Positions 1 to 48,512 of a stretch of 48,512 nt of DNA are shown piece by piece. The stretch comes from Opitutus sp. GAS368 (lineage in GTDB: Bacteria; Verrucomicrobiota; Verrucomicrobiia; Opitutales; Opitutaceae). Both the position numbers and the translations under genes were made by a program. The stretch spans positions 1-48,512 of the forward strand of contig CAMDRP010000011.1 of the NCBI GenBank assembly GCA_945906965.1, in the 5' to 3' direction. How positions within the stretch are numbered: the stretch's first letter is position 1; the number at the start of each line of letters is the position of its first letter. The notes beneath the pieces were generated by a model. That model was not told the origin of the DNA, did no database searches, and worked only from the letters and a program-made list of their open reading frames with translations.

Positions 1-398
1 ACTTCAGCTTTGAGGGCTTGAATCTGACGAAAACCCTGTCCGCGTAACCATTCGCGGATTTTTAAAAGGCGGGGTTGCACCGGCCATTCTTCACCCGAGG
101 AGTTAATCGCGTAGCGGGGAAACAAAGGCAGCGGACTGACGCTAAGCGCGGATATGGCGAGCCAGTTGTACAGCGTTTCACCCAAAAACCAGATGAGGAA
201 AAACATGATCGTGAGCACCCAGTAAGGCCGGTTGATCAAATCAAAATCACGGCACAATTGGGCGGCGCCAAAAGCAAATACTAACCACCGCAGCCATCGG
301 TCGGCTATAGCCAAGACCGGTGAAGCGTAACGTTGATTGAGCTGACCCAAGACCAACGAAAGGACGATCGCGCCCAATATAAAATACTGTGTGTCCAT
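1..398 (-). CDS. Membrane protein, 3' part cut by window edge
   Basis: An open frame begins at the ATG at 396-398 and runs without a stop off the left edge, giving 132 complete codons. The first 85 residues hold about three hydrophobic stretches (roughly 5-20, 38-50 and 60-80), including the segment ILGAIVLSLVLG. A more polar stretch with the motif RLLKIREWLRGQGFR follows. It lies 42 bases downstream of dnaN on the same strand, so it may be co-transcribed with it. I do not recognise the family and the C-terminus is missing, so only 'integral membrane protein' is supported. Confidence 0.65.
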   Translation of the reverse strand, partial: MDTQYFILGAIVLSLVLGQLNQRYASPVLAIADRWLRWLVFAFGAAQLCRDFDLINRPYWVLTIMFFLIWFLGETLYNWLAISALSVSPLPLFPRYAINSSGEEWPVQPRLLKIREWLRGQGFRQIQALKAE

Positions 399-440
399 CA
401 AAGGTACTAATCGATGAGCGCGAACCGCCCATAGCGGATT

Positions 441-1565
441 TTAATTCATTCGCACAGGCATGATTACGCAGATGAAACTTTCCAGGGTTTTGAAGACGCC
501 AGGGCTGACTTCATCTTTCACTTCAAAGAAGACCTCGTCTTTAGTCAGTGCTTTGAGCGGATCCATCAAGAAAGCCGGATTGAAGGCCACTTGAAGATCA
601 GGACCACTGTAACCTATTGCCATTGATTCGTGCGCTTCGCCGAAATCTGAACTCGCTGCAAAAATTTCCAATAGGTTGCTGCTAATTTTAATTTTAACGG
701 AATTCGATTTTTCTGAGCACACCAATTGCGCTCGGTGGACGCATTGCAGTAACAATTCGCGTTCAAGTTTGATGCGTTGATGCGTCTCTTTCGGGACGAC
801 TTGTTGATAATTGGGGTAATTGCCTTCGACGACTTTGGAATAAAGATAAACGTGGTCGATCAGGCCGCTGGTGTCTTTGTCGGTCGCGATTTGGAAGGCC
901 GCGCGGCGTTCGTTAAAGTTGATTTTAACCTTAGAACCCTTGTCGAGGAGGCGGTTGAGCTCTGAGACGGTTTTGGCCGGCAAAATAATCGCACCGGCAC
1001 AGGCAGTAGGAACTTCCATTTCTTTGGCGATCAGCGCAAGGCGCCGACCATCGGTCGCTACCAGGGTGAGCTTCTCGTCGCGGAAGTTGAAATAAACGCC
1101 GTTGAGGATGTAGCGGGTCTCATCGGTGGATTGAGCGTAAGAAACGCTACGCAGCATGCTGATGAGCTCGCTTTGCTCGAGCGTATAAGCCTTTTCATCG
1201 CCGAATTCGGGCAAGGGTGGAAACTCCTCTTTGCCGATGCCCATGATCTTAAAGGTCGAACCTCCCGAGGTGAGCTTAACTTGATGATTAGGAGCGCCGT
1301 CAAAGGTCACATCTACGCTGGGTAATTCGCGCACGATCGTAGCCAAACGTTTAACCGGCAATGTGACAGAACCGGTTTCTTTCACTTCGGCTTTAATTTT
1401 GCACCGGATGCCAAGATCTAAATTGGTGGTAGAAAGCGAGATCTGATCTTTTTCAGCTTCAATCAGCACATTGCTCAAAATGGGCATCGTCGCTTTGGAT
1501 CCGACGACGTTCAAAACTTGGGCTAGGCCGTTGGCGAAATGGTCGCGGTTGATTTTGAATTTCAT
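441..1565 (-). CDS. dnaN: DNA polymerase III subunit beta (sliding clamp)
   Basis: The 374-residue product has the usual length of a bacterial beta clamp. It starts [20 protein letters not shown] and ends with the characteristic VIMPVRMN tail. The clamp is a dimeric ring of three similar domains per subunit (about 1-125, 126-245 and 246-374) that tethers DNA polymerase III to DNA. The segment with DGRRLALI near residue 175 fits domain 2. In many bacteria dnaN follows dnaA, but here the upstream neighbour is pssA in the same orientation. A sigma70-like promoter with a consensus -10 box lies about 75 bases upstream. The start has no Shine-Dalgarno sequence. Confidence 0.97.
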
Positions 1566-1640
1566 GGAAATTTGGGCGGGTAGGGAACGAGACGCGTGAG
1601 GAAGTTAACAAACGTTAAAAGAATACAGGTTCAATAATGA

Positions 1641-1669
1641 ATTATATCCGTATCACTATAGGCAGTGAA
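1641..1669 (-). promoter_or_regulatory. Putative dnaN promoter
   Basis: On the minus strand a TTCACT -35 box (1664-1669) is followed, after 17 bases, by a perfect TATAAT -10 box (1641-1646). This predicts a transcription start near 1634 and a leader of about 70 bases before dnaN. The -35 box is embedded in TTATTCACT (1664-1672), one mismatch from the DnaA box TTATNCACA, so DnaA could compete with RNA polymerase. No experimental support. Confidence 0.55.
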
Positions 1670-1801
1670 TAACCGTAGCAACTACGCGTTTCTCCTCTGA
1701 AAATCAGCAGAAAAAACGAGGTGAAAAACTTTCGGGCTCATCGTGGTAAGATCGGTGTTATTCGCAGGCAGAAAGTTGTTGGTTCGTAGCACGCAGGTTG
1801 C

Positions 1802-2701
1802 TCACACGTTTTTCTCGGGTGCGGTGGGATCGTTCGCGTCCATTTTCATGGGTCGCGGACGCCGGATTTGGCGAATGAGTCCGAAAAAAATGTAAGACAG
1901 ACATACGATCAGCAGCGCGACCTCTTTAAATTGATAAACCAAAAAAGCCACGAGCAGGATCCAGATGAAGGGGAATAATTTGGTTTGGGTCTGGAGATCG
2001 AGTTTTTTGCCGCTCGGGTAACGCACGGTACTCATCATCAGCACGGCGATTAATAACATCAAAAAAGGAAGCACTAAAGCCCAGCGATTCAATGACTTAT
2101 CGGATTCAACTAATTTAAGTAAAAACAGAACCAAAGCCGCCACCGTACCTGCGGCCGCCGGGACGGGTAGCCCTACAAAATCTTTGGAGGATTCTTTTTT
2201 GCCGCGATGCACGAGCGGGTTGGTGAGCACGTTGAAACGTGCCAGTCGCATTGCGGCACACAAAAGATACACAAAGCCCACAAACCAGCCGATGTTACGA
2301 AACCAGGTAATGCCTTGGGTTGGCGACAGAATGAAAAAAAACATCATTAAAGCTGGCGCCATCCCAAACGACACCACATCGGCCAACGAATCGAACTCCG
2401 CGCCAAACAAGGATTCACGGCCACCCATCCGCGCCAGCCTCCCATCAAGCGTATCAAAGGCCGCCGCCCCAAAGATGAACCACACGGCCATGCGATAGTG
2501 CCCAGCCGGAGTCGCATCGAGGTACTCACCCGTGAGCGAAGTTTCAGCCAGCCGGGCTTGGATGCAGTTCACTACCGCCATAAAACCGCAAAAAAGATTT
2601 CCCGCCGTCATGGCATTGGGCCAGAAGAAGATCCGGCTCGCCTGCGAGACGTTGTAGGGATCTTCCGGATCAGCAGGAGTGGATCGGCGCGGCGGGTTCA
2701 T
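1802..2701 (-). CDS. pssA: CDP-diacylglycerol--serine O-phosphatidyltransferase
   Basis: This integral membrane enzyme makes phosphatidylserine from CDP-diacylglycerol and serine, the precursor of phosphatidylethanolamine. The CDP-alcohol phosphatidyltransferase signature is complete: D83-x2-D86-G87-x2-A90-R91-x8-G100-x3-D104-x3-D108. Several hydrophobic helices follow, for example around residues 112-125, 150-165 and 185-205. At 299 residues it matches the pssA group rather than pgsA, with an extended polar N-terminus. Its ATG overlaps the stop of the upstream RelE-like gene as ATGA, indicating translational coupling. PssA rather than another CDP-alcohol transferase is the best call, but the substrate is inferred. 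Confidence 0.9.
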   Translation of the reverse strand: MNPPRRSTPADPEDPYNVSQASRIFFWPNAMTAGNLFCGFMAVVNCIQARLAETSLTGEYLDATPAGHYRMAVWFIFGAAAFDTLDGRLARMGGRESLFGAEFDSLADVVSFGMAPALMMFFFILSPTQGITWFRNIGWFVGFVYLLCAAMRLARFNVLTNPLVHRGKKESSKDFVGLPVPAAAGTVAALVLFLLKLVESDKSLNRWALVLPFLMLLIAVLMMSTVRYPSGKKLDLQTQTKLFPFIWILLVAFLVYQFKEVALLIVCLSYIFFGLIRQIRRPRPMKMDANDPTAPEKNV

Positions 2702-3051
2702 TTTTTCGCGAGACTTTCGAGGTATTTCCAGAATTTCGAATCATGCTCGAAGAGTTGTTGTTCGGAAACCGGGAATTTATTGCGCAACAGAAAATCTTCG
2801 AGGGAATTTTTATGCAGGATGTAGTTCACGTGCAGTTTTTCCCCATGAGCATCAAAATATAAACGAAAATCCCCCGCTCTCAATCGGTAGAATTCTTTCC
2901 CCGCCCGAGAAAAACGCCCCAACGGTTCGCGCGGATGAGCGAGATCGTCCGGTTTTAGCGAACTGATCGGCTCAACCAGATCAAGCTGCAGCAGCTTATC
3001 CAGCCGGTTCAGCTCGTGCATCGCCTGCGCGGAAAAAGTGACCTGATACAT
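2698..3051 (-). CDS. RelE/ParE-fold protein without antitoxin
   Basis: Starting at the ATG at 3049-3051, the product is 117 residues. It resembles the RelE/ParE toxin superfamily: an N-terminal MYQVTFSAQAMHEL strand-helix, a central YRLRAGDFRLYFD, and LHVNYILHKNSLEDF, matching the core R-x-G-x-(Y/F)-R pattern of mRNA-cleaving toxins. About 25 extra C-terminal residues exceed a typical RelE. No antitoxin-like gene is adjacent; the gene is coupled to pssA by a 4-base overlap. A domesticated RNA-binding or regulatory role is therefore as likely as a toxin. A longer frame begins at 3102, but its first 17 residues do not look like the family. Confidence 0.65.
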   Translation of the reverse strand: MYQVTFSAQAMHELNRLDKLLQLDLVEPISSLKPDDLAHPREPLGRFSRAGKEFYRLRAGDFRLYFDAHGEKLHVNYILHKNSLEDFLLRNKFPVSEQQLFEHDSKFWKYLESLAKK

Positions 3052-3167
3052 GGGAAACCAACAGCTAGTGGACCCACGTCGCGCGGCAACGCTATTTCCC
3101 ACGATCGCGCGCGGTAAAAAGACGCTCTTTTAGTCCTCAACGGCGAACCTCGAGGTCCCAGCAAAAA

Positions 3168-3431
3168 CTAAGGAGCTTCAGACTCTGCCGGGGCGTTATT
3201 AAAATGCGCTAAAATCGCACGCGCGGCATCCGCGTCTTCATCCTCCACTTGCACGCGTAGCCCGCCCATCATGTAGTTGTAAACATTGCCCGAGGTCTGC
3301 GCCGTGAGTTCTTCCGGAAGATACGCTTTGATCCCGCTGCCGCCGAGGGTCGCTTGCAGAATCTGCGCCTCAATCAGTCGCTGGCAGGTCGCGATCGTCG
3401 TCATGCGAATAAATTGTTTTAAATCCTTCAT
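3168..3431 (-). CDS. DUF2007-type small protein
   Basis: The 87-residue product carries the pattern of the DUF2007 'putative signal transducing protein' family: TTIATCQRLIEAQILQATLGGSGIKAYL, then a conserved GGLRVQVEDEDADAARAIL. These are small ferredoxin-fold proteins of unknown function, often encoded near lipid or housekeeping genes. An internal ATG ten codons in (MTTIAT) is an alternative start. It lies 116 bases upstream of the RelE-like gene on the same strand and could belong to the same transcript. Assignment is from remembered family pattern only. Confidence 0.65.
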   Translation of the reverse strand: MKDLKQFIRMTTIATCQRLIEAQILQATLGGSGIKAYLPEELTAQTSGNVYNYMMGGLRVQVEDEDADAARAILAHFNNAPAESEAP

Positions 3432-3514
3432 GGACTCAAGTCCAACGACGAAAGCTTCGGACTGGTGATCGCGCCCGGTTGAGGACAGGCTAAATTTTTA
3501 TTTTAACCTTTCGC

Positions 3515-4636
3515 ATGAAAAAAAACGCGTTGCTGCTGGTTTTGAGTTTGCTGAGTTGCTTCGTCGCGCGCGCGGCGGAAAATAAAACGCGCAACGTTCT
3601 TCTCGTCACAATCGACGGTCTGCGCTGGCAGGAAGTGTTTCGCGGCGCGGACGAGGCGTTCATGAATAAAGAAAAAAACTCCGGCGGCGTACCGGCGGGT
3701 GAACTGGTCGCATTAAAGGCGGATTTTCTCGGCGCCACGGCGGAAGAACGGCGGAAAAAACTCATGCCGTTTTTCTGGGGCACACTCGTCCCCGGCGGAC
3801 AGGCGTTTGGTAACCGCGACCACGGCAGCGCCGCAAGTGTGCTCAACGCTGAGCGGATTTCTTATCCGGGTTATAATGAATTACTGACCGGTGCGCCGGA
3901 TCCATTGATCACGTCCAACGTGCCCGTGCCGAATCGCAATGTCACCGTTTTAGAATGGTTGAACGGGCGGCCCGAATTCACGGGTAGAGTCGCGGCGGCG
4001 GCAGCGTGGAACGTGTTCGCGCCGATCATTAATGTCGGGCGTAGCCGACTGCCGTTGTTTGTCACAGGACAACATTCGGCGCCAGGCAGCGTGTCGCCGC
4101 GCATTGCGGAATTGGAGCGCTGGATGGATGACATCCCACCGATCACCAACACGGAGAATTTTGACGCATTTGTTTATCATGCGGCGGTTGATCGCATCGA
4201 CACGCATCGGCCACGCGTTTTTTTAATCGCGCTCGGCGAGCCGGATGAATGGGCGCATGCGCACCGGTATGATCGTTACCTTCAATCGATCCGGCGCTGT
4301 GATCGGTTTATCCGCCAACTCTGGGAAAAACTCCAAGCGATGCCAGAATACCGTGATTCCACCACGATCGTGCTCACGCCAGATCACGGCCGTGGTGTGA
4401 CCCTGGAAGATTGGAATGGTCATGGTAAAAAAATCCCACGCTCGGAAGAGACGTGGTTCGCGGTTTACGGACCCGATACGCCAGCGCTCGGGGAACGGCG
4501 TGAGGGTGTCGCCGAGGTGCACCAAGCCCAAGTCGCGGCGACCGTGGCGGCGTTGTTGGGCGAAGATTTTCGCGCGGCGTTTCCGGCGGCAGCTGCTCCC
4601 GTGAGCGCGGTGTTGCGCGCGGGCGCGGAAAAATAA
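3515..4636 (+). CDS. Exported alkaline-phosphatase-superfamily hydrolase
   Basis: The 373-residue protein starts with a signal peptide (MKKNALLLVLSLLSCFVARA). It then shows metal-binding motifs of the alkaline phosphatase/phosphodiesterase superfamily: T32-I-D34-G near the N-terminus, E242-P-D244-E-W-A-H248, T288-P-D290-H291-G, and H303-G. This set would coordinate two metal ions, with D34 or a nearby Thr/Ser at the nucleophile position. It probably acts in the periplasm on a phosphate or sulfate ester, or as a phosphonate/nucleotide pyrophosphatase-like enzyme; the substrate cannot be read. It is transcribed divergently from the DUF2007 gene. Confidence 0.75.
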   Translation: MKKNALLLVLSLLSCFVARAAENKTRNVLLVTIDGLRWQEVFRGADEAFMNKEKNSGGVPAGELVALKADFLGATAEERRKKLMPFFWGTLVPGGQAFGNRDHGSAASVLNAERISYPGYNELLTGAPDPLITSNVPVPNRNVTVLEWLNGRPEFTGRVAAAAAWNVFAPIINVGRSRLPLFVTGQHSAPGSVSPRIAELERWMDDIPPITNTENFDAFVYHAAVDRIDTHRPRVFLIALGEPDEWAHAHRYDRYLQSIRRCDRFIRQLWEKLQAMPEYRDSTTIVLTPDHGRGVTLEDWNGHGKKIPRSEETWFAVYGPDTPALGERREGVAEVHQAQVAATVAALLGEDFRAAFPAAAAPVSAVLRAGAEK

Positions 4637-4646
4637 ATCGCTCATG

Positions 4647-4663
4647 CGCGCCGGCGTGGCGCG
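4647..4663. terminator. Weak GC hairpin between convergent genes
   Basis: CGCGCC and GGCGCG pair over a five-base loop between the ends of the hydrolase gene and the convergent acetyltransferase gene. TTATTTTA follows on the plus strand a few bases later. The stem is only six base pairs, so termination is uncertain. Confidence 0.3.
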
Positions 4664-4667
4664 GTGG

Positions 4668-5210
4668 TTATTTTACTTTGGAACAGAGAATACAGTCGCG
4701 CGGTTCGGGGCCGATATTGGGTGCGACGTGCCAACGCTTAAGTAGGGCTTCGCGGGTGAGTCCGGCTTTTTCCATGACGCGCGCGGAACTGGGATTGGCT
4801 GCATCGCAAAAAGCCCAGAGGCGAAACACGTCGGGTTGCGCCATCGCCCAATCAACCAAGTAAGTGAGTGCCTCCGTCATCATGCCGCGGCCCCAGAATT
4901 TTTGCGCGAGCACGTAGCCGCACATGACTTTGCCGCCATCGGGCATGAGGCCGATGGAGCCGATGGGTGTATCGGTGCCGCGCAGACAGAGTAGCCACGC
5001 GTAGTGCGGAGATTTCGAGCGGTCCCAATCGGCGTCGCGGTCACGCAGAAAATCGGCGAGCCGGTCCACGCGTTCGTAAGGTTTCCATGCGAGGTAACGA
5101 GTCACTTCGGGATCGCTAGCGTAGGCGGAAAAAACGGCGGCAGCATCTTCGGCGCGAGGACGCCGTGCGGTGAGGCGGGCGGTGGCGAACGTGGCGGGCG
5201 GACGAATCAT
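4668..5210 (-). CDS. GNAT family N-acetyltransferase (RimJ/RimL type)
   Basis: From the ATG at 5208-5210 (MIRPPATFATARLTAR) the product is 180 residues, the usual length. It shows the RimJ/RimL-type layout: TARLTARRP near the N-terminus, IGSIGL as strand beta 4, the acetyl-CoA loop region GYVLAQKFWGRGMMTEAL, and the C-terminal ANPSSARVMEKAGL. It would transfer acetyl from acetyl-CoA to an amino group of a protein or small molecule, target unknown. The frame extends 59 codons further upstream, but that part lacks family features and would overlap the next gene. Confidence 0.85.
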   Translation of the reverse strand: MIRPPATFATARLTARRPRAEDAAAVFSAYASDPEVTRYLAWKPYERVDRLADFLRDRDADWDRSKSPHYAWLLCLRGTDTPIGSIGLMPDGGKVMCGYVLAQKFWGRGMMTEALTYLVDWAMAQPDVFRLWAFCDAANPSSARVMEKAGLTREALLKRWHVAPNIGPEPRDCILCSKVK

Positions 5211-5293
5211 GGCGATACGACGGGAGGGGTAGTAGGCGAGACGTGGCGGCCATCCGAACGTTGCGGAATCCAAGTTTAATTTTGCGCGGAGAA

Positions 5294-5872
5294 TTACGCG
5301 AGAGCGGCGCGAACGAGTTCCGCGATCGCGGGCGGAAGCGCGAGGTTGGTGGCGGCGTGTTGCGCGGCGGGGCTGAGTTTGCGCCAAGTTTTTTTCAAAA
5401 TATCGACGAACTTTTCGCGCGGGTAATCGGCGTGTTGCGCGGCGAAGGTGCTGATTTCGTTTTCGAGAAAGACAAGGACGGCCGCGTCTTCGAGGGCTTG
5501 GGTGCCAGGGTTGGTTTTCAATCCGGTTTTAGAAACCCAGGTGGCAACTTCGGCGGCTTCGTTTGCGGTGACGCCGGCGGCGAGGAGCAGTTCGCGGGCG
5601 CGTTCGGCTTGTTTGACGTAGAGCGAGCGACGCCAAGTCAGGTAGCCGACTTTGCCTTCGGGAAAGGTGGCGCGGGGAGTGAGCCAGCGCTCGAGATGTT
5701 GGCAGCGGGCGGCGAGCAGCAGAAGCGGGCTAGCGTCGGGCACCAGACGGGCGACCCAGGCTGCGACACGTTCGCCGTAGATGAGTTCGGCGGCGCGACC
5801 GTCGATGGCGCGCGTGGGATCGGCGGCGTGTGCGGAGTCGATAAACTGGCGGGCGCGGGCGTAGGCTTCCAT
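5294..5872 (-). CDS. DUF4202 family protein
   Basis: The 192-residue product matches the DUF4202 pattern: a conserved RARQFIDSAHAADP near the N-terminus, an internal CQHLERWLTPRATFPEG, then YLTWRRSLYVKQAE, and a later ALEDAAVLVFLENEI. The H and D residues in these helices suggest an HD-domain-like metal site, but the activity of the family is unknown. It lies upstream of the acetyltransferase on the same strand with an 83-base gap and could share its transcript. Confidence 0.75.
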   Translation of the reverse strand: MEAYARARQFIDSAHAADPTRAIDGRAAELIYGERVAAWVARLVPDASPLLLLAARCQHLERWLTPRATFPEGKVGYLTWRRSLYVKQAERARELLLAAGVTANEAAEVATWVSKTGLKTNPGTQALEDAAVLVFLENEISTFAAQHADYPREKFVDILKKTWRKLSPAAQHAATNLALPPAIAELVRAALA

Positions 5873-5929
5873 GCAGATAGGAATCGAAACGGTTGCCTAC
5901 CACGCGGCAAGCGACAGGTTGGTAGCGTC

Positions 5930-6265
5930 ATGCCTTTACCCCCGGTATGTCTGCGCTGCGGCGTCTGTTGTTTTTCGAAATTGGAAACGTATGTCCGCGT
6001 GACCGGCGAGGATTGGACGCGCCTCGGCGCGGAGGCGGAGCGATTAGCTCATTTTGTCGGACACCGTGCGTATATGCGCATGAGCGACGGGCATTGTGCG
6101 GCTTTGTTGGTGCGGGTGGGCGAGGATGGGGCGCGCGAATATTTTTGCTCCGTGTATGAGAAGCGACCGGCTACGTGCCGCGATTTGGAGCGGGGTTCAC
6201 CCCAGTGTGCGGGTGAAATCGCGCTAAAGGGTGAGCGGCCTTTGGCGTTACCGAGTACAGGATGA
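5930..6265 (+). CDS. YkgJ-type cysteine-cluster protein
   Basis: The 111-residue product begins MPLPPVCLRCGVCC, with cysteines 7, 10, 13 and 14 forming the C-x2-C-x2-CC signature of the YkgJ/UPF0153 family. Further cysteines occur in DGHCAAL, YFCSVYEKRPATCRDL and SPQCAGE. These proteins are thought to bind a zinc ion or an iron-sulfur cluster; their role is unknown. The ATG at 5930 was chosen because it begins directly before the motif, whereas the long upstream extension is antisense to the DUF4202 gene. It is divergent from DUF4202. Confidence 0.8.
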   Translation: MPLPPVCLRCGVCCFSKLETYVRVTGEDWTRLGAEAERLAHFVGHRAYMRMSDGHCAALLVRVGEDGAREYFCSVYEKRPATCRDLERGSPQCAGEIALKGERPLALPSTG

Positions 6266-6379
6266 GCGGGTGATTATCCCTGATTCATGGGTGCAACTCA
6301 TGATCAAAAAAACATCTTAAAAAGTTTTCCGCATAAGTTTCCCTACAACCCGATATGACTATTTTAAAACTAATTTTGC

Positions 6380-6410
6380 TTAATTAAGGTAATCTTTAAT
6401 TTAGGTAATC
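6380..6410. repeat. AT-rich imperfect tandem repeat
   Basis: Two imperfect units, TTAATTAAGGTAATC and TTTAATTTAGGTAATC, lie side by side in the 174-base AT-rich gap between the convergent YkgJ-type and DUF1643 genes. No hairpin terminator or other feature is evident there. Confidence 0.5.
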
Positions 6411-6439
6411 GAGCTTTGTTTAATTATGAAAAGGCATAT

Positions 6440-6937
6440 TTAAGCGGAATGCAGGCCCGGCTGGTAGCGGACGAGTTTTTGGTCGCCGGGGACGTAAAGC
6501 GGGTGGCGGGGGTGGCCGGCTTGCGTGGTGCCGAGGCACCAGAGTTCGCGTTCGCCGAACAGGCGCACGACCGCATCGGCGCGGGCTTGGTAATCGCCAC
6601 TCACCCCCCAGGCGGCGACGATCCGATCACAGCGGTCGGCGGCGGCCAGCAGCGAGGTGTCGTTTTCTGGGCCCACGGGATCGGGCGCGGATTTCATTTC
6701 TTTCGGGTACGGCGTGCGCAGCCCGAAAAGGTTGGCCATCCAGAAACCATCAAAGCCATCGCGTTCGGAGAAACGGGCGATGCGACGCAGCGTGGGATCG
6801 AGTTGGGATTCGTCGGCGGTGCTCGGATTAAGCCCAATCCACATAATCAGACGCTCCCCGCCGAGGAGCGGATCTAGCCGGTGGATAAGACTGTAGCGGT
6901 GGCGGCGATCGGGGGAGAAATGGCAGGCGTTTTCCAT
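6440..6937 (-). CDS. DUF1643 domain-containing protein
   Basis: The 165-residue protein carries the DUF1643 hallmarks: RHRYSLIHRL at the N-terminus, IMWIGLNPSTADESQLDPTL, GFDGFWMANLFGLRTPYPKEM, and a C-terminal LGTTQAGHPRHPLYV. The family is widespread, small and without a known function; its invariant LNPSTAD resembles a ligand-binding loop. It lies 24 bases downstream of the SNF2 helicase gene on the same strand and is probably co-transcribed with it. Confidence 0.85.
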   Translation of the reverse strand: MENACHFSPDRRHRYSLIHRLDPLLGGERLIMWIGLNPSTADESQLDPTLRRIARFSERDGFDGFWMANLFGLRTPYPKEMKSAPDPVGPENDTSLLAAADRCDRIVAAWGVSGDYQARADAVVRLFGERELWCLGTTQAGHPRHPLYVPGDQKLVRYQPGLHSA

Positions 6938-6961
6938 CGCGGCCAGGGCGGTTGCAGACTT

Positions 6962-9900
6962 TTAGGCGAGGATTTGGCGGAGGCTATCGAGGTCCAGGAC
7001 ACTAGCGAGGGATTCTTCCTGGACGACGGCGTTGGCCAGGGCGGCCTTGTCGCGTTGGAGGGCGAGGATTTTCTGTTCCACCGTGTCGGCGGCGACGAGA
7101 CGGTAAGCGACGACGGGTTGGGTCTGGCCGATGCGATGCGTGCGGTCGATCGCTTGGGCTTCGACGGCCGGATTCCACCACGGATCGCAGAGGATAACGT
7201 AGCTGGCCGCAGTGAGATTGAGGCCGGAGCCGGCGGCTTTGAGCGAGAGCAGGAAAACCGTTTTGGAGCGATCGCTTTGGAACTGATCGACGAGTTCGGC
7301 GCGGTTTTCGGTGGCGCCGGTGAGCTTGAGGTAGCCGATGTCGGCGGCTTGGAGACGCGGCTCGATGAGTTCGAGCAGCGAGACGAATTGGCTGAAAACG
7401 AGCACCTGTTGGCCTTCGTCGCGGAGTTCTTCGAGGCGTTCGAGCAGGGCGTCGAGTTTGGCGCTGGGGATCTCACTGTGGGCCCCAGAGACGAGCGCGG
7501 GGTGGCAACAGATCTGGCGGAGGCGTAGGAGGCTAGCGAGCACGTTGAAGCGCACCGCGTCGAGGGCACGGGCGGTTTCGATGCCGAGGAGTTGGGCGCG
7601 GGCGCGTTTGAGTTCGGCGTCGTAGAGGGAGCGTTGTTCGCCGTCGAGATCGACAAGGATGATATCCTCGGTGCGCGGCGGCAGCTCGGGGGCGACTTGG
7701 GCCTTGGTGCGTCGCAGCATGAAGTGACGGACCCGGCGGCGGAGACGGGAGGCGGAGGTCGGATCCTCGGCGGGGTATTGGCGGCGGAAACCAGCTTGGG
7801 AGCCGAGGAGGCCGGGTTGCGCGAAGGCGAAGAGACTCCAGAGATCAAGGAGGCGGTTTTCGATGGGCGTACCGGTCAGGGCGACGCGGTGGGCGGCGGG
7901 GATGGCGCGCGCGATGGCGGCGGTCTGGCTGGTCGGGTTTTTGATGAACTGAGCCTCGTCGAGAATGACAGCATCCCAGTTGTGGCGGTGAAACCACGCG
8001 GTGTTAAGGCGGAGTTGAGCGTAGTTGACGACGAGCAGGGCCCCGCGGTCCGCGGGGCCGGGCATTTTGGTGCCGTAGGAAATGAGCGGCGTGAAGATTT
8101 CGGCGGCTAGTTCGGGCGCGAAACGTTCGGTTTCAGTGAGCCAGCCGTGCATGACACTCTTAGGGCAGATGACGACGGCGCGGAACGGTTTTTTATCGGC
8201 GCTGCCCGCTTGAGCGGCGGCGTGGGCGTGGGCTTGGTGCAGGAGCCAGGCGAGGGTTTGCACCGTTTTACCAAGACCCATGTCGTCGGCCAAAATACCA
8301 CCGAAGCCGCGCGCGGCGAGGTGCGCGAGAAATTGAAACCCCTCTTCTTGATAGGGGCGCAAGGTGGCGCGCAGGCCAGTGGGAAGAGCCGGGGTGGGAA
8401 TAGCGGCGATAGCAGCGGCGCGCTCGCGGAGCGTGTCGGCGAGGGCGGCGTCTTGGGCGGCGAAGGTATCGATCTCGGCGACGAGTTGCAGCGCGTGCAA
8501 CCGGTGCTTCGCGGGCTTGCCGGCGGCGAGCATGTCTTCGGCGCGGAGGCCAAGACGGTCGAGGGCGGCTTCGGTGCCGTTGTTGGCGGTGGGGGCGAGC
8601 TCGAGGCGCCGCCAACCATGGTTGGGCAGGCGAACCCACTTACCGCGGGCTTTGAGGAGCAGGGCGAGTTCGTCGGGTTTGAGTGTGGTGTCTTCGACGC
8701 GGAGTTCGACGGTGAGGTCAAACCAGTCGCGGCCTTCACCGGCGGCGGGCGCGGCGGAAAATTCCACGTGGCCCTGTAAAGCTGGGCCGAGGAGGCCAGA
8801 TAACATGGGTGAGGCTTCGATCTCGAGGTCGGGCGGGAGCGTCTCGCGCCAGGCGAGAAATTCCTCAGGGAAGGTCTTGGTCATGGACCGGGCCCAGACG
8901 TTGACCCATCGGTTCCAATTGAGCCGGAATTCGGCGAAGCAACCGGCGATAGCGTTGGCGCCGTTGAGATCGAATTCGAGCAGGGGCTCGTCGGCCGCGC
9001 CGGGCGCGGGGACGTGGCCTGGCGTCCATTGCCAGCCGCGTTCGCCGTCCCATTGCTGTTCGCAGGCAGGATTGCTGGAGCGCGCGAAGAGTTGGGCGTG
9101 AAAATATTCGGAGGCGTCGGGCTCGGTGTCGGCGGTGCTCCAGCACTTGATGACGGGGCGGAGCGGGACGCGGCGGACGCGATTTTCCAAGGCCGCGGGC
9201 AGGCGCAAGCCTGAGGCGCGGAGGCGCGACATAAGCCCGGCGTCGGCGAGGACGGCGGCAGGGATGTGGCGCGCGGGGAGCGGCGGCGGGCCGCGCCAGA
9301 TACGGCCGGAGAACAAGTAGAGCGGCTCGGGTTTTTTGGTGATGAGCCGGGCCTCCTCGGCGTTGCGGCCGTCGGGCGTGAGGAGGCGCAGTTCGAGGCG
9401 ATCGCGTTGCGCGGCCGAGATGATGGCTTCGGGAATGAGCGGCTCGGGCTCGATGATGAACGCTTGTTCATCCGTGCGGACAATCGCGTCGCGGGCGGCC
9501 GCAGTGGTGAGCAGAGCGGCGGCGCCGTCGGCGGAGAGGGTGAGGCGCGGCGTGTATTGCCAAGCATAGCCGCGGCATTCGGTGATCAACAACGTCGCGA
9601 GCGCGGCTTCGGCGGGAGGGCGATCCGAGAAATCGGCGGGGCGCGAAGCGGCGAGCGCGGTGAACCAGCGTTGCGTGGGCGGGCGCCAGGGTTTGTCGGC
9701 GGCGGGGCGGATCTCGATCAGGAATTTACCGAGCGGGTTGATGCGCGCGCGCAGGCCGACAATATCGGTCGCGGGATTATCGGCGTGGCTGGTGCCGGTG
9801 GTTTCGGGAGCGGCAAACGCGGTGCGCCAGACGGCGAGTTCTTGTTGGACGAGTTGATCATCCACGGCAGCGTGGACGGCCGTGGTGTCGGTGAGCGGGC

Positions 9901-10627
9901 GGAGAAATTCCGGAATGTCGCGGCCCGTCTGTTCGTAATGGTAGGCGATATATTGCCAGAGCGTCCACGGATCGCGGGGCGGGGCTTCGGGATTCCACCA
10001 ATCTTCGAAAATCGGCGTGTGTAACTCGTGGCCGGGAGTCGGGACGTATTCGAAGCCGTGGGTACGCAGCTGGCTGGCGTGGAGCTTGCCGGAGCCACGC
10101 GCGAAATCGGCGAAGAGGGCGGCGAGGTTGCCGAGTTGGCGACCTTCGCCTTCGGTGAGAGCGCGGCCGAGTTTTTCGGCGAGGATGGGTGACCATTGCA
10201 CGCGAAATGTGTGCCGGTTGAGCGGGGCGGTGGGCGCGGCGGATTTTGCGCCGGCGGGAAGTTTAGCGGCGGCCGTGCTGGCGGCATCGGTGCTGGCGGG
10301 CGAGCCGGCGTTGGCTTCAGCGAGCCAAGCCAGTCCGGCGCCGTAGATGTGGCGGCAGTCTTTGCGCAGTTCACAGGCGCACTTGGCGGTCCATTGGCCG
10401 CGCGTGAGAAAGAGTGTAACAGAAAATTTTTCCGCTTCTTCGGCGACAATGGCTTCGATGTAATGATCGGCTTGCGTGCCGATTTTTTGGACCTGCTTGG
10501 TCGTGAAGGTCGATTCGCCGAGTTTGCGGGTCTTGGGCTCGAAGGCGTCGAGCCACGAACGCAACGCAGTGAGAGCGTCCGGGGTCTGGACGCTACGGAC
10601 GACGGGAGGGCGCGCGCGGGCGCACAT
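6962..10627 (-). CDS. SWIM zinc finger SNF2-family helicase
   Basis: The 1,221-residue protein has an N-terminal SWIM zinc finger (C83-x-C85-x5-C91-x-H93), a long central region of unknown fold, and a C-terminal SNF2 ATPase. Helicase motifs seen are ILADDMGLGKT (motif I, near residue 780), VILDEAQFIKNP (motif II, near 890), ALTGTPIENR (motif III) and the C-terminal LNLTAASYVILCDPWWNP...HRIGQTQPV (motifs V-VI). Bacterial members translocate on DNA or remodel nucleoprotein; the exact role is unknown, although SWIM-SNF2 proteins occur next to repair and defence genes. The start lies six bases from the end of glyRS, so the two genes probably form one transcript. Confidence 0.92.
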   Translation of the reverse strand: MCARARPPVVRSVQTPDALTALRSWLDAFEPKTRKLGESTFTTKQVQKIGTQADHYIEAIVAEEAEKFSVTLFLTRGQWTAKCACELRKDCRHIYGAGLAWLAEANAGSPASTDAASTAAAKLPAGAKSAAPTAPLNRHTFRVQWSPILAEKLGRALTEGEGRQLGNLAALFADFARGSGKLHASQLRTHGFEYVPTPGHELHTPIFEDWWNPEAPPRDPWTLWQYIAYHYEQTGRDIPEFLRPLTDTTAVHAAVDDQLVQQELAVWRTAFAAPETTGTSHADNPATDIVGLRARINPLGKFLIEIRPAADKPWRPPTQRWFTALAASRPADFSDRPPAEAALATLLITECRGYAWQYTPRLTLSADGAAALLTTAAARDAIVRTDEQAFIIEPEPLIPEAIISAAQRDRLELRLLTPDGRNAEEARLITKKPEPLYLFSGRIWRGPPPLPARHIPAAVLADAGLMSRLRASGLRLPAALENRVRRVPLRPVIKCWSTADTEPDASEYFHAQLFARSSNPACEQQWDGERGWQWTPGHVPAPGAADEPLLEFDLNGANAIAGCFAEFRLNWNRWVNVWARSMTKTFPEEFLAWRETLPPDLEIEASPMLSGLLGPALQGHVEFSAAPAAGEGRDWFDLTVELRVEDTTLKPDELALLLKARGKWVRLPNHGWRRLELAPTANNGTEAALDRLGLRAEDMLAAGKPAKHRLHALQLVAEIDTFAAQDAALADTLRERAAAIAAIPTPALPTGLRATLRPYQEEGFQFLAHLAARGFGGILADDMGLGKTVQTLAWLLHQAHAHAAAQAGSADKKPFRAVVICPKSVMHGWLTETERFAPELAAEIFTPLISYGTKMPGPADRGALLVVNYAQLRLNTAWFHRHNWDAVILDEAQFIKNPTSQTAAIARAIPAAHRVALTGTPIENRLLDLWSLFAFAQPGLLGSQAGFRRQYPAEDPTSASRLRRRVRHFMLRRTKAQVAPELPPRTEDIILVDLDGEQRSLYDAELKRARAQLLGIETARALDAVRFNVLASLLRLRQICCHPALVSGAHSEIPSAKLDALLERLEELRDEGQQVLVFSQFVSLLELIEPRLQAADIGYLKLTGATENRAELVDQFQSDRSKTVFLLSLKAAGSGLNLTAASYVILCDPWWNPAVEAQAIDRTHRIGQTQPVVAYRLVAADTVEQKILALQRDKAALANAVVQEESLASVLDLDSLRQILA

Positions 10628-10633
10628 AGCGGG

Positions 10634-12193
10634 TTAGTAAACGTGCTCTTCCAGGAGAGCGAAAAGTTCAGCCTCGGTGACGCGGCGTTGCTGCATGGTG
10701 TCGCGGTCGCGGAGGGTAAACGTGTCGCCCGGTTTTTCGATCGTGTCGAAATCGATGGTCACGCACCAAGGCGTGCCAATCTCATCCTGGCGACGGTAAC
10801 GGCGACCAATGGCGGCGGTTTCATCGTAAAATACAGCGTAGCGGCGCTGGAGTTTTTTGTAGAGCGCTTGGGCGCGGGCGACGAGGACCTCTTTGTTTTT
10901 GAGGAGCGGGAGGACGGCGACTTTGACCGGCGCGATGCGCGGGCTGAGGTGGAGCACCGTGCGCGTCTCGGTGTTACCTTTTTCGTCGGTGACAGCTTCT
11001 TCGGCGTAGCCGGCGCAGAGGACAGCGAGGAAGATGCGATCAACGCCGACGGCCGGCTCGATGACGTGCGGGACAAATTTCTTTTTCGTAGCTTCGTCGA
11101 AGATTTCCTGCGGTTTGCCGGAGGCGTTGGCGTGTTGCGTGAGATCGTAGCTGCCGCGGGCGGCGATGCCCCAGAGCTCCTGCACGCCGAACGGATATTT
11201 GAACATGATGTCCACCGTGCCGCGGGAGTAGAACGCGAGTTTCTCCTTCGGGTGCGCGTAGCGCGATAGGTGCGAGTCAGGCAGGCCGATGCTCTTTAAC
11301 CACGCTTCGCACCATGCAATCCACTCTTCGTGGACCTTGGACCAATCAGCGTCTTCGTGGATAAAATATTCCATTTCCATCTGCTCGAATTCACGCGAGC
11401 GGAAGATGAAGTTGCGCGGCGTGATTTCGTTGCGGAACGACTTGCCGATTTGCGCGATGCCAAAAGGCAATTTCACACGACCGGTATCGACGACGTTCTT
11501 GAAATCAACGAACATGCCCTGCGCCGTCTCAGGCCGCAAATAAGCGACGGAAGAACCATCCGTCATGGCGCCAACGTTCGTCTGGAACATCATGTTAAAG
11601 GCGCGCGGAGCGGTAAGGCTGCCGGGTTCGCCAGTGGCCGGCGAAGGGATCAACGCGATCTCGTCTTCGCGCGCTTCGGTGAGGTCTTTGGCGACGACGG
11701 GTGAGAGCGTGCCTTGAAGAGCTTTTTTGCGCTTAAATGACTCCGCGGCCGTTTGGAGTTCGCCTGCGGTGTTTTCACTTTCAAGCGCCGAGACGTAACC
11801 AACGGTCTGCGCGACGCCATCCACTCCGGTGATAACGACGGGCGAGAAAAACAGCTGGTCCGCGCGGTAGCGTTGCTTCGAAACTTTGCAGTCCACGAGC
11901 GGATCGGAAAAGCCGGCGACGTGGCCGGAGGCTTCCCAGACCTTTGGGTGCATGATGATTGAAGTCTCGATGCCCACGATATCGTCGCGGCGCTGCACCA
12001 TATCTGCCCACCAGCAATCGCGGATGTTCTTCTTTAACTCGGCGCCCAGCGGACCGTAATCGAAGAAGCCGTTGAAACCGCCGTAGATCTCGGATGACTG
12101 GAAAATAAAGCCGCGGCGCTTCGCGAGCGCGACGAGGTTATCCATCGAAACGGGAGCCGGGGCGGCGGTAGCGGGAGTGGTGGCGTCTGACAT
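10634..12193 (-). CDS. glyS: Glycine--tRNA ligase, homodimeric type
   Basis: The 519-residue product is a class II aminoacyl-tRNA synthetase of the alpha2 type (eukaryote/archaea-like), not the split GlyQ/GlyS form. Motifs include [23 protein letters not shown] near the N-terminus, [25 protein letters not shown] (motif 2) and [16 protein letters not shown] (motif 3 region). The C-terminal anticodon-binding domain follows from about [12 protein letters not shown] chose MSDATTP (12191-12193); MDNLVAL is an alternative downstream start and an upstream ATG at 12214 adds seven residues. The symbol glyS (also written glyQS) refers to the single-chain enzyme. Confidence 0.93.
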
Positions 12194-12283
12194 AGCCGGA
12201 GAGACATGCCGCATCGCTCGCGCGCGGTCAAGGGCGGGAGCAGGTTAAAGCGCAATGTTTTGTGAACAATTTTAAGGAAGTGG

Positions 12284-12311
12284 GAACCTGCCGCAGTTGA
12301 AAAAGTCTGAA
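12284..12311 (+). promoter_or_regulatory. SigmaE/ECF-like promoter of degP
   Basis: GAACCT (12284-12289, preceded by GG) and TCTGAA (12306-12311) are separated by 16 bases. The sigmaE consensus is GGAACTT, about 15-17 bases, then TCTGA. The predicted start lies about 25 bases before the ATG at 12344. An envelope-stress sigma factor controlling a periplasmic protease gene is biologically sensible, but the sigma factor itself is not in this window. Confidence 0.55.
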
Positions 12312-12343
12312 CGCCCAGTTCATTGTCTTTCTAATCCCTAATT

Positions 12344-13873
12344 ATGTATCCTCGATTCCCTCGTTTAGCTTTTGTGTTAGCCGCACTTGTGACCGCTGGC
12401 GGTTTCGCCAGCCTCACGCTCCGCGCCGAAGAGAAAACCAAAACCCCCGAGCGCCCACCGCTCACGATCAAGGCCGACCCCAAAGCCATCAACCGCGATA
12501 CCCCTGATCGCATCAGCTACTCGAGTGTCGTCAAAAAAACCGCCCCGAGTGTGGTCTACGTCTTCTCCTCGAAGAAAACCAAAATATCGGCCGAGGCTGC
12601 GCCGTTTTTTAACGACCCCCAATTTCGCCGCTTTTTCGGGGCACCCGAACCCGATGAACGCAGCGAACGCGGCGGGCGGGGCAACCGCGGTGGGCGCGGT
12701 GATTCCGGTCCCGTCCAACAAGGCCTCGGCTCAGGGGTCATCATCTCGTCCGACGGTTATATTTTGACCAACAACCACGTAATCGACGGCGCCGACGAGG
12801 TGAAGGTCGCCTTCGGTGAGCCGCGCCGTGAATTTAAAGCCACCATCATCGGCCGCGACCCCAAGGCGGATGTCGCGGTTATTAAAATTCCCGCAACCGA
12901 TCTTACCCCGGCCACGCTCGGCGACAGCGACATGCTTGAAATCGGCGACGTCGTCCTCGCGATCGGCAACCCCTTTGGCATTGGCCAATCCGTCACGCGC
13001 GGAATCGTCAGTGCACTCAGTCGCGGCGGTCTGGGCATCGAGACGTATGAAGACTTTATTCAGACCGACGCCGCCATCAACCCCGGCAACTCCGGCGGTG
13101 CGCTCCTCGACGTCGAGGGCCGTCTCATCGGGCTCAACACCGCGATCCTCAGTCGCAGCGGCGGCTTTAACGGCGTCGGCTTCGCCATCCCGATTAACCA
13201 AGTCCGCGCCATCGCCGAGCAACTCGTGAAAACGGGCCGCGTCGACCGCGCGTTTCTCGGCGTCCAGACGCAGTCGCTCGACGCCGAGATTTCCGCGATG
13301 TTTAAAGTCAATCAAGGTGCGCTCATCGTCGATGTTCAGTCCGATACCCCCGCTGAAAAAGCCGGTCTTAAAAGTGGCGATATCATCACAAAAATCGACA
13401 CCACCACGATCCGCGACCCGCGTCATCTTCAACTTACGGTCACGCGCCTCATCCCGGGCACTGAAGCGAAAGTGGAATACCTCCGGGACGGCAAACCCGC
13501 GAGCGTGAAGGTGAAATTGACGGCCTTGCCCGGACAAAAGCGCGCCGGCGGCGACCGCAACGTAACGCCTGAGGCTAATGACATCGGTGTACTCAACGGG
13601 GTGGGGGTGGGCGATATTTCCGCCGAGCTGCGTGAGCAATTGAATCTACCGCGGCGCATCGAAGGCGCGATCATTACCTCCGTCGAAGCCGATAGTCCTT
13701 CCGCGCGCGCCGGCCTGCGCGAAGGCGACATCATCCTCGAGCTTGATCGGCGCCCCGTGCGCAACGCGGATGAAGCCGTCAAATTAAGCGAAGAAATCAA
13801 AGGCCCCAAAGTGCTCGTGTTCTTCTGGCGCAGCGGCACCAGCCGCTACCTCGTCGTCGACGAATCCAAATAA
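12344..13873 (+). CDS. degP: Do-family periplasmic serine endoprotease (DegP/HtrA)
   Basis: The 509-residue protein has an N-terminal signal or anchor segment (about residues 7-28), a trypsin-like domain with the complete triad H145 (NNHVIDGA), D176 (KADVAVIK) and S250 (GNSGGALLD), and two PDZ domains at about 285-380 and 415-505. It degrades or refolds damaged envelope proteins. A low-complexity Arg/Gly stretch with three GRG/RGG units (about 104-125) sits where the regulatory LA loop lies in DegP. It is divergent from glyRS and sits behind a sigmaE-like promoter. DegP, DegQ and DegS cannot be separated with certainty, but two PDZ domains exclude a DegS-type protein. Confidence 0.93.
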   Translation: MYPRFPRLAFVLAALVTAGGFASLTLRAEEKTKTPERPPLTIKADPKAINRDTPDRISYSSVVKKTAPSVVYVFSSKKTKISAEAAPFFNDPQFRRFFGAPEPDERSERGGRGNRGGRGDSGPVQQGLGSGVIISSDGYILTNNHVIDGADEVKVAFGEPRREFKATIIGRDPKADVAVIKIPATDLTPATLGDSDMLEIGDVVLAIGNPFGIGQSVTRGIVSALSRGGLGIETYEDFIQTDAAINPGNSGGALLDVEGRLIGLNTAILSRSGGFNGVGFAIPINQVRAIAEQLVKTGRVDRAFLGVQTQSLDAEISAMFKVNQGALIVDVQSDTPAEKAGLKSGDIITKIDTTTIRDPRHLQLTVTRLIPGTEAKVEYLRDGKPASVKVKLTALPGQKRAGGDRNVTPEANDIGVLNGVGVGDISAELREQLNLPRRIEGAIITSVEADSPSARAGLREGDIILELDRRPVRNADEAVKLSEEIKGPKVLVFFWRSGTSRYLVVDESK

Positions 13874-13944
13874 AACATAGTTTCACCCCGCTGCTTCTGT
13901 GACGATCGCCATCCGCACGGCGAATCCGGTGTGAGGCCGCAAAA

Positions 13945-13980
13945 AAACCCCGGTCGTGGGACCGGGGTTTTCGTTTTCAA
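13945..13980. terminator. Bidirectional rho-independent terminator
   Basis: An 11-base stem AAACCCCGGTC / GACCGGGGTTT (13945-13955 and 13960-13970) closes a four-base loop. It is followed by TTTTCGTTTT on the plus strand and preceded by an A-run that supplies a U-tract on the minus strand. It lies between the convergent degP and Gfo/Idh genes and would serve both. Confidence 0.85.
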
Positions 13981-13991
13981 AAACAAACCGT

Positions 13992-15491
13992 TTAGGCGAG
14001 CTGTGGGATCGTGAAGGCGCCGCGGCCCACGCGTTTGCGGAGCGGGTGGTTGTTGGCGGCATCGACGACGACTTTTTCGGCGCCGGTGAACATCTCGGTC
14101 TTGCGGTCCAACGTGAGCAACGGCCCGAGCACGCTCGTGGTCGCGGCGACATCGACGGCGTTGGCCTTCAAGTGCTCAAGGATGCGGCCGTAGGCTTCCG
14201 TCGTGGGCGCGCTAGCTTTGATGGCTTCACCGATGGCGGCGTTGGATTTATCGGCGCCGACGAGATACGAAAGGTTACCCAGGTGACACAGCGCCGTGGA
14301 GTAGTGGCACTCGTCAATCAGGCCGACGGCGACTTTGCGGTTTTTCACCGCTTTCACGAAGTTGGCGCGGTGGGCGCCGTTGCCGCCATTGACGAGGGAT
14401 TTGATTTTCGTGTTGGCGTTGTCGTAGATGTTCGCGGTGCCGCTTTCGCTGACGGTGACGTAGCCGTTTTCGCATTGGACGACGACACCGACGCGGGCGC
14501 CGCGGTAATTATCCATGGCTTTCATGCCGGCTTTCATGGGTAGGCCGCGGACTTCGAAGATGAGCGGGGCTTTTTCGAAATTGAAGACGGAGAGCAGCGT
14601 GTTCGGCGTATCGGCGTCGTCGCGGTAACCGAAGCGCCCGCCAAGGCTCATGACGCTCGCGGGCAGGCCGGTTTCACCGAGGAACCAACGGGCAACGTCC
14701 ATCTGGTGGATGCCTTGGTTGGTGATGTCGCCGCCGCCGTAATTCCAGAACCAGTGCCAATCGTAGTGGACGGAGCCTTTGGAGCCGTTGCGGCGGGGTG
14801 GGGTGAGGGTCGCGGGGCCGGTCCAGAGATCGTAATCGACGGTGGCGGGAACGGGTTGAGGGCCTGTGGTCAAGCCGATGCTGTCACGGGGTTTATAACA
14901 GAGGCCGCGGGCCCATTGAATTTTGCCGATCTGGCCGGAGCGCACATAGGCGACGGCTTCTTGGATATCGAGGGAAGAGCGGTTTTGGGTGCCGGTCTGG
15001 ACGATGTTTTTGGTGTATTTGAGCGAGGCGGCAAGCGCTTGGCGGCCTTCCCAGATGTTGTGGGAGAGGGGTTTTTCAACGTACACGTCTTTGCCCGCTT
15101 GCAGGGCCCAGATCGTCTGGAGCGCGTGTTGGTGGTTGGGCGTGCCGAGGACGACGGCGTCGATATCTTTGTTTTCGAGGAGCTTGCGGTAATCGATGTA
15201 AGTCTCGGGTTTGACGCCGGCTTTTACGCACTCTTCAAGGCGCTTGGCGAGGACGGCGGTATCGACATCGCAGATGGCGACGAGGCGGGCGCCGGGCAGT
15301 TTGTTGAGATAATCACGCATGTGGCCGGCGCCTTGGGCGTTGATGCCAACGACGGCAACGCGGATGTCGCCATTGGCGCTACCGGCGGCGGGGGCTACTT
15401 GGCCGAAGAGGCGGGTTTGACCGGCGAACAGGGCGGCGCCACCGCCGACGAGGGAGGCCTTGAGGAATTCTTTGCGGGACCAGGATTTCAT
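13992..15491 (-). CDS. Tat-exported Gfo/Idh/MocA family dehydrogenase
   Basis: The 499-residue protein starts with a twin-arginine-like signal (SRKEFLKASLVGGGAALFAG), so it is probably folded with its cofactor before export. The signal has only R-K at the conserved pair. The Rossmann domain follows (RVAVVGINAQGAGHM, then VAICDVD and GTPNHQHALQ) with the family motif EKPLSH near residue 138. The C-terminal substrate domain includes WHWFWNYGGGDITNQGIHQMD. Such proteins oxidise or reduce sugars and glycosides with tightly bound NAD(H). Its 5' region carries a 28-base motif also found before the FG-GAP gene at 20122. Confidence 0.88.
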   Translation of the reverse strand: MKSWSRKEFLKASLVGGGAALFAGQTRLFGQVAPAAGSANGDIRVAVVGINAQGAGHMRDYLNKLPGARLVAICDVDTAVLAKRLEECVKAGVKPETYIDYRKLLENKDIDAVVLGTPNHQHALQTIWALQAGKDVYVEKPLSHNIWEGRQALAASLKYTKNIVQTGTQNRSSLDIQEAVAYVRSGQIGKIQWARGLCYKPRDSIGLTTGPQPVPATVDYDLWTGPATLTPPRRNGSKGSVHYDWHWFWNYGGGDITNQGIHQMDVARWFLGETGLPASVMSLGGRFGYRDDADTPNTLLSVFNFEKAPLIFEVRGLPMKAGMKAMDNYRGARVGVVVQCENGYVTVSESGTANIYDNANTKIKSLVNGGNGAHRANFVKAVKNRKVAVGLIDECHYSTALCHLGNLSYLVGADKSNAAIGEAIKASAPTTEAYGRILEHLKANAVDVAATTSVLGPLLTLDRKTEMFTGAEKVVVDAANNHPLRKRVGRGAFTIPQLA

Positions 15492-15559
15492 GGGGATAAT
15501 TTAGGGAGCGGGGGAGGAAACAGTGGGGCAATAGACGCGTCGCAAGCGGGGAAGAGACG

Positions 15560-15587
15560 CAAAAACTTACATCACTACTTCTATTCG
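15560..15587 (+). promoter_or_regulatory. Shared bipartite motif, copy 1 (putative operator)
   Basis: CAAAAACTT, ten bases, then TTCTATTCG. The same two half-sites with the same spacing recur at 20021-20048. This copy ends 69 bases upstream of the exported Gfo/Idh start, in inverted orientation relative to that gene. It may be a regulator-binding site. Confidence 0.5.
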
Positions 15588-15632
15588 GTGGGTCGAGGAT
15601 AATTTGTCGCGCGGGCGCTTGGCTGGGTAGGC

Positions 15633-17198
15633 TTAATCGGTGTCGGGTTCGACGTAGTGACAGCCTTGGCTGCGGGGGTTGAGCGTGGCGGCGTGGACGA
15701 CGAGCAGCGCAGTTTGGATGGCGTTGCGCAGCTCGATCAACTCGCGCGTCAGGGCGCAACCGCGGTAAAAATCCTGAATTTCCTCGCGCAACTCGAGCAA
15801 GATACGGCGCGCGCGGGTGAGGCGTTTCGGCGAGCGCACAATGCCGGCGTAGTTCCACATGGTGGTGCGGATCTGGTCGATGTCTTGGCGCACGAGCACG
15901 GGATCCGCCACGCGTGAGGGGCTTTCCCAGGCGCGGGGTTCGCTGAGAGAAAATGGGGCGCGGGCGAGATCCGCGGCATCCGCTTGCGCGGTGAACTTAG
16001 CGCTAGTCAGGCATTCGAGCAGCGAGGTGCTGGCCAGGCGGTTGGCGCCGTGCAGGCCCGTGCAGGCGGTCTCGCCGATGGCGTTGAGGTGGAGAATATT
16101 AGTCCGGCCGTGCAGGTCGGTGTGGACGCCACCGCAGGCGAAATGGGCGGCGGGCACGACCGGGATCGGCGCGCGGGAAATATCCACGCCGTAGCTGAGG
16201 CAGCGCGCATGGATATTAGGGAAACGCTCACGGATAAACGCCGGGGTCATCGCCGAGAGATCCAGGTAGACGCACGTTTCGCCGCTTGTGGAGAGTTCGC
16301 GCTGAATGGTGCGGGCGACGATATCGCGCGGGGCGAGTGAGCCGCGGGGATGCACGGCATCCATGAAGCGTTCGCCTTGGGCGTTGACGAGCACGCCGCC
16401 CTCGCCGCGGAGGGCCTCGGTCACGAGAAAACGCGGGGCGTTTTTCTGCGCGAAAACCGTCGGGTGAAACTGGACGTATTCGAGGTCGATCAGACGTGCG
16501 CCCACGCGGTACGCCATCGCCACGCCGTGGCCGACGCTACCGGGTTGGTTGGTCGAATGCTGAAAAATCTGCCCGAGCCCCCCGGCGGCGAGGATGGTTT
16601 TTTTGGCGACCAGGGCGACCGTCTCGCCGGTCGCGGTGTCGAGCACGTAGGCGCCGAAACACGTGAGCGGTTTGTATTTATCGGCGGCGGACGTGGAATT
16701 GTGCGAGAGCGTGAGTAGGTCGATCGCGACCCACCCGGTGCGACGGGTGATGCGCGGCGTGGCGTTCACGCGGTGCGCGACGCGCTCGAGGATGGCGTGG
16801 CCGGTAGCGTCTTTGGCGTAGATGATGCGTTTCTCGCTGTGGCCGCCTTCGCGCGTTAACTCGAGTTCGCCAGCGGCGGAGCGGTCGAAATCGACGTGGA
16901 GTTCGTCAAGCAGGAGCTCTTTCACGGCGGCGGGCCCTTCGTGGATGAGTTGGGTCACGGCCGCGGGATTCGAGGTGTGGTCGCTAGCGGCCTGAATATC
17001 TTGCGCGAGCGAACCGGTGGCAGTGGTTTCGGCGGGGTCGTAGATGATCCCGCCTTGCGCCCAGTCGCTGTTGGCGGCGAGAGGTTCGGCCAGCGAGAGC
17101 AATTCTACGTTATAACCGAGCCGTGCGGCGTGCAGGGCGTAGGCTGAGCCGGCGAGGCCGGCCCCGATCACCAAACAATCGGTGCGAACGGTACGCAT
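15633..17198 (-). CDS. nadB: L-aspartate oxidase
   Basis: The 521-residue flavoprotein oxidises L-aspartate to iminoaspartate, the first step of de novo NAD synthesis. It shows the N-terminal FAD-binding CLVIGAGLAGSAYALHAA, the WAQGGI motif, the flavin-domain HSTNQPGSVGHGVAMAYRVGA, the substrate-loop sequence MDAVHPRGSLAPRDIVAR, and the FACGGVHTDLHGRT region. Length and motif order match NadB and separate it from fumarate reductase by context. Its ATG overlaps the nadC stop by one base (TAATG), and it is the last gene of the nadA-nadC-nadB operon. Confidence 0.96.
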   Translation of the reverse strand: MRTVRTDCLVIGAGLAGSAYALHAARLGYNVELLSLAEPLAANSDWAQGGIIYDPAETTATGSLAQDIQAASDHTSNPAAVTQLIHEGPAAVKELLLDELHVDFDRSAAGELELTREGGHSEKRIIYAKDATGHAILERVAHRVNATPRITRRTGWVAIDLLTLSHNSTSAADKYKPLTCFGAYVLDTATGETVALVAKKTILAAGGLGQIFQHSTNQPGSVGHGVAMAYRVGARLIDLEYVQFHPTVFAQKNAPRFLVTEALRGEGGVLVNAQGERFMDAVHPRGSLAPRDIVARTIQRELSTSGETCVYLDLSAMTPAFIRERFPNIHARCLSYGVDISRAPIPVVPAAHFACGGVHTDLHGRTNILHLNAIGETACTGLHGANRLASTSLLECLTSAKFTAQADAADLARAPFSLSEPRAWESPSRVADPVLVRQDIDQIRTTMWNYAGIVRSPKRLTRARRILLELREEIQDFYRGCALTRELIELRNAIQTALLVVHAATLNPRSQGCHYVEPDTD

Positions 17199-18052
17199 TA
17201 TTTTTTCGTCGCGGCTCGCGCGGGCAAAATCGTGAGGCTCAAGTCGGCGGCGGGCGCGGAATGGGTGAGCGCGCCGATGCTGATTACGTCCACGCCCGGC
17301 AACGCGTAGTCGCAGAGCGTCTCGAAGCGCACGCCACCAGAAACTTCGACCAGGGCGGTGCCGCCGATCAGCGCAACGGCGCGGCGCACCAGCTCGGGCG
17401 ACATATTATCGAGCAAAATAACTTCGGTGCCAGCGCGGAGGGCCTCTTTCACCTCGGAAAGCGTGGTGGCTTCGACTTCGATTTTGGCCAGATGGGGCGC
17501 GGCGGCGCGCGCGAGTTGCACGGCGCGGGTGAGTGAGCCAGCGGCGGCGATGTGGTTGTCTTTGATGAGGATGTGTTCGCCAAGGGAGGAGCGGTGGTTG
17601 ACGCAGCCGCCGCAGCGGACGGCGTATTTTTCGAGGGCCCGCCAACCGGGGGTCGTTTTGCGGGTGTCGACGACGCGGGTCGTGGTGGCAGCGAGGGCAT
17701 CGGCGTAGCGGCGGGCGAGGGTGGCGATGCCCGAGAGGCGTTGGATGAAGTTGAGCGCGGTGCGCTCGGCGGTGAGCAGCGCGGCGGTCGGGCCGGTGAC
17801 GCTGAGGATGCGGGCGCCGTTTTTGACCCGGGCGCCGTCGGCGGCGCTGAGTTTCACTTTGAGCGCCGGGTCGACGCGGGTGAAGACGGCGGCGGCGACG
17901 CTCAGCCCACAGAGCGTGAGCTCTTGGCGGGCTTCAATGAACGCGCGGGAGCGGTGCGTCGCCGGAAAAATGGCCCGGCTAGTGACGTCGCCGAGGCCAG
18001 CGTCTTCGTCGAGGGCGAGGTCGATCAAGTGAGCGGTGCGGGGGGTGAGCAT
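17198..18052 (-). CDS. nadC: Nicotinate-nucleotide pyrophosphorylase (carboxylating)
   Basis: The 284-residue quinolinate phosphoribosyltransferase converts quinolinate and PRPP to nicotinate mononucleotide, CO2 and pyrophosphate. Motifs include EDAGLGDVTS near the N-terminus, NFIQRLSGIAT, the PRPP-site VVDTRKTTPGWRALEKYAVRCGG, HRSSLGEHILIKDNHI, KIEVEATT and LLDNMSPE, with VEVSGGV near the C-terminus. The start at 18050-18052 (MLTPRTAHLID) lies 17 bases after nadA. The frame continues far upstream, but that stretch runs through nadA and is not coding. Confidence 0.96.
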   Translation of the reverse strand: MLTPRTAHLIDLALDEDAGLGDVTSRAIFPATHRSRAFIEARQELTLCGLSVAAAVFTRVDPALKVKLSAADGARVKNGARILSVTGPTAALLTAERTALNFIQRLSGIATLARRYADALAATTTRVVDTRKTTPGWRALEKYAVRCGGCVNHRSSLGEHILIKDNHIAAAGSLTRAVQLARAAAPHLAKIEVEATTLSEVKEALRAGTEVILLDNMSPELVRRAVALIGGTALVEVSGGVRFETLCDYALPGVDVISIGALTHSAPAADLSLTILPARAATKK

Positions 18053-18069
18053 GAAAAAAAAGGCGCAGG

Positions 18070-19131
18070 TTACTCGCTGGGCGTGAGGGCAAACATCCGC
18101 TCGATGCAGGTGGCGGCGCGGCGGCGGAGGTTTTCCTCTAGGGTGATAATCTGATCGGGCCGCGGGGCTCGCAGGGCGTCGCGGATTTTTTCGAGGGAAT
18201 TTAACTTCATGTAGGGGCAAAGCCGGCAGCCCCCGATGAAGTGTTTTTCGGGGGCCTCGACCTCGAGCCGGCCGACGAGTCCGCACTCGGTGAGCATGAG
18301 AAAATACGGCGCGGGCGTCGTTTTGACGTATTTCATCATCGCGCCGGTGCTGCCGACGAAATCGGCGACCGCGGCGACCTCGGCGGTGCATTCGGGGTGG
18401 GCGACGACTTTGAGGCCGGGGAATTGGGCGCGGGCGGCGGCGACTTGGGCGGCGGTGAACTGGTCGTGGACCATGCACGTGCCGTCGGAAGAGATGATTT
18501 CTTTGGCGATACCGCGGCGCCTGAGTTCGTCGCGGAGGTTGTCGGCCATGAGGCGGTCGGGGACAAATAAGATGCGATGCGCCGGCAGGTTGGCCACGAT
18601 GGTGTAGACGTTGCCAGAAGTGACGCAGACGTCGCTTTCGGCTTTCACCTCGGCGGTGCTGTTGATGTAGCACACGACGGTGGCGTCGGGGTAGAGCGCC
18701 TTGAGTTTACGCACGCCCGCAGCGTCGATCGAATCGGCGAGGGAGCAACCCGAGGCGCGGTCGGGCACGATGACGGTGGCGCCAGGCGAAAGGATTTTAG
18801 CGGTTTCCGCCATAAAAACGACGCCGGCGAAGAGAATGACCTTAGCCTTGGCTTCGCGGGCTTTGAGACTGAGGAAGTAGGAGTCACCCTTGAAATCACC
18901 GACCCCGTAGACGATCTCGGGCTCGACGTAAGAATGGGTGAGAAGGACGGCGTCTTTTTGTTTTTTGAGGTGGTTAATCTCAAGGGTGAGCGGGGCGATT
19001 TCACGGCAAGTCAAGTAGTTCCATTTTTTACCGCGCGGGTCGCATTCGACGTGGAGCAGGGCTTTGAGCAAGCGCTCGGCTTCCAGATCGAGTTCGGCGT
19101 CGCTGGGGGGTGTGAACGTGAGACCAGACAT
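18070..19131 (-). CDS. nadA: Quinolinate synthase A
   Basis: The 353-residue enzyme condenses iminoaspartate with dihydroxyacetone phosphate to quinolinate using a [4Fe-4S] cluster. Three homologous domains are visible, including LTHSYVEPEIVYGVGDFKGDSYFLS and VIVPDRASGCSLADS. The probable cluster cysteines are in VVCYINSTAEVKAESDVCVTS, LTECGLVGRL and GGCRLCPYMK. It is the first gene of the nad operon, whose order is nadA-nadC-nadB. It is divergent from an AraC-type regulator across a 104-base gap, which holds the likely promoter. I see no recognisable NAD-responsive operator. Confidence 0.96.
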   Translation of the reverse strand: MSGLTFTPPSDAELDLEAERLLKALLHVECDPRGKKWNYLTCREIAPLTLEINHLKKQKDAVLLTHSYVEPEIVYGVGDFKGDSYFLSLKAREAKAKVILFAGVVFMAETAKILSPGATVIVPDRASGCSLADSIDAAGVRKLKALYPDATVVCYINSTAEVKAESDVCVTSGNVYTIVANLPAHRILFVPDRLMADNLRDELRRRGIAKEIISSDGTCMVHDQFTAAQVAAARAQFPGLKVVAHPECTAEVAAVADFVGSTGAMMKYVKTTPAPYFLMLTECGLVGRLEVEAPEKHFIGGCRLCPYMKLNSLEKIRDALRAPRPDQIITLEENLRRRAATCIERMFALTPSE

Positions 19132-19235
19132 GCGCTTAACAAAGGCGCTTTGCGGGCGGCGTCAAAAGCGGATCGTGTTACAAAGTGCTATTCCAGCGCT
19201 TGCGCCGGGGAAAATTCATGGTGTTTTAGCGGGGC

Positions 19236-19988
19236 ATGAAACGCGCCCCTGCCGATTCCACCCTTTGCAGCGGTTTGTTGCGGATTGGAGCAGCGGCGCC
19301 GGAAGTGATCGAATTGTTTGATTACCTCGAGGACTTGCCGCTGTGGATGAAAGACGTCGCGGGGACTTACCAGTGGGTGAGCGTCTCGTTCATCCTGAAT
19401 TTCGGGCTGAAAACCCGGGAAGAAGTCATCGGTCACAGCGATTACGATCTTTGCGGCGAGGCGCTCGCCCACCAATACCGCATTGACGACGAACGCGTGT
19501 TGCGCGGCGAGCGGATCCTTTCGCGCGTCGAGCTCGTCGGCCGTTTTGACCACACCGCCCGCTGGTGCGTGACCTCGAAAATCCCCCTGCACGACGCCCA
19601 AGGCAATGTCGTGGGGACCGCCGGCCTCACGCGACCGCTGCCCGCACAGGGCAAGGGCACGCCCGCCGATTCTGCGTTGAGTGAGGCGATCCGTTTCGTG
19701 AGCCAACATTTTGCCGAGCATATTACTAATCAAGAACTCGCAAAAGCCTGTGGCCTCTCGGTGCGCGCCTTCGAGCGCCAGTTTCGCGCTACGTATCAAA
19801 GTTCGCCGCATGATTACGTGCGCCAGATGCGCGTGCGGATGAGCTGCAGCGCGTTGGTGTTTTCCAAAAAATCGCTCGCCGAGGTCGCCAGCACCTTCGG
19901 TTTTGCCGATCAGAGTCATTTTGCGAAGGAATTTCGCCGCATCATGGGCGCCGCGCCCCGCGAATACCGCGCACGTTATCAACGTTGA
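19236..19988 (+). CDS. AraC-family regulator with N-terminal PAS-like domain
   Basis: The 250-residue protein has an N-terminal PAS-like sensor domain (about residues 20-130: LPLWMKDVAGTYQWVS, then GHSDYDLCGEALA, WCVTSKIPLHDAQGNVVGTAG). A C-terminal double helix-turn-helix AraC domain follows (about 150-248) with the classic FGFADQSHFAKEFRR. The PAS-AraC layout is common for sugar regulators in this phylum. It stands at the head of the plus-strand carbohydrate cluster and divergent from nadA, so it probably controls the sugar genes rather than nad. A bipartite motif lies directly downstream of its stop. Confidence 0.88.
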   Translation: MKRAPADSTLCSGLLRIGAAAPEVIELFDYLEDLPLWMKDVAGTYQWVSVSFILNFGLKTREEVIGHSDYDLCGEALAHQYRIDDERVLRGERILSRVELVGRFDHTARWCVTSKIPLHDAQGNVVGTAGLTRPLPAQGKGTPADSALSEAIRFVSQHFAEHITNQELAKACGLSVRAFERQFRATYQSSPHDYVRQMRVRMSCSALVFSKKSLAEVASTFGFADQSHFAKEFRRIMGAAPREYRARYQR

Positions 19989-20020
19989 ACGTCTGGGTGA
20001 GGCGAGGTGACGTTTTTACA

Positions 20021-20048
20021 CAAAAACTTGTCGCAGCCTTTCTATTCG
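20021..20048 (+). promoter_or_regulatory. Shared bipartite motif, copy 2 (putative operator)
   Basis: Same half-sites and ten-base spacer length as at 15560-15587; the spacer bases differ. It ends 74 bases upstream of the FG-GAP gene start and 33 bases after the AraC regulator stop. The position suits an activator site for the carbohydrate cluster. Confidence 0.5.
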
Positions 20049-20121
20049 TTTGTTCGTCTGACCAGTAGGGTCATCGTGCCGTAGTCCCCTTTTGGTCCGA
20101 TTCCCCGCGCCCCAAATCCCC

Positions 20122-21336
20122 ATGACCCTGCATTTGCCCCCTCACGTTCTCTTGGCTGTTGCGGTTGGAGGCTTCGTCGTCTCCGCGGCGTCGGCCGAAA
20201 CGATTTCCTTTAAACGCCAAGCTCTCGACCAGCGTTTTTACGCGGAGAGCATCGCGGCGGCTGATTTTAACCACGATGGTAAACCGGACCTCGTCGCCGG
20301 TCCGTTCTGGTTTGAAGGCCCCGCTTTTACTAAGCGCACCGAAATCGCCGCCCCGCACGCGTTCGATAAAGAAAGTTATTCCAACGCCTTCATCGCCGAT
20401 GCCACCGATATCGACGGCGACGGTTTACCCGACGCGATCCAAGTGGGTTGGCCCGGTCGCCCCGCGCATTGGCTCAAAAATCCCGGCGCCGCCGGCGGCG
20501 ACTGGCCACGGCATTTGATTTATCCGTTCGTCGGCACCGAGTCGCCGCATTTTGTAAAACTCATTGCCGGCCAGCCCGAAGCGTTGATTTTCGCAAGTGG
20601 CAAAAAACTCGGCTACGCCACGCGCAATCCCGCGAACCCCGCGGCGCCGTGGACGTTTCACGCGATTTCTCCCGAGGGCGAATGGCAGCGTTACACGCAC
20701 GGCATCGGCGCGGGCGACATCAACGGCGACGGCCGCGCGGATCTGCTTTCTTACAACGGCTGGTGGGAACACCCCGCCGCGCTCGCCGGTGATCCCGTGT
20801 GGAAATTCCACGCCACCGATTTCGGCCGCGGCGGCGCGCAGATGTATGTTTACGACGTCAACGCCGACGGCCGCGCCGACGTCATCACGAGCATCGAAGC
20901 CCACAAATACGGCGTGAGCTGGTTCGAGCAACTCGCCCCGGCCGCTGGCGCCACCGAGCCCACGTGGCGCGAACACGCCATCCTTAGCCGCGACCCCGCC
21001 GAAAAACTGGGAGGCGTCCAATTCTCCCAACCGCACGCCACCGTCCTCGCCGACATCGACGGCGACGGGCTCCTCGATGTTGTCACCGGCAAACGCTACT
21101 GGGCGCACGGCCCCAAAGGCGACCCCGAGCCCAACGCCGCCGCCGTCATTTATTGGTTCAAACTCACGCGCGACCCGGTCACTAAAGCCGTCACTTACAC
21201 CCCGCACCTCATCGACAACGATTCCGGCGTGGGCACGCAGTTTATCGTCACCGATCTCAATAACGACGGTCGCCCCGATGTCGCCGTCGCCAACAAACGC
21301 GGCGTCTTCGCCTTCATCCAGCAACGCACGCCCTAA
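20122..21336 (+). CDS. Exported FG-GAP/VCBS repeat protein
   Basis: From the ATG at 20122 the product is 404 residues with a signal peptide (MTLHLPPHVLLAVAVGGFVV, cleavage near SAASA). Several calcium-binding beta-propeller repeats follow, each with a D-x-[DN]-x-D-G core: ADFNHDGKPDLV, TDIDGDGLPDAI, GDINGDGRADLL, YDVNADGRADVI, ADIDGDGLLDVV and TDLNNDGRPDVA. It probably folds as an integrin-like propeller in the periplasm or at the cell surface and may bind carbohydrate or partner proteins. It is the first structural gene after the AraC regulator. An upstream TTG start at 20092 is less likely. Confidence 0.87.
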   Translation: MTLHLPPHVLLAVAVGGFVVSAASAETISFKRQALDQRFYAESIAAADFNHDGKPDLVAGPFWFEGPAFTKRTEIAAPHAFDKESYSNAFIADATDIDGDGLPDAIQVGWPGRPAHWLKNPGAAGGDWPRHLIYPFVGTESPHFVKLIAGQPEALIFASGKKLGYATRNPANPAAPWTFHAISPEGEWQRYTHGIGAGDINGDGRADLLSYNGWWEHPAALAGDPVWKFHATDFGRGGAQMYVYDVNADGRADVITSIEAHKYGVSWFEQLAPAAGATEPTWREHAILSRDPAEKLGGVQFSQPHATVLADIDGDGLLDVVTGKRYWAHGPKGDPEPNAAAVIYWFKLTRDPVTKAVTYTPHLIDNDSGVGTQFIVTDLNNDGRPDVAVANKRGVFAFIQQRTP

Positions 21337-21425
21337 GACTTAAACCGCGGCGTAGCCATCAGCTCCCGCCTTTTGACGTTTTTCCTGACGCGCAACATCT
21401 TCTTCTCCCAAACCATTTTTCTCCC

Positions 21426-22697
21426 ATGTCTATCCCCTCCGTCCTCGATCTAAAGATCGTTAAAAAATCCACGCAAAGCCTCGTTGAGGCCGAGCTTTCC
21501 CGCACCGGCGGTTTGTTGCGCCTCGCGCCCGCTTGGGTCCCGCGTTCGTTCCTCCAACCCGGTCTACGCATCAAGCTGCATCCGGATGACACCTACGCCT
21601 ACGGTTTGAATCGCGGCGGCATCGACGAGCGTTGGTTTGCGTCCACCACCGTCACCGCCAACGAAGGCCGCGCCGCCGACGAAGGCTTGAGCTACGTCGT
21701 GATCGGTAATCGCCGCCTCACCCTCGCGCAAGCCGTCGAAGACACCGGCGCCACGCTCGTGGGTAAAGCCATCTGGAAAAAATACGGCAAGTGGCCCGTC
21801 TACTCGAAGTTTTTCGATAACATGGGTCCGATCCCGCACCACATGCATCAAAGTGCCGCGCAGGCGAAGCTCGTCGGCCAAGAAGGCAAACCCGAGTCCT
21901 ACTACTTCCCGCCGCAGCACAACAACGTCGGCAACAATTTCCCATACACCTTCATGGGGCTTGAGCCCGGCACGACCAAGGCGCAGGTGCGCGATTGCAT
22001 CGCCAAATGGAACAAGGGCGACAACGGCATCCTCGATCTCTCTAAAGCCTATCGCCTCAAACCCGGCACCGGCTGGCTCATCGATCCTTGTATCCTGCAC
22101 GCGCCCGGCTCCCTCTGCACTTACGAGCCGCAATGGGGCAGTGACGTTTTCGGCATGTATCAAAACCTCGTCGAGGGCCGCGAAGTACCGTGGTCGCTCC
22201 TCGTGAAAGACATGCCCAAATCCAAACACCAAGACATCGACTTCATCGTCGACCAGCTCGATTGGGACAAGAACGTCGATCCGAACTTCAAGGACAACCA
22301 CTACCTCGAGCCCGTCCCCGTCGCCGACACCCGCAGCGAGGGCTACGTCGATCGCTGGATCGTCTACGGCAAAGTCGACGGCGCGCAATGCTTCACCGCT
22401 AAGGAAATTACCATCGACCCCGGCACCAAGTGCACGGTCAAGGACACCGGCGCTTACGGCCTCATCTGCGTTCAAGGCTCGGGCAAGATCAACGGCGAGC
22501 CGCTTGTTAGCCCGAAGCTCATCCGCTTCCACGAGCTCACCGAAGATGAATATTTCTGCACGGAAGACGGGGCCAAAGCCGGCGTCACGTTTGAAAACAC
22601 CAGCAGCACTGAGCCGCTGGTCTGCCTGCGCTACTTCGGCCCTGAAGTGAATCCCGACGCCCCGAAAATGGGCGCCTACCGCAAAAACAAATTCTAA
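21426..22697 (+). CDS. Phosphomannose-isomerase-like cupin protein
   Basis: The 423-residue protein looks like a divergent type I mannose-6-phosphate isomerase. It has H138-H139-x-H141 and, 16 residues on, E157 in GKPESYYF, resembling the metal-site region and the K-P-E of ManA. The later [14 protein letters not shown] and a C-terminal cupin barrel ([13 protein letters not shown]) also fit. It lacks other ManA sequences and is longer than the minimal isomerases. It is probably cytosolic and isomerises a sugar related to the cluster substrate. The leader before its ATG is C/T-rich without a Shine-Dalgarno. Confidence 0.65.
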
Positions 22698-22770
22698 TCA
22701 AAAACCGTCGTTTCTCCCGCCCGTTTTTTCCTCCCACCCTCCCATTCACCCCCTAAATCACCTCCTCCCC

Positions 22771-23808
22771 ATGGCTGAAAATAACTTCCCTAAACTCCAC
22801 AACGCTGCCTGGCCCGGTCTCGTCGGCAAAGGTAGCCCCGGCGCCGAGCCGTTTATCGATCTCGACACGATGCTCGACATGACCGCCAAGGCCGAAGTCG
22901 GCGGCGTCAAGTTCGACGGTATCGATCTGTTCCTCTACAATCCGCACACCGATATCGATATCTCCGAGGACGGTATCAAAGCCCTCGCCGCCAAGATCAA
23001 GTCCAAGGGCCTCGTCGTCGGTTCCGTCGTCGCCCCCGTGTGGTTCGATGCCGCCGCCGGCGGTGACGCCGCGGCGCGCGCCAACTGGGTCAACCACGTC
23101 CGCAAAGCCGTCCGCATCGCCAAAAAACTCCGCGATCTCGGCGTGCGCCCCTACGGCGTCGTCCGCATCGACAGCGCCACCAGCGTCAAAACCTGGGACA
23201 CCGATCCCAAGGGCGTCACCAAGCTCATCGCCCAATCCTTCCGCGAAGCCGGTAAGATCGCCAAAGACGCCGGTGAACGCCTCGCCGCCGAAGGCGAAAT
23301 CTGCTGGGGCGGCATGCACAGCTGGAAGAACATGGTGAACCTCCTCGAGGCCGTGAACATGCCCAAAGTCGTCGGCTTCCAAGCCGACATGTCGCACACA
23401 CTGCTTTACACGCTCGGCGAAAACGCCGAAGCCCACCGCATCGTCCCCAAGAATTACCATTGGGAACCTGCCGAGTTTCACAAAGCCATGGTCAAACTCA
23501 CCGCCGCACTCCGCCCGTGGACGATCGATTTCCACGTCGCGCAAAACGACGGCACCGTCTTCGGCTCTGGCTCGCACGAAAAGACCGGCCGCCACTGCCT
23601 CGCCACCGACCCGAAGGGCAAACTCAACATCCCGCGCGACGGCGGCTACTGGCTCCGCGACGGCAAGGGCAAGGTCACCAAAAAAATCAAACACCTCTGC
23701 TGGGACGGTTGCATGTTCCCCAACGAGGTCATGATGAAACAGCAGACCTGGAACGACATTCTCGCCGCCATGATCGAGGTTCGTAAAAACCACGGTTGGG
23801 TCGGCTGA
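22771..23808 (+). CDS. Sugar phosphate isomerase/epimerase (TIM barrel)
   Basis: The 345-residue protein belongs to the AP-endonuclease-2 TIM-barrel family of sugar isomerases and epimerases. Features include [18 protein letters not shown] at the first strands, [33 protein letters not shown] (with E and H as candidate metal ligands), [17 protein letters not shown] and [23 protein letters not shown]. No signal peptide is seen, so it acts in the cytosol. It lies between the cupin and a Gfo/Idh dehydrogenase. Substrate unknown; a keto-sugar or its epimer is likely from context. Confidence 0.82.
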
Positions 23809-23854
23809 GTTTCGCCCGGTTTTATTTTTTAACCTTCAAACGCTCTCCAATCCC

Positions 23855-25000
23855 ATGGCCAAAAAACAACTTCGCGTCGGTCTCATCGGCTACAGCTTCA
23901 TGGGCCGCGCTCACAGCAACGCCTTCCACCAAGTTAACCACTTCTTCCCGTCCACCTACGAAGTCATCCCGCAGGTCGTCTGCGGGCGCGACGAAGCCAA
24001 GGTGAAAGAATTCGCCGCCAAATGGGGCTACAAAGCAATCGAGACGGATTGGAAAAAACTCATCGCGCGCGACGACATTGACGTCGTCGACATCGCCACG
24101 CCCAACAACCTCCACGCCGAGCAAGTCATCGCCGCCGCCAAAGCCGGCAAGATGATCCTGTGTGAAAAACCCCTCGGCCGTAATGGCCCAGAAGCCGAGA
24201 AAATGCTCAAGGCGGTCGAGAAAGCCGGCGTCGCCAACATGGTGTGGTATAACTACCGGCGTTGCCCCGCCGTCGTCCTCGCCAAGCAGTTCATCGATGC
24301 CGGCAAACTCGGCCGCGTGTTCCACTACCGTGCCAACTTCCTGCAAGATTGGACGATCAATCCCGAGTTACCCCAGGGTGGCACCGGCCTCTGGCGCCTG
24401 GACGTCAACGTCGCCGGTTCCGGCGTCACGGGCGATCTGCTCGCGCACTGCATCGACACCGCGCTTTGGCTAAACGGCGGCATCAAAGACGTCAGCGCCA
24501 TGACCGAGACCTTCGTCAAAGAGCGCAAACACAGCCTCACCGGCAAAGTTCAAAAAGTCGGCATCGACGACGCGTGTCTTTTCCACTGCCACTTCAACAA
24601 CGGCTCGCTCGGCCTCTTCGAATCCACGCGTTACGCCCGCGGCCACAAAGCCCTCTACACGTTCGAAGTGAACGGCGAAAATATGTCGCTCAAGTGGGAC
24701 TTGCACGACCTGCATCGTCTCCAAGTTTTCGATTACACCGACAACGGCCCTGAGCGCGGCTGGAAGAGCATCCACGTCTCCGACGGCGATCATCCTTATT
24801 GCGGCAACTGGTGGGTCCCCGGCCTCCAACTCGGCTACGAACACAGCTTCGTGCACGCGATGGTGGAGTTCATCCGCGGCCTTGAAAGCGGCAAGGGCTG
24901 CACGCCCAACTTCAAGGACGGTCTCGCCACCGATTACGTCACCGACGCCGTGCTCAAGTCCGCCGCCACCGGCCGTTGGGCCAAGGTGAAACAAGTCTGA
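23855..25000 (+). CDS. Cytosolic Gfo/Idh/MocA family oxidoreductase
   Basis: The 381-residue protein has an N-terminal Rossmann fold ([18 protein letters not shown]), [21 protein letters not shown], the family motif CEKPLGRN, and [16 protein letters not shown]. The C-terminal alpha/beta domain has [20 protein letters not shown], with D and H positioned like the proton-relay residues of the family. No signal peptide is present, unlike the exported paralogue at 13992-15491. It probably uses NAD(P) to oxidise or reduce a sugar or keto-sugar. A strong hairpin terminator follows it. Confidence 0.9.
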
Positions 25001-25013
25001 TGAATCGCAGGGT

Positions 25014-25048
25014 GGGGCGGGTTCACTTGGGCCCGCCCCCTCTTTTTT
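25014..25048 (+). terminator. Rho-independent terminator
   Basis: GGGGCGGG (25014-25021) pairs with CCCGCCCC (25032-25039) over a ten-base loop and is followed by a run of six T (25043-25048). It would end transcripts from the upstream four genes or act as a partial attenuator before the next isomerase gene. Confidence 0.75.
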
Positions 25049-25111
25049 AGCCTCACAAATTCCCCCGGCGCCCCGGTTTTTGCGTCCCATTTTTTCACCC
25101 GTTTTTCTCCC

Positions 25112-25972
25112 ATGCCTAAACTCGGTTTCAACCTCCTCGCCTGGACCGCGTCGATCTCCGACGATTTTTTTCCACACATCGAGCGCCTTAAAAAAATCGG
25201 CTACGACGGCATCGAGATTTGCAACGGCGCCCAAGACCCCGCCGCCTATAAGCGGCTCAAAAAACTGCTCGGCGACCTCAACCTCGGCGTCACCTGCGTC
25301 ACCATCGTCGGTGCGGATGCGAATCCCGCCAGCCCCGATGCCGCCATCCGCGCCAAGGGCCTCGACGCCATCAAGTGGAACATCGACCGCACCGTGGATT
25401 GCGGCGCGAAATTACTCTGCGGCCCGTTTCATTCGGCCTTCGCGACCTTCACGCGCGCCGACATCAACCCCGACGAATACAAACGCAGCGCCGAGATTCT
25501 CCGCGCCGCTGGCGACTACGCCCAACAAGCCGGTGTCATCCTCTGCCCCGAAGCGCTCAACCGTTTTGAGTGTTACCTCTGCAACACCATGGCGCAGCTC
25601 CGCATGCTCATCGAGCTCACCGATCACCCCAACGTGCGCGCCATGTACGACACGCACCACGCCAATACCGAGGAAAAAACGTTCGCCGGCGCCATCCGCA
25701 CCATCGCCCCCGTCCTCGCGCACGTGCACCTCAGCGAGAACGACCGCGGCACGCCCGGCTCCGGCCACATCAACTTCCGCGAAAACCTCACCACGCTGCG
25801 CGAAGTCGGCTACGACGGCTGGATGACAATCGAGGCCTTTAGCCGCTCCGACCCCGCCTTCGCCAACGCGATCAATGTCTGGCGCGAGTTTTCTCCCGCT
25901 TGGGACATCGCTGAATCCGGCTACACGTTCCTCCGCCGCGAAATCGCCGCCGCCGGTTACCCCATCGCCTAA
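25112..25972 (+). CDS. Hydroxypyruvate-isomerase-like TIM-barrel protein
   Basis: The 286-residue TIM-barrel protein belongs to the sugar phosphate isomerase/epimerase family. It starts MPKLGFNLLAWTASISDDF and shows KIGYDGIEIC, LGVTCVTIVGADANPA, CGPFHSAF, ILCPEALNRFECYLCNT (E as metal ligand candidate), MYDTHHANTEEK, LAHVHLSENDRGTPGSGHINF and DGWMTIEAFSRSDPAF. The E-D-H-E order fits a single-metal isomerase such as a D-psicose/tagatose 3-epimerase or hydroxypyruvate isomerase. Its ATG sits after the terminator, and the next gene starts 15 bases after its stop. Confidence 0.85.
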   Translation: MPKLGFNLLAWTASISDDFFPHIERLKKIGYDGIEICNGAQDPAAYKRLKKLLGDLNLGVTCVTIVGADANPASPDAAIRAKGLDAIKWNIDRTVDCGAKLLCGPFHSAFATFTRADINPDEYKRSAEILRAAGDYAQQAGVILCPEALNRFECYLCNTMAQLRMLIELTDHPNVRAMYDTHHANTEEKTFAGAIRTIAPVLAHVHLSENDRGTPGSGHINFRENLTTLREVGYDGWMTIEAFSRSDPAFANAINVWREFSPAWDIAESGYTFLRREIAAAGYPIA

Positions 25973-25987
25973 ATTTTTTACTCTTTT

Positions 25988-28900
25988 ATGAATTTCCGTC
26001 GCTTACTTCTTCCCCTCGTTCTTCTCGCCGCGTCCTTCACCTTCGCGACGGCCGCCGCGCCCACGACGCTGGTCCTCGAGCCTGCGGCCGGCATGGCCGC
26101 GAAGGGTAAACACGTCGTGCTGCTCTCCGGCGACGAAGAATATCGCAGCGAAGAAGCGCTCCCGATGCTGGCGAAAATCCTCAGCCAACGCCACGGCTTC
26201 AAAACCACCGTACTCTTCGCCCTCGACGCCGACGGCACGATCAATCCCAACAACGGTAAATCCCTCTCCGGCTCCGAAGCCCTCGACACCGCGGACATCA
26301 TTATCATGGCGCTGCGTTTCCGCGCTTGGTCCGATGACGCGATGAAGCGTTTCGACGCCGCCCACCGCCGCGGTGTTCCCATCATCGCGCTGCGCACCTC
26401 GACCCATGCGTTTAATTTTCCCGCCGGCAGTCCGTGGTCTGCCTACTCCTGGAATAACAAAATCTCTCCCGCCACCACCGGCGGCTTCGGCAAACAAGTC
26501 CTCGGCGAAACGTGGGTGACGCATTGGGGTAAACATAAAGCCGAAGCCGCCCGCGGCCTCATCGAACCTAGCGCCACTGCCGACCCGCTGCTACGCGGCG
26601 TCACCGAACTTTTTGGCAACTCCGATGTCTACGAAGCCGCGCCCCCCGCCGACGCGAAAATCCTCGTCCGCGGTCTTGTCCTTAAAGGCATGAGCCCCAG
26701 CGATGCGCCTGCGGATTACGTCAAAAAAACCGCCGCCAAAGTTGAGCAACCCGTCAACGCTCCCGCGATGCCCGTGGTCTGGACGCGTCTGCACAAAACC
26801 GAATCTGGCGCCACGGCAAAAATTTTTACCACCACCCTCGGGGCCGCCACCGATTTCGAAAACGAGTCGCTCCGCCGCCTCATCGTCAACGCCACCTATT
26901 GGGCCGCCGGCCTCGAGGTCCCGGCTAAAGCCGACGTCACCCCGTTCGATAGCTACGCCCCACGCATGTACGGCTTCGATGGCTACCGCACCGGTATCAC
27001 GCCGGCCGATCACGCGCTCGGCAAAGTCCTTCCCATCGGCGGTAACGTCCCGCCTAAGCCCCCGAAGCCGCTCGCCGCGCCCAAGCCGTCCGCGCCGCCG
27101 CCGTCAGCCGCTGCCGCCGCCAAGCCCAATCCTGCTTCGGCTCCGGCCGTTGCGCCGGAAACCAAGACCAAGACCGAGCCGGCCGCCGCCACGGCCCTCG
27201 CCGCGAAGGACGCCCCCAAAAAACCTGCTGCCCCCCAGCCGGCGAAACCGCTCGAAACCCCCCACGCGTTTAAGGTCGAGCCGATCGCCGCAAACACGCG
27301 GCGTTCGCAAGTCGTCGCACCCCCGAGCCGGGGTGAGCGCATCGTGCTCATCGGCAACGGACTCGCGGAGCGCGACGTTTACTACCACCGCATCGAGACG
27401 GAGCTCGCCCTGCGTTACCCCGAGCACGAGCTGTTCTTTCGCAACCTGGGCCATGTCGGTGATACGCCCGGCTTTCGGCCCCATCCCTCGCGCGCCTCAC
27501 AGTGGGCGTTTCCGGGCGCCGAGAAATTCCATCCCGAACTCAACGTCCACAAAGGGCAGGGCTTCTTCCCCACGCCCGACCAGTGGCTCACGCACCTCAA
27601 GGCCGACACCCTCATCGCGTTCTTCGGCTACAACGAATCCTTCGACGGTCCGACCAAAGTCGCCAACTTCGAGGCCGAACTGAATGCCTGGGTGGAGCAC
27701 ACGCTGAGCAAAGCCTACAACGGCCAAGCCGCTCCCCGCGTCGTGCTCGTCTCGCCCGTCGCCTACGAGAACCAGTCCGCCCTGCGTGACCTGCCCGACG
27801 GCACGAAGGAGAACGCCAACCTCCAGCTCTACGCCGCCGCCATCGCGTCCGTTGCGAAGAAACACGGCCTCACGTTCATCGACGTCTTCAACCCGATGCA
27901 GGCGCTCTACTCCCTCGCCCGCCAACCCCTCACAACCAAGGGCTTCATCCCCAATGACGAAGGCTACCGCCACCTCGCCCGGCTCCTCGCCAACGGCGCC
28001 TTTGGCGCCCAAGCCATCGTCTCGAAAGCCGACCCCGCCCTCGTTCATGGCGCGGTAAAACAGAAAGACTACTTTTGGAATAACGACTATAACTTGGTTA
28101 ACGGCGTCCACGCCTACGGTCGGCGCTACGGCCCCTACGGCCCGCAAAATTATCCCGACGAGGTTAAGAAGACCCGCGAGATGGCTGCACTCCGCGACGC
28201 GGTGATCCATGCGGTCGCCAGCGGCCGCAAGCAGGATCTCAGCGTCGATGACAGCCAGACGCATGTCCTGCCGCCCGTGCCCACCAACTACCAGCCCAGC
28301 GTCAAAAACGGCACCCCCGGTTATCTCCCGGGCGAGGAAGGCGTCGCGGCCCTCAAAGTTCCCGAAGGCTACCAAGTCCAGCTCTTCGCCAGCGAAAAAG
28401 AGTTCCCCAATCTCGCCAACCCCATGCAGCTCTCCTTCGACAACAAGGGCCGCCTCTGGGTCGCTGTGATGCCCGCCTACCCGGCCTATCGCCCCGGCGA
28501 CGCCCTGCCCAACGACAAGCTTCTGATCTACGAAGACACCGACGGTGACGGCAAAGCCGATAAGGAAACCGTATTTGCAGATAACCTCTATCTGCCCATC
28601 GGCTTCGAGTTCGCGCCCGAAGGCGTCTATCTTTCCCAAGAGCCGAACCTCGTTTTGCTCCGCGACACGGACGGCGACGACAAAGCCGACCGCACCGAGA
28701 TTATCTTGGGCGGCTTCGATACCCATGATACGCACCACGCCATCAGTGCCTACACCGCCGATCCCAGCGGCGCGTTCATGCTTTGCGAAGGCGTTTTTCT
28801 GCACAGCAACGTCGAAACCCCTTACGGCCCGGTGCGCTGCGTCGATGGCGGATTCTTCCGCTACAGCCCGCAACGCGGCATGCTGGAGCGCACCATCCAG

Positions 28901-30376
28901 ATGAATATCCCCAATCCCTGGGGCTACGCCTTTGACCGCTGGGGTCAGGATTTCTTTCTTCACACCTCCGGCACCCCCCTGAACTGGTCCTTGCCCATGC
29001 AGGTCAAGCCCACCTTCGGCAGCAAGACTCCGGCCACCATCGATCTCATTCCCCCCACCGACAAAGTTCGCCCTACCTCCGGGCTCGAAATCGTCTCCTC
29101 CCGGCACTTCCCCGAGGAAATGCAGGGCGACCTTATCCTTTGCAACGCGATCGGCTTTCTCGGCGTCAAGCAGCACCAAATCCAAGACGACGGCACCGGC
29201 TGGAAAACCACCTTCCGCCAAAATCTGCTCACCAGCACCGATCCCAACTTCCGCCCCGTCGACCTCGAGTTCGCCCCCGATGGCTCCCTGTACGTTATCG
29301 ATTGGCACAACATGCTGATCGGTCACATGCAGCACAACGCCCGCGATCCCAACCGCGACCACAACCACGGCCGCATCTATCGCATCACCTATCCCGGCCG
29401 CCCTCTCGTCAAACCCGCGCAGGTTGCTGGCGCCAGTCTGGACACACTGCTTAATAATCTAAAAGAGCCCGAAAGCCGCACGCGTTACCGCAGCCGCCGC
29501 GAGATCCGCAATTTCCCGGTCTCCACCGTGCTCCCCGCCGTGAAAAAATGGGCCGCCGCGCAGACCGATATCCACGCGAAACTCGAAGCCCTCTGGGTCA
29601 CCTGGGGCATGAACGCCGTGGACGAGTCCTTGCTGCGTGAACTCCTCGCCTCCTCCGACTTCCACGCCCGCGCCGCCGCCGTCCGTGTTCTACGCTACAA
29701 CACCCACCGCATCGCCGACCATGCCGCCCTCTTGGAAAAAGCCGCCGCCGATCCGGAAGGCCGCGTGCGCCTCGAAGCCGTCGTGGCCGCCTCTTGGCTC
29801 CCCGATGTACCCGCCGCGAAAAAAATCGTCTCAGTCGGTGCCGATCAGCCGCTCGACCTCTGGAGCAAAAACGTCGTGAAAACTGCCTATAACCGCCTCC
29901 ACGGCATCGTGGAAGCGGAGAAATCCGAGCAGCCCCAAAATGCCGGACCCGATTATCTCACCGCCGCCGGCAAGCAACAATTCCTCCTCGGCCAAAAAAT
30001 CTACCAACGCGAAGGCCACTGTGTGACCTGTCACCAAGCGGACGGCAAAGGCCTGCCACCCGCATTCCCCCCGCTCGCGACCAGCCGGTGGGTTACCGAG
30101 GACGCGGAGCGCCTCATCAAGCTCACCCTCTACGGCCTCACCGGCCCAATCGAAGTGAACGGCAAGAAATACGATGGCCAGGTGCCGATGACCCCATTTG
30201 GCGGCATGTTGAACGATGCCGAGGTAGCGGCGGTGCTCACCTACGTGCGCAACAGTTTTGGCAATGCGGCCGCCCCGATTCAGCCCGAAGCGGTGCAAAA
30301 AGTCCGCGCCCAGCAGCCCGGCCGCATGATGCTCTACAACGCCGAGGAATTACTCAAAGAGCACCCGATGAAGTAA
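25988..30376 (+). CDS. ThuA-SGNH-propeller-cytochrome c fusion (PVC-type heme protein)
   Basis: The 1,462-residue exported protein has a signal peptide (1-22) and a ThuA-like domain (about 35-310). A Pro/Ala-rich linker (about 354-425) is followed by an SGNH/GDSL-like domain (about 451-670), a PVC-type beta-propeller (about 790-1130), HEAT-like helical repeats (about 1150-1305) and a C-terminal cytochrome c domain with C1345-x2-C1348-H1349 and candidate axial M1401. In the SGNH domain the usual serine position reads GNG rather than GDS, while GYNES and NDEGYRH remain. Heme attachment needs export. It probably joins carbohydrate binding or hydrolysis to electron transfer, perhaps receiving electrons from the GMC dehydrogenase; that link is inference. 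Confidence 0.88.
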   Translation: MNFRRLLLPLVLLAASFTFATAAAPTTLVLEPAAGMAAKGKHVVLLSGDEEYRSEEALPMLAKILSQRHGFKTTVLFALDADGTINPNNGKSLSGSEALDTADIIIMALRFRAWSDDAMKRFDAAHRRGVPIIALRTSTHAFNFPAGSPWSAYSWNNKISPATTGGFGKQVLGETWVTHWGKHKAEAARGLIEPSATADPLLRGVTELFGNSDVYEAAPPADAKILVRGLVLKGMSPSDAPADYVKKTAAKVEQPVNAPAMPVVWTRLHKTESGATAKIFTTTLGAATDFENESLRRLIVNATYWAAGLEVPAKADVTPFDSYAPRMYGFDGYRTGITPADHALGKVLPIGGNVPPKPPKPLAAPKPSAPPPSAAAAAKPNPASAPAVAPETKTKTEPAAATALAAKDAPKKPAAPQPAKPLETPHAFKVEPIAANTRRSQVVAPPSRGERIVLIGNGLAERDVYYHRIETELALRYPEHELFFRNLGHVGDTPGFRPHPSRASQWAFPGAEKFHPELNVHKGQGFFPTPDQWLTHLKADTLIAFFGYNESFDGPTKVANFEAELNAWVEHTLSKAYNGQAAPRVVLVSPVAYENQSALRDLPDGTKENANLQLYAAAIASVAKKHGLTFIDVFNPMQALYSLARQPLTTKGFIPNDEGYRHLARLLANGAFGAQAIVSKADPALVHGAVKQKDYFWNNDYNLVNGVHAYGRRYGPYGPQNYPDEVKKTREMAALRDAVIHAVASGRKQDLSVDDSQTHVLPPVPTNYQPSVKNGTPGYLPGEEGVAALKVPEGYQVQLFASEKEFPNLANPMQLSFDNKGRLWVAVMPAYPAYRPGDALPNDKLLIYEDTDGDGKADKETVFADNLYLPIGFEFAPEGVYLSQEPNLVLLRDTDGDDKADRTEIILGGFDTHDTHHAISAYTADPSGAFMLCEGVFLHSNVETPYGPVRCVDGGFFRYSPQRGMLERTIQMNIPNPWGYAFDRWGQDFFLHTSGTPLNWSLPMQVKPTFGSKTPATIDLIPPTDKVRPTSGLEIVSSRHFPEEMQGDLILCNAIGFLGVKQHQIQDDGTGWKTTFRQNLLTSTDPNFRPVDLEFAPDGSLYVIDWHNMLIGHMQHNARDPNRDHNHGRIYRITYPGRPLVKPAQVAGASLDTLLNNLKEPESRTRYRSRREIRNFPVSTVLPAVKKWAAAQTDIHAKLEALWVTWGMNAVDESLLRELLASSDFHARAAAVRVLRYNTHRIADHAALLEKAAADPEGRVRLEAVVAASWLPDVPAAKKIVSVGADQPLDLWSKNVVKTAYNRLHGIVEAEKSEQPQNAGPDYLTAAGKQQFLLGQKIYQREGHCVTCHQADGKGLPPAFPPLATSRWVTEDAERLIKLTLYGLTGPIEVNGKKYDGQVPMTPFGGMLNDAEVAAVLTYVRNSFGNAAAPIQPEAVQKVRAQQPGRMMLYNAEELLKEHPMK

Positions 30377-30431
30377 TCGCCTCCCGCCCCCGCAATCTCT
30401 CCCCGTCAAGTCCGTCTCCCTGCCCGCACCT

Positions 30432-31187
30432 ATGAAATCCCTCCGCCTCGCCGCCCTCGCGCTCCTCGCGCTCGCCCCGTCAACGTTCATCCACGCCGCC
30501 GAACCCGGCTTCAAATCCATCTTCGACGGCCAGACCCTCGCCGGCTGGGAGGGCACCCCAGCCGTCTGGTCTGTCCGCGACGGCGCGCTCACCGGCCAAA
30601 CCACCGCCGAGAAGGGCATCAAGTCCAATACCTTCCTCGTCTACACCGGCGCCCAGCCCGCCAACTTCGAACTCCGCCTCGCCTTCCGCCTCACCGCGCA
30701 AAACGAAAAGAACCAGGCCAACTCCGGCGTCCAATACCGCAGCAAGCTCATGGACCCCGCCACCTTCGTTGTCGGCGGCTACCAGGCCGACATCGACTCG
30801 CCCTTCAAATACACCGGCATGCTCTACGAAGAGAAAGGCCGCGGCATCCTCATGACCGCCGGCGAAAAAATCCGCATCGGCGCCACGACGCTGGTCGACG
30901 ACGCCAAGAAGCCCGGCGCCAAGAAAAAGCAGACCGCCGTCGAGAAACTCCCCGGCGCCACTCCCACGGGCGACATCGCTGCCGCCTACAAACTCGGCGA
31001 ATGGAACGAACTCATCATCACCGCCAACGGCGACCAACTCCGCCACACCGTCAACGGCGTCGTCACCGCCGAGGTCACCGAGACGGATGCTGCCATCGCC
31101 AAGTCCGGCGTCATCGCCCTGCAGCTCCACACCGGCCCGCCGATGACCGTCCAGTTTAAAAACATCCGCCTCAAGGTCCTGCCATAA
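30432..31187 (+). CDS. DUF1080 (3-keto-disaccharide hydrolase-like) exported protein
   Basis: The 251-residue protein has a signal peptide (MKSLRLAALALLALAPSTFI) and one DUF1080 domain: GFKSIFDGQTLAGWEGTPAVWSVRDGALTG, NFELRLAFRLTAQNEKNQANSGVQYRS, and LGEWNELIITANGDQLRHTVNGVVTAEVTE. The lectin-like family contains enzymes shown to cleave 3-keto-disaccharides, and Pfam renamed it accordingly, though many members are uncharacterised. It sits between two heme proteins in one orientation. A catalytic rather than merely binding function is likely but not shown here. Confidence 0.88.
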   Translation: MKSLRLAALALLALAPSTFIHAAEPGFKSIFDGQTLAGWEGTPAVWSVRDGALTGQTTAEKGIKSNTFLVYTGAQPANFELRLAFRLTAQNEKNQANSGVQYRSKLMDPATFVVGGYQADIDSPFKYTGMLYEEKGRGILMTAGEKIRIGATTLVDDAKKPGAKKKQTAVEKLPGATPTGDIAAAYKLGEWNELIITANGDQLRHTVNGVVTAEVTETDAAIAKSGVIALQLHTGPPMTVQFKNIRLKVLP

Positions 31188-31206
31188 TCTGGCCAAGTTC
31201 CGTCGC

Positions 31207-31237
31207 GCCTCGCCGATCCGGCGAGGCCTTTCCGTTT
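31207..31237 (+). terminator. Rho-independent terminator
   Basis: A nine-base stem GCCTCGCCG / CGGCGAGGC (31207-31215 and 31219-31227) closes a three-base loop and is followed by CTTTCCGTTT. The T-tract is interrupted, so termination may be partial. Confidence 0.6.
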
Positions 31238-31291
31238 CGCCAGCCCCTCCGCCTCCGAAAAATCAGCGCAGCTTAGCGTTCTCTCCCTCCC

Positions 31292-33973
31292 ATGATTTCC
31301 TCTCCCTGTTTCCGGCTTCCCCTTTTTGCGCTGCTCGCGCTCACCCCTGCCTTCGCTCAGCCCGCGGCGCCCGCGGCCGCCATCTCGCCCGCTGCGCTCC
31401 AAGTCGCGCCCGGCTTTAAGGTCGAGTTGATCTACACCGTTCCGAAAGAAGATCAGGGTTCGTGGGTCGCGCTCACGGTTGACCCCAAGGGCCGCATCTA
31501 TGCTGGCGACCAATACGGCGCCGTTTACCGCCTCACCGTGCCGCCGGTCGGCAGCACCGAGGGCACCAAGGTCGAGAAGCTCGCGCTCACCTTGCCCGAG
31601 GCCGTGCTCGGCTCCGACTCCGAACCCCTCCCGCCCCCGCCGAAAAAAGGCAAAGGCGCCAATGGCCTCCCGCCCTCGATCGGTGCGCACGGCCTACTCT
31701 ACGCTTTCGACAGCCTCTACGTCATGGTCGACGAGGTCCCCAATCGCCGCGGCATCTGGCGCATGCGCGACACCAACGGCGACGACCAATTCGACGAAAT
31801 TAAGTTTCTCCGCGAGACCAAGAGCCTCGGCGGTGAGCACGGCCCGCACTCCCTTGTCCTCTCGCCCGATGGCAAGTCCATCTACTTCGCCAACGGCAAT
31901 CACACCGATCTTCCTACCAACCTGAATAAATCCCGCCCCGTCCGCTGGGATGAAGATCACCTCCTCCCGCGCATGTGGGACGCCCGCGGCCACGCCAAAG
32001 GCAAATACGCCCCCGGTGGCTACGTCGGCCGCATGGACCCTGAGGGCAAAACCGTCGAGCTCTTCGCCCTCGGTTTCCGTAACCAGTTCGACATCGCCTT
32101 CGACCAAAACAGCGAACTCTTCACCTATGACTCCGATATGGAATGGGACCAAGGTTCGCCCTGGTACATTCCTACGCGCATCAACCACATCGTCGACGCC
32201 GGTGATTATGGTTGGCGTAGCGGCGCTGGTCGCTGGCCCGCCTACTACGCCGACAGCCTTCCGGCCGTGATCGATATCGGCCCCGGCTCGCCCACAGGCA
32301 CCGTCTTCGGCACCGGCGCTAAATTCCCCGCCAAATACCAACGCGCCCTCTTTGCCGCCGACTGGACCTACGGCACGCTCTACGCCCTCCACCTCAAGGC
32401 CGACGGCGCTTCGTTCACCGCCGAGAAAGAAGAATTCGTCGCCGGCAAACCGCTGCCACTCACCGACGTCGTGATCCACCCCGGCGACGGCTCGATGTAT
32501 TTCGCCGTCGGTGGCCGCCGCACCCAATCCGCGCTCTATCGCGTCACTTATACCGGCACAGAAAACACCGCGTCCGTCGCTGCGCTTCCGCCCACGCCCG
32601 AGGCCCAACTGCGCCGCCGCCTCGAAGCCCTCCACGCCGAAGGCACCGGCCCCGAAGCCATCGCGATCGCGTGGCCACACCTCGCCAACCCCGACCGCTT
32701 CATCCGTTTCGCCGCTCGCGCCGCTATTGAGCGTCAACTTCCCGCCAACTGGACGGACCGCGCGCTCAAAGAAAAAAATCCGCAGGCCGCTATTGAAGCC
32801 CTCATCGCGCTCGCGCGCGTCGGTGAAAAACATTTTCAACCGCAGATCATCGACGCCCTCACCCGGCTCGATTACACGCGTCAACCCGCCGAGCTTCGCC
32901 TCCCGTTGCTCCGCGCCTGGCAACTCACGTTCACCCGCATGGGTAAGCCCGACGCCGCCACCTGCGCCCGCGTCGCCGCGTTGCTCGATCCGTTGTTCCC
33001 GGCGACGGACTCGCTCGTGAATCGCGAACTCGTTTCGCTTCTTATCTTCCTTGATTCTTCCACCGTCGTCGCCAAGACCGTCCCACTTCTCAGCATCGCT
33101 GAAAATCCCGGTACGGCGCCGGAAGAAATTGCCAGCCGCGCGCTCCTCGCCCGCAACGACGGCTACGGTCGCACCGTGCAAAGCGTCACCGACGCCCGCT
33201 CCGACCGCCAACAAATCGCTTACGCCTACGCTCTGCGTCACGCCACCGCTGGCTGGACGCCCGAACTTCGCACCCAGTTTTTCGCTTGGTTTCCACGCAC
33301 CTCGGAATGGAAGGGCGGCGCCAGCTTCACCGGCTTCCTGCGCAACATCCGCAACGAATCCCTCGCGAAAATCTCCGAGCCCCTCGAACGCCAGAAATTC
33401 GACGACCTCTCCAAAGTTCCGGTGCACTCCATCGTCGCCGGCGCCGTCAGCCCCAAAGGCCCAGGCCAAACTTACACCGTGGAAAGCGCCGCTGCGCTGT
33501 TCCCCGCCAAACTTACCGACCGCGACTTCGCACAAGGTAAAGCCATGTTCGCCGCCACCGCGTGCATTTTCTGTCACCGCTTCAACGGTGAGGGCGCTGG
33601 CATCGGTCCCGACATCTCCGGCGCGGGTAACCGTTACAGCGTAAAAGACCTACTCGAAAACATCATCGAGCCTTCCAAGGTCATCAGCGATCAATACGGC
33701 ACCGAACAACTCACCCTGGCCGACGGCGAAGTCATTATCGGCCGCGTTGTCGCCGAAGACGGCAACCGCTATTCCGTCATGACGAACCCCTTCGCGCCGG
33801 ACGAACTCTTGCGTCCCGAGATTTCCAAGGTCCGCTCCCGCAAACCCTACGCTATGTCGATGATGCCCGCCGGCCTCGCTAACGCGCTCAACCCCGACGA
33901 ACTCAAAGACCTCGTTGCCTACCTTCTGTCCGGGGGTAATCCCGCCGACCCGATGTTCGCGAAAGCAAAGTAA
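31292..33973 (+). CDS. Exported propeller/HEAT/cytochrome c heme-binding protein
   Basis: The 893-residue protein starts with a signal peptide. A PVC-type beta-propeller follows (about 35-430; for example WVALTVDPKGRIYAGDQYGAVYRL and DAGDYGWRSGAGRWPAYYAD). Next come a helical, HEAT-like region (about 435-720) and a C-terminal cytochrome c domain with C758-x2-C761-H762 and several candidate axial methionines (SMMPAGLANAL). Such proteins are abundant in Planctomycetota and Verrucomicrobiota and are thought to act in periplasmic electron transfer linked to sugar oxidation; none of this is proven for this one. It is the last plus-strand gene of the cluster. Confidence 0.88.
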   Translation: MISSPCFRLPLFALLALTPAFAQPAAPAAAISPAALQVAPGFKVELIYTVPKEDQGSWVALTVDPKGRIYAGDQYGAVYRLTVPPVGSTEGTKVEKLALTLPEAVLGSDSEPLPPPPKKGKGANGLPPSIGAHGLLYAFDSLYVMVDEVPNRRGIWRMRDTNGDDQFDEIKFLRETKSLGGEHGPHSLVLSPDGKSIYFANGNHTDLPTNLNKSRPVRWDEDHLLPRMWDARGHAKGKYAPGGYVGRMDPEGKTVELFALGFRNQFDIAFDQNSELFTYDSDMEWDQGSPWYIPTRINHIVDAGDYGWRSGAGRWPAYYADSLPAVIDIGPGSPTGTVFGTGAKFPAKYQRALFAADWTYGTLYALHLKADGASFTAEKEEFVAGKPLPLTDVVIHPGDGSMYFAVGGRRTQSALYRVTYTGTENTASVAALPPTPEAQLRRRLEALHAEGTGPEAIAIAWPHLANPDRFIRFAARAAIERQLPANWTDRALKEKNPQAAIEALIALARVGEKHFQPQIIDALTRLDYTRQPAELRLPLLRAWQLTFTRMGKPDAATCARVAALLDPLFPATDSLVNRELVSLLIFLDSSTVVAKTVPLLSIAENPGTAPEEIASRALLARNDGYGRTVQSVTDARSDRQQIAYAYALRHATAGWTPELRTQFFAWFPRTSEWKGGASFTGFLRNIRNESLAKISEPLERQKFDDLSKVPVHSIVAGAVSPKGPGQTYTVESAAALFPAKLTDRDFAQGKAMFAATACIFCHRFNGEGAGIGPDISGAGNRYSVKDLLENIIEPSKVISDQYGTEQLTLADGEVIIGRVVAEDGNRYSVMTNPFAPDELLRPEISKVRSRKPYAMSMMPAGLANALNPDELKDLVAYLLSGGNPADPMFAKAK

Positions 33974-34054
33974 GTTGTTTTCGGCCTGAGTTTGGTCGGG
34001 AGGTTTCGCATTTTTATCCGATTTCAGCTCCCACGGTTTGCAGCGTTTTTATAC

Positions 34055-34079
34055 CCATCGCCCACCTTCGCGGCGATGG
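34055..34079. repeat. Inverted repeat in intergenic region
   Basis: CCATCGCC (34055-34062) and GGCGATGG (34072-34079) form an eight-base stem over a nine-base loop. No T-run follows on either strand, so a simple terminator is unlikely. It could be a dispersed intergenic repeat. Confidence 0.4.
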
Positions 34080-34166
34080 AGCCACTTTATCGTATTTGTC
34101 CTAAGCACCTAGGGGTGAGATCGTGGGTGGGGCGCTGTCTAGATGGCGCAACCTACGCGACCCCCA

Positions 34167-34268
34167 TCAAATTTTCTCCACGCTGAAAGCCTGCAAGCCC
34201 ATATGTGATTCAACCTGTTGAAAAACCAGTCGGCGTTCGCTAATAGGGAGATTGAGAAAAGCATTCAT
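34167..34268 (-). pseudogene. Remnant of AbiEii-type toxin gene
   Basis: Directly after the antitoxin gene, with the ATGA overlap typical of such pairs, an ATG opens a 33-codon frame: MNAFLNLPISERRLVFQQ, then VESHMGLQAFSVEKI and a TGA. This resembles the N-terminus of AbiEii/AbiGii nucleotidyltransferase toxins, which commonly run through an R-x-x-F helix into VEKDFWV. The match stops exactly where DFWV is expected. The next 190 bases in all frames show no toxin sequence, so the rest has been deleted rather than frameshifted. Assignment rests on remembered family pattern. Confidence 0.6.
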
Positions 34269-34888
34269 GGCTTAAGTGCGGACTCAGTGAAGGGACGCAG
34301 AAGATCGGCAATCCAAGCGGGCGCATAACGAAGATCTCGGCGAATAGCTGCGCGATCCTCATCGGTAATTCTTCTTCGAAGAATGGTACATATTCTATCG
34401 TCCACCTGATCCTGTCCAAGATAACGAAGCGCTTGGATCAGTGTGCCGCTTTTTCTCCCAGCCGTCGCCACGTTCCGCGGCACAGTCTGCTTGAGGATAA
34501 TTTCTTGCTTACCGATTTTCACCTTCCGGGAGGGGCCATCGGTCAAAAAAACAATCCGGGATGGGACTTGCTCGGAAAGGCCCAACACATTGGCGGCATA
34601 GGCCCCGTAGGGTTGAAGGCGAATGGCATCGCGCCCCATCAAAGCGCGGGCGACGGCGTCGGCAGAAGGCGCAACGGTACCGAGTACGGGGTGCTGCACG
34701 GGATAATCATAAAGACCCCGAGCAAGCTTGCGAATGACACCCGCTTGCTTGAAGCGGCGTAGGGCAGACTCAATGGCGGCTGCACTCCCGATTCCTTGAA
34801 AATGCTTTGGGGTAAATACCCAACCCCTACCGTGGCCATAAATTCGGCTACGAACTTGCATATCAATGGATTGAGATTTAATTTTCAC
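34265..34888 (-). CDS. AbiEi/DUF6088-type antitoxin
   Basis: The 207-residue product resembles DUF6088/AbiEi-like antitoxins of type IV toxin-antitoxin systems. It has an N-terminal winged-helix region (RIYGHGRGWVFTPKHFQGIGSAAAIESALRRFKQAGVIRKLARGLYDYP) and a C-terminal antitoxin domain containing ALMGRDAIRLQPYGAYAANVLGLSEQVPSRIVFLTDG and ALRYLGQDQVDDRI. It starts at a GTG (34886-34888); the ATG at 34859-34861 is an alternative. Antitoxins of this type bind and repress their own promoter; a palindrome overlaps the predicted -35 box. Only a stub of the toxin gene remains downstream. Confidence 0.8.
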   Translation of the reverse strand: MKIKSQSIDMQVRSRIYGHGRGWVFTPKHFQGIGSAAAIESALRRFKQAGVIRKLARGLYDYPVQHPVLGTVAPSADAVARALMGRDAIRLQPYGAYAANVLGLSEQVPSRIVFLTDGPSRKVKIGKQEIILKQTVPRNVATAGRKSGTLIQALRYLGQDQVDDRICTILRRRITDEDRAAIRRDLRYAPAWIADLLRPFTESALKP

Positions 34889-34904
34889 TTAGTTTCTGAC
34901 GGGA

Positions 34905-34932
34905 AAAATAGGGTCTTTTTTTGTCATGACAA
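34905..34932 (-). promoter_or_regulatory. Promoter and palindromic operator of antitoxin gene
   Basis: On the minus strand TTGTCA (34927-34932) and TATTTT (34905-34910) are 16 bases apart. They form a plausible sigma70 promoter with a start about ten bases before the GTG. A perfect 12-base palindrome TTGTCATGACAA (34921-34932) covers the -35 box, an ideal place for autorepression. Confidence 0.5.
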
Positions 34933-35100
34933 GGATAGTTATAAGCATCCCAGAGATTTTTAACGGTCCTGAAAAACGCGGTTTTCAACCACGTAGCTAC
35001 CCATGGCGTCTTTCACGTGAGCGCATGGCTACTCGAGTTGGGGGTCTAAAATAGGCCTTTGCTTGATAATTTGCCCCGAGTTACTTCGACTTCACCTCGA

Positions 35101-36816
35101 ATGGCGAATCACCCGACCACCCCTGGCGCCCGCGAGCACACATTTGACGCTATCGTCATCGGCTCCGGTATCAGCGGCGGTTGGGCGGCGAAGGAACTCT
35201 GTGAAAGCGGCCTGCGCACACTCGTCTTGGAGCGCGGCCGCGACGTAAAGCACCGCGACGATTATCCCACGGCGTTAAAAAACCCGTGGGATCTACCGCA
35301 CCGCGGCAAGTTGCCCCGCGACATCGTCACCGCCAATCCCATCGCGAAAAAATGCTACGCCTTCGACGAGACGACGGCGCATTTTTTCGTCAAAGACGCC
35401 GAACACCCCTACGAACAGGAAAAACCCTACGACTGGATCCGCGGCTACCAAGTCGGCGGCAAGTCCCTGATCTGGGCCCGACAAACGCAGCGCTGGAGCC
35501 GTTTCGATTTTGAAGGCCCCGCGCGCGACGGCTTCGGCGAGTGGCCTATCACCTACGACGAACTCGCTCCATGGTATTCACACGTCGAACGCTTCGCCGG
35601 CATCAGCGGCAATTACGACGGCCTCGAAACGTTGCCCGATGGCGAATTTCTCCCCGCGTGGGAAATGAACGACGTCGAAAAACACGCGCAGGCCAAAATC
35701 ATGGGCGCGTTTGCCGAGCGGCACGTGATCCAAGGCCGCTGTGCGCATCTCACGGCGCCAAAACCCCAACACCTCGCGCAAGGCCGCGGTAAATGTCAGG
35801 CGCGCAACCTGTGCTACCGTGGTTGCCCGTTTGGCGCGTATTTTAGTTCGAACTCCGCCACACTCCCCGCCGCGGCGGCGACCGGCAATCTCACGCTACG
35901 TCCGCACGCGGTGGTTGAATCCATTCTCTACGATGACGCCACCGGCCGAGCCAGTGGCGTGCGCGTGATCGACGCGGTGACCAAACAGAGTACGGAATTT
36001 TTTGCGCGGATCGTTTTCGTCAACGCCGCCTGCTTAAACACGAATCTCATTTTGCTTAATTCCCGCTCCGCGCGTTTCCCCGCCGGACTCGGCAACGATC
36101 ACGGACTGCTCGGACATCACATCGCGTTTCACAATTATCGCGGCAGCCTCTCGGGTTCCATCGAAGGCTTTGAAGATTCTTATTATTCCGGCCGGCGTCC
36201 GACTCAGCTCATGATGCCGAATTTCCGCAACGTGCGGAAACAAGAAACCGATTTTCAGCGCGGTTACATGGTGTTTTTCGGCGCCGGTCGCGCCGGCTGG
36301 CAGAGCGGCGCCAGCACCCCTGGCGTCGGCGTCGCCTTCAAAGACCGCATCACGCGCCCCGGCCCGTGGGGTATTTCCATGATGATGCAGGGCGAAACGG
36401 TGCCGCGGAAAGAAAACCACGTCCGCCTCTCCGCCGCGCAAAAAGACGCCTGGGGTATCCCGCAACTCGTCACTTCGATCGGCTACCACGACAATGACGA
36501 ACGGCTCCTCAAAGATTTTTTCGCTCGTGGCCAAGAGATGCTTGAAGCCGTCGGCGCGAAAAAAATCGTGACGCGTGATTCCAAACAAAACCCCGGTCTC
36601 GACATCCACGAGATGGGTGGCGTGCGCATGGGTCGCGATCCTAAGGCCTCGCTACTCAATCGCTGGAATCAGCTCCACACCTGCGCAAATGTTTTCGTCA
36701 CGGACGGCGCCTGCATGACCTCGACCGGCACGCAAAACCCCTCGCTCACGTTTATGGCGCTCGCCGCCCGCGCCGCGCAGTACGCCGTGGCTGAATTAAA
36801 GAAAGGCAATCTATGA
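35101..36816 (+). CDS. GMC-family FAD-dependent sugar/alcohol dehydrogenase
   Basis: The 571-residue flavoprotein has an N-terminal FAD-binding motif (DAIVIGSGISGGWAAKEL, then LVLERG) and the GMC C-terminal domain with catalytic candidates H503 (DIHEMGG) and N546 (TQNPSLT). Cysteines C232, C238 and C242 (C-x5-C-x3-C) recall the iron-sulfur-binding region of bacterial FAD-dependent sugar dehydrogenases. Together with the next gene it matches the catalytic/small-subunit pair of gluconate 2-dehydrogenase and glucoside 3-dehydrogenase. I chose ATG 35101; a TTG at 35059 gives a longer form. It lacks its own signal and is probably co-exported with its partner. Confidence 0.9.
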   Translation: MANHPTTPGAREHTFDAIVIGSGISGGWAAKELCESGLRTLVLERGRDVKHRDDYPTALKNPWDLPHRGKLPRDIVTANPIAKKCYAFDETTAHFFVKDAEHPYEQEKPYDWIRGYQVGGKSLIWARQTQRWSRFDFEGPARDGFGEWPITYDELAPWYSHVERFAGISGNYDGLETLPDGEFLPAWEMNDVEKHAQAKIMGAFAERHVIQGRCAHLTAPKPQHLAQGRGKCQARNLCYRGCPFGAYFSSNSATLPAAAATGNLTLRPHAVVESILYDDATGRASGVRVIDAVTKQSTEFFARIVFVNAACLNTNLILLNSRSARFPAGLGNDHGLLGHHIAFHNYRGSLSGSIEGFEDSYYSGRRPTQLMMPNFRNVRKQETDFQRGYMVFFGAGRAGWQSGASTPGVGVAFKDRITRPGPWGISMMMQGETVPRKENHVRLSAAQKDAWGIPQLVTSIGYHDNDERLLKDFFARGQEMLEAVGAKKIVTRDSKQNPGLDIHEMGGVRMGRDPKASLLNRWNQLHTCANVFVTDGACMTSTGTQNPSLTFMALAARAAQYAVAELKKGNL

Positions 36817-37349
36817 ACCGCCGGGAAGCCCTGCGCCACACCGCGCTCGTTGCCGGGGCTGCCGCGCTTTGGGCCAGTTTGCCCTCGCGCACGTGGGCTG
36901 CGCTCGCCGCGCCGGCCGGCTGGGATATCGCGGACGAAGCCCTGCTCACGCTCATCGGTGATACGATCATTCCTGCGACGACTACCTCGCCTGGTGCGGG
37001 TTCGGTCGCGATCGGACGTTTTATTCTCACACAAACCAACGATTGTTTTCCGCCTGAAGCTCGGGCGACGTTGCGTCGCGGCCTGAGCGATATCACCGCC
37101 TCGAGCCAGCAGCGTTTCGGAAAAAACTTTTCTGTGCTCGACCGCGCACAACGCGAGCGCGTGTTGACCGAGTACGAAGCCCAGTCCGTCGCCGCGCCGC
37201 ATCCGTTTCGTCACCTGAAAGAACTCACGGTACTCGGCTATTTCACCGCGGAAGCCGGCGCGACACAGGCGTTGCGCTACGATCCGATTCCCGGCGCGTT
37301 TCGCGGTTCGGTGAAACTGGCGCCCGGCGATCGCAGTTGGGCGCATTGA
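36813..37349 (+). CDS. Gluconate 2-dehydrogenase subunit 3-like protein, Tat-exported
   Basis: The 178-residue protein has a twin-arginine-type signal (MNRREALRHTALVAGAAALW, motif N-R-R-E-A-L). The small helical subunit 3 domain follows (DEALLTLIGDTIIPATTTSPGAGSV, RFILTQTNDCFPPEA, FRHLKELTVLGYFTAEAGATQALRYDPIPGAF). It overlaps the GMC gene by four bases (ATGA), so the two subunits are coupled. It probably carries the GMC partner across the membrane as a hitchhiker. The gene ends three bases from the convergent mutarotase-like gene. Confidence 0.88.
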   Translation: MNRREALRHTALVAGAAALWASLPSRTWAALAAPAGWDIADEALLTLIGDTIIPATTTSPGAGSVAIGRFILTQTNDCFPPEARATLRRGLSDITASSQQRFGKNFSVLDRAQRERVLTEYEAQSVAAPHPFRHLKELTVLGYFTAEAGATQALRYDPIPGAFRGSVKLAPGDRSWAH

Positions 37350-37352
37350 GCT

Positions 37353-38507
37353 TCAGCCTTCGCCGCGCAAAAATGTGAGGTCGAGGGCGAGGGTGGTTTT
37401 TCGCCCGTTAGCCGCGGTGATCACGACGCCCGCGCCGTCGGATTTCGCGCTGACGTCGGCCACGAGATCGAATCCGCGCGGAATCGAAGCGACGGCAAAA
37501 ATATGCGGCACGCGTAGCGGCTTTTTCGGCGAGAGTTTAACCGTTGTCGGATAACCAGCTCGGGAGAGCGCGTTGGGTTGCGCTGACTCCGCTTGGCCGA
37601 AATGAAAATACGAAGTCGTTTCCTCGAGCCCAAGTACGTGGCGGTGGCGTCCGTTCCACGGCGCATAGTGCCGGCCGCCGTTGGAGTGCCATAGAATCGT
37701 GTGGCGCAGGATCGCGGGATTTTTCAACTGGAGAAACACCCACCCTTCTTCGGGAAACGTCACCGCGCTCCAGCCAAGCGTGCGGCCCGGCGCACCCATG
37801 AGCATCACGAGATCTTCAAAGCCCGCGCGTGCCGGGTAACGCGTGAGGTCGGTCGTACCGCCATTGGCCAAAGGTACGGCGGTGAGGTTTTTAAAACGCG
37901 CTCCCGTTTTTAGCGCGGAATATCCGCCCAGTGCAGGATTTTCAAACGGCACGGGTGTCACTTGGCCCCATTCCCACCCGCCAGCCGAAATTCGCGCGGC
38001 CCCTTCGGCTCCGGGCATCTGCAAACATGGATGCGTTCCCAGTGTCAGCGGACCAGTGAAACCACTCAGCGTGTGTTCGATGTAGATAGCGTTATGGCCC
38101 GCCCGTAAACTCACGCGTTTATCAATTACGCCCCGTCGCACTTTGGTTTTGAGTTGAACGTGTAGCGCCGTCGCCTCGCGCGTCTGCGTAGCATCAATAA
38201 ACTTCCAATCGCCATTGGCGGATTCGCCGTGCGGCGGATGTTGTTCCCCGCGCCACTTCGTGCCGTTACCGCCGAACGGCGCGCAGAAAAAATCTCCACG
38301 CAAGGCCCGCAAAAGCGGAGGCGAACCTGCCGGTAATTTTTCGTCGCGCCACGGCGCCACGGCGAAGGGTTGAATGCTGCGGCCGTTGGCCAAAGTAAAA
38401 GTAGCTGGTCCCAACATGCCGGCAGTGCGGGTGACGAAGGTTTCGATTCCGCTGTTTTTAAGACGCCAGCTGGGTTGACCGAGTTTGATGGAGAGGGGTG
38501 CTGCCAT
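37353..38507 (-). CDS. Galactose-mutarotase-like protein
   Basis: The 384-residue product begins at the ATG at 38505-38507 (MAAPLSIKLG). It looks like the beta-sandwich aldose epimerase superfamily: LRGDFFCAPFGG, EQHPPHGESANGDW, NAIYIEHTLSGFTGPLTLGTHPCLQMP, and a C-terminal half with LGLEETTSYFHFG. The histidines in HPPHGE and GTHP fit the general family site. It probably acts on or binds a sugar, perhaps mutarotating the substrate of the nearby dehydrogenase. The exact subfamily is not recognised. It is convergent with the GMC pair and divergent from the VTT gene. Confidence 0.7.
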   Translation of the reverse strand: MAAPLSIKLGQPSWRLKNSGIETFVTRTAGMLGPATFTLANGRSIQPFAVAPWRDEKLPAGSPPLLRALRGDFFCAPFGGNGTKWRGEQHPPHGESANGDWKFIDATQTREATALHVQLKTKVRRGVIDKRVSLRAGHNAIYIEHTLSGFTGPLTLGTHPCLQMPGAEGAARISAGGWEWGQVTPVPFENPALGGYSALKTGARFKNLTAVPLANGGTTDLTRYPARAGFEDLVMLMGAPGRTLGWSAVTFPEEGWVFLQLKNPAILRHTILWHSNGGRHYAPWNGRHRHVLGLEETTSYFHFGQAESAQPNALSRAGYPTTVKLSPKKPLRVPHIFAVASIPRGFDLVADVSAKSDGAGVVITAANGRKTTLALDLTFLRGEG

Positions 38508-38597
38508 GGGTAAAAGCACACGCACGGGTTCAACTTGAGGCAAGCGTGAGCCTCTCACCGCTTGCTAGCAGCCCAAACCTTGCCAACGTCCAATGCG

Positions 38598-39326
38598 ATG
38601 TCTCGTCCCACCCCATCCGATCCCGCTACTCCTCCCGGCCTCATGCGCCGTCTCGGGGCCGCGGGTCCGTTCGCGATTTTATTATCGTTTTGGCCGCCTT
38701 TGGGGTCGCTATTTTTAATCGCGTCACTGACGCAACTCGGTCCGTGGCTGCGTTCACACGATGCGGTAGGGTTGTTGATTTATTTTTTAGTCATCGGATT
38801 TTTGTTGGGCGTTTCTTTCGTTCCGACCTACGCGAGTGCCATTCTGGCGGGTTGGGCTTTTGGTTTCGGCAAGGGTGCGATGATCGCCATTCTCACGATC
38901 ACGGCATCCTCGTTGCTCGCTTATGCCGTGGGCCGTTGGATCGCTCGCGATCGCGTGCTCGAGATCATTCGCGAAAGACCCAAGTGGCATGCGATTTATC
39001 AGGCTTTGGTCGGTAAACATTTTGCCCGGACGCTCCTCGTCGTCACGTTGATGCGGGTGCCGCCGCTATCGCCGTTTGCGTTGGCTAATTTTGCTCTCGC
39101 CGCGGCGCGCGTACCGCTCGGCACGTACACGCTTGGCACGTTTTTGGGTATTTTGCCTCGCACCATCGTCACCACTTTTGCCGCTGCGCAAGTGGAACAA
39201 CTCGACCTTAACAATCTGGGTCAATCGTGGGTGAAGATGGTCGGTATCGCGCTGACGATCGCGGCGTGCATCGGGCTCGGCATATTAGCCAACCGGGTAT
39301 TGCGCGAGATGACATCGACCAAGTAA
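38598..39326 (+). CDS. VTT-domain (TVP38/TMEM64-type) membrane protein
   Basis: The 242-residue integral membrane protein starts at the ATG at 38598 (MSRPTPSDP). It has about five hydrophobic segments and the VTT/DedA-like core: VPTYASAILAGWAFGFGKGAMIAILTITASSLLAYAVGRW and the conserved RVPPLSPFALANFALAAARVPLGTYTLGTFLGILPRT. Family members move or flip lipids, or act in membrane homeostasis. A TTG codon at 38562 would add 12 residues. It runs in the same direction as the next four genes but is separated from them by 31 bases. Confidence 0.85.
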   Translation: MSRPTPSDPATPPGLMRRLGAAGPFAILLSFWPPLGSLFLIASLTQLGPWLRSHDAVGLLIYFLVIGFLLGVSFVPTYASAILAGWAFGFGKGAMIAILTITASSLLAYAVGRWIARDRVLEIIRERPKWHAIYQALVGKHFARTLLVVTLMRVPPLSPFALANFALAAARVPLGTYTLGTFLGILPRTIVTTFAAAQVEQLDLNNLGQSWVKMVGIALTIAACIGLGILANRVLREMTSTK

Positions 39327-39357
39327 TCCGCCTCGCTGGCGGATCGCCTCCGTTTTT

Positions 39358-40374
39358 GTGAAAGCTCTTTTTTACCCCGCGTTTGATCAGCTTGAAATCC
39401 GAGACGTGCCCATGCCGGAACCGGCGGCGGACGAAGTGCTGTTGCGCGTCGCCGCTTGCGGACTTTGCGGCAGCGAACTTGAGACGTTTAAAAATCACAG
39501 CCCACGTCGTCAGCCGCCGCTGGTTATGGGCCACGAATTTTGCGGTACGATTGCAGCAGTCGGCCCGGGCGGCGATGCCGCGCTCGTCGGTCGGAAATGC
39601 GTCAGCAATTCCCTGATTCCCTGCGGCCGTTGTGTGCGGTGCGCGCGCGGTGACACGCACCTGTGTGCGGATCGCCAGATTTTCGGAATGCACCGCGGCG
39701 GGGCGTTTGCTGAATACGTCCGCGTGCCGACTCGGGTGCTAATCCCGTGGCCTGAGGAATTAAGTGCGCAAGCCGCCTCGCTGGCCGAGCCGCTTGGCAA
39801 CGGCGTGCACATCGTGAACCTCACGCGTCATTTACCCGTCCGCACCGCGCTTGTCATCGGCGCCGGCCCGATCGGCCTCATGTGCCAACAAGCGCTCCAA
39901 GCGATGCGGGGCGTGAGCACGATGGTCTGCGATCTTTCGATGGGCCGCCTTGCGGTGGCTCAAAAACTCGGGGCCACGCGCGTGGTCTCCTCAAAAAACG
40001 AAGACGTCGCCGCCGCCGCACTCGCGTGGACCGATGGCGAAGGCGTGGACTTGGTCGTCGACGCCGCGGGTTCAGCCGCGACGAAACGCCTCTCACTCGC
40101 TGCGCTCCGACCGGGCGGCGCGGCGGTCTGGATCGGCCTGCACGCAAACACGATGGAGTTCGATTCTTATGGGGTGACGTTACCCGAAAAACAAATTTTC
40201 GGAACCTACGCCGCGAAGATCGAGGAACTAGCGGAGGCGCTCGAGCTTATGCGCAGTGGACGCGTCGATGTGACTTCGTGGACGGAAAAGGTACCGCTCG
40301 AACACGCGGTGCCGGCGTTTCATCGGATGTTGGCGCCCGGCGATAGCGACCTGAAAGCCGTTTTTATCCCGTAA
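39358..40374 (+). CDS. Zinc-dependent medium-chain alcohol/polyol dehydrogenase
   Basis: The 338-residue protein starts at a GTG (39358). It has the catalytic zinc site C37, H59 and E60 (GHE) and the structural zinc cysteines C89, C92, C95 and C103. The Rossmann motif VIGAGPIGLMCQQ lies near residue 165. Its closest known types are NAD(P)-dependent sorbitol, galactitol-1-phosphate or threonine dehydrogenases; substrate unknown. The following hydroxyacid dehydrogenase starts 12 bases after its stop, so it is the first gene of a four-gene operon. Confidence 0.9.
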   Translation: MKALFYPAFDQLEIRDVPMPEPAADEVLLRVAACGLCGSELETFKNHSPRRQPPLVMGHEFCGTIAAVGPGGDAALVGRKCVSNSLIPCGRCVRCARGDTHLCADRQIFGMHRGGAFAEYVRVPTRVLIPWPEELSAQAASLAEPLGNGVHIVNLTRHLPVRTALVIGAGPIGLMCQQALQAMRGVSTMVCDLSMGRLAVAQKLGATRVVSSKNEDVAAAALAWTDGEGVDLVVDAAGSAATKRLSLAALRPGGAAVWIGLHANTMEFDSYGVTLPEKQIFGTYAAKIEELAEALELMRSGRVDVTSWTEKVPLEHAVPAFHRMLAPGDSDLKAVFIP

Positions 40375-40386
40375 GATTTTACCCCA

Positions 40387-41367
40387 ATGAAAATTGTTCT
40401 CACCGACCATGGCTTTGCGTCGATCGATCAAGAGCGAGCACTCTTCGCCGCCGCCGGTCATGAGCTCGTCGTCGCGCAATTTAAGACGCCTGCAGAGCTG
40501 ATTCCGCTCTGCCGCGATGCCGATGCGCTGCTCGTACAATGGGCCACCATCAGCCGCGAACTTATCGCGACCCTCGACCGCTGCAAAGTCATCGTGCGCT
40601 ATGGTATCGGCGTCGACAGCGTCGATCTGCAAGCCGCCGGTGAACGCGGCATCCCCGTCTGCAACGTCCCGGATTACTGCATCGACGAAGTCGCTGATCA
40701 CACGCTCGCGCTGGCCCTCGCGCTGGCGCGCCAGATTCCGCAAACCGATACCGCGGTTCGTGCGGGCACGTGGAAAATTATGCCACCGTCGCCCTTCGCA
40801 GCGTTTCGCGACCTCACGTTTGCTACCGCAGGCTTTGGCCGTATCGCGCGCGCGGTCCTAGCCCGGGCGAAAGGGTTCGGCTTCAAGCTCGCCGCTTACG
40901 ATCCCTTCGTGGACGCCGCCAGTTTCGCCGCCCTCGGCGTGCGGCGACTCGGGGCGGCTGAAGTACTCCGCGAGGCGGGTATTCTTTCGCTGCATCTCCC
41001 ATTGACCGATGAAACGAGACATTTTCTCAATCGTGACTCACTCGCAACCATGCGCCGCGATGCGATCATCGTGAACACCGCGCGCGGAGCCTTGATCGAC
41101 ACCGTCGCACTCGCCGCCGCGCTCACGGCGCACACGGTGGGCGCCGCCGGCCTCGATGTTTACGAAACCGAGCCTTTGCCCTCCGACCATCCGCTGCGCG
41201 TCGCGCCCGGTGCGTTACTTACATCGCACACGGCGTGGTACAGCGCGGGCAGCGTGCCCGAGCTGCAGCGCAAGAGCGCCGAGGCGGTGCTCGCTGGTTT
41301 GCGCAGCGGCGCGCTCGCCAACGTCGTTAACGCCCGCTTCTTTCCTGTCACCCCTGTCACCCCATGA
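40387..41367 (+). CDS. D-2-hydroxyacid dehydrogenase, CtBP-like
   Basis: The 326-residue enzyme has the D-isomer 2-hydroxyacid dehydrogenase layout: VRYGIGVDSVDL, the nucleotide-binding GFGRIARAV (third glycine replaced by alanine), the catalytic Arg in IVNTARGALID, Glu in DVYETEPL and His in LLTSHTAWYS. Overall it resembles the C-terminal-binding-protein subgroup, with SPFAAFRDLTFA between domains. It probably reduces or oxidises a 2-keto/hydroxy acid with NAD(P). A nine-base tandem repeat (CCTGTCACC twice, 41344-41361) encodes the C-terminal PVTPVT just before the stop. It overlaps the next gene by four bases. Confidence 0.88.
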   Translation: MKIVLTDHGFASIDQERALFAAAGHELVVAQFKTPAELIPLCRDADALLVQWATISRELIATLDRCKVIVRYGIGVDSVDLQAAGERGIPVCNVPDYCIDEVADHTLALALALARQIPQTDTAVRAGTWKIMPPSPFAAFRDLTFATAGFGRIARAVLARAKGFGFKLAAYDPFVDAASFAALGVRRLGAAEVLREAGILSLHLPLTDETRHFLNRDSLATMRRDAIIVNTARGALIDTVALAAALTAHTVGAAGLDVYETEPLPSDHPLRVAPGALLTSHTAWYSAGSVPELQRKSAEAVLAGLRSGALANVVNARFFPVTPVTP

Positions 41368-41996
41368 AATTCGTCGATCTGTCGCATCCGCTCATCCACG
41401 GGCAGGCTAATTTCCCGATGGATCCCAAGTTGAGTATCATGACGCACTGCACGACGCAGACGCTCAAATACGCCATGACCCACGTGAGTATGGCGACGCA
41501 TCAAGGCACGCACCTCGATGCGATGTCGCACTTCGTCGATGGCGGAAAAACCATCGACCAGATGCCGCTCGATTGGTTTTACGGCGAAACGATTTTGCTG
41601 CGCATCCCCAAAGCTCCGCGCGAGGAAATCACCGTCGCCGATTTTCAAAAAATCGAGCACCAGTTGCAGCCCGGCGTGAAGCTCATCTATGAGACGGGCT
41701 GGCATCGCCAGTTTGGGCAGGAAAATTACTTTAGTGATTTTCCGAGCCTCACGCAGGACGCGGCGCGTTATTTGGTTTCCCGGAAAATTCGCTTACTCGG
41801 CATGGATACCCCCACACCGAGCCGTGACTGGTTTGAGGTTCATCACATTCTGCTCGCGGCGAATGCTGAGGTCGTCGTCGTGGAAGGCCTTACCAATCTC
41901 AGTCAATTGCCCGAGCGTTTCACCTTCGCCGGATTTCCGCTCAACTTTCACGGCCGCGACGGTTCGCCGATCCGCGCCGTAGCCATTTTGCCATGA
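41364..41996 (+). CDS. Cyclase family (kynurenine formamidase-like) hydrolase
   Basis: The 210-residue protein carries the metal-dependent cyclase signature: DLSHPLIHGQANFP near the N-terminus, THQGTHLDAMSHF (H-x-G-T-H-x-D-A-x-x-H), LLGMDTPTPS and VVVEGLTNLSQLP. Family members hydrolyse formylkynurenine, lactones or ring amides. Here, between two dehydrogenases, a lactonase or dehydratase-like step in sugar-acid breakdown is more likely than tryptophan catabolism, since no other kynurenine gene is present. Overlaps of four bases on both sides show tight coupling. Confidence 0.88.
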   Translation: MKFVDLSHPLIHGQANFPMDPKLSIMTHCTTQTLKYAMTHVSMATHQGTHLDAMSHFVDGGKTIDQMPLDWFYGETILLRIPKAPREEITVADFQKIEHQLQPGVKLIYETGWHRQFGQENYFSDFPSLTQDAARYLVSRKIRLLGMDTPTPSRDWFEVHHILLAANAEVVVVEGLTNLSQLPERFTFAGFPLNFHGRDGSPIRAVAILP

Positions 41997-42739
41997 GAGG
42001 CCTAAAAGGAAAAATCGCGCTCGTGACCGGCGGGCTCGGCGATCTCGGTTACGCGTCCATCGTGCGGCTCGTCGAAGAAGGCTGCCGCGTGGCTTCGTTC
42101 GATCTTAAAACCGACGAAGCACAAAAACTTTCCGCGCTCGGGGTTTTTCATCAAGCCGTCGACATCGCCGATGAAGCCGCGGTGAAAGTCGCGTGCGCTG
42201 CGATCTTGGAGAAAATTGGCCCTGTCACGATCCTCGTGAATTGCGCCGCTCGGTTTATTTTTCGTAGCGTCGATGCAACACCTGCGGAATGGAATGACAT
42301 CCTCTCGGTTAATATCATCGGCACCTCGCTGGTTACGCAGAACATTCTGCCGCAGATGAAGGCGAGTGGTGGCGGTAGCATCATTAATTTTTCATCGGTG
42401 AGCGGCTTCGTCGGCCAGGCAAATTTCTCAACATACAATGCCACCAAGTTTGCGCTGCGCGGCCTCACCAAGTGTTGGGCGCAGGATTTCGCGCCGCATC
42501 ACATTCGGGTGAACACGATTTGCCCAGGCTACATTTATACGTCGGCCTTCACTAATTCCTGCCAGAAACTCGGCTTGGATATCGCCGAAGAAGATCGACG
42601 CGCCTCAGCGATGCACTTGCTGGGCCGGCAAGGTCAGCCGGCAGAAGTCGGCGCGGCAGTCGCTTTTTTAGCGAGTGACGACGCGTCGTTCATGACCGGC
42701 AGCGATCTCGTTGTGGACGGCGGTTACCTCGCGCGTTGA
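41993..42739 (+). CDS. SDR family NAD(P)-dependent oxidoreductase
   Basis: The 248-residue classical short-chain dehydrogenase has the cofactor motif TGGLGDLG (T-G-x3-G-x-G variant), NCAA in place of NNAG, catalytic SSVSGFVG serine and YNATK (Y-x3-K), and the C-terminal DLVVDGGYL. It lies last in the four-gene operon and probably oxidises a hydroxyl group of the same substrate series. It ends 24 bases from the convergent rpoZ. Confidence 0.9.
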   Translation: MRGLKGKIALVTGGLGDLGYASIVRLVEEGCRVASFDLKTDEAQKLSALGVFHQAVDIADEAAVKVACAAILEKIGPVTILVNCAARFIFRSVDATPAEWNDILSVNIIGTSLVTQNILPQMKASGGGSIINFSSVSGFVGQANFSTYNATKFALRGLTKCWAQDFAPHHIRVNTICPGYIYTSAFTNSCQKLGLDIAEEDRRASAMHLLGRQGQPAEVGAAVAFLASDDASFMTGSDLVVDGGYLAR

Positions 42740-42763
42740 GCGCGGAGCAGCGGCTTGCGCCAA

Positions 42764-42988
42764 TTAACGATGACTGCGAGCGAGCTCGGCGGCGGTCGCC
42801 AGCTCGTAGCTGATCTTACCTTCGGCGATCTCGCGCAGGGCGGTGTCTTCCGCAGAAAGTTTCTCCAATGACTCGATCAGCGGACGGTTGCCGCGCTTGA
42901 GTTGTTTCACGCGCAGGGAGACGACGTTAACGAGAATATTGGGATCTTCGATCACCTTGAGGGCGTTTTGGATGTAGTCGTCTCTCAT
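42764..42988 (-). CDS. rpoZ: DNA-directed RNA polymerase subunit omega
   Basis: The 74-residue product from the ATG at 42986-42988 (MRDDYIQNALKV) matches the omega subunit: IEDPNILVNVVSLRVKQLKRGNRP followed by ALREIAEGKISYEL. Omega assists RNA polymerase assembly by binding beta-prime. The open frame runs 66 codons further upstream, but that stretch is Arg-rich and unlike omega, so the short start is preferred. In other phyla rpoZ often follows gmk; here it lies alone between an SDR gene and a ferritin-like gene. Confidence 0.85.
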   Translation of the reverse strand: MRDDYIQNALKVIEDPNILVNVVSLRVKQLKRGNRPLIESLEKLSAEDTALREIAEGKISYELATAAELARSHR

Positions 42989-43182
42989 GGTAGGTTTGGG
43001 CTGGCCGTGAGCGGGTGTGGACCGGGCGCGAGGATCGCGACGGCCCACCGTGTTCTCGGCGAGTCGTCGTATATTAAAAAACGCCAGCGCCAAACGCGAC
43101 GTCCATTCCGGAGCGTAAGCCCCCGATCGGGCAACCCGTTCGCCCGCTACGTTCTTGAAGCGATTAAAAGGTGCAAGCCGAC

Positions 43183-44625
43183 TCAACCCGAAGTGCTTAA
43201 TTCACGCAGATCGGCGCGCGCGGTCGCGTAACTCGTCGCAAAGGCGGTGATGCGTTCGTCGGGCTGGCGGGCGTGGACACGGCACCATTCGCGGTAAAGC
43301 GCGGGCCACCAGTTTTCGTGCCGGGTGAGGCCTTGCGCGCGGTAGGAATGCCAGTCGATGAGCACCTTCGACCAGCACGCGTCCCCGTATTCGGTGGCTT
43401 TGCGCGGGTCCCCCATGACCTTGACGTACCAATCTCGCCCAATGCGCGCGTGCAGCACTTCGTCGGCCCAATCGTAATCTTGGATGAGCGCCGAAAACGC
43501 ATCGCCCGAGGCCACGCCGACTTCCCACTCGAAACGTTTCCCGGTTTTCGGCATCAGGCCTTGTTCGATAAAATAGAGTACCGCGTGACGCTCCAGCGGC
43601 GTGAGCTGCGTGTTGAGCGCGAGCGACCACGTGAAGTTAATGCGTACGAACTGCCGCCAATCGATCCCGGCGCGCACGAAACCGACTTCGCCCATCATGG
43701 CGTGGCGCGCTTCGTCCCAAAGCTGGCGCGTCATGTCCACGGTGTAGTCCCATGGCTTGCCGGGAGTTTCGGCGATGATACTCGCCATCATCTCGGGCAC
43801 GTCGATTTCGCGCAGCCGCTTGTAATACATCATGAGCGTCTTCGGTTCCGGCGGGAAGGTCTTGTCGTAGAGAAACGCTTCCGCGTGCACGCCCATGTTA
43901 TAGGAATCGGTGAAGCGCTCGTCGCGTCGCGGCGTGCCGTTGTAAACGTAGGGCTGCGCGGAGAAGTGGCGCTCGGGCGTGCTAGCGGCGGCGCTGGTTG
44001 CCTGCGGAGCGTGACCGTCGAGTGATCCAGCCAGGTTCAGCAAACCTTCGAGTTGATTCGTCCACGGGGCGAGAGCGGCGCGGCGCTCGGGCGCGAGGAG
44101 CTTGGCGAGAGCTTGTTCACCGAAGGCGATCATCTCGCCGATCTCGATCAAGGCGAAGCGACAGAGGCGAAACGACGGATGATCGACGAGGCGATTGGTT
44201 TCGCGTTGGTGGCGTTCGAGCGCGTCGCGCAGCGCCGGCAGGGCGTGATGGTAAATCCCGAGCAGCAGCGCATCGGTTTCGGGTGCGGCGAGGATTTCAT
44301 CGAAAAAAATGTCGAGCGCAGGGTGGGGCACGGCGTCGAGGCCAAGCGGTGGCTCGCGCATTTCACCGACGCGAGTGCGCCAGGCGGAGGCGTGTTCGGC
44401 GCAGTAATGCGCATGCAGGCTGAACGCCATTTTTAGTTCGTAGATGGGCTCGGCGGTGAGGCGTTTGATGAAAATCTCGTGGAGCCGGCGTAGGGTCCAG
44501 TGGTGGCGTTTAAGGCGGGCAACGCAGTCGTCGATGGAGAGCCCGGGCTGCATGGCTTCGGCAAACGAGGCGAGGCCGGCGAGGGGTGGTAGGTCGCGGT
44601 ACGAGCGGTAGGTCGTGGGGTCCAT
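43183..44625 (-). CDS. Ferritin-like domain protein (di-iron candidate)
   Basis: The 480-residue protein is almost entirely helical and contains two E-x2-H motifs, E305-x2-H308 (WDEARHAMMGE) and E389-x2-H392 (ADEVLHARIG). Earlier glutamate-rich helices include HAHYCAEHA and ALIEIGEMIAFGE. Such helices form the carboxylate-bridged metal site of the ferritin-like superfamily, seen in oxygenases, oxidases and reductases. The protein is longer than ferritin-type proteins and seems to hold two four-helix regions. I do not recognise a named family. It has no signal peptide and no clear operon partner; rpoZ lies 194 bases downstream. Confidence 0.65.
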   Translation of the reverse strand: MDPTTYRSYRDLPPLAGLASFAEAMQPGLSIDDCVARLKRHHWTLRRLHEIFIKRLTAEPIYELKMAFSLHAHYCAEHASAWRTRVGEMREPPLGLDAVPHPALDIFFDEILAAPETDALLLGIYHHALPALRDALERHQRETNRLVDHPSFRLCRFALIEIGEMIAFGEQALAKLLAPERRAALAPWTNQLEGLLNLAGSLDGHAPQATSAAASTPERHFSAQPYVYNGTPRRDERFTDSYNMGVHAEAFLYDKTFPPEPKTLMMYYKRLREIDVPEMMASIIAETPGKPWDYTVDMTRQLWDEARHAMMGEVGFVRAGIDWRQFVRINFTWSLALNTQLTPLERHAVLYFIEQGLMPKTGKRFEWEVGVASGDAFSALIQDYDWADEVLHARIGRDWYVKVMGDPRKATEYGDACWSKVLIDWHSYRAQGLTRHENWWPALYREWCRVHARQPDERITAFATSYATARADLRELSTSG

Positions 44626-44713
44626 GATAGGGAAGGAACGCGGGAAATGTATCTACGAGTAGGGCTATTTGTCGCGCCTAGAAGGGAATTTACTCGAACG
44701 CGGATGGGGAAGA

Positions 44714-44732
44714 GCACGCATCCTGCGCGTGC
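44714..44732 (-). terminator. Weak hairpin after fic gene
   Basis: GCACGC and GCGTGC (44714-44719 and 44727-44732) form a short stem downstream of the fic stop, followed on the minus strand by TCTTCCCC. It lacks a proper U-run. Confidence 0.3.
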
Positions 44733-44754
44733 GGTTACATCAAGGGCGAGTGAG

Positions 44755-46134
44755 TCAATCCAGCGGAAATTGGTGATCTGCTGACGGGTTTGCATCAGGT
44801 TTTTTAACCGCTAGCCCTTCAAGTTTATGGCCAAGATCGGCCGGTGCGTAGAATGCATTCACACGACCTTCTTTTTGAACAACCAATAGACTTTTTTCGG
44901 CTAGTCCGAATAAGTCATCGCGAGCGGTTTGAAATGCCACGTTGTGACTGCGTCGGTGTCCTTCGATAAGGTAGCGGGTGTTTGGTTCGCGCAAGGAGTG
45001 CGCAAGCAGGGCTTGTTGACGATGATTCAGGCCTCCAAGTCCGCGGAGCCGTTGACTGGCCGATCGTAATTCCTCTGTCCGATGTTTTACATAGGCGTGC
45101 AAGGCATCGACGGCTTCGCAAATCACCTCGGTCTGATGAAGAATGAAATATGTCAGGTCGTTGTCGTCTGTTTCCGTATGTAGAAATGCTCGGGCATAGT
45201 GGGAGCGGGAGCGCAGCAGGATCTGAGAGATCGAAATGAATTCAAAAAGCTGGTATCCTTGATGAAGCATGGACCAATAAAATAGTGCACGCGCCGTGCG
45301 CCCATTTCCGTCCACAAAGGGGTGATCATAACCCAGCCAGAAGTGTAGGATGATAGCGCGGACGACCGGATGGACAAAAAAATCAGGAGTTTTTCGATTG
45401 GCGAAATTACACATCGCGGCCAGCCGATCAGGCAGTTCGTTCGAGTCCGGCGGCACGTGAAAAATGGTGCCTTCCTGATCTTCAACACGAATGTCTTCGT
45501 GAGGCAGTCGGAAACGACCAGATGCGTCAGGCCGATCGAGAGTGTCTGCCGTGACAAGCGCATGGAGTTCCAACACGAGTTTTGGGGTAAGTTGCTGATC
45601 GCGAAGGGTGCGAATACGCTTCATCGTGACATAATTATTCAGGATCATGCGTTCGCTTTTATCGCGTGGCTGTCGTCCCGTCCTCAGTAGCTCCTTTGCT
45701 ACTTCGCGCGTCGTCGCAGCTCCTTCCAGTTGGCTGGAAGTGATGGATTCTTGGATAAGCGAGCTAATGATATACTGATCGCGACCACCTGGAGCCGTGA
45801 CTCCATCTGGCGTATCCAATGTGAAGCCCAGTCCCCGATCAATTTCGTGCAACTGGGCCAGAATCTTATCGGGAATTCCAAATTGAAACGGGTGCTGCTT
45901 TTTGTCTAAGAGAGGTATTGAGCGCAGTTTGGGCATTCGAGCCAGTTTGATTCCTAGCCACCATTCTTCATGACTTAGACCATCGGGCGCGGGGCGATGA
46001 CGGAGTTCATCCCAATGCAAATAACGATCTTGTTTCGCTAAAGCATTAACCTGCATAATAATATGCTCCACACGGTCCTTTGGGAAGCCCTGCATTTGCT
46101 TGAACCAAGGCGCAGGTTTTTGAGGGAGCTTCAT
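44755..46134 (-). CDS. Fic family protein, class II, with C-terminal winged helix
   Basis: The 459-residue product has the full Fic motif HPFVDGNGRTAR (H271 first), which transfers AMP or another nucleotide moiety to target hydroxyls. An N-terminal inhibitory motif S133-x3-E137-G138 (SSQLEG) places it in class II, where the glutamate blocks ATP binding. The N-terminal part has YLHWDELRHRPAPDGLSHEEWW; the C-terminal part has a winged-helix segment (SHNVAFQTARDDLFGLAEKSLL). I chose MKLPQKPAPW (46132-46134); an in-frame ATG at 46176 adds 14 residues. An 11-base direct repeat near the start may be its operator. Confidence 0.9.
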   Translation of the reverse strand: MKLPQKPAPWFKQMQGFPKDRVEHIIMQVNALAKQDRYLHWDELRHRPAPDGLSHEEWWLGIKLARMPKLRSIPLLDKKQHPFQFGIPDKILAQLHEIDRGLGFTLDTPDGVTAPGGRDQYIISSLIQESITSSQLEGAATTREVAKELLRTGRQPRDKSERMILNNYVTMKRIRTLRDQQLTPKLVLELHALVTADTLDRPDASGRFRLPHEDIRVEDQEGTIFHVPPDSNELPDRLAAMCNFANRKTPDFFVHPVVRAIILHFWLGYDHPFVDGNGRTARALFYWSMLHQGYQLFEFISISQILLRSRSHYARAFLHTETDDNDLTYFILHQTEVICEAVDALHAYVKHRTEELRSASQRLRGLGGLNHRQQALLAHSLREPNTRYLIEGHRRSHNVAFQTARDDLFGLAEKSLLVVQKEGRVNAFYAPADLGHKLEGLAVKKPDANPSADHQFPLD

Positions 46135-46137
46135 TCT

Positions 46138-46204
46138 AATTAGAGTTATATTGGACTCAGTTTGGAGTGCAATCATCTATTCCAATTTTAATAAATTAGA
46201 GTTA
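46138..46204 (-). repeat. 11-base direct repeat at fic promoter
   Basis: TAACTCTAATT (minus strand) occurs at 46138-46148 and at 46194-46204, 56 bases start to start. The downstream copy touches the fic start, and a TATAAC box overlaps it, with TTGCAC 16 bases upstream. The repeat could be the binding site of the Fic C-terminal winged helix. Confidence 0.5.
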
Positions 46205-46221
46205 GAATGGAATGTGGGCAC

Positions 46222-46250
46222 AAAAAAGGCGCGGCCGGAAAGGCCGCGCC
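46222..46250 (-). terminator. Rho-independent terminator of gnd
   Basis: On the minus strand GGCGCGGCC and GGCCGCGCC pair perfectly over a five-base loop and are followed by six U. It begins about 24 bases after the gnd stop. Confidence 0.9.
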
Positions 46251-46273
46251 TCGGAAACAGGTGCAGTCTTAGC

Positions 46274-47782
46274 TCACGCCTCTAATTGCGGGCGGTTTTT
46301 CTCGGGCCAGTCGATGTGGAAGAACTTGCCGCGGGGTTTGTCGGTGCGCTCGTAGGTGTGGGCGCCGAAATAGTCGCGTTGGGCTTGGAGCAAGTTGGCC
46401 GGCAGGCGAGCGGAGCGGTAGGCGTCGTAGTAGCTGAGCGCCGAGGCAAACGTCGGGATGCTGATGCCGCTCTCGACGGCGAGGCTGATGACTTTGCGCC
46501 AGTTGGCCTGGGCTTTCTGGATCGTCTGGTTGAAGTATTGGTCGAGGAGGAGGTTCGCGAGCTTCGGGTTGCGGGCGTAGGCCTCGGTGATTTTTTGCAG
46601 GAAGGCGGCGCGGATGATGCAACCGCCGCGGAAGATCTGGGCGATCTGGCCGAAGTTGAGTTTCCAGCCGTATTCGCCCTGCGCGGTGCGCATGAGTTGG
46701 AAACCTTGCGCGTAGGAGCAGATTTTCGAGCAGTAGAGCGCGTCGTGGATGGCCTTGATGAGCTCCTTCTTCTTCGCGGGGTAAACTTTTTTAACCTTGG
46801 GGCCTTTGAGGACCTTCGAGGCGGCGACGCGCTCTTCCTTGATGGCGGAGAGGCAGCGAGCGAAGACGGATTCGGCGATCGTCGGAGCGGGCACGCCCAT
46901 GTCGAGGGCGTTGACGGAGGTCCATTTGCCGGTGCCTTTTTGGCCGGCGGTATCGAGGACGATGTCGACGAAGGGCTTCTTGGTGACGGGGTCTTTTTGC
47001 TTGAGGATGTCGGCGGTGATTTCGACCAGGAAGCTGTCGAGCGCGCCTTTATTCCAAGCGGAGAAAATTTCGCCCATCTCGGCGGGCTTGAGGCCGAGGA
47101 GGCCCTGCATGAGGGAATAGGCCTCACAGATCATCTGCATGTCGCCATACTCGATGCCGTTGTGAACCATCTTCACGTAGTGGCCGGCGCCGTTTTCACC
47201 GATGTAGGTGGTGCAGGGGACGCCGCCTTTGACGGGTTTGCCGGGGGTGGCGCCCATGATGGGTTTGCCGGTCTTCTTATCGACCTTGGCGGCGATCGCG
47301 GTCCAGATCGGCTTGAGTTCTTCCCAGGAGGATTTCTCGCCGCCGGGCATGAGGGACGGGCCGAAGCGGGCGCCCTCTTCACCGCCGGACACGCCGGAGC
47401 CGATGAAGCGGAGACCTTTTTCTTTGAGCGCTTTTTCGCGGCGGATCGTGTCGGTCCACAGAGCGTTGCCGCCGTCGATGATGATGTCGTTAGGCGCGAG
47501 GAGCGGAATGAGGCCGTCGATCACGGCATCGGTGGCTTTGCCCGCTTGAACCAGGATCACAATCTTGCGCGGGAGCGCGAGCGACTGGACGAATTCTGAC
47601 AGCGATTTACTGCCCACCACACCGCCGGGGGTACCGGGGTTTTCCGCGACAAACTTTTCGGTTTTCTCGACCGTGCGGTTATAAACCGAGATCTGGAAGC
47701 CGTGGTCGGCAATATTGAGAGCGAGGTTCTGACCCATCACGGCGAGTCCGATGAGTCCGATGTCAGAGTGCGTTTTGACCAT
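46274..47782 (-). CDS. gnd: 6-phosphogluconate dehydrogenase, decarboxylating
   Basis: The 502-residue enzyme oxidises 6-phosphogluconate to ribulose 5-phosphate, CO2 and NADPH in the pentose phosphate pathway. It has the cofactor motif [53 protein letters not shown] and the catalytic [15 protein letters not shown] segment. The C-terminal domain includes [15 protein letters not shown] and ends in the ERTD-PRGKFFH tail. Length matches the long, homodimeric class. It is a single-gene unit ended by a strong hairpin. Confidence 0.97.
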
Positions 47783-47947
47783 AAAGAGGTCGTCTTGTTA
47801 GCCTGCTTCCGGCCTGAAACCAACCTGTTTCTACAATTAGCCTTAAAAATTCCGTCTTGGCAGAGGGTGTCCAACCCGAATGCGTCTTTAATAACCTAGC
47901 TGAACCGGCGTACTTTTTATGATAAACCCGTCTGAACTAAATCATTA

Positions 47948-48391
47948 TTAAGTTTTTAGCTGATGAGCGAAGTCGCCGCGAGTGGCGCAATTAATCCAGA
48001 CCGTGGCTCCGTCGGCGTAGTGTTCTTTTTTCCAAATCGGCACGCGGGCCTTGGTCTCATCGATGAGATAACGGCAGGCATCAAACGCCGCCCCTCGGTG
48101 CGCGGCGGCCACGCCGACCCACACCGCGAGCTCGCCGATTTTGAGGGCGCCCACGCGGTGCACGCAGACGGCGCCGCGGATTGCGAACCGCTCCCGCGCT
48201 TCAGCGAGTATCCGCGCCCCTTCTTTTTCTGCGAGCGGCGCATACGCTTCGTAGTCGAGCGCGAGTACGGGTTGGCCGTCGTTATGGTCACGCACCCAGC
48301 CTTCAAACGTCACACACGCGCCCGCGTGTGCATCGGCGAGCGTGCGTTGCAACGCGGCGGGATCGAGAGGCTCGGTCGAAATACGAAACAT
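47948..48391 (-). CDS. moaE: Molybdopterin synthase catalytic subunit
   Basis: The 147-residue protein transfers sulfur from thiocarboxylated MoaD to precursor Z, forming molybdopterin. It contains GACVTFEGWVRDHNDG, LDYEAYAPLAEKE, VHRVGALKIGELAVWVGVAAAHRGAAFDACRYLIDETKARVPIWKKEHYADG, which includes the conserved lysines and the R-G of the family. It lies 34 bases downstream of moaD in the same orientation. A molybdoenzyme must exist elsewhere in the genome; none is in this window. Confidence 0.95.
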   Translation of the reverse strand: MFRISTEPLDPAALQRTLADAHAGACVTFEGWVRDHNDGQPVLALDYEAYAPLAEKEGARILAEARERFAIRGAVCVHRVGALKIGELAVWVGVAAAHRGAAFDACRYLIDETKARVPIWKKEHYADGATVWINCATRGDFAHQLKT

Positions 48392-48425
48392 TTTGAAAAT
48401 ATAATTCCTCAGCTGTCGGCGCCGC

Positions 48426-48512
48426 TTAACCCCCGGCTACGGGCGGGATAAACACCACGGTTTGCCCGTCACTTAAGGGCGTGTCCCAAGCGACGAAGTT
48501 TTCATCCACGGC
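48426..48512 (-). CDS. moaD: Molybdopterin synthase sulfur carrier subunit, partial
   Basis: The last 28 codons of a frame running off the right edge end in DGQTVVFIPPVAGG and TAA (48426-48428). The terminal Gly-Gly, preceded by V-x-F-I-P-P-V-A-G-G, is the hallmark of MoaD, which carries the thiocarboxylate used by MoaE. The neighbouring moaE confirms the call. The N-terminal part lies outside the window. Confidence 0.85.
   Translation of the reverse strand, partial: AVDENFVAWDTPLSDGQTVVFIPPVAGG

Follow-up and report, generated by a model that had tools for sequence, protein, structure and literature searches.

The window analysed here, that is the whole 48,512-nt stretch of Opitutus sp. GAS368 (contig CAMDRP010000011.1), holds between positions 19236 and 38558 an operon and a separate GMC oxidoreductase locus. 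From 20122 to 33973 every gene is on the plus strand, with intergenic gaps of 15–111 bp. Upstream of the operon is an AraC-family regulator with a PAS domain (19236–19988, plus strand; PF12833, PF08448); such a regulator adjoins the cupin in 10/17 family loci. The operon opens with an FG-GAP repeat protein (20122–21336; PF01839/PF13517), which has a signal-like N-terminus and lies outside the conserved core, being found in 4/17 family loci and in 3 of the 80 best-scoring TIM345 species loci. The core consists of a 423-aa cupin (21426–22697), the xylose-isomerase-like TIM barrel TIM345 (22771–23808; PF01261, 50.3 bits) and the levoglucosan-dehydrogenase-like Gfo/Idh protein Gfo381 (23855–25000). 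These are followed by TIM286, a TIM barrel like ketose 3-epimerases (25112–25972; PF01261, 145.4 bits), and by a 1462-aa ThuA-GDSL-DUF7133-HEAT-cytochrome c fusion (25988–30376). A DUF1080 protein with a signal-like N-terminus, from the 3-keto-disaccharide hydrolase family (30432–31187; PF06439, 130.7 bits, cut-off 26.8), and an 893-aa propeller-like protein with a C-terminal heme domain (31292–33973) complete the operon. The latter passes TIGR02603 (100.5 bits, cut-off 68.15), scores 75 bits with TIGR02604, below the cut-off of 122.2, and has relatives (at least 52%) in 5/17 family loci. Export of the FG-GAP, fusion, DUF1080 and 893-aa proteins was judged by eye from their N-termini.

Beyond the operon is a DUF6088 gene on the minus strand (34265–34888; PF19570, 148.6 bits), whose product has a weak, below-cut-off match to AbiEi_4. 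It sits in the interval between the operon and the GMC locus where a strong negative GC skew is locally lost. The GMC gene (35059–36816, plus strand; PF05199 65.6 bits and PF00732 42.6 bits, both above cut-off) may truly start at 35101, because its relatives align from about residue 14. It is overlapped by 4 bp by the gene for a Gluconate_2-dh3-type subunit 3 (36813–37349, plus strand; PF13618, 107.5 bits), which is designated Tat-like from an N-terminal RR motif seen by eye. On the minus strand there follows a 400-aa protein (37353–38558) that has no match in Pfam, NCBIfam or PDB; its relatives adjoin the core in 4/20 phylum, 2/17 family and 2/80 best-scoring species loci. Every gene named in the first-pass annotation is present within 20122–37349. 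That account left out the AraC/PAS regulator and the 400-aa protein, and of the two cytochrome fusions that it described, the 1462-aa one also has a ThuA-like domain.

The cupin belongs to no Pfam family and matches no phosphomannose isomerase (PMI) family in Pfam or NCBIfam. Its predicted fold, however, is that of PMI (VIA: Z 27.9, rmsd 2.6, 292 residues; next fold 15.4), and in a profile of 24 sequences the invariant K128 and H141 align with PMI K86 and H99, numbered as in PDB titles. TIM345 has a predicted fold common to many isomerases: its Foldseek neighbours include the 2-hydroxy-3-keto-glucal hydratase AtHYD at rank 5, the 3-keto-glucoside 4-epimerase YcjR at rank 12 and many other sugar isomerases. 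No sequence relative of TIM345 was found in PDB or among plasmids, and AtHYD is absent from the 50 VIA matches listed, so that homology to the Lgd or AtHYD enzymes was not adopted. Gfo381 matches the NCBIfam levoglucosan dehydrogenase model over its full length and aligns with PDB 6a3f at E 1.5e-77; its score of 336 bits is below the model's cut-off of 650. The best PDB matches of TIM286 are psicose/tagatose 3-epimerases, and the ketose 3-epimerase motifs are retained.

The cupin, TIM345 and Gfo381 genes recur as a cluster in Verrucomicrobiota, Planctomycetota and Bacteroidota, frequently with DUF1080, the ThuA fusion and a second TIM barrel. As the gene order is repeated in many genomes, the arrangement is not due to chance. 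At least 580 relatives of TIM345 were confirmed, from which the 80 best-scoring species loci were taken, a sample thereby biased to near relatives. Isolates of Runella and Cognataquiflexum are among the carriers. Gfo381 is present in 49 of these 80, the cupin in 35 and TIM286 in 15. The DUF1080 gene is found in 10/17 family loci, in 15/80 of the best-scoring species loci and in 1/20 phylum loci fetched. Its distribution is uneven, with 14 of the 28 species loci that have both Gfo381 and the cupin carrying DUF1080, versus 1 of the remaining 52. The tie between DUF1080 and the full core is seen in Bacteroidota as well (loci L208, L212, L217 and L218). The core is a cross-phylum marker of a putative sugar pathway, with DUF1080 as a frequent companion.

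What kind of pathway this might be can be read in more than one way. The core could carry out sugar or polyol conversion without C3-oxidative cleavage of a glycoside, for example by epimerising ketoses and interconverting aldoses and ketoses along with a Gfo/Idh reaction, or by epimerising glycosides in the manner of YcjQRS, with DUF1080 and the fusion as only frequent neighbours. The epimerase motifs of TIM286, the isomerase fold of the cupin, the generality of the TIM345 fold among sugar isomerases and the absence of DUF1080 from most TIM345 loci are all in keeping with this. We nevertheless consider it unlikely, given how strongly DUF1080 is tied to full-core loci, Bacteroidota included.

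The 1462-aa fusion passes TIGR02604 (211 bits, cut-off 122.2) and has its cytochrome CxxCH motif at residue 1345. The ThuA domain of the window copy yields no Pfam match up to E 5 and no plasmid match; the label was accepted because of hhalign (97.4%) and of Pfam ThuA matches in relatives, one below the cut-off of 33.4 (27.4 bits) and one just above it (33.8 bits). Its counterpart in ten relatives, and in a further genome that is near-identical, has an azurin-type blue-copper domain at the end instead. All 11 of these fusions retain intact azurin-type ligands, namely His, Cys, His and Met, which we take to be those of a blue-copper site. PF00127 is above cut-off in 3/3 full-length azurin-type fusions scanned, and the azurin equivalog TIGR02695 is below it in 2/2.

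The GDSL-propeller-carrier part of the window fusion matches a paralogue that ends in cytochrome c. At the DNA level, the 89% identity of the fusion gene to L141 stops at 27094, and the heme paralogues in sister genomes match it from 27232–27260 up to 30373–30388. The left breakpoint zone (27094–27260) falls in the linker that follows the ThuA domain, and the right one (30373–30391) coincides with the fusion's stop codon. The gene thus looks like a recent chimera, in which recombination with a paralogue put cytochrome c in the place of azurin. Misassembly is unlikely, as G062 carries the same fusion (95% over residues 1–1462). The suggestion that giant cytochrome fusions may be new did not survive in its general form, since the fusion family is common; what is distinctive is the window copy, a heme-for-copper chimera.

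Exchange of this kind appears to be infrequent. On a tree of 35 DUF7133 domains whose tails could be read (two cut-tail domains dropped, identical domains counted once), the tail label changes 3 times versus 11.2 in shuffles, and by our reading of the tree these are two azurin/cytochrome changes and one loss. Frequent exchange is therefore not supported, and carriers mostly follow descent. That a single scaffold occurs with one-electron carriers of two kinds, each intact, points to a periplasmic dehydrogenase and is circumstantial evidence that the DUF7133 fusion is a periplasmic redox enzyme. A tentative and somewhat doubtful extension is that the DUF7133 propeller is an unrecognised sugar dehydrogenase, so that one exported polypeptide would both oxidise glycosides and help to cleave them, discharging electrons through a built-in carrier for which evolution can exchange blue copper and heme. 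As for PQQ, on which the enzyme may or may not depend, the PqqE model is passed by none of the genes, the best match being 68 bits against a cut-off of 381. If this proposal is true, the window holds a natural heme-for-copper swap of such a dehydrogenase, beside a near-identical copper-type genome. Two genomes so alike that differ in carrier offer a direct test of the redox role. The swap is also a clue to the many large TIGR02604/DUF7133 proteins of PVC bacteria, which are without established function.

Alternatively, the propeller could be a glycosidase, with no keto intermediate and a carrier that serves another purpose. The available part of PMC5342196 describes purified Lac161_ORF7, a TIGR02604-HEAT-cytochrome protein, as freeing glucose from lactose, a reaction that its authors called hydrolysis and the enzyme a beta-galactosidase. 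The same part of that source reports no likeness to known glycoside hydrolases, and it is difficult to see why the scaffold would preserve an intact CxxCH or blue-copper site if no electrons were transferred, which makes a simple glycosidase very improbable. Were the propeller a dehydrogenase, the cleavage of lactose by Lac161_ORF7 would be coupled to oxidation.

The GMC/subunit 3 pair is a second candidate for the oxidation step. Subunit 3 adjoins the GMC in 8/8 other genomes, and the GMC groups, with support 100/99, in a 38-member clade together with all 8 GMCs from DUF1080-containing plasmid stretches and 0/4 controls, in a tree that drew long-branch warnings and whose reference was the GMCs of DUF1080 operons rather than LacA. 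Placement with LacA-type enzymes, as had been anticipated, is thus largely upheld, by way of DUF1080-operon GMCs. Annotation of the plasmid stretches points the same way: subunit 3, DUF1080 and Gfo/Idh genes are present in 11, 8 and 8 of 13 GMC stretches versus 1, 0 and 0 of 4 low-identity controls, all hand-picked and non-random from 40 of 277 matching records listed. One of them, from Catenovulum, has a PVC-type heme protein, DUF1080, GMC and subunit 3 in a row. By genome, a GMC of at least 48% identity occurs in 16/21 family genomes with the cupin (at least 78%) versus 10/79 without it (100 genomes); by genus the figures are 9/12 versus 6/37 (p = 3e-4, not corrected for phylogeny).

Physical linkage gives the opposite picture. 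Neither the GMC nor subunit 3 was found in the 80 best-scoring TIM345 loci. The 17 family cupin loci contain a single GMC, which at 31% identity is of a different type, and in 7/7 sister genomes with 10–20 kb of sequence the window-type GMC is separated from the core. On these surveys linkage of the GMC to the core was rejected, with its clade placement left standing. Most of the 17 neighbour proteins in three orthologous GMC loci are unrelated by Pfam (TGT, OTC, iPGM, ferrochelatase). The same Pfam scans also placed a PF01261 TIM barrel some 6 kb away from the GMC of G018 and, in G026, a TonB plug domain immediately upstream of the GMC. The claim of a single system, tied to co-occurrence of its genes, is accordingly upheld for the conserved core, whose families fit a 3-keto-glycoside pathway, and for co-occurrence by genome, and fails for linkage of the GMC/subunit 3 pair (0/80 loci; 7/7 apart).

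It has been argued from the known glycoside 3-dehydrogenases that the pair is a LacA/LacC-like periplasmic C3 dehydrogenase, with the cytochrome proteins taking its electrons and DUF1080 cleaving its product. The clade placement, the plasmid stretches including the Catenovulum row, and the co-occurrence with the cupin favour such a role. Against it stand the separation from the core, a GMC subclade of 9 that has no DUF1080-linked member, and the want of a nearby LacB-like cytochrome gene: besides the 893-aa protein there are no CxxCH frames within 3 kb of the window pair, and none within 3 kb of the GMC in 5 orthologous loci. Moreover, the genome carries four such GMC/subunit 3 pairs, so that the window pair is not the sole candidate, and the C30 pair has a nucleoside-permease-type transporter nearby, as in two DUF1080 operons. 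On balance this assignment is improbable. The GMC and subunit 3 are better described as a separate pair from the same broad group as the GMCs of DUF1080 operons, which may act at a distance, as clade membership and genome-level co-occurrence with the cupin suggest.

The reading that we prefer, with a likelihood a little short of even, is that the cluster at 19236–33973 serves to cleave a small glycoside with the help of oxidation. In the extracytoplasmic compartment, as assigned from N-termini, the ThuA-GDSL-DUF7133 fusion would oxidise the sugar on its propeller, probably at C3, and hand the electrons to the one-electron carrier tethered to it. The 3-keto-glycoside would then be cut by DUF1080. 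Inside, Gfo381 together with TIM345, TIM286 and the PMI-fold cupin would turn the keto-sugar into a usable hexose by rehydration, isomerisation or reduction. The carrier would be a replaceable part, usually azurin and here cytochrome c after recombination with the paralogue, and the GMC/subunit 3 pair may feed the same pathway, though not as a linked part. The gene content, the recurrent linkage of the core, the predicted cupin and TIM345 folds, the chimera and the existence of both carrier types are observed; the chemistry and sequence of the steps, oxidation at C3, the substrate and the compartments are inferred. Support comes from the recurrence of the core across phyla, the tie of DUF1080 to loci with Gfo381 and the cupin, the resemblance of Gfo381 to levoglucosan 3-dehydrogenase, the AtHYD and YcjR fold neighbours of TIM345, the PMI fold of the cupin, the scaffold that bears either intact azurin ligands or cytochrome c, and the published precedents cited here. 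The reading is weakened by a Gfo381 score far below cut-off, a TIM345 fold shared by many isomerases with no sequence relative in PDB or plasmids, the likeness of TIM286 chiefly to ketose 3-epimerases, the presence of DUF1080 in a minority of loci, the PqqE result and the description of the reported lactose activity as hydrolysis.

Breakdown of 3-keto glycans in Bacteroides is reportedly the subject of a 2024 Nature paper. In Caulobacter, LacABC and DUF1080 are associated with 3-oxidation of lactose, and DUF1080 goes with C3 oxidation, according to the available portion of PMC9007349. The window likewise has a GMC, subunit 3 and DUF1080; it differs from the system described there in that its GMC pair is unlinked to the core elsewhere and has no small cytochrome gene beside it. 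Operons for 3-keto-glycosides combine one Gfo/Idh protein with two TIM barrels, as far as the available text of PMC7676230, PMC10628242 and PMC10066097 goes. In the Lgd and GlycDH/AtOGE/AtHYD operons described there, the Gfo/Idh gene lies beside two sugar-isomerase-like TIM barrels, as in the window, whereas the window core lacks a second Gfo/Idh and adds the PMI-fold cupin. LgdA is resembled by Gfo381 (336 bits against a model cut-off of 650); among the known eliminases and hydratases, AtHYD is a fold neighbour of TIM345 (the Foldseek rank given above), which matches no PDB sequence. Class I phosphomannose isomerase shares its fold with the cupin, but at about 15% identity, and the cupin has a His aligned two residues before H99. 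The PVC-type heme-binding CxxCH proteins, which include Lac161_ORF7 as described in the accessible part of PMC5342196, share TIGR02604, HEAT and a C-terminal cytochrome c with the 1462-aa fusion, but the fusion adds ThuA and GDSL domains, its relatives end in azurin and the copy in the window is chimeric.

The genome of the window (3.26 Mb, 96.8% complete; 190 contigs, of which the window is C11) has as its nearest named relative, among the matches listed, an Opitutae MAG (G364, locus L141). Every gene named in the first-pass annotation, which had proposed a candidate glycoside 3-oxidation system at 20122–37349, exists in the window; the range itself is read as two loci. From 20122 to 33973 all genes lie on the forward strand, separated by 15–111 bp, and this operon is preceded by a PAS/AraC regulator (19236–19988). 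The second locus comprises a GMC oxidoreductase (35059–36816) and its subunit 3 (36813–37349), with a DUF6088 gene (34265–34888, reverse strand) in between. The GC skew of the operon is about -0.2 and fades to about zero at 34.0–35.0 kb. The DUF6088 protein, which has a weak AbiEi_4 match, is encoded at this junction in a region of lower GC, and its gene is found in G364 too.

The operon is built around a core of three genes encoding a cupin (21426–22697), the PF01261 TIM barrel TIM345 (22771–23808) and the Gfo/Idh protein Gfo381 (23855–25000). The cupin has no family match; the fold closest to its model (mean pLDDT 84) is that of phosphomannose isomerase, with a Z score of 27.9 (rmsd 2.6, 292 residues, 15% identity), ahead of the next fold at Z 15.4. 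The TIM345 model (pLDDT 91) is a xylose-isomerase-like barrel, for which Foldseek ranks the 2-hydroxy-3-keto-glucal hydratase AtHYD fifth and the 3-keto-glucoside 4-epimerase YcjR twelfth, among many sugar isomerases. Residues E174, E176, D206, H209, H255 and D312 are invariant in 32 sequences, and this conservation suggests a putative metal site. A second PF01261 barrel, TIM286, retains psicose/tagatose 3-epimerase motifs. Gfo381 matches levoglucosan dehydrogenase 6a3f over its full length (E 1.5e-77) and has the CEKP and GDxxxH motifs, scores below the levoglucosan dehydrogenase model cut-off (336 vs 650), and its next best match within the window genome is only 32% identical. Beyond the range, on the reverse strand, a 498-aa Gfo/Idh protein (13992–15491) aligns with the BT_2158 glycoside 3-dehydrogenase model over the N-terminal half of the latter, at 130.5 bits against a cut-off of 750, and a 472-aa Fic/DOC-family protein (PF02661) lies at 44755–46176.

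A cupin match is found in 32 of 100 genomes of the Opitutaceae sample, at 78% identity or more in 21. Surroundings were fetched for 20 cupin places, 17 of them with a cupin of at least 79%, including that of G062, which is nearly identical to the window. These 17 loci, part of them cut by contig ends, contain TIM345 (16), Gfo381 (15), AraC (10), DUF1080 (10), a ThuA domain (9), the 893-aa heme type (5), FG-GAP (4), TIM286 (3) and a 400-aa protein (2). Across the phylum, TIM345 occurs in 27 of 288 sampled genomes; 20 of these 27 places were fetched, and they hold the cupin and Gfo381 (12 each), TIM286 (5), the 400-aa protein (4) and, in only one case, DUF1080. A scan using one genome per species confirmed at least 580 TIM345 relatives, and the best 80 were analysed, a best-scoring set in which near relatives weigh more. 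These loci, whose titles name Verrucomicrobia, Planctomycetota, Bacteroidetes and some further groups, contain Gfo381 in 49 (48 at 50% identity or more), the cupin in 35, ThuA in 17, and DUF1080, TIM286 and the 893-aa heme type in 15 each. Here, DUF1080 occurs in 14 of the 28 loci with both Gfo381 (at least 50%) and the cupin (at least 45%) but in 1 of the 52 others, and two Runella loci (L208, L212) have DUF1080, TIM286, cupin, TIM345 and Gfo381 all on one strand.

The GMC pair, proposed originally as a linked part of this system, is not: neither GMC nor subunit 3 occurs in any of the best 80 of the at least 580 TIM345 loci. Window-type GMC (74–100% identity) is present in 9 of 100 family genomes, and subunit 3 adjoins it in all 8 others; in the 7 with 10–20 kb of sequence, none of cupin, TIM345, Gfo381 or DUF1080 is near. 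The window arrangement is common to the near-identical genome G364, and the G062 contigs end at that point. By genome, the expected co-occurrence does appear: GMC of at least 48% identity is found in 16 of 21 cupin-carrying family genomes vs 10 of 79 others, and by genus in 9 of 12 vs 6 of 37. Support for a shared role is weak, because descent or lifestyle could explain these counts.

Placement of the GMC went mostly in the predicted direction, as a maximum likelihood tree of 47 GMCs, for which the program warns of long branches, puts it in a clade of 38 (support 100/99) together with every one of the 8 GMCs drawn from DUF1080-containing plasmid stretches. Three control GMCs lie outside this clade; a fourth clusters with the window genome's C3 paralogue. 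Within it, the window GMC belongs to a subclade of 9 (100/100) that has no DUF1080-linked GMC and includes a Haliscomenobacter GMC adjoined by a Gfo/Idh gene. Four GMC/subunit-3 gene pairs are present in the window genome. The pair on contig C30 (L082), with 50% identity to that of the window, lies near a gene for a nucleoside-permease-type transporter, as is also seen in DUF1080 operons on plasmids of Xanthomonas and Hymenobacter, and its GMC may be a better LacA candidate. At 39358–42739 (forward strand) lie consecutive genes for a Zn-alcohol dehydrogenase, a D-2-hydroxyacid dehydrogenase, a cyclase-like protein (arylformamidase model, below cut-off) and an SDR; the first three are also found in G055 (L079), some 3 kb away from a different GMC/subunit-3 pair.

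The 1462-aa ThuA-GDSL-DUF7133-HEAT-cytochrome c fusion (25988–30376) interrupts the similarity to G364. The window and G364 are 89% identical in DNA over 18001–27094 and again over 31386–33172, with only a few pieces aligning in between (70–74%). The left break lies in a Pro/Ala-rich linker C-terminal to the ThuA domain. At this site, G364 has an open frame of 1750 aa, counted from stop to stop and lacking CxxCH, 59–78% identical over its full length to frames of nine relatives, and ending in an azurin-like domain (PF00127); the fusions of the window and G062 have cytochrome c instead. ThuA is 91% identical between window and G364, the GDSL-propeller part 39%. Five sister genomes (G018, G026, G054, G067, G091) carry a heme paralogue at a separate site, 84–87% identical to the window in the GDSL and propeller-cytochrome parts (DNA 79.7–81.5%, from 27232–27260 to 30373–30388), with a ThuA domain, seen in four, of 44–45%. 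The azurin type occupies the cupin locus in three (G018, G054, G091); for G067 and G026, whose cupin contig stops short of the fusion or inside it, an azurin-type frame is found on a different contig. The window gene is therefore an apparent composite, its ThuA part coming from the azurin-type gene of this locus and its remainder from a heme paralogue. In these draft genomes, no heme type was seen elsewhere in G364 and no second fusion copy in that of the window. The adjacent DUF1080 gene (30432–31187) is 74–86% identical to those of several sister-species loci and only 66% to that of G364, so exchange of the cassette took more than one step or occurred in both lineages.

The Cys-His-Met motif and upstream His are kept, and CxxCH is absent, in all 11 azurin-type loci (L054, L055, L057, L059, L064, L141, L142, L145, L146, L158, L168; the L146 gene is split over two frames). 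DUF7133 matches (E 0.001 or better) occur in 7 of 9 further azurin-bearing frames from several families, three above cut-off. One of the seven is in the window genome (contig C95, L253), about 3 kb from a DUF1080 gene. In a tree of 35 DUF7133 domains, of which 22 have a cytochrome tail, 12 an azurin tail and 1 neither, there are 3 changes of tail label. Azurin and cytochrome c have little in common except that both are small one-electron carriers. The presence of either at the end of one ThuA-GDSL-propeller-HEAT scaffold points to the propeller as the source of electrons, in which case the fusion may be a periplasmic dehydrogenase.

The most economical scheme, none of it proven for this locus, would be oxidation of a glycoside at C3 followed by cleavage, because DUF1080 is present and the cytosolic set resembles 3-keto-glycoside operons (PMC7676230, PMC10066097, PMC10628242). 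Twelve DUF1080 matches above cut-off occur in the 3.26-Mb genome. Neither the cupin-TIM345-Gfo core nor azurin replacing cytochrome c on a DUF7133 scaffold was found described in searches of open-access literature, which does not prove absence from print. The giant cytochrome fusions, first thought possibly new, belong to a known kind, of which the 1462-aa protein is an apparent heme-for-copper chimera. DUF1080-linked oxidation at C3, operons of the Lgd type and heme fusions in PVC bacteria are all already known. Known DUF1080 partners act on 3-keto-glycosides (PMC9007349), DUF1080 proteins of a planctomycete have been associated with the breakdown of xanthan (PMC5673643), and for a purified TIGR02604-HEAT-cytochrome protein whose source cosmid was assigned to Chthoniobacter, cleavage of lactose is reported, with a Km of 1.8 mM (PMC5342196).
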